DNA of 64,000 nucleotides from Macrophomina tecta (Eukaryota > Ascomycota > Dothideomycetes > Botryosphaeriales > Botryosphaeriaceae). Location: assembly GCA_024180945.1 (NCBI GenBank), contig JAKSGN010000007.1, forward strand, positions 868,001-932,000. The letters are read 5' to 3'. The notes below the pieces were generated by a model. That model worked only from the letters and a program-made list of their open reading frames with translations. It had not been told where the DNA came from and did no database searches. This document shows positions 1-64,000 of the stretch, piece after piece. Both the position numbers and the translations under genes were made by a program. Within the stretch, counting starts at the first letter, position 1, and the number at the start of each line of letters is the position of its first letter.

Positions 1-1178
1 CGGCCACCTTTCAAAAGATGGTAGACCTTGCGTCTCAGATCGACGGTCGCATGTACGAATGGAAAATGGGTTCCCGACAAGCCAACACCTCGAAACCTCG
101 CCGTGAAAGAACAACCCTCGAAGGCGGAGACGCTATGGCCCTCGACGCGGCCAACAGACAGGACTCCAAGAAGGGCAACAACAACGGTCGAAACAAGAAG
201 CCCAAAGGACCTAACCCGAACTGGACGGACGAGCAAAAACAGCGCTACAAGGATCGACTCTGCATCACCTGCGGAAGTGACAAGCACTTCTCTCCTAAGT
301 GCCCGCAGAACCCTCGCAACAAGAAGGATGGAAAGCAGACCTCGAGCGCTCAACGCGAAGCATCGGTTGCATCCCGTCAAGACAATCACGATATGCTGCA
401 CTGGACAGCCTGCTACAACGATGACTGTCAGACGCACCAAAGCAGCAAGGACATATCGGGATGGTACCCCCACGAACCGCGACAATTCGGTATGATGACT
501 AGGAACGAGGAAGTCATCGAGACCGACGATATTATCGACAGTTTCCCCTTGGACGAAGAACTGGTCAACAGCGAAACAGGAGAACTCTACGAGAGCACGA
601 CCGAAAGCGGCGATAGCGTACGGTCAGGGGACCCTCCGATGCTGTCCGATAAATGGGATACCCTCATCTCATTGGAAGTTCTTGCCGAAAGATACGGCAT
701 TAGCAAGCACTTACATGACGAATGGGGCAACCTCAGGACCATCTGGATTCCGCATCAAAGAAGCCTTGCCTTGACAGTCCTCTGGGAATGGCGCCAGAAT
801 ACTCTTTGGGAAATCCGGATCGAACAAAACGGAAAGAAGTACGAACTCCCAGTAACTAAGAATACGACACTTGTCGAGCGCCACCACCAAGGAACCTCTG
901 CGCGCGAACAGGCAGACTACGACTCCCTCCGAGAGTTAGCGAGGATTCTTTGTCGGCACGGTACGGCAACCATCCAGAATCGCACACTCCAGTGGATACC
1001 GGACGAGAAACTCAACATGCCGACTTTCCGATACCAGGTGCGAAGGGATATAGTCTACCAGCGGAAACAGTTGCGTGCCAATAAATGGACCAACTGGAAA
1101 CAAGCATACCTTCAAGTCAACGAATGGGAAGACTACATGCACAGCGAAGTCTACGGCTATCCGAAGCCAAAAAACTAG
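1..1178 (+). CDS. gag: Gag polyprotein, 5' partial (copy 1)
   Basis: In-frame from the window edge to TAG at 1176-1178. It matches residues from about 221 to 612 of the complete Gag in copy 2. A retroviral-type CX2CX4HX4C zinc knuckle starts at 261 (residue 308 in full-length numbering), inside a Lys/Arg/Asn-rich segment that would bind RNA. About 290 residues follow the knuckle, an unusually long tail of unknown role that includes an acidic stretch (about 500-640). The stop is directly preceded by the heptamer A AAA AAC, so pol is expected to be made by -1 frameshifting from this frame. Confidence 0.95.
   Translation, partial: ATFQKMVDLASQIDGRMYEWKMGSRQANTSKPRRERTTLEGGDAMALDAANRQDSKKGNNNGRNKKPKGPNPNWTDEQKQRYKDRLCITCGSDKHFSPKCPQNPRNKKDGKQTSSAQREASVASRQDNHDMLHWTACYNDDCQTHQSSKDISGWYPHEPRQFGMMTRNEEVIETDDIIDSFPLDEELVNSETGELYESTTESGDSVRSGDPPMLSDKWDTLISLEVLAERYGISKHLHDEWGNLRTIWIPHQRSLALTVLWEWRQNTLWEIRIEQNGKKYELPVTKNTTLVERHHQGTSAREQADYDSLRELARILCRHGTATIQNRTLQWIPDEKLNMPTFRYQVRRDIVYQRKQLRANKWTNWKQAYLQVNEWEDYMHSEVYGYPKPKN
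1169..1175 (+). promoter_or_regulatory. -1 ribosomal frameshift heptamer (gag to pol)
   Basis: In the gag frame the codons read CCA AAA AAC TAG, giving the canonical X XXY YYZ heptamer A AAA AAC at 1169-1175 with the gag stop immediately after it. A slip of -1 enters pol as AAA AAA CTA GAC. A possible stimulatory hairpin starts 5 nt downstream: GGCCC 1181-1185 with GGGCC 1208-1212, enclosing an inner TTGGG/CCCAG stem (1193-1197 with 1203-1207). The same sequence is in copy 2 at 48877-48883 on the minus strand. Confidence 0.85.
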
Positions 1179-4100
1179 ACGGCCCTACGGCATTGGGATC
1201 GACCCAGGGGCCACAGTCTAGGTCCCTTCACATGGTATCACGCACATCGAATACGGAAATTCTCACCGGACCAAATCTTTGGAAACAATTCAAAACGAAA
1301 GGAACACTCAACGGAGTGCCCATCAGGATACTGATCGACACAGGATCAAGCGGAAACTTTATACACAACGAGTTTGTGGAACAATGCAAGATCCTATACC
1401 GGAAGAAGAAAGAGCCATACCCACTCAGCGGATTCGACGGGAAAAGCTCAGTCTACGGAGAAGGCTGGGTAAAGATAGAAACGGAGGAAGCAACCCTCCA
1501 GATCAAGAACCATCGGGAGCAGATTTCCCTCGATGTCCAAAGGATCCCCGGGCATGACATTATTCTAGGTATGCCCTGGATCCGAACACAGAAACCTATC
1601 TTCGACTTCAGCGAAGGAGACGAAATCGTCTTTCGAGAAGAGATCGACGACCTCCTACGAAAATTCGGTTTACGCATGGAAAACGGGTTAATGAACACCC
1701 TACAGCGACTCTTGTCTACTATGAATCGGGAAGTAGCCAGCGTAAGGCCCAAGAGCGGCAGCTGTGTAGGCGACTCCGATAGTGGTGTAAGTCAGAACCA
1801 GGACTGCGACGCAGAAGGCGAAGCCTCCTTGGTAAAATGCAACCCTATCGCAGGAATAAGCCCTACCGAGCGAAACGATACCCTCGAATCATCAAGAGAA
1901 GAGCAAGACTCAAACGATGGCGTAAGGCCCAGTGACGGCAACATCAACGGCAACCTTGAGGGAGGCCTAAGACAGGACCAGGACTGCAGCGTGCAAGACG
2001 CCGCCTCCTCGGTAAAATGCAGCGCCTCAAGCGGAGTAAGCCCTACCGAGTCAAGTATTCCCGAAAATCAGGTACAACATTTGTCACGAAGGACCACGCA
2101 GAGAAAGCGTAAGGCCAAGAGTAAGGCTTCGCGGAAGCAATTGGCAGCCACCGAACCTCCCGTGGACGTACAGACAATCTCAAGAGAGGCATTCAGGCGT
2201 ATGCGACGCCAAGGACAACAGGTCTGCCTCATGTACATCAAACCCTCACCGGCGGTGCAACAGAGAGCACTGGCCAGGGCCCAACGGGAAAGGCCAAGGG
2301 ATGAGGACTGTCCAACTCCCATCGGAGGAGACGATCCTGCGAGGATCAAGAGAGGACAACACGGTAGTTTGGAGATGTGGCAGCAACCACAAGGAACACC
2401 TCCAATCCCAGAAATGGAAACGGTACCCGACGAATATTGGGACTTAGTTGCCGTTTGCCAAGAAAGAGGAAAGGGAGACTTGCCAAAGCACCAACCGTGG
2501 GACCACGAGATTCCGCTCAAGCCAGGAACGAAACCGGCTTATAAGCCTATCTACTCCTTATCAAAGAAGGAAATGGAGGCTTTGAAGGAATACATCGAGA
2601 AGAACCTCGAACGAGGATACATTCGGCCATCGACGTCATCAGCCGGATATCCGATCCTCTTCGTCCCCAAGAAGAATGGCAAGTTACGCCTCTGTGTCGA
2701 CTACCGACAACTTAACGACATCACGATCAAGAACCGATACCCGCTCCCACGCATCGACGAGCTCCAGGACAAGTTAGGGAACGCAAAGTACTTTACGAAG
2801 CTGGACCTACGGGACGGTTACCACTTGGTCAGAATCAAGGAAGGGGAAGAGTGGAAGACAGCCTTCCGCACGAGACTAGGACTATACGAGTATACGGTTA
2901 TGCCATTCGGGCTTACCAACGCACCAGCAACCTTTCAGAATCTCGTCAATGACACGCTGCGCGAATACTTGGATATCTTCTGCATGGCTTACCTCGACGA
3001 CATCCTCATCTTTTCAGACACCCTTGAGGAACACAAGAAGCATGTCAGAAAGGTCCTAGAAACGCTTCAAGCAAAGAATCTCACTATTGCACCGGACAAG
3101 TGCTTCTGGCATACCCAGAAAGTGGAATTCTTAGGCTTTGTCATCACCCCCGGACATGTCGGTATGGACGACTCGAAACTGGATTCCATCAGAGAATGGC
3201 CAGTACCGAAGACGATCAAGGAAGTACAGTCCTTCCTTGGGTTCGCGAATTTCTACAGGAAGTTCATCTGGAACTATTCAAAGGTCACGGAACCTTTAAC
3301 GCGACTCACTCAGAAGGAGCATGGCTTCCAATGGGGAGACGATCAGCAGCAAGCCTTCGATTCGCTGAAACGGATGTTTTGCGAAGCACCCGTCTTAGGG
3401 ATATACGATCCCGACAAACCAATCGAAGTAGAAACTGACGCGTCAGGATTCGCCCTAGGAGCATGTCTCAGCCAGCCTGACGATGAAGGCAGATGGCATC
3501 CGATCGCGTTCTACTCAAGAAAGTTCACCCCAGCAGAGCTCAACTACGACACTCATGACAAGGAGCTCTTGGCTATCGTCTCAGCATTCAAGCACTGGAG
3601 ACACTACCTAGAAGGAACCGACCAACAGGTGATAGTGCATTGTGACCATCAGAATCTCACGCGCTTCACCACGACCAAGGAGCTGAACCGACGACAAGTT
3701 CGCTGGTCACAAGAATTGGCATCCTACAATTTCAAGATCACACACAGAAAAGGTGTAGATAACGCCGCCGCTGACGCGCTCAGCAGAAGGGTAGACTACA
3801 TGGAAGGAAGAATCGAGCCGCAACCTGCAGTACTGCAGTGGACAAGCGATGGATCGCTCACCCTTGCCAGACAGTCTTTCCCAATGCTTCGCATCGAGTC
3901 AAACCCGTGGCATCAGAAGATCCGAGAAGCATACGCTCAGGACTCCTTCGCGCAGGAACTTTTAGCGCTTGAGGACGACCCGCGTGTTGCTCGAGATAGA
4001 GAAGGAACGCTTCTCTTCAAAGGGTTAATCTATGTCCCGACAAGACTGCGAGAAGCACTCGTTAAAGACATGCACGTAGCACCCGCGCATGGACATCAGG

Positions 4101-6394
4101 GCATCGACAGGACAACCGAGAGGATCACGCAAAACTTCTACTTTCCGGGATTACGAAAGACGGTCCAGCGTATAGTCTCGCAATGCGACCTTTGCATCCG
4201 GAGCAAAGCCGCGACACACGCTCCGTACGGACATTTACAACCCCTGGAAGTACCAGAACGACCATGGCAATGGGTCACGCTAGACTTCATCACAAAGCTA
4301 CCAAGGTCTAGGGACCCGCTCACAGAAGTCAAGTTCGACTCGATCCTAGTCTTTGTCGACAGACTCACGAAGTACGCCTACTTCTTGCCCTACCTAGAGG
4401 CATCGAATGCAGAACAGCTAGCCCACACGTTTCTCCGATACATCTTCGCGGATCACGGAATGCCGGAAGTATTGGTTTCGGACAGGGACAAGCTGATGAG
4501 ATCAGAATTTTGGCAAACGCTTATGCGCCAGCTTGGAGCAAAGAACAAACTCTCTACAACGGCACACGCGCAAACCGACGGCCAGACAGAACGGATGAAC
4601 CGGACTCTCGAACAGTATCTTCGCTGTTACATCAACTACCCACAGGATGACTGGGCCACATGGCTACCCATGGCACAATTCGCCTATAACAGCGCCAAAC
4701 AAGAGTCAACCAACGTATCCCCGTTCTTTGCCAACTATGGGTTTGAACCAGACGCGTATAGAGAGGCCATCCCAAGCAGAAAATTGGCCCAGAAAGGCGT
4801 TCTCAAGGCCGAGCAGCTAAGGGGATTGCACAAAGCCATCAGTCTCGACCTCGAATATGTACGAATTATGATGTCCAAATACTACAACAGACGGCACCAG
4901 GCGGCACCGAACCTTAAAAGGGGGGATAAAGTGTACCTCCTCACGAAAAACATCAAATCAAAACGACCGAGCGACAAATTGGATTTCAAGAAAATCGGTC
5001 CATTCGAAATTGCAGAAAAACTCGGAGAAGTCACGTATCGACTCAAATTGCCTAACACACGGATGAACTCCACCTTTCACGTGGCAATGCTCGAGCCAGC
5101 ACCAGAAAACGCCACCATTCCGGAAACTCAGGAAGAAATTATACCAGAAAACCCTGACGCCGAAGAAGACCAGTACCCAGTCGAGAAGATCCTAGACTGC
5201 AAGCGGTTCGGTCGTCAGCTCAAATATCTCGTCAAATGGGAAGGTTACGGGAATGAAGACAACCAGTGGGTGCCAAAGGACGACATACACTCAGACCTTG
5301 TCACGGAGTTCCATCGCCAGAACCCTGACCTCCCGCGGAAACGAGGCCGTCCTCGAACGAGAACGACGGAAGGCCCTCGAGAGTCGCAACATCCCACACC
5401 AGGGACGACGACCGGCGAACAGAATCCACAGGTCCAGGAGAACGCGGGGACCACGCACCAGCCACAGGCTCGCCGGCAGAATCGGCAAACCCAGCCTCCC
5501 GCGGCGCAGCAGGATCCACCGACTCGTGACGTGGCCGTTTTGACGCGGACGGACCCCCGGAATTCTCAGGGTCAGACGGCTCCCCAGCCGCCAGCTGCTC
5601 CAACAGCCTCTGATCCTTCATCTCCAGAGCCGCGACATCCTCCGAAGAAAGTTCGCGATCAAGAATGGAGAAACCACGATCCTCCAGCAACTTCTGCTGT
5701 TTCCGAAGGCGTACTAGCTTCGAGGAAGAAGCGCGAAGGCGAGATTGTAACCTCTCCAACGCCTCCGAGGCCTCCTGGAAATCACGATAAGCAGCCTCCT
5801 CCTCAGAACGGATCCGCTCTTGTTGGCGACGCAAACGATTCACTGTTAGGACGTCAGCAAGGAAAAGAACAAAGAAAACGAATCCTTACTAGTGGACACG
5901 GAAACCCTCTGAGCGTCACACATGGTATAACCACGAGCCGCACACTCTCCACAACGGGACGAACGAGGACCAATCCTACAGACACGCCCGTTAGCGGAAC
6001 AATCGAAACAAGCACGCGTGACCGGAGCAAAGGAATTGATCGCGGTCGACAACTCAGCGCGATAAGCCGACTCGTCGCGAGAACGTTTCACGCCAGCCAT
6101 GACGAAGGAAACTTACGGGAGAAAGAGGAATCACAGCAGCAGACGAATTATAGCCTTTACGGAGAATCTTCGGGCCGAAGATCCTTAAAGGGGGGGATAG
6201 TGTTACGGCGCAGCCTACACAGGACCTGGGTAAGAAGGATAAGAAGGACAAGCGGGGCGCCTACGCGCCCGCGAGAAAGATCCACCGGCAAGGAGTCACG
6301 TGACTCCCGGTTCAACTGTTCAGAGCCTTGGCACTCTGAACTCCTGAACTCGCGAAGTTCAGACGTTCAACCGCTTGGCAGAATGAACCCATGA
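1175..6394 (+). CDS. pol: Pol polyprotein with chromodomain (copy 1)
   Basis: Expressed from gag by -1 frameshift; the open frame has an upstream Met at 1085, used for numbering (1769 residues). Aspartic protease motif DTGSSG begins at residue 85. RT contains YLDD at 636-639. RNase H has its first Asp near 785 and ADALSR near 897. Integrase has an HHCC zinc region followed by D1067, D1133 and E1169 (D-x65-D-x35-E). A chromodomain lies at about 1364-1410, placing the element among chromoviruses, which read histone marks to choose insertion sites. An AT-hook-like RGRP follows. Residues from about 1430 are low-complexity, run antisense to another predicted gene and end inside the 3' LTR, so the true C-terminus may be earlier. 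Confidence 0.93.
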   Translation, partial: LDGPTALGSTQGPQSRSLHMVSRTSNTEILTGPNLWKQFKTKGTLNGVPIRILIDTGSSGNFIHNEFVEQCKILYRKKKEPYPLSGFDGKSSVYGEGWVKIETEEATLQIKNHREQISLDVQRIPGHDIILGMPWIRTQKPIFDFSEGDEIVFREEIDDLLRKFGLRMENGLMNTLQRLLSTMNREVASVRPKSGSCVGDSDSGVSQNQDCDAEGEASLVKCNPIAGISPTERNDTLESSREEQDSNDGVRPSDGNINGNLEGGLRQDQDCSVQDAASSVKCSASSGVSPTESSIPENQVQHLSRRTTQRKRKAKSKASRKQLAATEPPVDVQTISREAFRRMRRQGQQVCLMYIKPSPAVQQRALARAQRERPRDEDCPTPIGGDDPARIKRGQHGSLEMWQQPQGTPPIPEMETVPDEYWDLVAVCQERGKGDLPKHQPWDHEIPLKPGTKPAYKPIYSLSKKEMEALKEYIEKNLERGYIRPSTSSAGYPILFVPKKNGKLRLCVDYRQLNDITIKNRYPLPRIDELQDKLGNAKYFTKLDLRDGYHLVRIKEGEEWKTAFRTRLGLYEYTVMPFGLTNAPATFQNLVNDTLREYLDIFCMAYLDDILIFSDTLEEHKKHVRKVLETLQAKNLTIAPDKCFWHTQKVEFLGFVITPGHVGMDDSKLDSIREWPVPKTIKEVQSFLGFANFYRKFIWNYSKVTEPLTRLTQKEHGFQWGDDQQQAFDSLKRMFCEAPVLGIYDPDKPIEVETDASGFALGACLSQPDDEGRWHPIAFYSRKFTPAELNYDTHDKELLAIVSAFKHWRHYLEGTDQQVIVHCDHQNLTRFTTTKELNRRQVRWSQELASYNFKITHRKGVDNAAADALSRRVDYMEGRIEPQPAVLQWTSDGSLTLARQSFPMLRIESNPWHQKIREAYAQDSFAQELLALEDDPRVARDREGTLLFKGLIYVPTRLREALVKDMHVAPAHGHQGIDRTTERITQNFYFPGLRKTVQRIVSQCDLCIRSKAATHAPYGHLQPLEVPERPWQWVTLDFITKLPRSRDPLTEVKFDSILVFVDRLTKYAYFLPYLEASNAEQLAHTFLRYIFADHGMPEVLVSDRDKLMRSEFWQTLMRQLGAKNKLSTTAHAQTDGQTERMNRTLEQYLRCYINYPQDDWATWLPMAQFAYNSAKQESTNVSPFFANYGFEPDAYREAIPSRKLAQKGVLKAEQLRGLHKAISLDLEYVRIMMSKYYNRRHQAAPNLKRGDKVYLLTKNIKSKRPSDKLDFKKIGPFEIAEKLGEVTYRLKLPNTRMNSTFHVAMLEPAPENATIPETQEEIIPENPDAEEDQYPVEKILDCKRFGRQLKYLVKWEGYGNEDNQWVPKDDIHSDLVTEFHRQNPDLPRKRGRPRTRTTEGPRESQHPTPGTTTGEQNPQVQENAGTTHQPQARRQNRQTQPPAAQQDPPTRDVAVLTRTDPRNSQGQTAPQPPAAPTASDPSSPEPRHPPKKVRDQEWRNHDPPATSAVSEGVLASRKKREGEIVTSPTPPRPPGNHDKQPPPQNGSALVGDANDSLLGRQQGKEQRKRILTSGHGNPLSVTHGITTSRTLSTTGRTRTNPTDTPVSGTIETSTRDRSKGIDRGRQLSAISRLVARTFHASHDEGNLREKEESQQQTNYSLYGESSGRRSLKGGIVLRRSLHRTWVRRIRRTSGAPTRPRERSTGKESRDSRFNCSEPWHSELLNSRSSDVQPLGRMNP
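5301..6100 (-). CDS. Antisense spliced gene in Ty3 copy 1: Zn2Cys6-like array plus coiled coil
   Basis: Exons 6100-5890 and 5842-5301, joined by a 47-nt intron (5889-5843) with GTAAGG donor, GCTGAC branch and ACAG acceptor. Splicing restores an in-frame ATG codon and a 250-residue product. Cysteines at 31, 34, 41, 50, 53 and 61 (CX2CX6CX8CX2CX7C) fit the spacing of the fungal Zn2Cys6 binuclear cluster, although the basic residues usual between them are few. Residues about 71-150 are a charged, heptad-like coiled coil; the rest is Pro/Ser/Gly-rich. It fills the interval from just after the pol chromodomain to about 100 bp before the LTR, whose U3 could act as promoter. Similar cysteine-array/coiled-coil proteins are, as far as I recall, common as unnamed repeats in fungal genomes. 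Function unknown. Confidence 0.72.
6187..6197 (+). promoter_or_regulatory. Polypurine tract (copy 1)
   Basis: AAAGGGGGGGA directly upstream of the 3' LTR, the expected primer site for plus-strand DNA synthesis. The copy 2 equivalent is at 43855-43865 on the minus strand. Confidence 0.85.
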
Positions 6395-6642
6395 ACTATC
6401 AGATTGTATACACTCTCCCACTATTATATAAACCACACTCTTTAGATAGCTTTGACCTTCGTGGTCAACTTCAATAACAATTCGCACATTGTTAGTAACA
6501 CGGCCTTCGCACGCAGTGCTCAGTCTTGTCACGTGTTCGACTTGCTCTCACCCTCTTCTTGTACCCACTCAAGGAAATCCTTCGACAGGTTTTCTCCCTC
6601 TTCGGTGTTTGGATCCTTAGAGGCAGAGGCCCGCTCGTTACA
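6201..6642 (+). repeat. 3' LTR of copy 1
   Basis: 442 bp, starts TGTTACGG and ends CGTTACA. It reads the same as both LTRs of copy 2. A TATA box (TATATAAA) is at 6425-6432. About 27 bp further a hairpin TTGACC/GGTCAA (6452-6457 with 6463-6468) probably lies at the transcript start. The U3 part is packed with palindromes: AGTCACGTGACT near 6295, CAGAG/CTCTG near 6320-6337 and CTGAACT/AGTTCAG near 6343-6361. Confidence 0.96.
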
Positions 6643-7694
6643 ACGTTCTGGGGCCTTGGGGCGGCGGTGATGATTTGTTAGTGAAACTTTGAGTGACTTA
6701 CCTGAGCCGCGCTTACGACAATCTTCTGGGCAGCTATCGACCGTGGTATGGGTATGCACATTGAATTCGTTCTTTACAAATGGGGCTATCAAGGCCTGGA
6801 CCGCTACAACTTGGTACGCGGACTCCATCTTGCATGAAATTTCACATCTGATTGGGCTGTTCTTCCAGGGCATCTATATGTGCGCAATTTTCTATAACGC
6901 GACGCTCGGCATGGTGAAGCTTTCCGTCCTCTCCCTATACCGCCGTATCCTAGCCGGCGTTCCGAGCAGGAGGTTGCCAATTATTAATTGGATAGCCTTC
7001 GGAATCGTTAGTGTCAACACATGCGCCAACGTTTTCCTGGCGGCATTCCAATGCCGCCCCGTTGCAGCTGCATTCGATAGCAGCATTAAGGGAACGTGCA
7101 TTAACCAGGCCGCTTTCTACCTGGGCAACGCAAGCAGCGGCATATTCACAGACATTATGGTTTACGGCGTCTCTATCCCTATTGTGAAGCCTCTCCAGAT
7201 GGATCCTAGGAAGAAGCTTCAAACGTTGTTAACGCTCCTTCTTGGAGCTCTGTGAGTCGAACCTCTTTATAGTCTGTTTCAAATGGCGCAAAGGGCTGAT
7301 AAAAGCAATCTATAGCGCTATTGTCACCTCCTGCATTCGTATAAGCTTCCTCCCTGCCCTCCTCAAAACCTCTGATACCACATGGGCGACTTCTGTGCCG
7401 ATGGCTTGGTCCATTGCCGAGCCTACCATCGGAATCCTCGTCAGCTCCATGCCTGCCATGCGCACAATCCGGTACCTCTGGTCGCACGAGATTAAGCAGA
7501 GACGCTCGAGACATAGCAATCCATGCTCCGAGGGTCACATCCAGCTTCACCGTATTAGCGAAGCGAGAAATTCACAGAATGTGCGTGTGGGGCCCCATGT
7601 GGACAGCTTGGACGATGGTTTGATTTATGGGATTGAAGAAGGAAGAAACGGAGGCATCAGGAGAACAACAAGGTTAGAGGTTTCTTATCACTGA
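6643..7694 (+). pseudogene. Fung_rhodopsin-type 7-TM protein, C-terminal part of a split gene
   Basis: Carries the rest of exon 2 and exons 3-5 of a gene whose start is at 51246-51627 on the minus strand. Exons here: up to 6676, 6734-6813, 6869-7251 and 7316-7694; introns 57, 55 and 64 nt (donors GTTAGT, GTACGC, GTGAGT). The family signatures are visible: GMGMHIE after TM2, then the TM3 segment NATLGMVKLSVLSLYRRI, the AFQCRP loop, and the last helix near WSIAEPTIGILVSSMP. Joined to the minus-strand half at the shared ACGTT the coding length is exactly 402 codons (401 aa), normal for this family of fungal integral membrane proteins (receptor-like, function usually unknown). As it stands it has no promoter or start and must be dead. 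Confidence 0.88.
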
Positions 7695-8363
7695 TTGGCA
7701 AAGCAAGAGCTACACATGGGTAGGCAAAGAATTTGGATTGAAAAGGGTACCCAAAGACGTAGAAAAGCCTGCTGAAAGTGAACGTTGAGTCGACGTCTAG
7801 GGCGCGAGTTTTAAGCGACCGGGGTGCCGCGTATATATGACAGTCCGATTACTCCGCATTAGTAAGTGTCGACTTGGAGATGGTTGTTACACAAGGCAAT
7901 GAACTTCAAACACCATGCCACTGCTCATCTGATCAGCGCACCACGAACACCTGATCAAGAGACCATTCTTTTGTATATGTAGCCTCTCCGTCCAGCCTCT
8001 TCAGATAGCCAGCAGTCTCTCAATCTATCACTGTTCACCCCAAAATCCAACACCTGCTGTCAATTTTTTTTTTTTGAGTACCTACGGGAGGGCCAGCGCG
8101 AAAGCATCGTCTAGGGAGAGTTCAGGTGGATCTATCAATCTCAATCCATCTGCTAGTTATGCATTTTTTCACCGGATTCATCCGAATCGCCAAGTCCTAA
8201 AACGTAATGCCCTGCTCCGCTTACGGCAACCTCAAGTAGCAGACTAGCACTTGCGTCCGACTTCGCTAGTGATTAGGAAGTAATGAGTAGAAAAACTGTG
8301 CCACTAAAAATAACCGCCAGAGAACCGACGGCGCTTTCCTCTTGCACAAGCCACCCCGACCAA
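7695..8363. other. Intergenic, no gene seen
   Basis: Region between the ends of the split rhodopsin gene and the laccase pseudogene. It contains a run of 11 T near 8067 but no coding signature or repeat I recognise. Confidence 0.6.
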
Positions 8364-10409
8364 TTACAACCCCGAATCGGACTGCTGAAAAGCCTCGCCC
8401 CCACCATAGTAGTCCTTCCAAGCCGCACACTCATCGTAAAACGGGCCCGTATCGCCTATGACGCCCTCAATCTCATCCGGCCGCTCCAAGAACTGCAGCC
8501 CGAAGCCCTACTGGACGTGGAACGGGATGTGGCAATGCATGAGCCAGGCGCCGGGGTTGTCGGCCGGAAAGGCGAGGATGAGGTACCCACCCGCAGGTAG
8601 CATTGCCGTATCGCGCCGCGGAGGGTTATCGAACTGTAGGCCGTCGATGTTACCGTCCCACTCGCCGGCACCGGCGCCGAGGATGTAGAAGTCCTGGATA
8701 AATTGGATAAAAATTAGTAAGTTAGATTCACTTGTCCCTCTTTTACTATTTCGTTTAGGGAGGAAAGGAAAGGAGGGAACCTACGTGGCTATGAAGATGA
8801 ATTGGGTGCGGTAGGTTAATACGCGAGCCTTGCACGGTCTGGATAATGAAGTAATACCACTGGTCCGCCTCGTCTAGCTGGACTAGGTTAAGCTCCCGCG
8901 GGTACGACGTGTTCCTATCTAGGATATATTGGACCGTTGGGTAGCTCTAGTCGATCTCTATAGCCGAGCCGTTGATATACTACTAGACGAGCGGGCCTTT
9001 CTACTGCGTAATATTAACGCTTATCGCTAGGCTCTGGACGGCCTCCGCGAAGCGATCAGAGGGTACGGTATTAGCAACTCTTGGGATAAATGCTATATCC
9101 TCGCAGCCCGAGGAGATGTTATAGCGCGTGCTATTCGGCTAAGCGTCCGCGGGAGCCGTGTTATACGAGAGGATGGCTTTTATATTATCGGCGTTGCCGT
9201 TAACACTATAGGTAGAGTCCGGGTCGGAGCGGATCTAGTAGTTATTAACGTCTTAGTCGGCGATAAGGATTACGTCGTACCTCTGTCCTAAAGTGACGGT
9301 TAGCACCGAAATAATAGCATAAAGATCGGATATATTACTAACACCGAGGGAGATACTGGACGTCGAGAAGGGCACGATAGGGACGAAATTACTTGCAATT
9401 ACGGTGAGATTGTGCCTATTAACAAAGAAGAGATAATAGTCGTTAATACTAATATTTATTACGCGAATCCTGTACCGTAGACCATTCTTAATATGGATCT
9501 GATTATAGGCTCTAAGAGAACTGTTAGGGCTCTTTATCGTCCTATTAATGAGTCTATTATCCGCCTTCGGTGGGTCCCTTGTCGAATGTCCGGCAGCTTC
9601 GGCTAGTTTAAACATTGGAGTGTAATACTAGTTAGAAAGCATGTACACACTAAGATCGTGATCGTAGTGCGCGTCGGTGGGGCCGTTGATAATAATGCCT
9701 CCGAGAACGCCGTCGGAGTACTGGATAGAGTAATGCGAGTGATACTACGAGCTACCGTGCTGGGTATATTTAAAGGTGTAGGTCTTGGTCTCGCCGGGGG
9801 TAATTGGGTATTCTGTGATACTATTCGCCCTATCGGCGCCGTTGCTATTGTATTGGCGGAGTCTATGGAAATGGAGACCTGTACCGTTGTGGTCTAGGCT
9901 ATTCTTGACGTTGATAACCATCGTGTCTCCCCAATCAGCAATAAGGGTCGGACCGGGATATTGGCTATTCATAGCTATGACCAGGCGCTCTATTCCGTTA
10001 GGGGCCATCGTAGTGTTTGTGATCTCCAGATTATACTGCCCTCGATATTAGCGTAATGCTTCCAATAGGTGCGATGATTCCTTATAGTAACTGTCTTCCC
10101 GTTGGTGGGGAAGCGCTCGTCGAAATCCGTGTTAATGTTGAAGTTATCGCGCTAGCAGTTTCGAGCATCTTTGGAGAAAACACACCTATCTTTAGGGGTC
10201 GGGAGATTAAGATTATCTAACACTTCTGTACCTTGTGCGAGTGGGTTGGAAGGCTCCGCCCCGCCTCGAGATAGGTTGCCGAAACGAAATCCGTAATTCC
10301 GCGGGCTTAAGTAGTGAGTTCTATCCTTTATATTTGGTATCGAAAGTGCAAAGACAATGTAAGAGCAAAATACTAAAAGGCATATACTTAGGCGTGGAGA
10401 AAACGGCAT
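8364..10409 (-). pseudogene. Multicopper oxidase (laccase-like) pseudogene
   Basis: An N-terminal Met at 10409 starts a hydrophobic signal peptide, and fragments of the laccase fold follow in order. Copper motif L1 appears as HFHRLRQ near 9862-9885 (family HWHGIRQ), L2 as YHSHYSIQYSDG near 9716-9750 with its leading Trp changed to TAG, L3 as HPIHLH near 8790-8808, and L4 as HCHIPFHVQ at 8511-8537, directly followed by TAG. The C-terminus ends at TAA 8364-8366. Several stops sit where the family has Trp or Gln, i.e. TGG or CAG turned to TAG, which is a RIP-type pattern. When alive it would have been a secreted phenol oxidase. Confidence 0.85.
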
Positions 10410-11784
10410 TTTACAGTAACGGCAAGATGAATCGGGGCTCTAGTCGGAGGAATTAACTAAAAACTAAACGAGAGGCACGAGACACGAATAGTCTTAGTAG
10501 TATGTGACCTTAAGGAGGGACAGAAAAATAAAGGATCGATAGATAGTTTGTGAAAGAGAGGTGGGGAGAAGAGTTGTTTAAATACTTATACGAAAGCGAA
10601 AGACGCCGTAGCCTTTTTTCTCTTTTTCTTTCTTTTTTTTTTGCGAAATGCGATAGGGGCACTACATATAATTCATGACCCCTGATAAAAGACTCGCGGT
10701 AGGGGTTCGACGGGTGGTTTCTTAAGTTACGACCAAAGAGAGAGGTGTTGTGGAGGCTTAGGAGGATGCGGAATCGCGAGTGCGTGTTTGGCGCGAGCTG
10801 AGCAGGACTTGCCTTGGGAAATGTGGAGATTGCCTCGACATGTGGAAGCTTCCCGGAGAAGCAAACAAAGCCTCGTGAGCACGGTGATCTAAGGCACAGT
10901 TAGCCGTGAGAGATGTGCAGCAACATGCGGCCAATATTATAGGGTCGAAGCGTGGGCGAGAGCGTGCAAAGATATAAGCTCTCCTACAATAAATATAATT
11001 TAGCACTAAGCCACCTCTCCGCGATCGCTGGATTGTGCGCTAGCTAGCAAGGACTCTAATTAAGGCTTATCTTAACGCTATACTATAGTTCTTTAATAGT
11101 CGATGTAGTGGGTAAAAATGTCTTGCCAATGTGATGTCTGTAGTACAGTGTTGAGGGGAAGACTTTCAGGTGTCAGCGGGAGAAGACCGAGACCGGGACA
11201 TAAGAAGGATCAAGAAACTAGCGTCTTAGCGAATTCCCATGGCGTATTTATTTGAAAGGATATCTTCGCCCTTCGGCTCCCCACCGGACTTGCGACTCCG
11301 TGTTGCCTCTGCTTGCTCTTACGCTCGATTTTGCGAGAACCCATTGGCTTCGATAAAACCAATGGTCTTCAATTGTCTCTTCTTGTCAGGCACAAGAAAT
11401 ACCTATGGTAGCGCAAGATCAGTAGGCAGGATTTTCAGTAGAATAGCTGGACAAATAGAGTCGTGTCATTCGCCCAGACGTACGAGTGCATCGATATAGA
11501 CGCTAAACCTGTACGCAGCATTCCTTCAGCTCTTAATTTGGGGTGGACTATTGCCGGCAGCCGTCAATTGCGGCAATTACCGGTAATTGAAGCTGGCAAT
11601 TACCATCTGCTTATGTATAAGTGTATATCCATGAGAGGCTTAGCGCAAAGGCTTGGTGTTGAGTGCCACATGCGAAAATTGCGTATACCGTTGCTGTCTC
11701 TCTATCCTATTCCTCGTGTTATTCGCGTTCAGCGCCTCTCGCCTCTCTTGTACATCATTATGATAGGTCCACGTAACGGGAACT
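10410..11784. other. Intergenic, no gene seen
   Basis: T-rich tract at 10615-10642 and TA-rich stretches, some resembling RIP-mutated DNA (about 11040-11110). Small open frames here show no recognisable protein. Confidence 0.5.
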
Positions 11785-13010
11785 AGGCGGTATACAATGA
11801 GTTCACCATCATCGAGCCGTCTGCAACGGGTACGAAGCTTGGGCTCCGTGAGTGTAACCACTGCGGCTGGCGGCGTTCAGCAACCAAGGTAGGGGTGTTG
11901 AAGGGGCACTTGCGGACGTGCACGGCGTACCAAAAGAGCCCTCAGAGGCTCCCGCTGTTCTTCAGCTCAACGCCTGAGTCCTCGTTCGTTGGCTCGCCGG
12001 CTCCCTCTCAAGCCTCGTCGGTATCATCCCTTGGTGTTGCGCGTATGCCTGAGTCTCGGCTTCACCAGCGGAGGCTCACTGGGAGTATGAGCCTTTATAC
12101 TGAGGAGCAGCTGCAGCAGCTGCCTGCTACTACTATCTTCGAAGCCGGTCTCCCATTCAGTGTATTTGAGCAGCCGGCTATGCTGAAATATCTGAACGCA
12201 CTGAACGCGAGCCATGAGCCGCCCAAGCCGAATAAGGTTGCTAAGTTGCTGTTGCTTGCGCTAACGAAGGATCAATGCGAGGCGGAGGTACTGGCTCTTA
12301 TGCGTACGCAGAAGCAGCTGAACTTCGTTTCTGACGAAAGTGACGCACGCAGCGGCGCGCGTATATTAAGCACGTCAGTAGTGATGCCTGGTTCAGATTC
12401 GCTCTTCTTAAGGATGACTGACCTTGGCTTGCACGAGGCTACTGCAGCTGCTCTCTGGGAGGCGAACCGCGCAGTCGTTCTTCAGGCTGTAGGCGGCGCT
12501 GAACACGCTTGGAAGGTTAACAGCTGGGTAGTGGATACGTGCGCAACGACGAGAGCCATGCTCAAGCTTATAAGCGCTGGCCCTCTATTCAAGCACGTGT
12601 TTCCTGTGCTATGCGACTCACACGGCCTCCAGCTGCTGATGAAGGACATTCTGTCGTTGGTGCCGGTGTATGCGCGTACCTATAAGCAGATAAACTTAAT
12701 CAGTGCGTATATTCGCAAGGCTTCGAAGACTCGGCAGCTGCTGAAGGATATATGCGTCAGAAACAACGGCTCTATCACCAGCCTCGCCTAGGCGTCTTGA
12801 CGCGCTGGGGCAGTTTTAAGGGACTTATTTATTTATTTAGTTTAACGTCCTTTTAGAGTCGGAGACTATTAAAGACGGGCCGTAAGAGCGTTTTCTGCTT
12901 TTAGAGTTCTATATAGGGGTTGGTCGAGGTTCGTACTAGGAATAGTTGGCTTAAATGCCTGAAGAGAGGTTTTCCCTCTAAGGAAAGACTAGAGACATTA
13001 TGAAATAATC
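11785..13010 (+). pseudogene. hAT transposase remnant (BED finger + DUF659)
   Basis: An open frame from 11785 to 12791 encodes a BED-like zinc finger (CNHCGWRR near 11850, then GHLRTC near 11904), followed after a Ser-rich linker by a DUF659-type segment with FVSDESDARSG near 12327 and CDSHGLQLLMKDIL near 12615. The frame is broken at 12789-12791. Homology appears to go on in another frame with TRWGSFKG near 12800 and then decays with further stops. The catalytic C-terminal half and inverted repeats are missing. Confidence 0.75.
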
Positions 13011-13074
13011 GAAGAACTAACAAAACGAAAAGAGTGTGAGCGTTGAGCGTATTTATACCCCGTCGGGCAGGTCG

Positions 13075-13920
13075 TTAAGCATCCACCGACGCGTGGATAT
13101 CTTCGTTTTTTTGAAGGAAGTCTACAGTAGCAGAGATTCCTTCGGTTGTGGAGAGGAGGTACCGGAGGTTCATTCGGTTTGCGCTTAGAGTATTCTTTAC
13201 TGAGAGCCTTTCGGTTCTGTATAGAGGACATTCTAGGAGTAGGTGCCTCGGCGTTTGTTTTGCAGTACCAGAGCATGGACATCCATCGTCTTCTGCATGG
13301 TTGAAACGATGGAGATAGGACCTGAAGTAGCCGTGTCCTATCTTCAGCTGGTAGAAGGCAGATGCTGTTTCCCTAACTGTTGGATTTAGAGTGAAGAGTA
13401 GTGAGGTCAGAAAAGAGAGTAGATTCTGCCTGTCTCCTGAGAGGGAGGGAGGTAGGCTTGCTTATATACATAAATGAGTGTTTGAATAACCGAGGAGAGT
13501 AGAAGCCGATGTCGCTATCCGATGCTTGTGAAGATGAGGAGTAGTGAGGTGGTGGCAAAGAGTAGATGCTGATCTGAGGCAGTAAGGCAAAATAGTCTGA
13601 CACTTATCGAAGTAGGGGGCTTAAGCTTCCGTTTGATCTTCCAACCGAAAGTCTTGCTGTACGTGGATGAGGGAGTCGACTTCCGCCGGTTTTCCCACTC
13701 GTCATATAGCCGTCTCTTGACTTGCATACCGTAGTACACGAGGCTGGGTCGGTCTGTGTCCGGTGGTAGGGTGGCGGCCTTCTCTGCTAGTAAGTCGGCT
13801 TCCTCACTGCAATGGACATTGAGATGTTCTGGGACCCATTTGATTACGACTCTGTTGCCCTTATCCTTTAGCTTCTGGGCAGCCGTAATTGCCCGGAGTT
13901 GCCATCAGGAAATCATACAA
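13075..13920 (-). pseudogene. Tad1-like LINE remnant (end of ORF2)
   Basis: On the minus strand the end of a LINE ORF2 is readable. An RNase H C-terminal motif (VPEHLNVHCSEEADLLAEKAA-like) lies near 13790-13860, then an inter-domain stretch to 13620. After an interruption, the C-terminal zinc region (CPCSGTAKQTPRHLLLECP) lies near 13220-13280, ending in a stop at 13075. It is a 5'-truncated, diverged relative of the LINE at 30.2-35.7 kb. The block 13400-13597 between the two parts looks like an inserted LTR. Confidence 0.75.
13400..13597 (-). repeat. Possible solo LTR inside the LINE remnant
   Basis: On the minus strand it begins TGTCAGACTA and ends near CTGACCTCA, and contains TATATAAG. It resembles 19018-19200 (shared blocks around CCTCGGTTAT, the TATA region and TCTGACCTCAC), so it is a repeat of at least two copies. 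I found no convincing target duplication. Confidence 0.4.
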
Positions 13921-14052
13921 TTATATCTATATACAAGTTGCAGTAGGGTTCGACATGCCTATAACCTCCAGTGTCCCAAAGGTCTATCCAGGCCCCTACC
14001 TCAGTTTTCAGCCGACTTCTCTCATTGCGGCCTCCACAGTCAGGGCCGGGCC

Positions 14053-14475
14053 AAACCCCTCCCGCTTGAGTGGGGATCCCAATACAGATTAGCGTAGATT
14101 AGCGTCCTTGTCCTTATGGCCTGCGGAGGCCGACGGGGTGTATAAATGTTGGACTGTTGATGAACAGTGATAATTCATTGATGATGACATGAAGAGGGAG
14201 AGGGTAGGTGACCCGCTTACCTCTTATACAAGTGATTGTGGCTAAGCTATATGGTGCGACACGAACAGTCCCCAAAACGAATGATATCCAACAATAAATC
14301 ATCATTAAATCCCAGATTAGCGTTCCTTGTCCCAATGGCCGGTAGAGGCCGACGGGGAGTATGAATAATCATCATCATCATCATCATTAAATCCTAATGT
14401 AGTTTAGCGTAGATTAGCGTTTCTTGTCCTATGGCCCATGGAGGCCGACAGGGCGTATGAATCATCATCATAGGA
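14053..14475 (+). repeat. Three stacked LINE 3' tails with (ATC)n ends
   Basis: The block GATTAGCGT...TTGTCC...TATGGCC...GGAGGCCGACGGGG recurs at about 14053-14150, 14312-14389 and 14390-14475. It matches the 3' end of the full LINE at 30180-30280 (minus strand). The second and third end in TCA/ATC triplet runs rather than poly(A). They are dead-on-arrival insertions truncated to about 80-100 bp. Confidence 0.7.
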
Positions 14476-16636
14476 ATCGAACGTCTCGAGAACTACTTCT
14501 ATGCCCTGCCATTTCAACCAGTTGCGTCAAACCACAGCGCGCCCCAGTAACTTGCGATTGCGCTCCAAGCCTCAGCCGCAAAACCATCTTGTGCGCTGCA
14601 CAAACGTACGGCGCAACAGCCACCCACCCAGTTTCCGCCTTCAAAATAACAGGGCGCCGCAGATGGCGTACCAACAAAACCAGGTGGAAAGACCGACCGT
14701 TACGCTAAACATGGATCGCAAATATTTGGCTCACACCATCTCTATGTGCAATCAGGCCACGCGGAATTTTCCGTTCAAGGTTACGAATTGCAACTTGCAG
14801 GTAATAGTGAATACAAATTCACTCCTATCCCGTCTTTTAGTACGGCCCTGCCAAGGCTCACGCTTACCACAATGGCTTAGGGGGCATGGTTTCCGGATTT
14901 TGCCACGAACGGGTTGCCCACCAATGGAGTACTAAGTAGAATAAACAAAGCAATTTGATGGAAAATGAGCTCAATCACCTCCGTTATATGCTATTGGATA
15001 GTATATTAGCTTAGTCACTCATTCTGAGACGCCTTGGGAATTAACACCAACAATGTCTCAACAACCAAGCAATCAAGTCATTCATTCATCGATTCCGACC
15101 GACCAAGCGCAAATTCCATCATAATTCAACAAGAGGCAATACTCGCTAGAAGGTTCTAACACGCTGCATCTCTGAGCACCTGGTTCTTTTCCATTAGATT
15201 TAATTCCCGTTCTCGACACAAGAAAGAAAGCAAAGGGTGGGACGTTCCGCGCTCAAAAGCATACTGGGATTGAAAGCCAGCCAGGCGGAGCTGCAAACGG
15301 TCAGAGTTTCACCCAGGAAGAAAGGGAGAGTAGGAGAACGTGTCGGGGCTAGAAATCACTTCCACGTCCTTAGCTTGTATATGCTCTTGAGGCAACAACA
15401 CTTATCCTCTCGCAGTGAACACGCTTTATGGCGCCCCTCAGGAGTTCCCCGTCGACAAGCCTAGCTCCCCTGGTTATGAGTTAATGTACAAACGATACCA
15501 CATGAAACAGCCAGTTGGTCTACCTTCGCAGTTTATGATGCTCAAATGAAGGCATGGTGGTAGTGGAAGCTGGATTATTTGGAATGATGAATTTGATATC
15601 CTTAACTGGCGCTGTGGCAGGAATCTGAGGGCTCCTGCAGCACCCAAAAGGTCCGGGCGCAGCGAGGACTTAAGCCTCTCGACCACAGTTAGCTACTGAG
15701 GGCAACACACCTCCAAACTGTTTTAATCGCAGTTGCGTAAGGCTCGTAATGGGTTGCGCATATATGCAGTTTGCTTGGCATCCTACATTTATTCTTGTCC
15801 TTATCGAATGGGAACTCTTTCCGCGGCGAATGTTGCGAACAGGCTAGCCAATCGGAAACGAGCCACGCATGAGTCATTTATGTTCTGTGCGCGTTCTAGA
15901 AAGTGCGCCACGAGCCTTTTATGTTCCGACGTTTGCATTCCACTAATAAGCTCTCTGCATGTGCTAACCTGATCAGCAGGGGGCAAAATAAATCTTGCGC
16001 CCGGGGGAACTTGACCAATAAGACACCAAGTCGCACGTGATTTCTCCAACCTACTATCACAAAGTGAATTTTCTAAGTTCTGTGAAGATTTACCCTTCGC
16101 AGGAAGACTTGCAAGCATAGATGGATGGACTATTTTATTGCATTCCACAATCAAAACGGACTTGCGTCAGGTGCGTACTAAGTTTATCCAGCTTTTTGCG
16201 TTCGAAGTAGCTTTATAAGTGACAAGCTTGTGGCGTATTGGGTGGCGTGAATAGATGCATGAAAGTGAGCCTATGGTGGAGAACAGAAAAGGTTATTTGG
16301 AGATGCCAGAGGGCCCGGCGCCCTAAATTTACATTCTTCCACTACTGCAACAGCAATTTTAGTTCAGCTAGGTCCGCATGGTGTGCGGCATACTCATATT
16401 TAGTTCGTGGCGCAACAGTATCCTGGAACTTCCCGCCAGGCTTGAAAGGATTCGCAATGTTGAATACAAACTATGACTCTCAAGTACATGCAAAGCTCTG
16501 CGGGGATGGGGTCCAATATAGGATAAATTGCCCGTGTCTCCCGCAATAAACTTGGGGCACTAAGGTCCTACCCTTTCCAGCGCATAGATAGTACCTACTA
16601 CTGTCTTTCCGGCGTGCTTCACCCACTCGAACAGTC
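14476..16636. other. Long stretch without a recognisable gene
   Basis: Small open frames (for example 14501-14935) have no family signature and no intron logic. The part just before 16637 is the presumed promoter of the next gene. Confidence 0.5.
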
Positions 16637-18179
16637 ATGAGCTTTAGCCTTATAACCGCAAAGGAAGAGATCATAGGTGCAGCACCTGCCCCTCCTGGAA
16701 CCGTTCCTTCTTTTGGGCATCCCGAGTATAGTGGAAGGCCTATTGTTGTCTCCAATATAACATGCGTTGTCCTCGCTACTATAGTCTTGGGTTTGCGAAT
16801 TTACACGAGAATGTGGATTACTCGGACACTTGAGTATAGCGATTGTAAGTACAAAAACGATTAGGTAATGAGCTATCCTACTAACGGTTGGTAGATTCTA
16901 TTTTAGCTGCTTGGGTATGATCCTGCTTCTTCGAGAAAGTCATGGAGTTCGGACACGTACAGTTGACTTTTCTCCAGATTTGCACATTCGCATTCGCCAT
17001 AGTTAATATAACTCGTACGTGCGTTTTCCAAATCCGCGCTCAGGAAACTGAGATCTTCTAGAATGCAATTACGGTCTGGGGGTCCACATATGGGACATCC
17101 CCCTTAGGGCATTCAGTCCAACTTTCCTACGGGTACGTTTTCTTCTCATGCGTAATGGCTCATCCTACCGATCAGAGCAGCTCGAGTGGAGGGATAACAT
17201 CAACTTTCTAAAGTTACAAGTAGCCACCCAGGCAATATACTGCACCGCCATGATGTTCGCAAAGCTGTCAATCCTGCTCCTCTATGTTCGAATATCGCCA
17301 AAACCTCGGTTCAGAGCAGTTGTGTATGGGATGATGGTAGTCGTGGTTACTTATTCGGCCGCATCAGTGCTGGTAGCCATATTCCAGTGCATTCCCATAG
17401 CTAAGAGCTGGGATATCACGATTGGCTATGGGTCCTGCATCAACCGCATTGCTTACTTTTTTGCGGTTTTGGCGCTCAACGTCGCGACTGACGTTGTGAT
17501 GTTAGTTTTACCAATTCCGATGCTGTGGCACACGAGGATGCCCCGAAGGCAGAAGGCTGGATTATGTGGTATCTTTATGACTGGATCATTGTAAGTCTTC
17601 GCTTCCCTTTCCCACAGATGCTGGGTTCTGATATTGGCTAGTGTTTGTATTGTCGGCATACTCCGGATCAAGTCGCTTTTCAGCTTAATTCAACAATCTG
17701 ATCCTACCTGGCATCTCGTCGAAGGATATGTCTGGTGGTAAGCTGCCCGTTCCCCTGTCAGTCATTCAAACCTAAAAGGCTGTAGCGTAATCGAGCTGAA
17801 CACGGGAATCATTTGCGCCTGCCTCCCATTCGCGAAGCCTTTCCTACGACATCACTTCCCTCTGATCCTTGGCAGCACCCGTCGTACTGGCTTCGCAACG
17901 AGGTCAAAAAGCAAGTCTGGAACCTTCCCAGCTACCTCAAACGAGACTGGCCTGGAGCTTAATCAAGATATGGGAAAGACACAATCCCTCCTCGCAACGT
18001 CACAACATCGCAGCCAGGGCGCTAGTTATCGAAGTGAGAGTCAGGAAGATATTATGCACGTGGGGGCTGATGGTGATAGTATCGCCGCTCCAGACACTGA
18101 ATCGCAAGAGGCACTTTGTCACGATCAATGCAGACACGAGTGCAAGGCACGGCCGAAAGCGGTCGATGCAGACACTTAA
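16637..18179 (+). CDS. Fung_rhodopsin-type integral membrane protein (intact)
   Basis: Seven exons: 16637-16844, 16895-16914, 16978-17014, 17062-17132, 17178-17590, 17642-17737 and 17786-18179. All phases agree and give 412 residues. Landmarks in order: TM1 (NITCVVLATIVLGLRIYTR), YGLGVHIWD after TM2, FAKLSILLLYVR in TM3, AIFQCIPIAKSWD, a PMLWHTRMPRRQK loop and the ELNTGIICACLP helix near the end, then a hydrophilic cytoplasmic tail of about 100 residues. It belongs to the same family as the split gene at 6643/51627 but is clearly diverged. Probably a plasma-membrane receptor-like protein; ligand and partner unknown. Confidence 0.88.
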
Positions 18180-18640
18180 TTGACTAAGGGTAACAAACGT
18201 AAGGAGAAGAAGAGAAACGATAAGGAACGAAATTCGTTTGTTAAGTTCCTTCGCTAACCCTAGTCCATAGTGTTGCTTTTCCGCTAAGGTCACGTGTACA
18301 ATCGGGCAGTATCCTTCCATTAGTATGTGCTGGGTTACTTGTTACTTAGCACCGAACCAAAGCTTTTGTCAGGGTACTGTAAATTAAGCGAAAATCCTGT
18401 TACGAAAAATAAAATAATTCGTAGACTAAGAATTACGTATAAAATTCTAAATAGACAGGATTCATATCCGTAGCTTATATTATAATTAGACGGATTTCTA
18501 GAATTTATTTAGCTGGTGGTATGAAGATTTTATTGTGGGAAGTTGGCTGTTTTTGGTGTAAATTTGCGGAGCCCGCAAACTTCTGTCCTAGTAACGTTAA
18601 CGTATCCCACGTATCCCACAAGCGAGCGGACCACCACCGA
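18180..18640. other. AT-rich intergenic spacer
   Basis: Strongly TA-rich between 18380 and 18510, with an imperfect inverted repeat AATCCTGT / ACAGGATT at about 18390 and 18458. This may be RIP-mutated debris; no gene seen. Confidence 0.45.
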
Positions 18641-18673
18641 TCAACAAAATGCATCACCTTACTTTAATTATCT

Positions 18674-18850
18674 ATGCCTCAACCAACGCGTCCTCATTCT
18701 AGTGCTTATGAAGCTCATCTATTCCTAGCATCCCAAGCTATCGATCAAGGCCAAATTCAGATTAAGCGGGGCGCTGCAGCGACATATAACGTTGCCCGAA
18801 CTACGCTTAAGCGACGACGCGACGGGATCCTTTCACGATACGAGCTTGGT
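18674..18850 (+). pseudogene. pogo/Fot1 transposase, N-terminal fragment
   Basis: About 55 residues with a psq-type helix-turn-helix (SQAIDQGQIQIKRGAAATYN then VARTTLKRRRDG), as at the N-terminus of Fot1/pogo transposases. The catalytic part is absent; the frame runs into unrelated sequence after about 18840. Confidence 0.6.
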
Positions 18851-19017
18851 TTTGGAGTGTTTGGGGATCTTGTGTTGATGCTATTATTGTTTTAGTACAC
18901 AGACGCGTGTTCGTGTTCGCGAGGTGGCCCGAGGAGTAGGTTGGCCCGAGGACTAGTGAGAACACATTAGGGCAATAAGAAATGGTAATGTCGAATTTGG
19001 GTGGGCCTCAGGCCCGA

Positions 19018-19210
19018 ACTCGGTGAGGTCAGAAGAGAGAATCGAATTTCTGTCTGTGTACTTCTGCCTGTCAATTCGAACGAAGGAGAATGAATGTCTT
19101 AAATACATGAAACTAGAGTGATATAACCGAGGAAATCAGAGTATCCGAGGAAGTGTAGAGCATCCGAGGTGTAGGGGAACACCGAGGAAGGAATCAATAT
19201 GGAGCCTAAG
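19018..19210 (-). repeat. Possible LTR fragment truncating a hAT gene
   Basis: Related to 13400-13597. It contains repeated CCTCGG words and a TTAAGACATTC region on the minus strand. The hAT reading frame upstream loses family similarity where this block begins (about 19210). Confidence 0.4.
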
Positions 19211-20643
19211 GAAGCAATATCAAGAGATGCCTGAAAAACAAGGGGATTCTGGTTGACAACTCCTTTTTGGGTGCCGTCCTTCAGACGCCTGCGCTCGTAG
19301 TCATTCCACTCGCGAATCTCGTCGAGGAGTATAGCATCAATTGCCTTGCGGCACGGCTCCATGAGCGCGCGCTCCATCATCGCATCGGTAGAATTCCAGC
19401 GCGTCGCATTGTCGAGGACAACGTCGTAGGTGGCAGCTGCGCCGTGGAGTTCCTGGTAGTTGTGGAACTTCTTTGACAGAAGAGGCGATCTACTGATCCA
19501 ATGGGCAATATTGTGTAGCTTACCAAGTGGCCCGCGACTCCTCCAAAGCTTGTGCTCCTCCATAGGCTCCTGTGGCTGTTCGCAGTCATCTTCGAAGGCG
19601 TCAGCATCTTTGCCAAAGAGTATCTGCCTCACTACGAGGTTGATAATGTGGCCACAACAGCGAAGGCGTCGCCACTTCACATCAAAGCCATGCTCCTTAG
19701 CCAATGCCTCCAGGCAAGCGCCATTATTGTCTGCATTGTCCGTAATAAAATAGCCGATCTTTAAGCCGATGTCCCACTCTGCGATGACGCAAGCGACCTC
19801 CTCGGCGAGGTTGACACCCGTGTGGCGACCTTCAAGCTCAGGAAGCCCAATGAGGAACTGTCGCACCTTGCCGGAGGACGATAAAAAGTGTACGTTAAGG
19901 CCGAGCAGTGAGAGGCGATTGCGAGAGGACCAACCATCGAACGAGAGGTGGATAAGGCCAGGAGCGCCGTGGAGGACCTCGGTAACAACGCCCTTATGCC
20001 TGTTAAACTCACCAAGGAGCCACTTTCGTATAGTTGGATGTGAGGGTAGGCAACCTGTCGACGCTACCTGTGGATTTGTGTACTCTGGAAGACAGCGGAA
20101 CTGTTCACTCTCTACTTTGCGGAAAGGTATATTGTTGTGGGCGATCCAGTTCATAAGAAGTTTTTGAAAGTGGGCGGGATTGAAGGATCTGATGAGTCTA
20201 TTAAGTATTGCCTGCTCCTCTGGCTTTTTCGCACTCAATTGGAGCTGCTGGGCCACTGAGACTACTGATCGCTTCTTTATGTTATGATTACCAGCTGGAT
20301 CCTGGATGCCGTGCTCCTTCGCGAGGTGTTTGCCGTGATTTTCCGTACCAGAGTCCATATAGTCAGCTGGCGGGCTGCCATCCTCTACACAATGCCAGCA
20401 GACCCAGCGGCGCTTGCCTGTTGTCTCGTGCTTGATGTCGTAGCCGTGGGACCAGGTCCAGCCGGTGCGCTTGACCTCTCCGCTAATCAGGTAGCCTGGG
20501 TACCGGCTCCAAGGAAATTTGTCCCAGCCTTGACGCTCTAAGCCGCGCCCGCCGCCGTCGCCAGCCGGGTTTGTAGATGGTAGGCCGCCTATGGGCGCAG
20601 TTGTGGGGGTGGAAATCGCCAAAGACGCGTCGTCGGAAGCCAT
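19099..20643 (-). pseudogene. hAT transposase, C-terminally truncated
   Basis: One open frame of 514 residues. A BED-type zinc finger uses C82, C85 and His at 103-111. The RNase H-like core has the first Asp in SFDGWSS (D236) and the second in ITDNADNN (D302), followed by CCGHIINLVV and the TRWNSTDAMMERAL block typical of hAT enzymes. After about residue 470 the sequence is foreign (LTR-like) and the C-terminal dimerisation domain with the catalytic Glu is missing, so it should be inactive. The N-terminal frame is surprisingly free of stops. Confidence 0.85.
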
Positions 20644-21380
20644 AGAGGTCGCTGAAGGTCGTAGAGGTTGATTTAGCCCGTCTTTGGTGGGAGGTGCAAT
20701 ATGGAGGACGCGTCAAGATGGGCAAAACAATCGAGATTCGCGACCCTCTCGGCCAATCGGAGGCTCTATATTAACATTAACCCGTGCCTCGGCAGAGGAT
20801 CTACCTTACACCTCAACACCAGACGGACCAAAAGGTGGAAGCCAGACATAAGGGTGGTAAAAGCGGTAGTGCAATTCCTTGTGCAAACTGCAAGACTATC
20901 TGGCAGGGATGGACCTAATACAGCTTAGGCTCGGAGGCTACATAGAGTGTCAGGGCTAGGAGGTGAGACTAGGCAAAGCAGGGTGAACGGGAAGGAAAAT
21001 GTGGATAGGACGGCTCTTATTCCCCATAGCAGACATCGTAGCCTGATAGAATCAAGTCAAGTCAAAAGTCAAGGCCTCAACACCATGAGGTCTCCGGCTT
21101 ACCACCCCCTCTCCCCCCCAGCGAGTCCGTCAATCTCGTCAATCACTTTCACCCACTTGGGCCCGGCTAAGTGAGTGGGTGCCAAGATTTAGGAGGCATG
21201 AGTGAGTGAGTGAAAGTGGTCACTTCGTCAATCACTTCAATCTCTTGGCACTTTAAGTGAAGTGTTTACCAGTCTGATCGCAGTACCCCTCTTCGCACCT
21301 CCTTTTGTCGTAGTTCGTGCTTGTGGTTCCTCGCTCCTCACTGTGGTATCATCCATCAGAGAAAGGGTTTCTGGTCAATT
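20644..21380. other. Upstream of hAT remnant; repeats only
   Basis: Contains the probable hAT 5' end (undefined) and a patch of GTGAGTGAGTGA / TCAATCACTTTCAC words in both orientations at 21125-21265 that can form imperfect hairpins. No gene seen. Confidence 0.4.
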
Positions 21381-21477
21381 TATCTAGTGAGTGCTTATAT
21401 TTTTGAATAGGTTGTCGTAGGCCGACAGCGACATATTCTTTGTGTTTAAGCAATGCATGCTCACTATCTCTACTAGC

Positions 21478-21780
21478 TTAGGATATAACTCCAATAAACT
21501 GCCCAATAAGCCTCCGCTTTGTATAAACTCTTTCTTTGTTATCCATATAACTAAGAGCCTCATGATTCCAGTCGATCGGCCTTGGATAGCTATCCGAGTG
21601 CTCGTCACGCACCGCTTGAGAGTAGTACGCGGCAATGCTATCCAGTTGTTTTTCCGTTAAAAGGTGGTAATGCAGCATCGTCCGTGGAAACTCCGGATGA
21701 GGATCCCCCGTCCGAATCTCTAGCAGTGGATGGATTCGACGGCGGAGGCTTTGGATTATTAAGGCAAAGACAGGATGCAT
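21478..21780 (-). CDS. Conserved fungal hypothetical protein, fragment
   Basis: 100 residues containing the string LHYHLLTEKQLDSIAAYYSQ and, further on, YPRPIDWN. These resemble a small unnamed protein family often seen in ascomycete accessory regions; this is recognition from memory, not a search. The frame ends at 21478 without a clear natural C-terminus. Could be a fragment. Confidence 0.4.
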   Translation of the reverse strand: MHPVFALIIQSLRRRIHPLLEIRTGDPHPEFPRTMLHYHLLTEKQLDSIAAYYSQAVRDEHSDSYPRPIDWNHEALSYMDNKERVYTKRRLIGQFIGVIS

Positions 21781-21972
21781 GGCTTTCTTTACGGATAACG
21801 AGGAGTTTGTGTGCTGATAACTTCTAGGTCATATATAAACTACTGCCTCGAGAAATTTCTGGTAGGTCGATGATCTCAGCAGTGCGTATGTCGCGATTAA
21901 TCGCTTACTTATTGCGTGTAAAGACCTGCCCCGATGCTGGCCGATAGTTAAGTCAAAATTTGCGTTGCAAAG

Positions 21973-22764
21973 TTGGACACTTTATTGTCTCAGTACACTC
22001 TTTTAGAGCGAATTCGAAACCTCCTCGAACCGCAAGACTACATCAACCTCCTATGTTCTCAGCACAAAGACTATAGACACAAAGCCGACCGCACCGATAC
22101 CAAATACTGCTTGAATCCGGTGAGCTTCCTGTTCAAAAGCTTGGACCCGATAACCGGTTGGAAGAGGCTGTACGGGTGTAGTTTCGTCCTTTGCGGGAAA
22201 GCCTTGGCGAGGCTCCAGGAATTCTTGCTCGGAGATACTCAAGGGTACAACGAAGCTTACGACATCGTTCTAGTGATTGCTTTCGAAGACCTACATTCGT
22301 ATCAGCGGGCCCTGTCAGACACGTTGAACGGAATAGTTGGAGACATTCATGACGAGATCAGGCGGGCCGTAAGAGAGCAGGTCGCCTCCTTCCTTCCAGA
22401 CGTGCAAAGCTCTCACACGCCCATTGTGCGCCTTCATCTAGACCTTCAGGTCTCGGACCTGGACAGTCTAAGCTTTTTCAAAGAAAATGGAAGCCCCAAA
22501 CCTACGCAGACTACGTACGACTCGATTCCTGCAATATTCGTCTGTGGCCACGCAGCAGAACCGTTCAACTGTCTTCCACAGCCGCTGCCTATATTCTCTT
22601 CTTGCACGACATCAGTGGTGCTATTAGGGACTTTGGATAACCCCACCTTCATAGCAGTGACGAAGTGTCACATTTGTTCCAGCTCGCAGGAAAAAGTCGC
22701 AAATCCACAAATGCCCCAGGACGGCAGTGGGATGGGTGTCAATACCGCCCTATTCTCAAAGTAG
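21973..22764 (+). CDS. Hypothetical protein, 263 aa
   Basis: A single open frame with balanced composition. I do not recognise the family. It has no signal peptide or membrane segment. A cluster of Cys lies near the end (CHICSSSQEK). The frame is open upstream of the first Met, so the start is uncertain, and a missing 5' exon is possible. Confidence 0.45.
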   Translation: MDTLLSQYTLLERIRNLLEPQDYINLLCSQHKDYRHKADRTDTKYCLNPVSFLFKSLDPITGWKRLYGCSFVLCGKALARLQEFLLGDTQGYNEAYDIVLVIAFEDLHSYQRALSDTLNGIVGDIHDEIRRAVREQVASFLPDVQSSHTPIVRLHLDLQVSDLDSLSFFKENGSPKPTQTTYDSIPAIFVCGHAAEPFNCLPQPLPIFSSCTTSVVLLGTLDNPTFIAVTKCHICSSSQEKVANPQMPQDGSGMGVNTALFSK

Positions 22765-23683
22765 CCTGTCATAAAATAGACTAGTCAAGCCAGTAGCAGT
22801 TGCACAATTTCATTGAGATAATATCAAGGCCCCAAATCTTTGACTCTAACGTGAAAAGGTCAGTTGTATGACATATAAACGAACTTTCTCGGTGACAGGA
22901 GGCGGGCAAGCACACGGATGATCATTCGGCGACCACTGCTCCGCTCAGGCTACCAAGAACTACATCAGAGAGCGGTATAAACCCACTTCGAAAGCCTTAT
23001 ATCCGATGTTTAATGCTGAGCGTTCGTTAACTGGACAAGTTGTTGGGTCCCGTTCATGGCCCACAGGTGATTTCCTAGAGGCTGGACACTCTACAGCAAC
23101 TTCAAAAGTATGACCAGCTTTATCAGGCCTTCGTTTCGTATCATCAGTCTGGAGACCTACGGGCTGCCGCTCTTCGGGAGAGGCCTGAAGCTGAAAGGGT
23201 TATTTGAGGCTATGATTTCCCCGGTTCTGCTAGCCCTCAACCCTGCGAGCCCCAAACTGCGGGAACGAAAACAGATCCAAAGCAAACAAAGATACGGTTG
23301 AAAGTACCGGAGTTGACCCGCTGCGTTAGACTGACTTCTCCACTGAGACGGCGCTCAATAGTGCGGTAACACAAAATATTATGGAGGGTATCTTGGGCCA
23401 GAATACTTTCTTCGAAATACTGGACATCCCCACCACGCCCGCCCATTGCCTCTCCGCTTTCCTCCTCCCCAACGTACTCCTACGAAACATCTATCCAATT
23501 ATTTGCACCTCTGAGATTGAGCACCATATCCTTGGGACAGTGCACTACTATAAGTACAGCGTGAGGGCCGCCAATCTCTTCCCCCTGCTCCTCCTACGTA
23601 CACTATCCCACCGTGCTTTCCGAAGCCTATTTGTTCATCTCATTTCGCCTACGACTTAACCATCTAAGAATCTGAATGCAAGG
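22765..23683. other. Intergenic before kinase-like gene 1
   Basis: Several short open frames (23110-23301, 23381-23659) lack family signatures. Pyrimidine-rich stretches at 23440-23480 and 23575-23600 may belong to the promoter of the following gene. Confidence 0.4.
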
Positions 23684-24895
23684 ATGGCCTCTCAATCTGG
23701 ACCTACGCTCTATACACATGCGCGAGATAACGCCAGGATTGAGCGCATCTCAACTAGTTCGCAGCCCAACACAATAGATGATGGGTTTGGACCGACGCAC
23801 TCATCTGCCGACAAAATTGAAAAAGACCCCAACGGAACCTCGGTTGCGAGCAAAGAATGCAAAGTACTGAACTTAGCGCAATCTCAGCCTGGAGGCACGC
23901 GTAGACTACTGGCCACAGCAAATAAGCCTTTTAGGGATTTTGCCGATGATCCACTTATACGGCCGCTACAGCTTCCGATTATGAGCAGATCACGTCTCAG
24001 TGTCCAAAGCAAGCCGAGCAATGCTGCTTTTCAGATCTCCGTCATACATGAGGATCCAGCCAGGCTGTACGAGCCGATGCTGTACCTTGGAACAAACAAG
24101 AGCGTCATGACTGCACTATCTCGAGTTCACCCATTTCGAGGTGTCCAAGCAATAAAACAACGGCGAATTGCAAAAACAACCCGGCCACCAGACTTCATGT
24201 GGGATCTCTCGCATCCGAACATTATGGGTGTTCGAGAAGCTTTCTACCACCAAGGATGCATCTTTACCGTCTACGACTGTCTTGAGCTCTCCCTTGAGAG
24301 TTTGAAAGCTGTTCCTGTTACTATGGAGGAGCGACATGTTGCAAGCATCGCTTCACAGGTACAACATCATATGTAATACCACTGACTAAGGCTGATTGTT
24401 TTATTAGGTGCTCGAAGGTCTCAATTGTATTGAGAGTGCCTTTAAAAAACAACATGGATTTGTAACAGCCAGTACAATTCTCTTCGCAAAAAACGGAAGC
24501 GTTAAGATCGGTAATCCTCTATAAGTTCCATGCTAAGATATAGAAACTCACGGTTTGATGCCCAGGCAACGTAGCAGATGCACTGCGACTGAGCGGGCCT
24601 CAGGAGGTCGATACTGATACAAAAGTCTTAGGGAAAGTGCTCGAAAATCTCCGGAAAAACTGGCTGTTCCAGGCGAGAGCCTTTTTCGACGCGGCGAGGC
24701 TATTTTCCTGTAAAGAACTTCTGAAGGTTTGTTTTGTCATACTCAAAGCTAGGACAGCTTGCTGAACTGCTTTTAAAGTATGAATTTATAGCGAACGCGC
24801 CAGGGCCAACTTGTTTACAACGCTATGTAAGCATTGCTGTTGTTACAGTGGAAAGGCAATGGAAACTCGCCGACCGGATTTCTCTGGCAGATTAG
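23684..24895 (+). CDS. Kinase-like protein 1 (probable pseudokinase)
   Basis: Four exons (23684-24358, 24408-24510, 24566-24726, 24779-24895) give 351 residues. After about 120 disordered residues there is a kinase N-lobe with AIKQ (putative VAIK lysine) and HPNIMGVREAFYHQ, then LSLESL, and SQVLEGLNCIESA (helix E). The catalytic loop position reads HGFVTASTILF instead of HRD...N, and the DFG position reads GNV. It is therefore expected to be catalytically inactive. Exon 2 and exon 3 have the same lengths and phases as in the paralog at 25782-26932, to which it is convergent. The last exon is the weakest part of the model. Confidence 0.65.
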
Positions 24896-25781
24896 TATTT
24901 CAGGACAACAATTCTGCGCCTGATAGAATACTTGTTCGTTCTCTTAGATCCGACTACCTATGTACATACGATATCACACGTCTATTACACTATTACACTA
25001 CAATTGAAGCACTAGCTATCCTCCAGCATACCCGTCGGTTCATTCCTTCTCTGTTCGCAGAGGCAGTTGACTTGATTCCGTTGAGTGGCTTGGGAGAAGC
25101 AGTAGCTAATTGGCAAACCATATGCTACATACCAAAGATGGCTTTTGTGAAGTGAATCAGCTATGGCGCACAGCCGAGATCCTCCGCCAAAGCAACAAGC
25201 GGATGGCTTTCTATCATCCCGAATACTCCTCGTCTTAGCAGATTTGGTCCGGTTAGGTGCATCTCAGCGGCATGGCCACTGCATATTTGTTAAGTTTTTG
25301 GCGAATAATCATCAATGATGATGATGCCGCTGCTCCATTTCATTGCGCTATTGCTGCTAATTAAATACCCGTATTGTTGAATGGTAACGTGTCCATTCAC
25401 TTTGGCAATGTTATGCTGTAAAGGATGTGAAGCGCATAAGAGCCTCTGTGCAGGGGGATGATACAGAAACAGCGAGCACTAACTGATAGGATGAATATGT
25501 GGAAGTAGCCGCAATGGCGTAATGAAGTTTGATGTACCTGCTATCCCTCGTCCCGCTAGATTCAGGTATGGCAAAATAGCTGATGGAATATAGGCTGTCT
25601 GTCTGTCGCATCATCCCTTCTTAGCCAACTCAGTGTATCTTAATTACCCCGCTCGATAGTTTAATCCTCAGGCCTTCTCTCCACCTTGTTCCATCAAAAG
25701 TAAGAATCGAATCTCTTCACTTATTCCCATTAAACCTCATAGGCCTCCGAACTTGAATTGAAATGTAAGAATTGTCTAAAT
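24896..25781. other. Spacer between convergent kinase-like genes
   Basis: Holds the 3' regions of both genes. A CATCAATGATGATGATG triplet patch lies near 25308. No further gene seen. Confidence 0.45.
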
Positions 25782-26932
25782 CTAACCGGCACTCGCCGCA
25801 GACAGCGTCCGACAAAATCTCCAGCCCCTTCCTACTGAGACGTTCGTCATTCGCAATAGTGGAAGTAAAACCTTTACCCCGGTATGTTTTTTAAGGAAAG
25901 GAGACTGCATAAATTAGTAAATGAAGAATCCCTGCCGTTGTGTTTAGACTGACCCTGAGCAGTTCTGCGCATGAGCTAATGTCTATAGCTTTTAGGAATG
26001 CTGTGGCATCAGGCGACCAGGAATCTACTAAGCCTTTAATGGTCTCTTTGAGCCCCAGCAAATCTGACTGAAAATCTTTCGAATCTTCTTTGAGCTGAGA
26101 TTCAGTGATGTTACCTTCGTAGGCCTCTTATTAGCGGAGTGATTTGTGATGTTGCGGAAGAGTCACCTACCAATCTTAATGTCGCCGGAAATTGAAAGGA
26201 GGATGCTTGCGGCTTTAATCGATCCGTGCCGATGATTTAGAGTTTCATGCATGTACTGCAGTCCTTGCAAAACCTTGCTAGATATTAGTGGAGTATTAAG
26301 ACACGACATCATTGCAGGTGTACCTCTGAACAGATGACTGCCACATGGTCCTCATGTATGACAACTGGAGCAGCCATGACGTCCTCCAGTGACAGGTCCA
26401 TGCACTCATAAACGACGAAACGCGATTCCTCGTGGTAGAAACCCTCCATGGCCCTTGCGATATTCTTGTGCAGTGGCTGCTTCAGTATCCGGGGGGAGTT
26501 CTTAGCGACCATCGCGGTTTTCCTAATAGCTACGGCATCAGTAACTGGTCGAGTCCGATGATATGATATAATGGTATCCCCAGTCTGCCCAAGGGAATAA
26601 ACTGGCTGGTAAATCTCGTTGGGGTCGCGGCGCGAAAACTGGACGATAGCAGAAGAATCGCCCGAATCTTTCGGGCGATCTACAGAAGCCAAAACTTTGG
26701 GGAGAGGTACTGTAGGTTGAGCAGTTTGTTGATGATCTTGCCGACCCATTTGCCGATCAGGTGTTCGATTGGGGCCAGTGTCTGCCACTTCGTCATTTCT
26801 GCCGAGGGTGGTGTTTTCCAGATGCGAATGTACAGGTTGGTCCGATCCATAGTCTTCATGCACAAGTCCGTAGAATGCATGCGGTGGAAATGTGGTCGTG
26901 GGTCGGTCCCTTTGGGATTCCATGGTAGTCAT
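25782..26932 (-). CDS. Kinase-like protein 2 (probable pseudokinase)
   Basis: Four exons on the minus strand (26932-26324, 26273-26171, 26114-25954, 25904-25782) give 331 residues. The N-terminal part is Gln/Thr/Pro-rich, then AVAIRKTAMVAK (Arg in place of the ATP-binding Lys), HKNIARAMEGFYHEES, MDLSLEDV, VLQGLQYMHETLNHRHGSI and DIKIGNIT (no HRD, no DFG). SSCAELLRSPFLKKH matches the end of STE20/PAK-like kinase domains. Exons 2 and 3 are 103 and 161 nt, exactly as in kinase-like gene 1, showing origin by inverted duplication. Likely a scaffold or regulatory pseudokinase. Confidence 0.68.
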
Positions 26933-27184
26933 CGACTTGCGCTTGCGATGTGGATTAGGGAAACAGCGACACGTTTATATATAGGCCGTGCCACCCAGCC
27001 ACAGCCCCCACACAACGCCGTTCGAGGCCCGGTTCCCGCTGCTGACCCGCCCGCCTCCAAATTATTTTTCATTACGACTGTGCGCACCCTTGTATAGACC
27101 CATGCGTAACGTCTTTAACCCCTGTGCTTCCCTGAACCCATGTCCGACTTTTCACCCTCGGTTTTTGTTCTCGCTGTCCTCGCT

Positions 27185-27235
27185 GTCCTCATCGCCCACG
27201 TCGCCCACATCGCCCACATTGCCCACCTCGCCCTC
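27185..27235 (+). repeat. 9-bp tandem repeat
   Basis: Units of the form (A/G)TCGCCCAC repeated about five times, preceded by a doubled CTCGCTGTC. It lies in a pyrimidine-rich spacer without a convincing gene (26933-27872). Confidence 0.6.
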
Positions 27236-27872
27236 CCCTCACATTCGTTCTCGCCTTCGCTCTTTTCCTCACCATCCTTCTCCACCTCAGTTTCTGCCCT
27301 TATTGTCCTCCATTTATTCCATTTCCATCTGCTTGGGAGCCCACATCACTCTCTTGACTGTAGTCATCCACATTGCACTCATTTATCATGTCGCATTACT
27401 ACTCAGAATTTTCCCATGCCGCTGGTGATTGCAGGATTCCGTTCCTGGCATACAAGATTTGAATATAGAAGTTAATGAGAATGACTAAAGTGTGGGGAGA
27501 AACGAAGCTAGAGGGAGGTCGAGTAGTGCATAGTCATCATATTTTAGGTCTAGCGATGCTATTACGCGGCATGAGCCCCCCTCTCACGCAAATTTTCTCT
27601 GACATTTCTAAGTAGTGAGGGAACATCAGCAAAATAGCATGTCCTCCAGATTATCTGATATTCAGTGCCGAGCGCCACCCCTTCGAGACTACGTGCTCAC
27701 TATAAATATTTGTTTAAGGGCGTCTACAACTCATCATCCAAATTTCCACTTCCTTTCTCGACTATCCTGACTCAATACCATAATTCTTCCCCTTCCATAC
27801 CATCACGCCGAACAGATTTATTGGCCATTTTACTTCCTACAGCCCTACCTAAAGCCCCTTCGTTCTTTTTCG

Positions 27873-29856
27873 ATGAGTTCCAGCAAAGGAAACCATCTAA
27901 TTCTTAAAGAGAAACATAAATGGTTTCGTGGAACCGCAAGAGTGGAGCTACGACACCTCCAGCTCGAAGGCAGCCAACGCTGCGTTGACTGGAAGAACGT
28001 GGGTCGCCTCGTGCGGGTATTCGCGGACGTTGGTTGCGACAGGTTAACTCCCGAACACCATGTTCCAGTATTGGTCTCCGAACGAGATTTAGAAGCCGCT
28101 CTTCTAGATGCAGGTGTACCGCTTGCACACCTGCTCCAACCATTTCATCCAGACCCACCAAGGCTTCGATTTTCGGACGGATTAAGACTGGTCTGCTTGC
28201 ATGGACAGCATAGATTGCTAGCGGCTGATCGGTTCCTGCCAGCGAAAGATAAATGGTGGACAATCGATATATACACACCAGGTACATTAGTTCCTTCGCA
28301 AGTCAGAATGTCTCTAACATAGTATCAGATCTATCCGCGAGTGCCCAGGCCCAGCTCAGGGAACAGTATGGCAACTCTCAAGATTACAGTGATGGGGAGA
28401 AATTTCGTCACATTTGCTACTACCGTCGGATCAAAGATCTAGCGTCTGAACGAAGATGGGTCTCCATGCTTAGTCCCTTCAAGCAAGCAGCCTTGAAAGC
28501 TATCCAGAATGACATTCTGCTTTACCAGGCTCTTGAGATGCTCTTGCCATATCCCGGAATCTGGAAGGACTTCAATTTCAGTCTGTTTCATAGGGTCAGA
28601 AGTTGGAGATGCAGAGAAGTATTTCATCAAATATCTTTTTAGTAGAATCAGCTAACTTGGTGTAGGAAGTCGTAAGGTACCTGGAAGCCGTACAAACGTG
28701 CTGGAACGAGGCCACTGCCAATAATCCTCGATTGAGGTCTTCGGTAGATACCGTTACCGTAGAGCATCTCCAAAGACTCGTACCGAAGCACAGTCGACGA
28801 GACCAAGAGAGGATTCGAGCTCTATTCGCATACGGAGAGGCTTTTCCCTCTGTTCTAGTAGAGCCAGACCGTTCTAGAATTCTTCAAGCCGTTTTATCCT
28901 TGCAGCATAAAGTCTTATCATTCAGGACGCTCTCCGAGGACTCAAAGTACCTAATGCCGGTCAAGGATGGTATTCAAAGCCTCGTTGATCTAACGCAGGG
29001 CGAGTCGATCGAGGCAGGCATGAGGAGGGCTCACTCCCAAATCGCACAGGCTGTTGTCCAGGTCAGCGAAGACGAGCTTCGCCCCCTGAAGTCTGCTCCG
29101 TGCGATACAGCATGGTTTGGGTACTTACAACTCGTCCTCTTCTGCATACGAAACTTCAACAACACCCATCCAGCGAAAAATCGCCGAGGTCCACGGCGGA
29201 ATGTTCCGGGCGGTAGACAAAGGCCTCTGCCAGCCCCGGAAGATGTGCACTTCACTCTACCGGAAATGTGGGATCGACTCGCCACACTCGCTCATCGTCT
29301 TGGGTTCCATTTAAGAAATACGAGTGATGTGTCGAGGCAAGACGGTGAAGAGCAAGCCAATTCACGATCTCGCCTGCAAGGATCTCAGGCCTTAGAAAAG
29401 CGTGATCTAGAGGGGTTGGAAGACGAACTGCATGTCCAAACAGCAAATGAACCGTGGCGATTCGAGAATTCAATCCCTGCGATCTCGACCGATTTCGTCA
29501 CAGGCACGACAGAGTTTGGTCACCGGGCGACCACCTTAGAAAAACCCGAGTTCCAGGACGAGTCATACGCGCAATTTTATCTACCCACACTCTGCCAGGT
29601 CCCCGAAGAGCCTGCCAAGTACATTGTCACTTCGTTTGGAGAATTGAGAGAAGTGCTTTGTGCCTTTTACGGGCGTAACCTTGGGCTGCCACAGGAGTGG
29701 CTGCGGGAAACGGCCGCGACTCCTGCCGAAGAGTCCATGTTTCTTCCGATCGCACAGAACCAATCGGGATTACATCCAGATGATCTTCATGGAGATCTTG
29801 CTTATAAGGCTCAAGAAAACCTAACTCTCGACAACGTGCGCAACGCCAGCTTGTAA
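27873..29856 (+). CDS. DUF3723 family protein, C-terminus cut by an LTR
   Basis: Three exons (27873-28281, 28323-28618, 28666-29856; introns 41 and 47 nt) give 631 residues. The family pattern is clear: HVPVLVSERDLEAAL, then LRLVCLHGQHRLLAADRFL, WWTIDIY, SDGEKFRHICYYRR and LLPYPGIWKDF. DUF3723 is a fungal-specific family of unknown function, frequent in accessory regions. The last codon before the stop and the stop itself (TTG TAA) come from the start of an LTR at 29852, so the native C-terminus has been lost. Internal frames are undamaged, so a truncated protein could still be made. Confidence 0.75.
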
Positions 29857-30153
29857 CGAGCGGGCCTCTGCCTCTAAGGATCCAAACACCAAAGAGGGAG
29901 AATCCTGTCGAAGGGTTTCCTTGAGTGGGTACAAGAAGAGGGTGAGAGCAAGTCGAGCACGTGATGAGACTGAGCTCGGCGTGCGAAGGCCGTGTTACCA
30001 ATAGAGTCCAAATTCTATTGTTGAAGTTGACCACGAAGGTCAGAGCTATCTAAGGAGTGTGGTTTATATACAAGTAGGAAAGTGTCTGCAATCTGGTTTC
30101 TGATCTGTCTGCTCTGTCCCTCGGGAGGGCGGTGACCTTGGGAGCAGACAGAG
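29852..30153 (-). repeat. Diverged LTR of the Ty3 family (partial)
   Basis: Begins TGTAACGAGCGGGCC like the reverse strand of the 442-bp LTR and follows it through R and the TATA region to about 30095. The distal U3 part is absent or replaced. More diverged than the LTRs of copies 1 and 2 and closer to the solo LTR at 42762, so it is an older insertion. CAGCT occurs both before it (29847-29851) and at 30154-30158, but the end does not read CA, so the boundary is uncertain. Confidence 0.7.
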
Positions 30154-30553
30154 CAGCTGGTCCTGCTCTGGGTGCTCTGTGGTGATGATGATGATGATCA
30201 TGATTCATACACCCCGTCGGCCTCAGCAGACCATAGGGACAAAGAACACTATCCTACGCTAAGCTACATTGGGATCCCGGTTCATTCGAGGCCCAGCACA
30301 CTGTATGCAAAGAAACCATATCTCCCTCCAGTTCAACGATCTGAAAATAGACACGGGCAAATCGACTAATAGATAAAGCTTAACAAACGCAAGAAAAAAA
30401 AAAAAAAAAAAAAGAAATGTAACAGCAGAGCTGTACTCCATGCACTCCTCGTACCATCCCCTTCGAGACCACTTCCCGAGTGCTGTCAGTCCCTGTAGCG
30501 GCGTGACGGCTGGTTGGAGAAGGGATTGCTTTGCTCAGAGAAGGATTGAGCTC

Positions 30554-33500
30554 TCAGTCTCTAGTTGCTACCAGTCTTCCAGTGGCCAGAGCAAAGGCTG
30601 CTGTTGCTTTGACTGCGCGCATGTCCGCCCGCCACTTCTCCGGCGGCCCATCTGCATACCTACCGTCGGGTTTTCTCGTGCCCGACCATCCGCCTAGCAT
30701 GAACGCGAGATCACCGAGTCTACTTCCCAGGTCAATCTGTAATCTAGCGCGGAGATCCATCCAACGCGGACACTCCAAAAGGAAGTGCTTGACTGTTTCC
30801 CTCTCCGCTCCGCAGTTACACGAGGGCGCCTCTGCTCGCTTGATCTTATACAGCGGTTCGTTTAGGCTCGCTTTCGACGTTCTTAGTTGCGCAATCGCTG
30901 CGGCTTCCTTGTGGTTCAGTTGGTCATAGAGCTTCTTGGTGTGGAAATGTGCTAACGCTCGGTCAAGCTTGCGGGTCGACTCGCCGACCTTGGAAGCTTC
31001 GAATGTTCTCCTCCATAGTCTCAAAGTGATTTCCCTACACCGAGCCAGTGCTAACGGCCGTAGTAGATTGCCTAAAAGAGGTTCTTGGTTGTTCTCTGTA
31101 GCTTGTAGTGCCAAGCTATGCGCCTTCTCGCTCCCTACAATCCCTTCGCGCGCTGGCACCCACCTGAACTCGACGGGCGGTCCCTTGTTGCATCTGATCT
31201 GGTCTAATAAGCGGAGGATGTTTCGAACGGTTTCCTGACGCGGCACTTGTTGCGACCTGCGGAGGAGACGGAGGGCTGTCTTGCTGTTACTATAGATGGC
31301 GTGTTTTACCTTGGCTGCTTCGGGATTTTCAGCCACCATCGCGGTCGACCACGTGCCATGTATCAGCTCTACTGCTTGGTGGATTGCGTGGAGCTCTGCG
31401 AATAATCTGTCTACTGACTCAGATTTGCCGACCGGACATGACTGAGCGACGATGGTCGTGCCCCTACTATCCACGCAAAAGACGCCGGTTCCGAGCTTGC
31501 CGCTTCTTTGCGCGCCACCCGTGAAGATGGCTACCTCTGACCTTGGCGGAGAGCTGGCTCGGAGCTTCGCCGGCTCTAGGGAGTCAATCTGAACGGCTGG
31601 TCTGTCGGCCCACGGCATTCTTACAAATGGGCGGATCGTTTCGAGGCGTTCAGCGTCGATTTCTCTAGCCGTCAGCATTATTCGCTGCAGCGGGGACACG
31701 AACCTCTTGTTGGCCGGGTCGATCGCACGCTTCAGCTTCCAGAACGGGTGTTTCTGCGGCAGAGTGTGGCAGCTGACCCAAAATCGAAGCAGTTGCTGGG
31801 AGAGGCGGATCTCGACAGGTAGAATCGCTGCTTCGACTTCGAGGATGGGCAGCGCTACCGTCCGGAACGCCCCGGTGATTGCTCTGCCCGCGATTCTCTG
31901 CACTGCCTCGAGTGATTTCATCAGTGGTGCCGTTATGGCTGGCGCCCATATTGGAGCCGCATAGTCGACTGCCGGGGCTACGGTGGCTGAGAAGAGCTGG
32001 CGCACGCTGCTAGGTCGAAGGCCCTGTAGTCGCTTTAGTGCCAGGGCTGCCTGGACGCCCCTTTTTGCGATCCTCCCCGCATGAGCCTTGAACCGGAGTT
32101 CCTGGTCGAAGATGACGCCGAGAATCTTCGCTTCTGCCTTTGGGTGCACCTCTCTTCCCTTAACTATTATCGGCTGGCCAGATCGCCTCTGCTCATTCCG
32201 CGTAAAGTGGATAAGTGTCGTCTTCTCTGCTTCAAACGTCGCGCCGCTCGTCGCTTCCCACTCTTCGGCTCGAGCCACCACCGTTCTTTGAAGCTTTGCC
32301 ACGTTCTCGCTTGCGGACAATCCCGTCACCCAGGCGCTATAGTCGTCGATAAAGGCGATGGCTCCTTTGTTCTTGTTGGTTACGGACTGGACTAAGTCGG
32401 CGTTGAAGAATAGAAATAGTATCGGCGAGAGAGGCGATCCCTGCGGAAGTCCTGCCTGCGGCAGGTCCATGACCCTAGACGTCTCGCCATTCACCACCAC
32501 AGAGGCGCTCCTATTGGAGCAGAACGCTTTCACCCATTTGACCAGCACTTCCGGGATCCTTCTTTGTCGGAGCCGCTGGAGGAGCACGTCTCGGGCAACG
32601 CCGTTGTAAGCCCCTTTGACGTCGAACGATAGAAGCGAGAGAACCTTGCCTTCGCGCCACGCGTCATAGATGCGTTGCTGGAGGACGGTTAGTGCCTGCA
32701 CTGTGGATCGTTGCTTCCTACCGCCAAAGTGGTTCTTAGGTAGTAGAGAGTGCTCCTCCGCCAATGCAGAGATCCTCTCTGCCACCACTGACTCTAGCGC
32801 TTTTCCCAGCGTCGACAACAGCGAGATTGGCCTGTATCCTTGCGCCACCTCCGCTGACTTTCCTGTCTTGCGCAGCGGAATAATTCTCGCGATGCTCCAG
32901 CGGCTAGGTAAGCGGCCATGTAGTAACGATTCGTTGAAAAGCTGAAAGATATGCTTGCCAATCACTGGCCAAAGCTCGCGCCACACAACCGCGGGAATTC
33001 CGTCTGCTCCCGGTGCTTTGAATGGACTGGCCCGGGAGACGGCCTCCTTTACTTCTTCCATTGTCAGTGGTGCGTATCCGAGCTGCTCACTACAGTCCTG
33101 AGCCGCCACGGCCTGTGCGCCCCCCCGTACTTCAGGGAGCTCCGGGAAGAAGTTCCTGATCAGTGTCTCCGAGATCTCCTCGCAGGACTCCGCGTAGCCG
33201 TTCTGGTATTTGAGGCGTGTAATTCGAGCGAGTCCGCTGCTTCCTGAATCGGTAAGATACTTGGCCGCTTTCCAGATGTTGGTCGGCTCCACAAGAAAGT
33301 CCTTCCAGCACCTTCGCTTCTGACGCCTCATCGTGTCATGGAATCTTTTGGCCGCTTCCCTTGCCTGTGCCTCTAACCAGATATCTGGCTGTCCCCACCT
33401 TCGGCGCCCTCTCGCCTGGTTCCTGAAGTAGGTGTATGACCTTCGCAGTTGACTGAGGTCCGCCGTCCACCACTTCTTCACGTATGGTGACGGTCTCGCT

Positions 33501-34453
33501 TTAGGGATGCAGCGCCGCAGTGCTGCCGAGACCGTTTCTAATAGATAGTTGGTGAAGCTTTCCATGTCCTGGGCATCTGGAGGAGGCTCCTTAACAAGTG
33601 TCTTTCTCATCTCGCTTCTAACGGCCTCCCAGTTGGCACTGCGGAACGTGTATTGCGCTTCCAGTTCCTGGTAAGGCACGTCAGTCTCAAAATAGGTCTC
33701 GATAGCCAGATGATCACGTCCGTATGCCGTGCTAGTAGGGCTACAGTTGCTCATCTCTTCCGTTAGTTGGGGCGACGCTAGGATAAGATCGATCGTAGAG
33801 CTGTGTCCGGCCGACTCGTACGTGACCGTGCCTCTAGGCAGCAGGCTCTGCAGGTGAAAGTCCTCCATAAAGTCGATTATCGGCGCGCCTTCTCCGCTGC
33901 GTGGTGAGCCGTACACAAGATCACCTCCCCACAACTGGTCGTGTCTATTAAAATCACCGCAGATGAGGAGCTCTAGTACCCCGTTGGTTTGGCTTCCTAC
34001 CTGTGTGATTGCCGTTCGCAGGTGCTCAAGCGCGCTGGTGAGTTCCGGGTCGTCCACGTTCTCCTTCTTGGCGACGTACACGGCTGCCACGAACACGATC
34101 CGGTCCCGTAGCGTAATAACTGCGGCTGTAATGTCGGCAGAGGGTACTGCTATCTGCCTGGCTTGCGTGTCTTTGCGGATCCACAACATTGAACGAACGG
34201 GATAGCGACTATGTCGCGACGTCGTCGGCAGTAGTTGCTTCCAGTATGAATGAGTGACTGGTACTGCCATGGTCTCGCCGCCAGGCCCGCGAAAGCAGCT
34301 TGGCTCCGAGATGAAAATAACGCTGAAATCGCTGAGGTCTTCGTCGTTTAGTAGGCTATACTGCGCTGTTCCGCTCTTTCCTAAGTTCGCGTGAATCACC
34401 TTGAGCGACCTACTCATTACGCTGGTGAAGCATTTCGCGCAAGAGCTTGTCAT
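30554..34453 (-). CDS. LINE ORF2: endonuclease, reverse transcriptase, RNase H
   Basis: 1299 residues from the first Met; the Met at 34417 overlaps the ORF1 stop (ATGAGTAG), suggesting termination-reinitiation, and is the likelier start. The APE-type endonuclease at about 15-240 has HANLGKSG, SEPS, CGDFNRHD and the end motif YGRDHLAI. The RT has FDVKGAYNGV and GLPQGSPLSPILF, with AFIDDYSAW at about 700-707 for the catalytic YxDD box. RNase H at about 970-1110 has lost most catalytic acids (TGG for TDG, YSNS for YSDS, EKAHSLA for EKADxLA). A C-terminal zinc motif CNCGAERETVKHFLLEC follows near 1210. The frame has no stops. Confidence 0.92.
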   Translation of the reverse strand: MTSSCAKCFTSVMSRSLKVIHANLGKSGTAQYSLLNDEDLSDFSVIFISEPSCFRGPGGETMAVPVTHSYWKQLLPTTSRHSRYPVRSMLWIRKDTQARQIAVPSADITAAVITLRDRIVFVAAVYVAKKENVDDPELTSALEHLRTAITQVGSQTNGVLELLICGDFNRHDQLWGGDLVYGSPRSGEGAPIIDFMEDFHLQSLLPRGTVTYESAGHSSTIDLILASPQLTEEMSNCSPTSTAYGRDHLAIETYFETDVPYQELEAQYTFRSANWEAVRSEMRKTLVKEPPPDAQDMESFTNYLLETVSAALRRCIPKARPSPYVKKWWTADLSQLRRSYTYFRNQARGRRRWGQPDIWLEAQAREAAKRFHDTMRRQKRRCWKDFLVEPTNIWKAAKYLTDSGSSGLARITRLKYQNGYAESCEEISETLIRNFFPELPEVRGGAQAVAAQDCSEQLGYAPLTMEEVKEAVSRASPFKAPGADGIPAVVWRELWPVIGKHIFQLFNESLLHGRLPSRWSIARIIPLRKTGKSAEVAQGYRPISLLSTLGKALESVVAERISALAEEHSLLPKNHFGGRKQRSTVQALTVLQQRIYDAWREGKVLSLLSFDVKGAYNGVARDVLLQRLRQRRIPEVLVKWVKAFCSNRSASVVVNGETSRVMDLPQAGLPQGSPLSPILFLFFNADLVQSVTNKNKGAIAFIDDYSAWVTGLSASENVAKLQRTVVARAEEWEATSGATFEAEKTTLIHFTRNEQRRSGQPIIVKGREVHPKAEAKILGVIFDQELRFKAHAGRIAKRGVQAALALKRLQGLRPSSVRQLFSATVAPAVDYAAPIWAPAITAPLMKSLEAVQRIAGRAITGAFRTVALPILEVEAAILPVEIRLSQQLLRFWVSCHTLPQKHPFWKLKRAIDPANKRFVSPLQRIMLTAREIDAERLETIRPFVRMPWADRPAVQIDSLEPAKLRASSPPRSEVAIFTGGAQRSGKLGTGVFCVDSRGTTIVAQSCPVGKSESVDRLFAELHAIHQAVELIHGTWSTAMVAENPEAAKVKHAIYSNSKTALRLLRRSQQVPRQETVRNILRLLDQIRCNKGPPVEFRWVPAREGIVGSEKAHSLALQATENNQEPLLGNLLRPLALARCREITLRLWRRTFEASKVGESTRKLDRALAHFHTKKLYDQLNHKEAAAIAQLRTSKASLNEPLYKIKRAEAPSCNCGAERETVKHFLLECPRWMDLRARLQIDLGSRLGDLAFMLGGWSGTRKPDGRYADGPPEKWRADMRAVKATAAFALATGRLVATRD

Positions 34454-35697
34454 ACTCCGGGCAGCCTCTGTAGTCTGCCCTATGCGGACCGCCGCAAGCG
34501 GCGCACTTTACCGTCGTCGACGAGCAGCCGTCCTCCCTGTGGCCGACGCCTGCGCATTTCGCGCATTGTTCTTCTCCTCGGCAGCGGAACTGCAGATGGT
34601 CGTAGCTCTGGCACTTAAAGCAGCGTCTTGGACGCGGGCGGTGTTCAAACACATTAGTATACGCCGCCTCTCCGCCTACATCGATCACTCTCCTGGCAAG
34701 GAGTGAGTCGGCCTCGCTCTTCTTAGCAAGGTAAATCACCGCCGACCCGTAGAGGCGGCTGCTCGGCTTACTTAGCCAACGGACCTGCGTTACTTCGACG
34801 TCGTTCTCAGCGCCAATCTTCTCGCATGCATCGGTGCGCACAGTAGTGCGGTCATCGTTCAGAATGGTCAGCTTGTTGACATTGTCTACTTTGACCGGGT
34901 GCCACTGGCGACCCCGGATCCTCGCCCCACGGAAGGCCGTCTCCAGCCATCCGAGGTTCGACCTGACGAGCTCTTCGTCCTCTTCCGTCCTAAAGAAAGC
35001 GCGCACCTTGGCCGCGTCGTTCGGGTTCCTTGTGATTCCGCAGCACTTGACCTCCTTTGTAGCTTCCTGACTCTGCAGCGCCGTCTGCAGCCGCGCGCGG
35101 ATATCCCCAGGACCCGCGTTACCGACGCTGGTGTTGGTGAGATCGAGCTCGATCGCGGGCGGCATCATATGAGCATTAGGCACGGTCGCTTGGTTTGTGC
35201 GCACTGGGAACGGCGGCGGCGGACGACGGACTGCTGTTCGCTGGTGTCGGCGGAGCTCCTCGGAGCACATTTGCGTACGTGGCATTGATCTGGGACTGTG
35301 AGCTTAGATTCCTGCGCGTCGACTCGACCAGCGCCGCCATTTGCTTCTCCATCTTCCCAATGCGCTCCTCCATCTTAGCCTGCGTTTCCTCGGACATCTC
35401 GAGCACGCTGCGTAAGCGCTTAATCTCGTCCTCGTTCCTAGCCACCTGCTCCGCGAGCTCTTCGTTCCGCTCGGTAAGCCGGTCGTTCTGCGTAATAATG
35501 ACATTGAGCAGGCCAATAACGTCGTCTAAGGTCGAATCGGTAGGTAGTTCGGGTGCGGTAGTCGGGCGAGCCCTTCGGTGCCCCGTTGGTTTGCCGGTGT
35601 GGAGGGCACGATAGTCGGGACGTTCCTGAAGGCGCGCAGCGCGTCGCGACGCGCCAACGGTCGCGTATCCGCCCCCATCATCTTCGTCTCCAGACAT
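34410..35697 (-). pseudogene. LINE ORF1 (nucleic-acid-binding protein) with one frameshift
   Basis: The N-terminal frame starts at 35697 and reads to 35176, with a coiled coil (ERNEELAEQVARNEDEIKRL). The C-terminal frame takes over by about 35210 and ends at 34410. It carries three zinc knuckles: CFKCQSYDHLQFRC, CAKCAGVGHREDGC and CAACGGPHRADYRGC. The switch falls in a GGC-repeat run (about 35210-35222), a plausible single-base slippage. Fused length would be about 425 residues, normal for Tad1/Jockey-like ORF1, which coats the element RNA. Confidence 0.8.
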
Positions 35698-35760
35698 TGT
35701 AAGGCCGATAAGCTCCCTCAGTATCTCAGGTACGAATCCTTGGTTATGACCCTCAGTGGA

Positions 35761-36290
35761 GCTTCCCGTGGTTCCTCCGTATTATGATGTGAGGTGCAAA
35801 AGCAGCAAGTGGTGGAAGTGAGTGCACGGACCACTATTTCTAAAATTTTGCGCCGCAGGAGTAATTTGGTGCACCGGCGACCCGCCAAATACCCACCGAG
35901 GGGTGATGGTGGATGAAATCGCGTATTTGGTGCACCAATGACGGGTCGCCGGTGCACCGAATCCCCCTGGTGGACAACGGGGTGGAACACCATCCCTTCG
36001 TAACACCCCTGATACGCCCGCCATCGCACGAATAGAATTTTACTCATCGCTACAAGCTGAACCCGCAAGCGACCTGTATCAACCCCCCTGCACCTTCTTA
36101 GCATGGCACCATTACACGGGGGTCCTCTCCTAGTTAAATAGCAGCAGATAGACTGAATCCAGAGGACGGTGGTTTCGGCTTTTGCGCACCGTTCGATAGC
36201 GATAATCAATTTGTTTGTTCAGTTTCTGTGGCACTCATAAGTTTTTACTTTTAGCTCTTCATCGAAGTTCGGCCTGTTTCAGACGTGGCT
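35761..36290. repeat. Hairpin-forming spacer 5' of the LINE
   Basis: The arm TTTGGTGCACCGGCGACCCG at 35863-35882 is repeated inverted with one mismatch at 35944-35963, with a further TTTGGTGCACC near 35927. It could be a MITE-like element or a protein-binding palindrome. No gene recognised. Confidence 0.5.
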
Positions 36291-36293
36291 GAG

Positions 36294-36352
36294 TCCTTTT
36301 GCGGCCAATTGCTTTTGCGGCCAATTGCTTTTGCGGATAATTGCTTTTACAG
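36294..36352 (+). repeat. 16-17 bp tandem repeat (about 3.5 copies)
   Basis: Unit GCGGCCAATTGCTTTT repeated, the last copy degenerate (GCGGATAATTG). The flanking region to 37165 has no recognisable gene. Confidence 0.7.
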
Positions 36353-37481
36353 GGCCAACCGCTTAGCTTTCGTCCGGGCTCCGGTCTGCCTGGCCCGCCC
36401 TCGCCGCTCTGCTAGGAATATCCAGTCACGTCCATCCTAACCGCGAGCTGAATGGTTTTGTTTTGCGGGGGAGCGCGCGAGGCGGGACTAACGCGCAACC
36501 TGCTTGGCAAGGGGGTTCAGGGACCTTCGCTAGACGAGTTACGTGCTATGCTAGTCCAAAGAGAGGGAGCATCTAGCACGATCGCGAAGGGTTTAATCTC
36601 CATTTTTACGAGGAATTGCTACATGGATACAGACTTGCATTTGTGCACAAGCGCACTCACGAGGGGATATGGGATCAATCAGGAGTAGTTCGAAGTGGCT
36701 ATACGTCAGGGCGACTCTATTCTACTTGCCTTCGTATAGCGCTTAACGGCTCAATATTCGCAGAACATTAAGTACATCATACGTCGACGAGCTCGTAGAC
36801 ATGACCTGCGATCATTAGCCCACTGCGGGGATCAGACAGATTGCTGAACGGACTTTATAAGGTTCCTTTATGCATTATCTGGATGTGGCACTGCGATAGG
36901 GGTACTAAATTTGCGACGCAAGCTATGGGCCCGAGCGGAGAAAGCGCGGCAGCAAAGTGGGAGAGGTCAAGGGGGAGCACCTGATCTTTGCCCGCTAGAT
37001 GCGCCCGCTTCTCCACCACTTCTCGAAAGTTCTGTTTCAGCTTCCATGATCGCCCACCATCTGATTGCTCCTTGAAGCAAGCTTTTCCGGCTCCATGGTA
37101 AGAGCTGTCTTTCCCGCCTGGCATTCAGCACAGCGTCCGGCCCTTTCTCGGTCTTCCCTTCACCGTTGCCCTCGCCCTACCCTACTCCCAAGCACAGCCT
37201 TACTCCTCTCCGGGTGTTGCGAGTAGGAGTTACACGATTTGCCTACATTCGTCGCAGCATCTCTTCTCTTTTGGCGCTGATCAAGCCAGAGCTAGATTCT
37301 TGCCCTCGACTTGTTAGGTATAACGCGTGTTGGGCCATCTCATTCCCCTCCTCCAGACCGACTTCTTGGGAGCTTTCAACGGTCTTCCGTCGTCCGCACC
37401 ATAGCATGCCTGTTATCGCATCTATCCGAGCAAGGGGGCATCAGCGTGCATGACCATAACTGTTGCGCCAACATAAGCATG

Positions 37482-40400
37482 GAAGCTGATAGTCCAAATG
37501 TCAAAAGTCCCCGTTCAGACACTCACCACCCTCCTCACTCTCCCGTGCCTCCTCCACCGCCTACTCCGTATCACGAACCAGCTTCTCCCTCCGCCTACCC
37601 GCCTAACGCGCTGCCGTCGCTGCCATTCCAGGCACATTCGCATTCTATCGCGGGCTCGCCTCTCGGTCCACGCAGTCGAGTCCTGCCTGAGCCCGTCGAC
37701 TTCAGCCAGCACCCAAACGACCGCCAGGGCAATGCGCCGCCCGTAATCATCCCGTCAAGGTCCTACAGTGTGGGCTCATTGGCGCGCACGCCCAGCAATC
37801 CCAACCAGCCCTCGCCAATCGACACACGCCCTCGGCAGCTTGCCGCCTTAGGTCCTCCGCCGCCCGAATGCCCTCACCAGCAGCCCCCACGACTACCAAT
37901 GGACCATGGTGGCCACCATTCCGGCGCATACCCCAGTCATGATCCCCACATGAATGGCGCTGCGCCGGCACCCTACCCTCCCCCTGCAAATCACCACAAT
38001 CCCTACAATGGCCCGCCCCGAATGGGTCCGACCCAGGGCCATCACCTTTCACCTTACGCTCAACCAGGTGTATATGGCCAAGCAGCAGACTACGTAGGTG
38101 CCGGCCTCAAGCGCCAAGTGCGCGCCGTGCAGGTATGTCTTCTTTCCCGTGCCTATATCGCCATCTGTCAGACTCACATTGTACCTGGAGGCATGCAACA
38201 ACTGCCGGAGCCGCAAGCAAAAGTGCAACGAGGGACAACCATGCCAGTTCTGCCGCGAATCTGGCCTGAAATGCGAGTACAAGGAAGTGCCACCGCCTAA
38301 GTCAGCTATTTTTTAATTCTTCACCGCCCTTTTGGCGGCATGCTCACCAGAACTTTAGGCAAGACCGAACGCTGCATGACATCGCGACGAAGGTCAACTT
38401 GCTTATGGAAAACTTTGCGTCGATTCCGGGCCGCCTCGATAGAATAGAGCGACAGCTCCGTGGTTATCAGAATGGAGAGGGTACGCTTACGACTCCATCG
38501 GACCGATTCCCTGCGCCAATGCCCGCTGTAGCAGAAAAGGCTGAGGGAAGTACCTATAATCCAGTTAGGGAGAAAACGCCGTCCGAACCACCGACCACTG
38601 CGGGTAAAGCTTCGTCTGGGTCTAAGTACTCTCTGCCTCCCGACGCTTCCCAGACATTCGGACCGAAACACACGCAGGTCCCGGACTTTTTCGAGGCCGA
38701 AATCACATTACCCGCCGACCACACGACCGCCGCCCACACCATGTTGATAGGTTGGTCTGCAATGGAACCCTTTTTCAAAGACGTCATTCCCGGTGGAACG
38801 AATTTCCCAAGAGAGCAGGAAGAGAACCGAGGATTGCTTAAGCTTTACGGAAGAGGAGAGGGCGAAGACCTCTATGATGGTGCACATGGTGGTAGTCCGG
38901 CAGCGGAAGGTACTGCAGATGATGTTGTCAGCACTTCTGCGCCTTCACCTGGAACCAACAGCTGGGGTATTGGATTTACCGCGCCTTTCACCGGAGCAGA
39001 CATCCACCAATCAGGATATCAACACAACTGGGGCGGTCTAAATCCGGATGGTACCCTTAAAATAGATGTTTGGACTGTGAGGCGCTTACACCAGAGCTAC
39101 TTAAGTCACATGCATCCTTTGCAGCCGTTCCTGGACAAGGAGCGACTAGCATCTATGGTTGAGAAGTTCATTCAAATTTACAGCCCGGATGCTGGCTGTC
39201 ACAATGCGAGATCGCCATTTGCCTTGCCGGAGACCTATCCCGCTATCCCTCTCAAGCGGGAGAGGGCGAATGATGGCCCAGTCTCGGGACCAAAATCTAG
39301 AACTCCACTTAGCAGGGAAAATAACATAGAACGAACGAGTGGGAACGCAATAGTCCTCCTCGTTCTCGCTATTGGCAGGATCTGCGAACACAAGACTCAT
39401 CTGCCTGGTCGTTTGGGCGGTCCAAACTCGGTTGTTGGCAGCTCTCTTCAAATGACCTCCATAGATTCCCTGCCTGCCGCAATTCAGCCTTCACCCGTCT
39501 TATCAAATTCAATTCTGGCCAGCATCCCATCATCTAGCATCGATGGAGCGCGCCTCGCAAGTCGGAGACCGCGAACAGAGCAAGTGCCCACGTCAGAGAA
39601 GAGAGAAACTGCGGCACGGAATATGCATATCACACCCGGTCTTGCCTACTATGCCTACGCCGCTGAGATACTCGGTGCAGTTCACGGAGGAAGCGATCTG
39701 TCTCACGGACAAGCCGGTGTTTTGGCATGCCTTTACATGGGCCAGTTGGCGCGGGTTTTGGAAAGCTGGGGATGGATCTGCTACGCTTGCAGAGTTTGCG
39801 GTGTCCTTATTGACAAGTAAGAAGCTTTTTAATTACATATAATCCAGCTCGATTAATACTAACTTCAGAGTAGGGACAAGGAATCGCTTTTCCCCAATGC
39901 TCCAGAGCCGGATGTTTCGGACAGCATGGATCTGAGAAAGGTTGCCCCGCGCGTGTCCAGCGGTGTGGACCAACGCAAGGCCAACTTGATTAAGTTCTTG
40001 TATTGGACATGCTTGCAACTTGAAAGGTTGGTTTCAAATTTCCTAGGGTGTCTCATGGTCAAGCTCTAATTCTTTAGTGATATCCTTGCCGAAATGAGTC
40101 ACCTGAGGCCAAGCGGAATTTCGAAGGACGAGGAGCGTATAGGGCTACCAAGCCAGATTTATCCCGAGCTGCGTTTGGATTACCCAGAGGAGATGAACTG
40201 GCTGTACTATTTGGCCCAGATTCAACTCCGCAAGATCCTCAACCGAACCCATTTGGCATTGTACAGCAAAGGTACGATCATTTCCCTTTAATAATACTGT
40301 GCTGTGCTGACGAGACACAGAAGGACGAAAGAAGAACTTCTGGGCTGCCATCCGTGACGACATGTTAGAGGAGCAACTTCAGGGTTGGCGGGAAACGCTG

Positions 40401-41046
40401 CCGGCTTGGCTCGGATGGGACGACTCAGATGAGCCATCGAATGATATCAACAAGGCGCGTATGCGCGCCAAGTACTATGGTGCGAGATACATTATCACGA
40501 GACCAATCCTTCACTGGGCCATTCATACCAACCCGGCCCCCACATTTTTGATGAAGCAGTATGGCTTCGCACTGGACAATGGGAGCGACTCGCCCGATCC
40601 ATCAGAGAATTTGGTATCAGACTCCCTGTCCAAGGCAAGCTGGCATAAGGTCATGATGGCAAGCAAGCGCTGCGTCGAATCTGCTGTGCAGAGCACCATT
40701 GCCTTCGATGGCGTCGAGAGCGCCAACCAGCGACTGATCGTTACCAATATCTTTGGAACAGCTCATGCGTAAGTACAGCCTAGAAGGATCTTTCTGCAAG
40801 GGTATGCTAACGTTGCGAACGCGAAGACAATTCGGCAACTGCCTCGTATTAGCGGCAGTGCGCAAGTCGTGGATGCGCGACCTCATCCCACACACACGCG
40901 TCATCGCGCTCGTCGAGCGTACCATCAGCTTCCTGTGTCGTCTAGTGCCCATTTCACCAACGCTGCGCGTGGACGTTGCGATTCTCGAGAACACGCTGAA
41001 GTGCCTGAATGGTGAGAAGCCAGATCCCGCTTCGGTGGACGCCTGA
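37482..41046 (+). CDS. Zn2Cys6 fungal transcription factor
   Basis: Seven exons (37482-38132, 38191-38300, 38359-39816, 39871-40026, 40078-40271, 40321-40768, 40827-41046) with agreeing phases give 1078 residues. The first 210 residues are Pro/His/Ser-rich and disordered. The binuclear cluster CX2CX6CX5CX2CX6C follows at about 219-246, beginning ACNNCRSRKQKC and split off by an intron just before it. A linker (PPPKQDRTL), coiled segment (NFASIPGRLDRIERQL) and the middle homology region from about 450 on, e.g. WTCLQLESDILAEM, complete the standard layout. A nuclear DNA-binding regulator. No damage seen; the intron before exon 3 has an atypical GTCAGC donor. An in-frame Met at 37311 exists, but 37482 is preferred because the upstream part looks like leader. 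Confidence 0.9.
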
Positions 41047-42285
41047 CTTGGGACAGTTTCATTCTACAATCGGAAGAGAGCGAGGTTAAGGCTGTCGACA
41101 CCTGTCAATCAGGCCATACTTATCTATTTTCTGAGGTAGGGACACGTGAGACATTCAGTGAAAGAGGCTGTCACCAGGGCGTTCCCCATCTCGCCTCGCT
41201 TTCGCTCCCGTCCGCAAACCCAGCTGGGCAGCCCTGCCGCCACGCTTGGAGCGCGTGCAACGATTACCCATCTGTCTGTTTCTTTTATGCATGCCATCAT
41301 GTTCAGCAACTTATACCGGATCTAAGTATCCCTAGAGGGCTCTATTATAGCCTTCACGATCGCGCCTTGTCTCTGCGCCTTCGTCTTCTAACAAGCGTAG
41401 TTGTGTGGCGCCCTGATTCCTTCTCAGCTTTTTGGGCTTTTCTTACTTCCCCTTCAAATCGAACCGTTATGCGCATCGTTTCCTTGCAAGCACTATCTTT
41501 TATATGATCTATATTCTGGGCGGAGAGCGCTGTCTTGGCATTTACTCCGGTGTTAAGTATTTTCGTCATTATTTTCCCTCCAAGAGTCTCTTTTCGCCGT
41601 CTCATTGGAAAAGGAACCTGTCCATCCTCTTCTCCCTTTTTTAGTTGCAGCATATAGTCCCCCATTTATCCGCAGGTCATCTGAGAGGCAATTCTACCTC
41701 GTGTCAGGTTGCAGCAATTTTCTGGGGGGGCGAGCCGGAGGAGGGGTTCGTGTTGCCCGCCTGACACCGCCAGGTCAGTTCGCTGTTCAACTATTTCGAG
41801 TGCGGGCATGGCGAAATGGGCAAACTGCGAGTCACCGACGACCAAGATAGAGGGGATCATCACGATGCACGTGCCTTTTTTTCGGTTGGTAGAGGAGGGG
41901 TGAGGGGCCGGCATGACATTGAGCCGGCATCTCTTGCTCATCACCTCAACCACTGAAGGCCTCTATCCGACGCATTCCTGCTACTTGTCAGGCTCTGAAA
42001 TTCGTCCGCACCATTCGCGTGTTTTAGCACTAAGATCACTGAGCATTAGCGCTTACGCGTTAGGGTATAAGGGTCCCTCTTTCCTTATTTCGTTTTCCTT
42101 TTTTCTCCTTACCTTTAGGAACTTCGTCCATTGAGCACCCACTTATTCCGATATCAGTGCAGGTCGTGACAATCAGCTTCGTTTCGTATCCTGTATATGT
42201 CATACCGCGAATAATTGAACGACGTACCTCCTTCTTCGCCTTCCCGTTTTTCACGTCTATGGTAATTAGTATCTCTGCTTCACGT
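41047..42285. other. Intergenic, no gene seen
   Basis: 3' flank of the transcription factor gene. Contains a G-run near 41721 and pyrimidine-rich stretches; short open frames lack signatures. Confidence 0.45.
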
Positions 42286-42289
42286 GGAG

Positions 42290-42590
42290 GGGCCGGGCTT
42301 CCCGCAGCATAATGAACTACTTGGAGAGGACTTCAGCGTACAGCAAGCATCTGCGCGTGGTGAGGGAAGGCACACTCTTCGCAGCAGGATGAGCTGGTTG
42401 TAGAGGACTTTAACGCACAACAGCGATCTCCGCGAGCCGGAGAGCTAGGCTTTCCCGCAAATACGATGAATCCACCTGAGGCTTCTTCGGCGTATAACAG
42501 CTGTCGTTGTAAGCGGGAGGGCTTGGCTTCTCGCTACAAGACGACTTGACCTGCGACTTCTTACACCGTGCAGCAGGCGTCTTTTAGGCG
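42290..42590 (+). repeat. Diverged tandem repeat, about four units of 70-80 bp
   Basis: Units starting near 42292, 42364, 42443 and 42516 share the order GGGCTT..CCGCA, TGA..CT, AGGACTTC, then CAGC..TCT with many substitutions. An old minisatellite or decayed coding repeat. Confidence 0.5.
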
Positions 42591-42761
42591 GAAGCCATTC
42601 TTGGAGTGCTGATGGGCGTGACCTCCGCAGACGCGCGTTCGCGAGCAGGCCCGCACGGTTTCGACTTGACTCCTCCGAGATTGGAGGACGTCTCGCTCTT
42701 CTTACAGAAGTAGGAGAAAGCTCTTGGCTCACGGTGGCTGCCCTGCCTCCGGTAAGCTGCT

Positions 42762-43206
42762 TGTTACGGCGCAGCCTGCACGGGTTGATGAAGAGGGGAG
42801 CAACCCCACCAGAGGCGGGCAGAACCAAAGAAATGTGGGCCAAGGGTCACGTGACCCCGCGATCAGTCAGACCCACTCGCCAAGAAATTGAGCAGACCAA
42901 CCCAACCGATCAGTAGGAGGGTCGCGATCAGTCACTGAGCGCAACACCTTCACTAAGCATACAGATTGTATACACTTTCTTACTTGTATATAAACCACAC
43001 TCCTTAGATAGCTTTGACCTTCGTGGTCAACTTCAATAACAATTCGCACATTGTTAGTAACACGGCCTTCGCACACAGTGCTCAGTCTCATCACGTGTTC
43101 GACTTGCTCTCACCCTCTTCTTGTACCCACTCAAGGAAAACCCCCTCGACAGGTTTTCTCCCTCTTTGGTGTTTGGATCCTTAGAGGCAGAGGCCCGCTC
43201 GTTACA
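42762..43206 (+). repeat. Solo LTR with 5-bp target duplication
   Basis: 445 bp from TGTTACGGCG to CGTTACA, homologous to the 442-bp LTR but clearly diverged in U3. It is flanked by CTGCT at 42757-42761 and again at 43207-43211, a perfect 5-bp duplication. It is an LTR-LTR recombination scar of an older element of the same family, in the orientation opposite to copy 2 next to it. Confidence 0.93.
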
Positions 43207-43211
43207 CTGCT

Positions 43212-43409
43212 GTTGCAGCAAGAGTCGACTTCCGAGCAAGAAGGGCTCTGCAAATGCATCCGAGCACCTCTAAAGAAGCGGCGCACTGGCGGTAAATCGT
43301 CAGCCTGTGACAGTCGCATAGATCGACTCGTTTGGAAGCTTGCTGCCCGAAACCGGTGTCTCTTTGACGGTAAGTAATGAAATAGTTGAAGATACTGGGG
43401 ACATCTTGA
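43212..43409 (+). pseudogene. Exon fragment of an unidentified host gene
   Basis: A frame of about 55 codons (LCKCIRAPLKKRR then RLVWKLAARNRCLF) ends in a good donor (GACG|GTAAGTAATG, about 43370) and is then cut by Ty3 copy 2 at 43410. It looks like coding DNA, but I do not recognise the protein. The rest of the gene is predicted to lie left of the window next to the 5' LTR of copy 1, because of the inversion. Confidence 0.4.
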
Positions 43410-43851
43410 TGTAACGAGCGGGCCTCTGCCTCTAAGGATCCAAACACCGAAGAGGGAGAAAACCTGTCGAAGGATTTCCTTGAGTGGGTACAAGAAGAGG
43501 GTGAGAGCAAGTCGAACACGTGACAAGACTGAGCACTGCGTGCGAAGGCCGTGTTACTAACAATGTGCGAATTGTTATTGAAGTTGACCACGAAGGTCAA
43601 AGCTATCTAAAGAGTGTGGTTTATATAATAGTGGGAGAGTGTATACAATCTGATAGTTCATGGGTTCATTCTGCCAAGCGGTTGAACGTCTGAACTTCGC
43701 GAGTTCAGGAGTTCAGAGTGCCAAGGCTCTGAACAGTTGAACCGGGAGTCACGTGACTCCTTGCCGGTGGATCTTTCTCGCGGGCGCGTAGGCGCCCCGC
43801 TTGTCCTTCTTATCCTTCTTACCCAGGTCCTGTGTAGGCTGCGCCGTAACA
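43410..43851 (-). repeat. 3' LTR of copy 2
   Basis: 442 bp, reads identical to the 5' LTR and to the copy 1 LTR. Same TATA box and palindromes as described for copy 1. Confidence 0.97.
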
Positions 43852-46800
43852 CTATCCCCCCCTTTAAGGATCTTCGGCCCGAAGATTCTCCGTAAAGGCT
43901 ATAATTCGTCTGCTGCTGTGATTCCTCTTTCTCCCGTAAGTTTCCTTCGTCATGGCTGGCGTGAAACGTTCTCGCGACGAGTCGGCTTATCGCGCTGAGT
44001 TGTCGACCGCGATCAATTCCTTTGCTCCGGTCACGCGTGCTTGTTTCGATTGTTCCGCTAACGGGCGTGTCTGTAGGATTGGTCCTCGTTCGTCCCGTTG
44101 TGGAGAGTGTGCGGCTCGTGGTTATACCATGTGTGACGCTCAGAGGGTTTCCGTGTCCACTAGTAAGGATTCGTTTTCTTTGTTCTTTTCCTTGCTGACG
44201 TCCTAACAGTGAATCGTTTGCGTCGCCAACAAGAGCGGATCCGTTCTGAGGAGGAGGCTGCTTATCGTGATTTCCAGGAGGCCTCGGAGGCGTTGGAGAG
44301 GTTACAATCTCGCCTTCGCGCTTCTTCCTCGAAGCTAGTACGCCTTCGGAAACAGCAGAAGTTGCTGGAGGATCGTGGTTTCTCCATTCTTGATCGCGAA
44401 CTTTCTTCGGAGGATGTCGCGGCTCTGGAGATGAAGGATCAGAGGCTGTTGGGGCAGCTGGCGGCTGGGGAGCCGTCTGACCCTGAGAATTCCGGGGGTC
44501 CGTCCGCGTCAAAACGGCCACGTCACGAGTCGGTGGATCCTGCTGCGCCGCGGGAGGCTGGGTTTGCCGATTCTGCCGGCGAGCCTGTGGCTGGTGCGTG
44601 GTCCCCGCGTTCTCCTGGACCTGTGGATTCTGTTCGCCGGTCGTCGTCCCTGGTGTGGGATGTTGCGACTCTCGAGGGCCTTCCGTCGTTCTCGTTCGAG
44701 GACGGCCTCGTTTCCGCGGGAGGTCAGGGTTCTGGCGATGGAACTCCGTGACAAGGTCTGAGTGTATGTCGTCCTTTGGCACCCACTGGTTGTCTTCATT
44801 CCCGTAACCTTCCCATTTGACGAGATATTTGAGCTGACGACCGAACCGCTTGCAGTCTAGGATCTTCTCGACTGGGTACTGGTCTTCTTCGGCGTCAGGG
44901 TTTTCTGGTATAATTTCTTCCTGAGTTTCCGGAATGGTGGCGTTTTCTGGTGCTGGCTCGAGCATTGCCACGTGAAAGGTGGAGTTCATCCGTGTGTTAG
45001 GCAATTTGAGTCGATACGTGACTTCTCCGAGTTTTTCTGCAATTTCGAATGGACCGATTTTCTTGAAATCCAATTTGTCGCTCGGTCGTTTTGATTTGAT
45101 GTTTTTCGTGAGGAGGTACACTTTATCCCCCCTTTTAAGGTTCGGTGCCGCCTGGTGCCGTCTGTTGTAGTATTTGGACATCATAATTCGTACATATTCG
45201 AGGTCGAGACTGATGGCTTTGTGCAATCCCCTTAGCTGCTCGGCCTTGAGAACGCCTTTCTGGGCCAATTTTCTGCTTGGGATGGCCTCTCTATACGCGT
45301 CTGGTTCAAACCCATAGTTGGCAAAGAACGGGGATACGTTGGTTGACTCTTGTTTGGCGCTGTTATAGGCGAATTGTGCCATGGGTAGCCATGTGGCCCA
45401 GTCATCCTGTGGGTAGTTGATGTAACAGCGAAGATACTGTTCGAGAGTCCGGTTCATCCGTTCTGTCTGGCCGTCGGTTTGCGCGTGTGCCGTTGTAGAG
45501 AGTTTGTTCTTTGCTCCAAGCTGGCGCATAAGCGTTTGCCAAAATTCTGATCTCATCAGCTTGTCCCTGTCCGAAACCAATACTTCCGGCATTCCGTGAT
45601 CCGCGAAGATGTATCGGAGAAACGTGTGGGCTAGCTGTTCTGCATTCGATGCCTCTAGGTAGGGCAAGAAGTAGGCGTACTTCGTGAGTCTGTCGACAAA
45701 GACTAGGATCGAGTCGAACTTGACTTCTGTGAGCGGGTCCCTAGACCTTGGTAGCTTTGTGATGAAGTCTAGCGTGACCCATTGCCATGGTCGTTCTGGT
45801 ACTTCCAGGGGTTGTAAATGTCCGTACGGAGCGTGTGTCGCGGCTTTGCTCCGGATGCAAAGGTCGCATTGCGAGACTATACGCTGGACCGTCTTTCGTA
45901 ATCCCGGAAAGTAGAAGTTTTGCGTGATCCTCTCGGTTGTCCTGTCGATGCCCTGATGTCCATGCGCGGGTGCTACGTGCATGTCTTTAACGAGTGCTTC
46001 TCGCAGTCTTGTCGGGACATAGATTAACCCTTTGAAGAGAAGCGTTCCTTCTCTATCTCGAGCAACACGCGGGTCGTCCTCAAGCGCTAAAAGTTCCTGC
46101 GCGAAGGAGTCCTGAGCGTATGCTTCTCGGATCTTCTGATGCCACGGGTTTGACTCGATGCGAAGCATTGGGAAAGACTGTCTGGCAAGGGTGAGCGATC
46201 CATCGCTTGTCCACTGCAGTACTGCAGGTTGCGGCTCGATTCTTCCTTCCATGTAGTCTACCCTTCTGCTGAGCGCGTCAGCGGCGGCGTTATCTACACC
46301 TTTTCTGTGTGTGATCTTGAAATTGTAGGATGCCAATTCTTGTGACCAGCGAACTTGTCGTCGGTTCAGCTCCTTGGTCGTGGTGAAGCGCGTGAGATTC
46401 TGATGGTCACAATGCACTATCACCTGTTGGTCGGTTCCTTCTAGGTAGTGTCTCCAGTGCTTGAATGCTGAGACGATAGCCAAGAGCTCCTTGTCATGAG
46501 TGTCGTAGTTGAGCTCTGCTGGGGTGAACTTTCTTGAGTAGAACGCGATCGGATGCCATCTGCCTTCATCGTCAGGCTGGCTGAGACATGCTCCTAGGGC
46601 GAATCCTGACGCGTCAGTTTCTACTTCGATTGGTTTGTCGGGATCGTATATCCCTAAGACGGGTGCTTCGCAAAACATCCGTTTCAGCGAATCGAAGGCT
46701 TGCTGCTGATCGTCTCCCCATTGGAAGCCATGCTCCTTCTGAGTGAGTCGCGTTAAAGGTTCCGTGACCTTTGAATAGTTCCAGATGAACTTCCTGTAGA

Positions 46801-48877
46801 AATTCGCGAACCCAAGGAAGGACTGTACTTCCTTGATCGTCTTCGGTACTGGCCATTCTCTGATGGAATCCAGTTTCGAGTCGTCCATACCGACATGTCC
46901 GGGGGTGATGACAAAGCCTAAGAATTCCACTTTCTGGGTATGCCAGAAGCACTTGTCCGGTGCAATAGTGAGATTCTTTGCTTGAAGCGTTTCTAGGACC
47001 TTTCTGACATGCTTCTTGTGTTCCTCAAGGGTGTCTGAAAAGATGAGGATGTCGTCGAGGTAAGCCATGCAGAAGATATCCAAGTATTCGCGCAGCGTGT
47101 CATTGACGAGATTCTGAAAGGTTGCTGGTGCGTTGGTAAGCCCGAATGGCATAACCGTATACTCGTATAGTCCTAGTCTCGTGCGGAAGGCTGTCTTCCA
47201 CTCTTCCCCTTCCTTGATTCTGACCAAGTGGTAACCGTCCCGTAGGTCCAGCTTCGTAAAGTACTTTGCGTTCCCTAACTTGTCCTGGAGCTCGTCGATG
47301 CGTGGGAGCGGGTATCGGTTCTTGATCGTGATGTCGTTAAGTTGTCGGTAGTCGACACAGAGGCGTAACTTGCCATTCTTCTTGGGGACGAAGAGGATCG
47401 GATATCCGGCTGATGACGTCGATGGCCGAATGTATCCTCGTTCGAGGTTCTTCTCGATGTATTCCTTCAAAGCCTCCATTTCCTTCTTTGATAAGGAGTA
47501 GATAGGCTTATAAGCCGGTTTCGTTCCTGGCTTGAGCGGAATCTCGTGGTCCCACGGTTGGTGCTTTGGCAAGTCTCCCTTTCCTCTTTCTTGGCAAACG
47601 GCAACTAAGTCCCAATATTCGTCGGGTACCGTTTCCATTTCTGGGATTGGAGGTGTTCCTTGTGGTTGCTGCCACATCTCCAAACTACCGTGTTGTCCTC
47701 TCTTGATCCTCGCAGGATCGTCTCCTCCGATGGGAGTTGGACAGTCCTCATCCCTTGGCCTTTCCCGTTGGGCCCTGGCCAGTGCTCTCTGTTGCACCGC
47801 CGGTGAGGGTTTGATGTACATGAGGCAGACCTGTTGTCCTTGGCGTCGCATACGCCTGAATGCCTCTCTTGAGATTGTCTGTACGTCCACGGGAGGTTCG
47901 GTGGCTGCCAATTGCTTCCGCGAAGCCTTACTCTTGGCCTTACGCTTTCTCTGCGTGGTCCTTCGTGACAAATGTTGTACCTGATTTTCGGGAATACTTG
48001 ACTCGGTAGGGCTTACTCCGCTTGAGGCGCTGCATTTTACCGAGGAGGCGGCGTCTTGCACGCTGCAGTCCTGGTCCTGTCTTAGGCCTCCCTCAAGGTT
48101 GCCGTTGATGTTGCCGTCACTGGGCCTTACGCCATCGTTTGAGTCTTGCTCTTCTCTTGATGATTCGAGGGTATCGTTTCGCTCGGTAGGGCTTATTCCT
48201 GCGATAGGGTTGCATTTTACCAAGGAGGCTTCGCCTTCTGCGTCGCAGTCCTGGTTCTGACTTACACCACTATCGGAGTCGCCTACACAGCTGCCGCTCT
48301 TGGGCCTTACGCTGGCTACTTCCCGATTCATAGTAGACAAGAGTCGCTGTAGGGTGTTCATTAACCCGTTTTCCATGCGTAAACCGAATTTTCGTAGGAG
48401 GTCGTCGATCTCTTCTCGAAAGACGATTTCGTCTCCTTCGCTGAAGTCGAAGATAGGTTTCTGTGTTCGGATCCAGGGCATACCTAGAATAATGTCATGC
48501 CCGGGGATCCTTTGGACATCGAGGGAAATCTGCTCCCGATGGTTCTTGATCTGGAGGGTTGCTTCCTCCGTTTCTATCTTTACCCAGCCTTCTCCGTAGA
48601 CTGAGCTTTTCCCGTCGAATCCGCTGAGTGGGTATGGCTCTTTCTTCTTCCGGTATAGGATCTTGCATTGTTCCACAAACTCGTTGTGTATAAAGTTTCC
48701 GCTTGATCCTGTGTCGATCAGTATCCTGATGGGCACTCCGTTGAGTGTTCCTTTCGTTTTGAATTGTTTCCAAAGATTTGGTCCGGTGAGAATTTCCGTA
48801 TTCGATGTGCGTGATACCATGTGAAGGGACCTAGACTGTGGCCCCTGGGTCGATCCCAATGCCGTAGGGCCGTCTAG
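43658..48877 (-). CDS. pol: Pol polyprotein with chromodomain (copy 2)
   Basis: Same domain order and catalytic residues as copy 1. The two differ at one residue near the start (Glu here, Gly in copy 1), which falls in the gag-pol overlap upstream of the slip site and so is only translated in the gag frame. Entered by -1 frameshift at 48883-48877. The frame runs into the 3' LTR to 43658, which is also occupied by the antisense gene between 43952 and 44751. Confidence 0.93.
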   Translation of the reverse strand, partial: LDGPTALGSTQGPQSRSLHMVSRTSNTEILTGPNLWKQFKTKGTLNGVPIRILIDTGSSGNFIHNEFVEQCKILYRKKKEPYPLSGFDGKSSVYGEGWVKIETEEATLQIKNHREQISLDVQRIPGHDIILGMPWIRTQKPIFDFSEGDEIVFREEIDDLLRKFGLRMENGLMNTLQRLLSTMNREVASVRPKSGSCVGDSDSGVSQNQDCDAEGEASLVKCNPIAGISPTERNDTLESSREEQDSNDGVRPSDGNINGNLEGGLRQDQDCSVQDAASSVKCSASSGVSPTESSIPENQVQHLSRRTTQRKRKAKSKASRKQLAATEPPVDVQTISREAFRRMRRQGQQVCLMYIKPSPAVQQRALARAQRERPRDEDCPTPIGGDDPARIKRGQHGSLEMWQQPQGTPPIPEMETVPDEYWDLVAVCQERGKGDLPKHQPWDHEIPLKPGTKPAYKPIYSLSKKEMEALKEYIEKNLERGYIRPSTSSAGYPILFVPKKNGKLRLCVDYRQLNDITIKNRYPLPRIDELQDKLGNAKYFTKLDLRDGYHLVRIKEGEEWKTAFRTRLGLYEYTVMPFGLTNAPATFQNLVNDTLREYLDIFCMAYLDDILIFSDTLEEHKKHVRKVLETLQAKNLTIAPDKCFWHTQKVEFLGFVITPGHVGMDDSKLDSIREWPVPKTIKEVQSFLGFANFYRKFIWNYSKVTEPLTRLTQKEHGFQWGDDQQQAFDSLKRMFCEAPVLGIYDPDKPIEVETDASGFALGACLSQPDDEGRWHPIAFYSRKFTPAELNYDTHDKELLAIVSAFKHWRHYLEGTDQQVIVHCDHQNLTRFTTTKELNRRQVRWSQELASYNFKITHRKGVDNAAADALSRRVDYMEGRIEPQPAVLQWTSDGSLTLARQSFPMLRIESNPWHQKIREAYAQDSFAQELLALEDDPRVARDREGTLLFKGLIYVPTRLREALVKDMHVAPAHGHQGIDRTTERITQNFYFPGLRKTVQRIVSQCDLCIRSKAATHAPYGHLQPLEVPERPWQWVTLDFITKLPRSRDPLTEVKFDSILVFVDRLTKYAYFLPYLEASNAEQLAHTFLRYIFADHGMPEVLVSDRDKLMRSEFWQTLMRQLGAKNKLSTTAHAQTDGQTERMNRTLEQYLRCYINYPQDDWATWLPMAQFAYNSAKQESTNVSPFFANYGFEPDAYREAIPSRKLAQKGVLKAEQLRGLHKAISLDLEYVRIMMSKYYNRRHQAAPNLKRGDKVYLLTKNIKSKRPSDKLDFKKIGPFEIAEKLGEVTYRLKLPNTRMNSTFHVAMLEPAPENATIPETQEEIIPENPDAEEDQYPVEKILDCKRFGRQLKYLVKWEGYGNEDNQWVPKDDIHSDLVTEFHRQNPDLPRKRGRPRTRTTEGPRESQHPTPGTTTGEQNPQVQENAGTTHQPQARRQNRQTQPPAAQQDPPTRDVAVLTRTDPRNSQGQTAPQPPAAPTASDPSSPEPRHPPKKVRDQEWRNHDPPATSAVSEGVLASRKKREGEIVTSPTPPRPPGNHDKQPPPQNGSALVGDANDSLLGRQQGKEQRKRILTSGHGNPLSVTHGITTSRTLSTTGRTRTNPTDTPVSGTIETSTRDRSKGIDRGRQLSAISRLVARTFHASHDEGNLREKEESQQQTNYSLYGESSGRRSLKGGIVLRRSLHRTWVRRIRRTSGAPTRPRERSTGKESRDSRFNCSEPWHSELLNSRSSDVQPLGRMNP
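43952..44751 (+). CDS. Antisense spliced gene in Ty3 copy 2: Zn2Cys6-like array plus coiled coil
   Basis: Exons 43952-44162 and 44210-44751, intron 44163-44209 (47 nt, GTAAGG...GCTGAC...ACAG), 250 residues after splicing. The ATG is 100 bp from the inner edge of the LTR. Cysteines 31, 34, 41, 50, 53 and 61 as in copy 1. The only coding difference seen from copy 1 is Gly instead of Glu in the coiled-coil region (near 44452). The retained splice sites, phase and frame over 250 codons argue for a real gene, but both copies are too similar to each other to test selection. Confidence 0.72.
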
Positions 48878-50712
48878 TTTTTTGGCTTCGGATAGCCGTA
48901 GACTTCGCTGTGCATGTAGTCTTTCCATTCGTTGACTTGAAGGTATGCTTGTTTCCAGTTGGTCCATTTATTGGCACGCAACTGTTTCCGCTGGTAGACT
49001 ATATCCCTTCGCACCTGGTATCGGAAAGTCGGCATGTTGAGTTTCTCGTCCGGTATCCACTGGAGTGTGCGATTCTGGATGGTTGCCGTACCGTGCCGAC
49101 AAAGAATCCTCGCTAACTCTCGGAGGGAGTCGTAGTCTGCCTGTTCGCGCGCAGAGGTTCCTTGGTGGTGGCGCTCGACAAGTGTCGTATTCTTAGTTAC
49201 TGGGAGTTCGTACTTCTTTCCGTTTTGTTCGATCCGGATTTCCCAAAGAGTATTCTGGCGCCATTCCCAGAGGACTGTCAAGGCAAGGCTTCTTTGATGC
49301 GGAATCCAGATGGTCCTGAGGTTGCCCCATTCGTCATGTAAGTGCTTGCTAATGCCGTATCTTTCGGCAAGAACTTCCAATGAGATGAGGGTATCCCATT
49401 TATCGGACAGCATCGGAGGGTCCCCTGACCGTACGCTATCGCCGCTTTCGGTCGTGCTCTCGTAGAGTTCTCCTGTTTCGCTGTTGACCAGTTCTTCGTC
49501 CAAGGGGAAACTGTCGATAATATCGTCGGTCTCGATGACTTCCTCGTTCCTAGTCATCATACCGAATTGTCGCGGTTCGTGGGGGTACCATCCCGATATG
49601 TCCTTGCTGCTTTGGTGCGTCTGACAGTCATCGTTGTAGCAGGCTGTCCAGTGCAGCATATCGTGATTGTCTTGACGGGATGCAACCGATGCTTCGCGTT
49701 GAGCGCTCGAGGTCTGCTTTCCATCCTTCTTGTTGCGAGGGTTCTGCGGGCACTTAGGAGAGAAGTGCTTGTCACTTCCGCAGGTGATGCAGAGTCGATC
49801 CTTGTAGCGCTGTTTTTGCTCGTCCGTCCAGTTCGGGTTAGGTCCTTTGGGCTTCTTGTTTCGACCGTTGTTGTTGCCCTTCTTGGAGTCCTGTCTGTTG
49901 GCCGCGTCGAGGGCCATAGCGTCTCCGCCTTCGAGGGTTGTTCTTTCACGGCGAGGTTTCGAGGTGTTGGCTTGTCGGGAACCCATTTTCCATTCGTACA
50001 TGCGACCGTCGATCTGAGACGCAAGGTCTACCATCTTTTGAAAGGTGGCCGGGTATTCGTGGGTAATCATGTTCTTCTTGACTTCTTCCTTCAGGCCTTT
50101 GTAGAAGAGGTCGCGGAAAGTCTCGTCTGACCATTCGAGGTAGGCTGCAAGCTGTTGAAACTTGGTTGCGTAGACAGCTACAGATCCCAATTGTTTAACG
50201 GTCATGATATCGTTGGAGGCTTTGCGGACTTCATCTCGATCGTTGAAAGTGGCCCTAAGGTTGTCTGCGAATCCCGTATAGGTGCCGAAGATTTCCTTGG
50301 TCTTTTCTCGTCTCTTCTCGAGAGAGTGTTCGTTGGCTAGGTGGTCGCGAAGGTATGGTTCCATCCATGCCTCTGCCGTTCCTCTGAGGTAGGTCGATGC
50401 GAAGAGTACTTCCTCGGCGTCGCTGTCGAATTGCGCTTGATTGAACTGGAGGTAGCGTTGCATCTGGAGGAGGAAGGATTGAAGCTTCTTCCTGTCCCCA
50501 TCGAACTTCTCGGGTGCCGCTACTTTAACCTTAGTAGCGCTCCGCTTTGTCGTATGCTCGATCAGTCGAGCGTTCTGAGCCTTCAGCTCCTCGATGAGCT
50601 GCAAGAGCTCAGCTCTGGTGGGCTCCGTTTGCTGTGTGGGCTGAGCTGGCCCCTGGGCACCCTGAACCTGACCCTCGACCGGGTCGACCTCCATCTGAGA
50701 TCCTGGTGCCAT
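48874..50712 (-). CDS. gag: Gag polyprotein (copy 2, complete, 612 aa)
   Basis: Starts ATG at 50712, 91 bp after the 5' LTR. Residues about 30-60 are predicted helix. The capsid-like retrotransposon Gag domain follows (APEKFDGDRKKLQSFLLQMQ to the YLRGTAEAWMEPYL region, about 70-120). A CCHC zinc knuckle is at 308-321. A long tail of about 290 residues follows the knuckle, where many Ty3-like Gags end soon after it. It forms virus-like particles in the cytoplasm and packages element RNA. Confidence 0.95.
   Translation of the reverse strand: MAPGSQMEVDPVEGQVQGAQGPAQPTQQTEPTRAELLQLIEELKAQNARLIEHTTKRSATKVKVAAPEKFDGDRKKLQSFLLQMQRYLQFNQAQFDSDAEEVLFASTYLRGTAEAWMEPYLRDHLANEHSLEKRREKTKEIFGTYTGFADNLRATFNDRDEVRKASNDIMTVKQLGSVAVYATKFQQLAAYLEWSDETFRDLFYKGLKEEVKKNMITHEYPATFQKMVDLASQIDGRMYEWKMGSRQANTSKPRRERTTLEGGDAMALDAANRQDSKKGNNNGRNKKPKGPNPNWTDEQKQRYKDRLCITCGSDKHFSPKCPQNPRNKKDGKQTSSAQREASVASRQDNHDMLHWTACYNDDCQTHQSSKDISGWYPHEPRQFGMMTRNEEVIETDDIIDSFPLDEELVNSETGELYESTTESGDSVRSGDPPMLSDKWDTLISLEVLAERYGISKHLHDEWGNLRTIWIPHQRSLALTVLWEWRQNTLWEIRIEQNGKKYELPVTKNTTLVERHHQGTSAREQADYDSLRELARILCRHGTATIQNRTLQWIPDEKLNMPTFRYQVRRDIVYQRKQLRANKWTNWKQAYLQVNEWKDYMHSEVYGYPKPKN
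48877..48883 (-). promoter_or_regulatory. -1 frameshift heptamer, copy 2
   Basis: A AAA AAC in the gag frame immediately before the stop (48876-48874), identical to copy 1. Confidence 0.85.
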
Positions 50713-50784
50713 TGCTGTTTCCTAAACTCGTTAGGGGGTGATACCTTACCCGATGAGACTTGATCTCGGAACCTTCCTCTCCTT

Positions 50785-50803
50785 GCAAGGATGGTGGTCA
50801 AAG
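50785..50803 (-). promoter_or_regulatory. Primer-binding region (possibly self-priming)
   Basis: Sense sequence after the 5' LTR is CTTTGACCACCATCCTTGC. It does not begin with TGG, so it does not look like the complement of a tRNA CCA end. TTGACCAC is the exact complement of GTGGTCAA, which lies in the LTR about 35 bp after the TATA box, near the expected RNA 5' end. Self-priming of this kind is known for Tf1 of fission yeast. Confidence 0.5.
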
Positions 50804-51245
50804 TGTAACGAGCGGGCCTCTGCCTCTAAGGATCCAAACACCGAAGAGGGAGAAAACCTGTCGAAGGATTTCCTTGAGTGGGTACAAGAAGAGGGTGAGA
50901 GCAAGTCGAACACGTGACAAGACTGAGCACTGCGTGCGAAGGCCGTGTTACTAACAATGTGCGAATTGTTATTGAAGTTGACCACGAAGGTCAAAGCTAT
51001 CTAAAGAGTGTGGTTTATATAATAGTGGGAGAGTGTATACAATCTGATAGTTCATGGGTTCATTCTGCCAAGCGGTTGAACGTCTGAACTTCGCGAGTTC
51101 AGGAGTTCAGAGTGCCAAGGCTCTGAACAGTTGAACCGGGAGTCACGTGACTCCTTGCCGGTGGATCTTTCTCGCGGGCGCGTAGGCGCCCCGCTTGTCC
51201 TTCTTATCCTTCTTACCCAGGTCCTGTGTAGGCTGCGCCGTAACA
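50804..51245 (-). repeat. 5' LTR of copy 2
   Basis: 442 bp; the outer edge abuts the interrupted exon 2 of the Fung_rhodopsin gene at 51246. Confidence 0.97.
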
Positions 51246-51627
51246 AACGTGAGCTGCGGCACTGTCAGCATTTCAACGATATTGCATTGCCCGGTATCAT
51301 GTACCACTGCTAGCAAGTTGAAGACTGATTGGATGTTAGCTCCATTGAATCCCTGCTTCTAGGCCACTTACCATCATCCATTCCCAAGAAACGGGTTATC
51401 TGAAGAGGGGAGGTATCCTTAAATCCATGTTTTAGTTTTAAGCAGTAGCGGCCTAGTGTTCGTAGAATGAGTGTGACGAAAACAATGACTATGCATGATA
51501 TAGCTATCGCCCTTGCCCTGGCCTTAAGATAACTGAAGTTAGCATAAGCATGGATTTGTTGAAGAAATGTTCTCACGGTCTGGTTCTCGCCTGCGCTAGG
51601 CGATAGCACTTTGGGGATATCCATCAT
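51246..51627 (-). pseudogene. Fung_rhodopsin-type protein, N-terminal part of the split gene
   Basis: Exon 1 is 51627-51372 (ATG, TM1 segment AIAISCIVIVFVTLILRTLG, ending in GMDD). Then a 47-nt intron 51371-51325 (GTAAGT, GCTAAC branch, CAG) and the first 79 nt of exon 2 (51324-51246). The frame stops at the LTR edge in the middle of codon TT|C and resumes correctly at 6648, next to copy 1. The promoter side of the gene is intact here, so transcripts could read into the LTR. Confidence 0.87.
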
Positions 51628-52270
51628 CCAAAACTAATGGAATTTCTTGAGAGTGTTAAATCCGTGTCAATGAACTTGCGCCGGAACTTGGCATCATTGG
51701 GTCGAAGAGCAAAATAGGATGGGCATGGCCAGGAGAATGGCTAAGCAACGGCAAAGTAAAAGTTGTCCTTTGTACAGAGAGAGCATCAATGGCATTAGTA
51801 TAACCCAAGCATAGCGCGGGGAATATCTAAAACATGCATTTTGATTCCAAACTATCTCTTGTGAATTCTGGATACGTTGCTTGTTGGATCAACAGGGTAG
51901 AATCAGCTGCTCCAAACTAGTGACGGTAAGACGCCGACGGCACGGACGATCGCGCCCCAGTGCACCAGACATAATAACAAGCCGGACCCCCGAGCCGTGG
52001 AACTGGGAGAAACCCCTGTCTATTCGCAAGCCATTGTCTCAAGCTAGGACGTGGAAAGTCCCGATCTTGTAGCTGGGGGGTTGGTATCCAGTCGCGGCGT
52101 TCGGATCGCCGGGGAGGAAGGATTCGAGGCGTGACTGAAAGAGCACTGGGCGGAATAAAAAGCAAAGCTTTGCAAGGATCAAGATCCTTCGAGTGTCTGC
52201 GGAACGCCCGACTGCTTCTCGCTTCAACGCCATAGCAAGCACCCTTGCATCAGGGAACCATTGAGAATAT
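51628..52270. other. Upstream region of the split gene; no other gene
   Basis: Presumed promoter of the disrupted membrane-protein gene; short open frames show nothing recognisable. Confidence 0.45.
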
Positions 52271-52273
52271 GAT

Positions 52274-52421
52274 GTTGCAAGAGGTGGGACTTTGGATTAA
52301 ACGAATGAATTGATAGTTGGTTGTCCTAGTTTACACTTAATCATGAGGAGCTTTATCCTGATAATTACAAATCATGAAACAGATCAGGTGACGACTGAGC
52401 TTATGTTCCATCAGAATATTC
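52274..52421 (+). repeat. Left arm of a 150-bp inverted repeat
   Basis: Starts TGATGTTGCAAGAGGTGGG and ends near TGTTCCATCAGAAT. The right arm is at about 62023-62177 in opposite orientation, with only a few mismatches and small indels. The arms bracket the nested transposon stack and may be the termini of the outermost element (MULEs often have long inverted repeats). Confidence 0.75.
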
Positions 52422-55400
52422 AACTTTCCGTGCCCTTTCTCAGGGTCGCGACTTTTCTGAAACCACCCCCCCCCCCCAACAAAAAAAAAAAACAATCTCT
52501 GAGCCCCTCCTCTCAAATATTGAACCCCCCCGCCCCTCTGGAGAAATCACCCAAATCCCCATCCTTTTCGCTGCAATATACGGAGATTCTTTACTTAGCT
52601 CACGGCCAAGAGAATGCATTGAATGAACGCTTCATCGACTGTCCACGATGAGGCGGGCACTCACGACGCCGAATGAAGGCTCCTACAACCTCATGCATAC
52701 TGCCTTATCATTCATGAGTCTCCAGGTAGCTCATAGAGCCTCTTTTGTATGTAGAATCGAACCGAAAAAGCCCCCATCCAGACACCCTGGGCCAAGCCGG
52801 GTATGGCTGTTGTTGCTCATGCCTTCATGTGTTGTCCAATACGCCCGCGCGCCCATTGCCCTCCGCCTGGATGAACTCGCTGTTGGTGTTATTTTGACGC
52901 CTCTGCGGCTTCTTGCTCGCGGCCTCGAGTCCTTGCTGCCTAGCGGCCGGCCTCGCTTGCGTCTTGGCTGGTGTTCAGGCTCGTGTTCAAGCTGGTGTTG
53001 AGGCGCGCGCAAGGGTGTTGGAGGCGTCGGTTACGGAGGCTCAGAAGCTGGTGTTGAGGCTGGAGGAGGCTCGTGTGAGGGAGGCTCTTGCGAGGGAGGA
53101 GGACGAGACAGCGCATTGCCCTGCAAGTTGTTAGCTAGCATTGATGCAAGAATAGTAGCAAACGCCGTCATTGCGGCCTCTGGTGTTGAGACTGTTGCGG
53201 CGGCCGCCTGCCTCCTTTGAGTCCTCTGAGGCCTCGTTGCCGCGTTCCTCGCCTCCCTCATTGCGGCCGCCTGTTGGCTCGCAATAACCTCATGTTGTGA
53301 AGGGTCTCTGCGCGTAGTGTTGTCCTGCCTGGGCCTGCCTCGTGTGTTAGCTACTCGGGGGTCGCGGACGTGAGTATGAGAGCCTGGAGGAGGTTGCGGT
53401 GAGGGCTCGATTGGAATAGCAATAGCAGGTAGCTCGCCCGTCATATTAACGCGTTCAACACCCGCCTGCTCCTTGCGCGTGTGTAGATGCCAGTAAGAGT
53501 CAATATCATGTAGCTGGAGGCGCCACTTGCTGTTGCGTTCAAGCGCGCGCCTCATCCCGTGGTGACACGGCAAGCCGTAAGTCCTCGTGAAGTTGTCAAC
53601 GCATAGGTAGCTCTCAACGTCATAAAAGCCGTCGGGCGCCTCTCGCGCGCGGAGGAGGTGAGTCTGCTGGAGGAGTAAGTTCAGAGCCATGTGTGAAACC
53701 TCACGCCTAACTTAATCGCTGAATAGCTCCTCTTTGGCGACCTAAAACAATACACGCGCAAACTGCTTCGCAAGCTTGTTCTTTAGAGTCATGTATCCGG
53801 AGCTAATAGCCGACTGGGGTTGGGCTGCGGGCCAACCCCGGTCCACATTCTGTGGACTCCTCGCAAGCGAGGAGCTCCCACCCCAATGAACAATCCCACC
53901 CCAACGAACAAAATCTCAAAATCGCGACACCTTGTCAACAACCAATCACCATGCAGCCACCACAACCCTTTGGTTCTTATCAAGAGGTAGAGAAGCGAGT
54001 TCAACAAGCGCTTAACGAAGCGAATACTCAAATCTCACCAAATATTAAGAAATTGGCTGAGAAATACCATGTTCCGCGCCTCCGCTTGCACCGACGCTGG
54101 CGAGGCACTGGATCACGAATGGACCGGAAGCCGACTGGCAGGCTACTTACTGATGACTAGGAGCTGGCGCTAGTCCTCTACTGCGCTGATTTGGACGAAA
54201 TTGGAGTGTCCTGCCGCCTGCATATGCTGTAGTCAAGTGCCTACCAGCTGCTAGTTCGCGCCTACTCGGATCCGACTACTAAGCCCCCTCTAATTGGCTA
54301 TAACTAGGTTGGACGCTTCCTCACCCGGCACCCTGAACTATTAGTCATTAAACAGAAGCCAGTCGAGATTCTACGAACTACTAGTCACGATCTAGCTATA
54401 ATTAGTCGCTATTTTACTAGGCTTAAGCGCGTTATTGATGAGCACGGTATTTAACTAGCAGACATCTGGAACTACGATAAAACCGGCTTTCGAGTCGGTA
54501 TTAGTGGTAGCTAGTGGATTATTACTCTATAGCCTAACCGTAAGGCGATTCTACCTAGTGACTCTTGTCGAGAGCTAGTTACCTGCTACGAGTGTGTTAG
54601 TGCAGATGGAGGCGTTATTCCCCTAATAGTTACTCTACCTGGTTCAAATATCTACACGGCCTAGACTAAAAATAACCTGCTAGCTAACACCCTATTAGCT
54701 AACTCGGATACTGGCTATATAGATGACTGCCTAGCACTTAAATGGATTTGATATTTCGACAGGCAGACTAGAAGAAGGGGACAGGGTGGCTACCAGCTAT
54801 TACTACTAGACGGCCATGATTCGTACTGCACCTACGAGTTTCTTAGTTTTTGCGAACAAAATAATATCCTTGTCTACTACCTACTACCTTATAGTACGCA
54901 CCTACTCCAGCCGCTTGATCTGGTTGCGTTTTAGCCATATTAGCACTGGCACCGACAGGTAGTTAATAAGGCAACGCGTACCGGTTGTACTAACTTTAAT
55001 AAAGTTGAATTTTTAGCTGCCTTACACTCTATTCGTCAATAGATATTTGACGAGCACACGATTAAGAGTGCCTGGAGGGAGGCAGGTATTCACCCCTGGA
55101 ACCCGTAGTATGTGGTGGATAAGGTAATCCGGATGGAATCTAGTTAACAGCCACGCGATAAGACACCACCCCTTTAATAGAACACGGACCCCAACACCCC
55201 ACTAACTATTCGAACATTAAGGCGGGTCGGTAGTCAACTAGTAGAGGACCTAGAAGGCCCAATTAACCCGCTTTTACTACGAAAATTCATTAAGGGAAGC
55301 CTTGCCCAGGCCCAGGCTGGTGCCCAGGCAGTCAACGACCTAAAGGAGCAGTTAGCAGCCCAGTCAGCAAGGCGTCAACGTAGAGCTGATGCTAGGAAGA

Positions 55401-55598
55401 TTACGTCAACTGGTAGCGTCATGTATGCTAGCGAAGCACGGCGTATTGAGCAAGCAAAGCTGGAATCAGTAGTTAGTAGGCAGCGGACTGCAAGAAACCG
55501 AGAGAAGAAGATTAAGGAAAAAGGGCAGCGTGCAAAGCTAAGAAACCAAAAAGCAGCTGCAACTATAAGTGGAAGGGTAGTTAAGCGTAAATCGACTA

Positions 55599-57428
55599 AC
55601 GTGTTCCACCACTCGCTTGCGCACACCACTTCCTCGCGCACCCCACCAAAAAAGGACGCGTCTTCAATTAAACCACCCATGGCATCCACACACAACATTC
55701 TGAAGCTTCGGAAGGAAGGCAGACTAGCTCTTTCAAAGCAATCCATTCAAAATAATCAGTTTTCAAGCCTTCGTAGGGCAGCAAAGTTGTACAGCGTTCC
55801 TGAATCTAGCCTTCGGTGTCGCCTCAAGGGCTCAACACCAATCGCGCAATATAATGCCAAAAAACGAAAGTTACAGCCATCTGAGGAGCAGGCACTCGTG
55901 CAGTGGGTCCTAGACCTCGACCGACGCGGATTTCCCCCCCAAATTATCGACGTACGACGAATGGCAGACACGTTACTCGCTGCGCGTGGCCAGAATCCTC
56001 CTCCTCAGCCAGTTGGCAAGAACTGGGTATCGCGATTTATCAACACTCAGCCAGAGCTTCAGACAAAGTGGAATCGCAAATTCCACTCGCAGCGCGCGAA
56101 ATGTGAGGATTCTGGGATAATCAGCGCGTGGTTCAAGCGCGTTGAGGAGACGCGTCAGGCGTATGGCATACTTGATGAGGATACCTACAACTTTGACGAG
56201 ACTGGATTCATGATGGGTGTAGCAGCGATATCAAAAGTCGTTACAAGCTCTGATACTGTGGGCCGAGCGATTCTCGTACAACCAGGCAATCGCGAATGGG
56301 TGACAGCAATTGAGGGAGTTAATGCGACTGGTTGGGCAATCCCGCCCTTCGTCATCCTGGCAGGAAGCTCCATCAGTCAGGCTGGTATCAAAGCCTACCT
56401 GCTAGCTGGATGCTTGCTGTGAGCGACAACGGCTGGACTACAGATGAGCTAGGATATGAATGGATTCAGCATTTCAACAAGTGTACACAGTCCTGTACAA
56501 AGGGAGTCTACCGCCTGCTTATCCTTGATGGCCATGGTAGCCATGCGACGCCTGAATTCGACCAATACTGTACGGAAAACAAGATTATTACGCTCTGCAT
56601 GCCTTCGCATACGTCACATCTTCTCCAGCCGCTCGACGTAGGCTGCTTCTCCCCTCTAAAGCGCTTGTACGGACATGAGGTTCAAGCACTTGCCCGCCAA
56701 GGAATCCACCATATCGATAAAGAAGACTTCCTAGCAATATATACAAAGGTACGGCCATCTGTCCTTACAGATCTGAACATTAGAAGTGGATTTCTTGCTG
56801 GAGGCCTAGTGCCGTACGATCCTCAGCGCGTCTTATCGTCGCTTCCAGTCACGAAGACGCCATCCCCACCAGGCACAGCCAACGGCTCAGCACCTCCATG
56901 GACATCAGAAACACCACATACTACTGCTCAGCTAGAGCAGCAGGCAAGACTTATACGTGACCATGTTCAGCGCCAGTCACAAAGCCCTACTAGTCAAGCA
57001 ATCAATCAACTCGTCAAAGGATGCCAGATGGCCATGCATTCAGCAGTTATACTTGCGAGGGAGAATTCAGAGCTTCGTATAGCAAATCAACGTCGAAAGC
57101 AGAAGCAGCAGCAGCGCCGAAGGTATATTGCACAAGGAGGTGTTCTACAGGCTGAGCAGGGCCAGCTTCTGGTTCAAAGCTTAGAAAGTGCTGAGCAGGA
57201 GGAGGCTCAGAGAGAGGCTACTCAGGTGCGGCAGCGAGCACCACCAACGTGTTCAAAATGCCATATCCAAGGCCATAACAGGCGTCAATGTACTAGTACC
57301 TAGAGAATCTATAGGGCAGATTTCAATCGAATTTATTTTGTTGTGGTGGAATAATCGTACAAAAACGCGTCCTTTTTTGGGTGGGGTGCGCGAGGGAGTG
57401 GTGTGCGCAAGCGAGTGGTGGAACACGT
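55599..57428 (+). mobile_element. pogo/Fot1 element B, nested, nearly intact
   Basis: 1830 bp with about 57-bp inverted repeats (ACGTGTTCCACCACTCGC at each end), flanked by TA at 55597-55598 and 57429-57430. It inserted near the 3' end of element A's gene. Confidence 0.93.
55679..57303 (+). pseudogene. pogo/Fot1 transposase (element B), one frameshift
   Basis: Met at 55679 starts a psq helix-turn-helix (NNQFSSLRRAAKLYSVPESS) and CENP-B-type domain (PSEEQALVQWVLDLDRRGFP). The catalytic core has FDETGFMMG, LILDGHGSHA and HLLQPLDVG, with 35 residues between the second and third Asp (DD35D). A one-base deletion near 56356 (after PPFVILAG) moves the frame; the rest reads from there to 57303. The C-terminus ends in a CX2CX4HX4C zinc knuckle (CSKCHIQGHNRRQC). 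No nonsense codon is present, so it died recently and without RIP. Confidence 0.9.
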
Positions 57429-58230
57429 TAGTAGAGTTACTAGTAAGTAGGGTGGTTGTTGAGTAGTAGTTAATTAAATGTGGATTTTAAGATTTTTGTT
57501 CGTTGGGGTGGGATTGTTCATTGGGGTGGGAGCTCCTCGCTTGCGAGGAGTCCACAGAATGTGGACCGGGGTTGGCCCGCAGCCCAACCCCAGTCGGCTA
57601 TTAGCTCCGGATACTAGTTACGGAGGTATGTTGTAACGTCGCTCTTAACCTTCAAAAGGTCACCCGTTGAGACGAGATGTTAGCCCTTCAGTTAATAATA
57701 AGCGCCTTCAAGACGTGAAGTAGCAGAGTTGCCGTAGTAACGGTGACGCGACGTCCATGCCTTACACCACTGCTCCTTGCAAGGCTCCCATTCCTTGCGG
57801 ATATAGCCAACGAGGCCCTCCTGCGAGGTATAGTCAGTACAAAGCTTCTGCCATAAGCGGTCGAAGTCCTCTGGTGTTGACGCGTTCATCACCTCCTTCC
57901 AGCGGCTCAGAAAGGCCTCGCGCAGCCGTCCTTGCTCCTCTTAAAGCTTAGGCTCTTGACCGGCGTGTATCACCCAGACCTTGTGTGCGTGTTTCAGAAC
58001 ATTGGTGTAGACGTGCCATGCGCAGAGGATCTGCGGGAATGTAGCAAAGTGACGGGCGAGGGCGTTCTTCAGCGCACGCTCCTTGTCGGTGACGAAGTGG
58101 CCAGGCAGGACGCCTTGTGGGATGAGGCGCTTGATGTACAGTACTAGGACAAAAGTTCTCGCACGGTCCACCGCGCGCGCGCGCGTCAAAATCGCGACGC
58201 GCAGCAACACGACTTCTTTGTGCCACTCTT

Positions 58231-58566
58231 ATGCCGCCGCAACGCACGCCTTTAAAGGAGCTCTTCGGTCCTCATGCTCCAAATCAACAGTACTCTCCTC
58301 ACCAGTGCGGCATTTTGCTTGCCTGCACGGCGTTGGGGCAGAAGCCGGCGTGGTTTCGCAAGGAGCTTGGCGTGCCGAAATCCACCATTAGATCGACCTC
58401 ATTGCTCGCGCCACTACGCAACGAAGGACGCTCTCAGCTTCGCTCTGGCAGGCCTAGGATCTTGTAGATGGCGATAAAAGACATATTCTTCGTATCGTGC
58501 GAAAGGACCCAAAGGCCACCTACAAACAAGTACGCGAACAGACTGGAGTCGACTGCCACGATCGAA
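58231..58566 (+). pseudogene. Tc1 transposase fragment (element A)
   Basis: N-terminal part starting MPPQRTPLKELFGPH, a helix-turn-helix region (KPAWFRKELGVPKSTI) and, after a stop at 58465, KRHILRIVRKDPKATYKQ. It ends where element B begins. It retains CAG in REQTG where element B has TAG, direct evidence of the C-to-T change. Confidence 0.8.
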
Positions 58567-58658
58567 TACAGTACTAGGACAAAAGTTTCCGCACGGTCCA
58601 CCGCGCGCGCGCGTCAAGATCGTGACGCGCAGCAACACGACATCTTTGCACCACCTTC

Positions 58659-59753
58659 ATGCCACCACAACGCACTCCTTTAAAGGAGCTCTTCGGTCCT
58701 CATGTTCCAAATCAACAGTACTCTCCTCACCAGCGTGGCATTCTGCTTGCCTGCCAGGCGTTGGGGCAGAAGCCGGCGTGGTTTCGTAAGGAGCTTGGCG
58801 TGCCGAAATCTTCGCTGCAGTACACCCACCAGCACGCGTCGCTACGCAACGACGGCAGGCCACAGCTTCGTTCTGGCAGGCCGAAACTACTTTCAGATGG
58901 CGATAAACGACATATTCTTCATATCGTACGAAAGGACCCCAAGAGCACGTACAAGGAGGTCCGCGAATAGACGGGTGTCGTCTGCCACGACCGGACCATT
59001 GCGCGCCTGTTGGACACGTATAATATACGCAAATGGCGCGCAGCAGGCCGGCCAGAGCTTACCAAAGAATACGCAGCCATCCGCCTTGCCTGGGCACTAG
59101 AGCACGTCGACTGGACCGAGCAGCAATGGGCGAAAGTTATCTGGTTAGATGAGTGCTCTGCGGAGCGAGGAGCCGGCAAGAAACGTGAATGGTGTTTTCG
59201 CACACCTGGACAGAAGTGGGAGCGCCCAATGATCTAAACGTACGCTAAAGGTAAGGACGTATCTGTTATGATTTGGGCCGCATTTTCAGGCAAGCGTGGA
59301 AGGTCGAAATTACACGTAATGATGCGTGATCCAGAGGCTAAGAGAGGGGGGTATTCTGCTAACTCCTATCTTGAGGTACTCGAGGAAAATATACCAACTA
59401 TTTGGCGAAGAGGCATGAGCTTTATGCAGGATAATGCGTCTATTCATACCGCAAAAAAAGTAACTACCTGGTTAGAAGCAAAACGTATAAATGTAATAAA
59501 ATGGCCAGCATATAGTCCGGATCTAAATCCTATTGAACACGTCTGGTTTCATTTAAAGGCTAAGGTTCTAGAGCTTTATCCTGAATTAAACAACGCACCG
59601 GGGGGCGAGGATATAATAAAAGAGAAGCTAGGCAGGGCACTAGAGGAAGCATGGGAGCAATTACCACAGTCGCTTTTTGACTCGGTGTTAGGTAGTATGA
59701 AACGTAGATGTGAGGCAGTAATTGCTGCAGAGGGCTGGCATACTAAGTACTAG
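58659..59753 (+). pseudogene. Tc1 transposase (element B) with two nonsense codons
   Basis: One continuous frame of 364 codons interrupted only by TAG 58968-58970 and TAA 59235-59237, both probably Gln codons originally. Paired helix-turn-helix domains lie at the N-terminus. The catalytic triad is VIWLDECS, FMQDNASIHTA and SPDLNPIEHVW, with 34 residues between the second Asp and Glu (DD34E), so Tc1 rather than mariner type. Confidence 0.9.
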
Positions 59754-60160
59754 TAGAAAATCAACACTAAATTCGATCTCAGCAGTCATTTTTGACCTAT
59801 AAGCAACTTTGTATAAGCAGCAGAAAGCATGCGTTGAGAAACAGCGACTTCGTTGGGTGGGAGCGATCGCTTGCGTTCGCCGACCGTGCGAGAATTTTTG
59901 TCAGGTCATTGTAGCCGGTTGCGTCGTAATACGTATCCTCGTCCTCACGCGCGATGAAGCAGAAGCCGATGGTAAAGGAGCTGCCTGTGCAGTCAACGCC
60001 GATGATGTGAAGGAGAGGCATCTTGTACATGTTAGTCTTGTACGTGCAGTCGCATACATGGGCATCTAGTTATAACGGTTATAATCAAGGCCTATAACGT
60101 AACGGCGTTATAACGGATAGCCGGTTAATAACCGAGAAATATTAAATAGCTGTACGGACC

Positions 60161-61010
60161 TTAATACCATTCAATCATATCTATACTCTCGTCATCTATC
60201 TCATCTAGATCATCCTCTGCCTCTGGCTCTATAGGCAAACCTATCCCATTAAGATATAGCGGCCGAACATGCCCTTCCCTAAGCCAATTACCGATACATT
60301 CAATCATCTCAACCGTTCTACAAGACAATCGGAGCCTATCCTATGAACAAGTCCTGCGGGCGTCTGAGAAGGTCCTCTCTGGTTCTGATGATTCGGCTGG
60401 GATAGAGAGTATAGCTATAGCCATGCGGCTAAGCCGTGGATATTGACGTCTCTGGTCGCTCTGACACCACCATTGTAGAGGTGTACAATCCTTCGGAAGC
60501 TTAATAGGATGTGCGTTTATGAAGGTATTGAAATCGTCGCTTTCAGCTTGGCTAGTAGGCTTCACATCTAGATCCTTAAACAACACGTCCAGCTTATTAG
60601 GCCGTTCTTCTGGCGGTGGCGGCGAAGCTTCTAGATTCGACGGAAGGTCTTCGATGAGGCCCGTATTGTAGTTCTCCTCCCAAATTGTATTAGCGGCAAT
60701 AATAGAAGACTCATGCCAGTTCGAAGGCCAGTTTTTTCGAATATACGCGGCACGTTTGCGGGGATCAAGAAGGAGGGCAGCGGCGTACACAGGTGCTTCA
60801 TCGGTTTTGCTGTAATATTTATCAAGAATGAACCAGCCCATTTCAATAGAACGAAGCATATGAGCGTTGTATTGATCTGGCTGTGAGTACTGTATCTAAT
60901 ATATTATTAGCACAAAGCCCGGCAATTAGATTTTTAACTTACCTTCGCCTTTTCATAATGGGAGAGAAGCGCATACTTGGGCATTGTAGAGTAGAGGCAG
61001 CTCTACCCAC
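60161..61010 (-). pseudogene. hAT transposase C-terminal fragment 1
   Basis: Reads MGWFILDKYYSKTDEAPVY, then LQWWCQ and ILSIPAESSEPERTFSDARR (the Dimer_Tnp_hAT block) and ends at TAA 60163-60161 with an acidic tail. One TAG replaces the Trp expected before DRLRL. An intron with GTAAGT donor separates an upstream piece (PKYALLSHYEKAK) near 60970. Confidence 0.8.
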
Positions 61011-61060
61011 TTCTCTACCCTACCTGGGTAGATTGAGTATAGTGGTGGGTAGATTAGTGG
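60980..61060 (+). repeat. Inverted repeat partner of 62400-62495
   Basis: CATACTTGGGCATTGTAGAG followed by AGCTCTACCCACT; the complement is at 62400-62490, also rich in GGGTAGAG words. Likely hAT terminal repeats. Confidence 0.55.
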
Positions 61061-61140
61061 GTAGAGGATAGGGTAGGTGCTAGGTAGGGAAGGTAGACGC
61101 TACCTACATGCTAAATTCTTCGAAATATGCCCTCTTTATA

Positions 61141-62010
61141 TTATACATCCCAATCCTCCTCATCAAAATCAATATCCATCTCATCATCCATCTCCACAGT
61201 CTCTACGATCATCGCTAGCAGCTCCTCCGAAGAGATGAGCTTCCGCGCAAACCAGTTGCCCATGCACTCTAACATCTGGAGGTTCTCTGGCTATAACCTA
61301 AGCCTATCCCAGCTCTGTGTACGGCGTGCGCCCGAGAATTGTTGTTCTGGATCAGCGGATGAGGGTGCGATTGAGAGGATATTGATTGGCATACGGTGGA
61401 TACGAGGATAGCGCCGGGCGCTGCTCTGGGACTAACCACCACTGAAGGGGAGTTATCTTTAGAGCATCAAGGTCGATGGTTTTATCTTCAATAAACGCCA
61501 TAAACGTATCTTCATCCTCTTGCGAAGTAGGTTGAACCTTTAGACGACGTTTCAGCCGGTCTAATTCATTCTCTGGCCTCTTCTCCGATGATGCATGAGA
61601 TGTATCGATATCAGCAGCAACGGCAGGGAGTGGTTCGTGAGGGAGATGCGCGTATTCCTTCTGCCAGATTGAATGAGCAGCATCAATAGTCTTCTGATGC
61701 CACTCTTCAGGCCAGTTCTGAAGAAGGTAATGCTTCCGCTTTGAGGGATCGAGAAGCATCGCAGCGGCGTATACAGGCGTTGAATCGACGAGGGCGTAGT
61801 ATTTATCAAGGATAAACCAGCCCATCTCAATAGAATGAACCATGCGGAGGTCCTTCTCTGGGCCTGATTTATATAGCACCTATAAAACATCAGCTTTGTG
61901 CATCATCTCGATGAAATAGGATAAACCTTCTGATCCTCAAAGAAGGTGAGGATAGCATCCATCAGGGTAAGGCTCTGGGATAATGAAGCCTCACTGCCTT
62001 CAACCTATAG
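61141..62010 (-). pseudogene. hAT transposase C-terminal fragment 2
   Basis: Homologous to fragment 1: TLMDAILTFFEDQK near 61945, MGWFILDKYYALVDSTPVYA, TPLQWWLVPEQ, then a frameshift near 61410 into ILSIAPSSADPEQQFSGARR and a TAG near 61292. Stop at 61143-61141. Not a recent duplicate of fragment 1, since the two differ at many residues. Confidence 0.8.
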
Positions 62011-62022
62011 TGTACCACTAGC

Positions 62023-62177
62023 AAATACTGATGGAACATAAGCTCAGTCGTCACCTGATCTGTTTCACGATTTGTAATTATCAGGATAAAAGCTTCTCAT
62101 GATTATAAGTGTAAACTAGGACAACCAACTATCAATTCATTCGTTTAATCCAAAGTCCCACCTCTTGCAACATCAAT
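62023..62177 (-). repeat. Right arm of the 150-bp inverted repeat
   Basis: Reverse complement of 52274-52421 with a few substitutions (e.g. a TA insertion in the TTATAATCATG part). Confidence 0.75.
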
Positions 62178-62439
62178 ACATGATAGTGGGGAGGGTACAT
62201 GAGGTGATGATGGTGACTTGGTGGTGTGATGCTAAAAGTATAAAACTGGTGGCTGAAAAGATACGAATGACGGCAATCCGTAACGGCAATGGTGGTGATG
62301 GTTGACACCTTCTTAGCTACCTACTTTTTGGTTCAAGTCCGACAGCATCCACAACCTTAATCTTATTAAATGATGAGATCTTATTGACAAGTCAGGAGTG
62401 TGTAGAGTGGGTAGCTCTACCCACCTCTCCTCTACTCTA

Positions 62440-62668
62440 CCCGGGTAGAGTGGGTAGAGCTCCCTCTACAATGCCCAAGTATGGCGACTTGTCTCCATGG
62501 CGATACGCCTTCCAGCAGGTCGTCGCCCGACCGACAACGCATGGGGGCCCGCGTGATTACTTCATCCAAAACAAGGCGCTCTGTTCTGTTGTTGCGCTTG
62601 ATTTCGATCCACCGCTTGCCGCTCGCTTCTAAAATGGTCGGATCGAATCCGAGCTGCTCTTTATCCAT
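62440..62668 (-). pseudogene. FunK1-type kinase fragment
   Basis: Starts MDKEQLGFDPTI, continues ...GKRWIEIKRN, then shifts frame by one base near 62548 into CVVGRATTCWKAYRHGD, the nucleotide-binding region of the fungal FunK1 kinase family. It breaks off at the inverted repeat near 62480. Both ends of the gene are gone. Confidence 0.72.
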
Positions 62669-63297
62669 CAGCGGCAGATCTGCTCCCGCTGATGGTCATG
62701 TTCGATAACCAAGGGATCCCCGAGCGGCTACTTTACGAAGGGAGAAGCCAGATACAGTTCAATGATGTGGTAGAACCACTTACGAGTTTCTCCCTCGTCC
62801 GGCTGCAAGTACAAACGGAATCCTTCGAGATGCACAGTCTAGTGCAACTAGCAACAGTGAAGTGGCTAGAGCAAAACGAGAAATTAGGCACGTGGCGAAA
62901 GAAGTCACTAGAGATTATTGCCATGGAATTTCCAAATGGAGACCACGAGTCATGGCCACTTTGCCAACTTCTTTTTCCGCACGTAAGAAAGGTTCTTAGA
63001 CACACTTCTAAAGGCCAGGACCGAACTTCGGATTGGAGAAATATTGCTCATAAGGCAGGGTGTTACATGCTGCATATAGGGGGCTACGGAGCAGCGGAAG
63101 AGCTTTTTAAGCAAGTGGTGGAGACGAGAAAGAGGGTGCTCGGGCAGGAGCATCCAGGTACGCTTACAGGTATGGCCAACCTCGCATGGACGCTTAGATC
63201 GCAGAATACTGTTGAGGCTATTCAGCTAATGCAAAGATGTAGCTGTTTACGAGAGGAATTCTTAGGAAAGAGCCATCCGGATACGATATCCTCGTAA
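62638..63297 (+). pseudogene. NB-ARC/TPR (NLR-like) protein, C-terminal fragment
   Basis: Reads PSAADLLPLMVMFDNQGIPE near 62664-62723 (end of the NB-ARC module), then FEMHSLVQLATVKWLEQ and TPR units such as AEELFKQVVETRKRVLGQEHPGTL. A TAA at 63295-63297 follows HPDTISS, and the frame goes on briefly beyond it. Fungal NB-ARC/TPR proteins act in self/non-self recognition. The sensor and most of the NB-ARC domain are missing; the break abuts the FunK1 fragment. Confidence 0.78.
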
Positions 63298-63670
63298 TCA
63301 ACACTAGAAGATTAGCGTTTAGCATAAGAGCAAGATCTCTCGGTTCGTAACCTGAATAGAGTAAATCAAATATCCAAAAAGACACTACCTAAAATTGTTA
63401 GGCAAAAATCTTGCCCAGTCTACAGATAGAAAGCCTAATAGGCCCTACACTATCGACACATAATTAAAAACTACAGCACTTCCTGTCAGTGAAGTTATCA
63501 TAGATCCTGACATGTTGCCGTTGCACGTAGAGCTACTACTCTACACATATCAAGTGCGTAGAAATACGCAAATGCTCTAATCTTAGATAGCTACTATTCT
63601 ATGACTGACGAGACTTGCGCTGCAACGTCGAATACCGAGTGCGGACCGAGCCAGGCGTTCGCATCGGAAA
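63298..63670. other. Spacer, no gene seen
   Basis: AT-rich sequence between the NLR fragment and the SANT-like fragment. Confidence 0.4.
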
Positions 63671-63907
63671 CTAACGGACTATCCAGCACCATAGCCTTCC
63701 GGCTTTAACCCATTGGCAAAGTGTACGGTCGTCTTCCTCAGACCAACGTTGATTTTTAGCCGAGAATTGCTCTTCTGACTCATCATCAGAGAGATTTATT
63801 ATATTCTCATCCGCGCTCGCATTCTCCAATTCTTGATTAGACAAGTCGTCTTCCGGACAAGTGCCCACAGGGAACACCTTGGGCTCAGTCCGCACTATTC
63901 CCGCCAA
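63671..63907 (-). CDS. SANT/Myb-like fragment
   Basis: 78 residues with an acidic middle and RWSEEDDRTLCQWVKAGRLW at the end, like the first helices of a fungal Myb/SANT domain. It stops before the rest of the domain, so truncated or continued in an exon not identified. Confidence 0.45.
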   Translation of the reverse strand: MAGIVRTEPKVFPVGTCPEDDLSNQELENASADENIINLSDDESEEQFSAKNQRWSEEDDRTLCQWVKAGRLWCWIVR

Positions 63908-64000
63908 CAGCCAATTCGTTGGGCCAAGTTACTTTACAATCACGTTATCCAGTCCATTAGGATTCTCGAGACAAGCTACGGGTCTATGGCCGTCTCCTAG

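Follow-up and report, generated by a model that had tools for sequence, protein, structure and literature searches.

How did the two parts of a single gene come to lie about 44 kb apart in the present assembly of Macrophomina tecta? The question arises in a stretch of 64,000 nucleotides (the window; positions 868,001 to 932,000 of contig JAKSGN010000007.1, here C7), where the 5′ part of a Fung_rhodopsin-family gene lies on the minus strand at 51246..51627 and its 3′ part on the plus strand at 6648..7694. An initial annotation made from the letters alone had proposed that an inversion between two Ty3 copies separated the halves, and the flanks of these elements, the sites where the elements are absent and the gene itself all bear on that proposal.

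The two elements lie on one contig in opposite orientation, one at each breakpoint. Copy 1 fills positions 1..6642 of the window on the plus strand, with its 3′ LTR at 6201-6642, and starts at C7:866807, so that its first 1,194 bp lie outside the window. Copy 2 is complete within the window, spanning 7,836 bp on the minus strand (43410..51245; LTRs at 43410-43851 and 50804-51245). Two stretches of copy 2 matched Pfam families for gag, protease, reverse transcriptase, RNase H, the integrase zinc-binding domain and a chromodomain. Their order, gag followed by a pol of protease, reverse transcriptase, RNase H and integrase with the chromodomain at the C-terminus, identifies both copies as a Ty3/gypsy chromodomain LTR retrotransposon with LTRs of the form TG...CA. 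The integrase of copy 2 was matched by its zinc-binding and C-terminal domains, and the integrase core family was not among the Pfam matches for these two stretches. Across 7,836 bp the copies differ by two mismatches, both within the 6,642 bp of copy 1 that lie in the window, and in a check for chimerism across three copies each difference occurred in a single copy. Their LTRs (442 bp) show no difference at all; the identity of the LTR pairs indicates that the insertions are recent and leaves no divergence usable for dating.

A second line of evidence comes from the short duplications at the ends of the elements. As the initial annotation had noticed, ACGTT follows copy 1 (6643..6647, plus strand) and precedes copy 2 in the sense of that element (51246..51250, minus strand), while the other flank of copy 2 is the dissimilar CTTGA (43405..43409, plus strand), which reads TCAAG in the sense of copy 2 and lies on its 3′ side. 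If the interval 6643-43409 had been flipped, TCAAG should also border copy 1 on the left, and this is what lies there, beyond the left edge of the window at C7:866802-866806. Copy 1 is thus flanked as TCAAG-element-ACGTT and copy 2 as ACGTT-element-TCAAG, a reciprocal exchange of the duplications left by two insertions, which we call A (ACGTT) and B (TCAAG). From base composition, the chance of finding both 5-mers at the two predicted places is about 9e-7, a figure that does not count the uninterrupted sites described below. The unlike flanks of copy 2 rule out an ordinary two-sided insertion. Gene conversion alone leaves flanks unexchanged and is likewise ruled out as the cause.

Most listed members of this family carry matching duplications. 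The genome holds at least 13 full-length members, one of which, on contig C18, measures 9,083 bp from end to end. Among nine further copies with both flanks readable, the 5-bp duplications match in eight, the exception being the element at C10:682465; the flanking 5-mers of the family copy on C36 are also unmatched. Altogether the copies listed comprise eight with matching duplications, four that are discordant and one that extends to the end of its contig. The only reciprocal pair among the four discordant members listed is formed by copies 1 and 2. The other two, on C36 and C10, have a 3′ flank in common, and no reciprocal partner for either was present among the at least 13 copies listed. 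A site found on C5 and C9 (AAAG|GCGTT) matched the left flank of neither element, and none of the candidates scored in a search with the left flank of the C36 element was a further full-length match.

An inversion between two insertions makes a further prediction, that the sequences now parted by each element were once adjacent. Both junctions exist elsewhere in the genome. On C36 the two gene halves, expected to be contiguous where the element is absent, abut at a single ACGTT (C36:158681-158685) with no element between them; this contig differs from the 3′ side of the gene at 4 positions in 6,319 bp and from the 5′ part at 1 in 382 bp. On C31 a single CTTGA (C31:2147324-2147328) connects the right end of the interval with the sequence flanking copy 1 on the left, the former neighborhood that the inversion model implies. 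At neither junction has a base been gained or lost besides the duplications. C31 carries the sequence of window 36000-43409 up to the CTTGA junction without a 445-bp solo LTR of a related family that stands in the window at 42762..43206 (plus strand, with CTGCT on both sides), and the absence of this solo LTR from the C31 site marks it as a separate event. Rfam gave no matches at the gathering threshold. Judged by their sequence, the C36 and C31 sites are related segments on other contigs of the same genome. Macrophomina phaseolina is described, in the passages drawn on here, as haploid and clonal (PMC6829926), and if such biology applies to this isolate it favors reading the segments as paralogous rather than as allelic haplotypes.

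The intact copy on C36 also allowed the structure of the broken gene to be revised. The five-exon model in the initial annotation (256, 108, 80, 383 and 379 nt) stood in its exon lengths and its product of 401 amino acids plus a stop, and has no internal stop on C36, but it had missed two introns. These are 54 and 51 nt long, bounded by GT...AG and in frame by chance, and the 18 and 17 residues that they added to the five-exon protein are absent from the seven homologues aligned (of 39 found). One of these seven homologues also lacks neighboring exons. Because the homologues lack both in-frame introns, we replaced the model with one of seven exons (51, 151, 20, 37, 80, 383 and 379 nt) encoding 366 amino acids. 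For the C36 copy, this model raises the score against PF20684 from 162.8 to 172.9 bits (cut-off 27 bits) and matches profile positions 9-234 of 237, which places the intact copy in the Fung_rhodopsin family. In the window, exons 1 to 3 lie on the minus strand at 51627-51577, 51522-51372 and 51324-51305, and exon 4 begins at 51253-51246; the rest of exon 4 (6648-6676) and exons 5 to 7 (6734-6813, 6869-7251 and 7316-7694) lie on the plus strand beside copy 1. Insertion A falls at codon 77, within exon 4, and on C36 the frame is open across this site. The expectation that the joined protein would align with single Fung_rhodopsin proteins was borne out: 31 of the 39 homologues span the junction, reaching from residue 80 or earlier to residue 330 or later of the 366. 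Intact paralogues lie immediately left of copy 1 and on C36, and the copy on C31 is truncated.

We therefore envision a scenario in which a young Ty3/gypsy chromodomain retrotransposon would have inserted twice, in opposite orientations, at sites about 37 kb apart. Element A would have landed in exon 4 of the Fung_rhodopsin-family gene and duplicated ACGTT; element B, whose insertion duplicated TCAAG, would have landed next to an intact paralogue. A crossover between A and B would then have inverted the 36,767 bp between them (6643..43409), so that the gene's 3′ part came to lie at the far end and one target-site duplication was swapped between the elements. The reciprocal duplications and the two ancestral junctions define this interval, and a single crossover between inverted elements is the simplest history for its flip. 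For the assembly it is established that the duplications are exchanged, that the elements are nearly identical, that both ancestral junctions exist and that the gene is continuous on C36. That a homologous crossover took place in the organism, as one event, is what we infer from these observations, and we consider the full sequence of two insertions followed by an inverting crossover probable.

The main competing explanation is that the organism's elements keep matching duplications and that an assembly error turned around the interval lying between two 7.8-kb repeats. Such an error, which we think unlikely though far from negligible, would produce the same junctions as a true inversion, and with only two differing sites the repeats are nearly indistinguishable. 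The assembly is, moreover, not clean at this edge. A redundant contig of 23,566 bp, C26, duplicates the left portion of the interval. Window 26000-30199 is matched by the first 4,200 bp of this contig and window 6635-13700, apart from one gap, by its last 7,067 bp; 60 bases sampled in the stretch between agree exactly. C26 ends exactly at the retrotransposon, reaching 8 bp into the LTR of copy 1, and at the border of a LINE (window 30199/30200), which is also the starting point of C36 and C22; another contig, C19, ends within a further family copy. Against such an error, duplications are concordant in 8 of the 12 listed family members readable on both sides. Many copies were therefore resolved correctly, which suggests that the 7.8-kb repeat was usually read through, and an assembly of 54.1 Mb in 37 contigs suggests long reads.

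A related idea, which we find improbable, accepts the inversion and holds that it still flips, the near-identity of the elements allowing nuclei with either orientation to coexist in culture; C26 would then reflect the opposite orientation, and the element pair would form an accidental switch in a genomic region rich in duplicates. Still less probable is a history of several rearrangements, in which exchanges involving other members of the family, or at the LINE (about 30180-35700), built up the interval and no single simple inversion took place. Parts of the interval are indeed duplicated on C26, C36, C23 and C31, and the 3′ flank common to the C36 and C10 elements has a left side, on C5 and C9, that is found with neither; yet one event suffices to exchange two duplications between inverted copies on the same contig, and neither ancestral junction requires an extra step. 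That the halves are independent gene fragments, as the multi-copy family and truncated C31 copy might suggest, is hardly credible given the ACGTT common to both and the contiguous C36 copy, open across the site, with 5 differences from the joined halves over 1,700 bp compared.

Inversion by recombination between inverted repeats is a textbook mechanism, and what appears unusual here is not the kind of event but how well this case is documented. Its closest counterparts in the accounts drawn on here are the Galileo inversions, in which copies in opposite orientation likewise sit at the breakpoints with exchanged target-site duplications and a single target at each non-inverted breakpoint. Galileo, however, is a DNA transposon rather than an LTR retrotransposon, its copies are visibly chimeric whereas those described here differ at only two sites, and its uninterrupted sites lie on other chromosomes of the species rather than in related segments of the same genome. 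In Saccharomyces cerevisiae, chromosomes are similarly rearranged when Ty1 elements at dispersed sites recombine, but as described in the portions of those studies considered here these are laboratory experiments, whereas ours is a natural event read from flanks (PMC3102749, PMC9879454). Isolates of M. phaseolina also combine large rearrangements, including inversions and translocations, with many Gypsy LTR elements, although the passages reporting them give neither breakpoint sequence nor a causal element (PMC6829926).

These findings carry a practical message for assemblies with young repeats, which need checking there, and in regions of this kind a gene model may be divided unnoticed. A simple screen for such events is to look for full-length elements whose flanks disagree; here it flags 4 of the 12 full-length copies listed with both flanks readable. 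The locus would represent a clean natural inversion in a filamentous fungus, with its source insertions, exchanged duplications and uninterrupted sites all readable in one assembly.

The gene of the Fung_rhodopsin family (PF20684) that lies in two halves in the window was probably broken by a Ty3/gypsy insertion and then divided by an inversion between two copies of that element. Copy 2 (window 43410-51245, minus strand) is a complete LTR retrotransposon of 7,836 bp, and the two stretches of it that were searched hold the Pfam families for gag/capsid, aspartyl protease, reverse transcriptase, RNase H, integrase zinc-binding and chromodomain. It is therefore a Ty3/gypsy element with a chromodomain, as is copy 1, the same element on the plus strand, which starts at C7:866807, 1,194 bp beyond the left edge of the window (C7:868001-932000), and ends at window 6642. 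Only 2 of the 7,836 positions distinguish the copies, and within each the LTR pair is identical. On the strand opposite its coding sequence, copy 2 also contains a 250-aa reading frame (window 43952-44162 and 44210-44751, plus strand) with one 47-nt intron, an N-terminal cysteine cluster and a middle that looks coiled-coil-like by eye. A Pfam search with this frame gave no match over any family's cut-off, and six homologues were found among 2,016 candidates, the named ones from Macrophomina phaseolina and Botryosphaeria dothidea.

The flanks of the two copies suggest how the present arrangement arose. Read in its own sense, copy 2 has ACGTT on its 5' side and TCAAG on its 3' side, and copy 1 has TCAAG on its 5' side, beyond the window and unseen in the initial annotation, and ACGTT on its 3' side. 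Had the two never recombined, each would be expected to carry the same duplication left and right. We searched the genome (54.1 Mb, 37 contigs) with the sequences beside the copies. For window 6643-7694, which holds the gene's 3' part, there are five full-length matches and a single partial one (269 bp, 74%); for window 51246-52600, on the 5' side, there are two full-length and 29 partial matches. Both full-length counts include the sequence's own place. On contig C36 the two halves of the gene lie side by side with a single ACGTT common to both: C36:155000-158685 corresponds to window 54930-51246, and C36:158681-164999 to window 6643-12961. On contig C31, window 36000-43409 directly joins the sequence left of copy 1, again with one CTTGA common to both; missing there is a solo LTR of a related family (window 42762-43206), which is flanked by CTGCT on both sides. 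These joins represent both junctions as they were before the elements inserted. They are ancestral joins in related segments on other contigs, not the locus itself in another individual. The C36 segment differs from the window at 4 of 6,319 bp on the 3' side and at 58 positions over the 3.7 kb compared on the 5' side, 50 of which are concentrated in a stretch rich in transitions, at least about 2.9 kb from the site. That stretch is C36:155000-155800 (window ~54130-54930); 55 of the 58 differences are transitions, a pattern that repeat-induced point mutation could leave. Between the Ty3 copies compared, just two sites differ.

Together, the C36 and C31 junctions give the order before inversion as left flank, element B (duplication TCAAG), the interval reversed, element A (duplication ACGTT) and right flank. 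We envision a scenario in which A inserted into the gene and B, oppositely oriented, at a distance of about 37 kb; the two then crossed over, which flipped the 36,767 bp of window 6643-43409. We consider this history likely. In its essentials it is the inversion proposed in the initial annotation, and predictions that could have failed, namely TCAAG at the 5' end of copy 1 and the joins on C36 and C31, held.

A serious alternative is an assembly error: given two inverted repeats of 7.8 kb that are almost identical, an assembler can flip what lies between them, and this would yield the same sequence. In its favor is contig C26 (23,566 bp), a nearly identical redundant contig that repeats window 6635-30199; the comparison covered 7,067 bp at one end (one gap), 4,200 bp at the opposite end and a sample of 60 bases from the part in the middle, and the remainder is inferred from its length. 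One end of C26 lies 8 bp inside the copy 1 LTR and the other one base before the start points of C36 and C22, so the assembly is tangled both at the Ty3/gypsy element and at a LINE (window ~30180-35700, minus strand) in which one frame encodes endonuclease and reverse transcriptase domains and is preceded by a smaller frame. C36 and C22 start exactly at window 30200, inside this LINE. Against an assembly error stand the members of the family, copies 1 and 2 included, located through both element ends with the best 40 candidates scored, which makes the counts lower bounds. At least 13 are full length (the C18 member spans 9,083 bp between ends), one of which reaches the end of contig C19; in the other 12 both flanks could be read, and 8 have matching 5-bp duplications. 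Of the four discordant members, copies 1 and 2 form a reciprocal pair, and the others, one each on C36 (310078-317913) and C10 (682465-690301), do not. The latter two have the 3' flank GCGTTCTTAAAG in common and different, non-matching 5' flanks. On C5 and C9 this flank appears as AAAG joined to GCGTT, with no element in the stretch fetched, and further rearrangements or duplications (or assembly joins) have therefore used the Ty3/gypsy element.

We favor the inversion, and the intact sequence on C36 indicates that the two halves in the window are one gene. The five-exon model of the initial annotation translates there without an internal stop, but it retains two in-frame GT...AG introns of 54 and 51 nt. 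Because aligned homologues lack both stretches, a model of seven exons (51, 151, 20, 37, 80, 383 and 379 nt; C36:158304-159732; 366 aa) is better, and the PF20684 score rises from 162.8 to 172.9 bits. Scoring the 7,995 candidates that share most words gave 39 homologues. When the halves of the five-exon translation of the C36 gene were compared separately, 29 of these matched both in order, whereas only the second half matched the other 10, many of which are shorter proteins; with the seven-exon protein, 31 of 39 alignments begin at or before residue 80 and finish at or after residue 330. The insertion point is in codon 77, within exon 4. Left of the window, at C7:864845-866273, lies an intact paralogue of 366 aa with the same exon layout, which 533 bp separate from the left end of copy 1. 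C31 holds a third copy, in which the beginning of the gene is missing and the match stops 16 bp from a 2.4-kb dispersed repeat. Loss of the broken copy is therefore probably buffered.

Among the candidates scored, the closest named homologue is a partial M. phaseolina protein (P0001, B0J12DRAFT_636022), which agrees with the C36 protein in 277 of 279 aligned residues. Direct alignment of it to the DNA yields three stretches, at 100%, 84% and 79%, and the two lower values arise where the alignment passes through introns and missing exons. The residues absent from the protein are precisely the 39 that exons 4 and 5 (37 and 80 nt) encode, a stretch that starts with the exon hit by the insertion; either a slip in the gene model or a lesion that this isolate carries at the same position could be the reason. 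For a transcription-factor-like gene inside the interval, the closest match is M. phaseolina MPH_14010, but the three aligned stretches reach only 85, 91 and 97%. These matches point to M. phaseolina or a close relative as the probable source of the window. A published study describes M. phaseolina isolates as differing by inversions and translocations and as carrying many Gypsy elements (PMC6829926).

The arrangement resembles inversion 2z3 of Drosophila buzzatii, which was recognized by element copies in opposite orientation, exchanged duplications and a single target at the non-inverted breakpoints (PMC2775673); the same three features occur here. A further criterion used there is that the elements are chimeric (PMC2775673); copies 1 and 2 differ at only two sites. 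The split gene would represent a new, well-documented instance of a known inversion mechanism.
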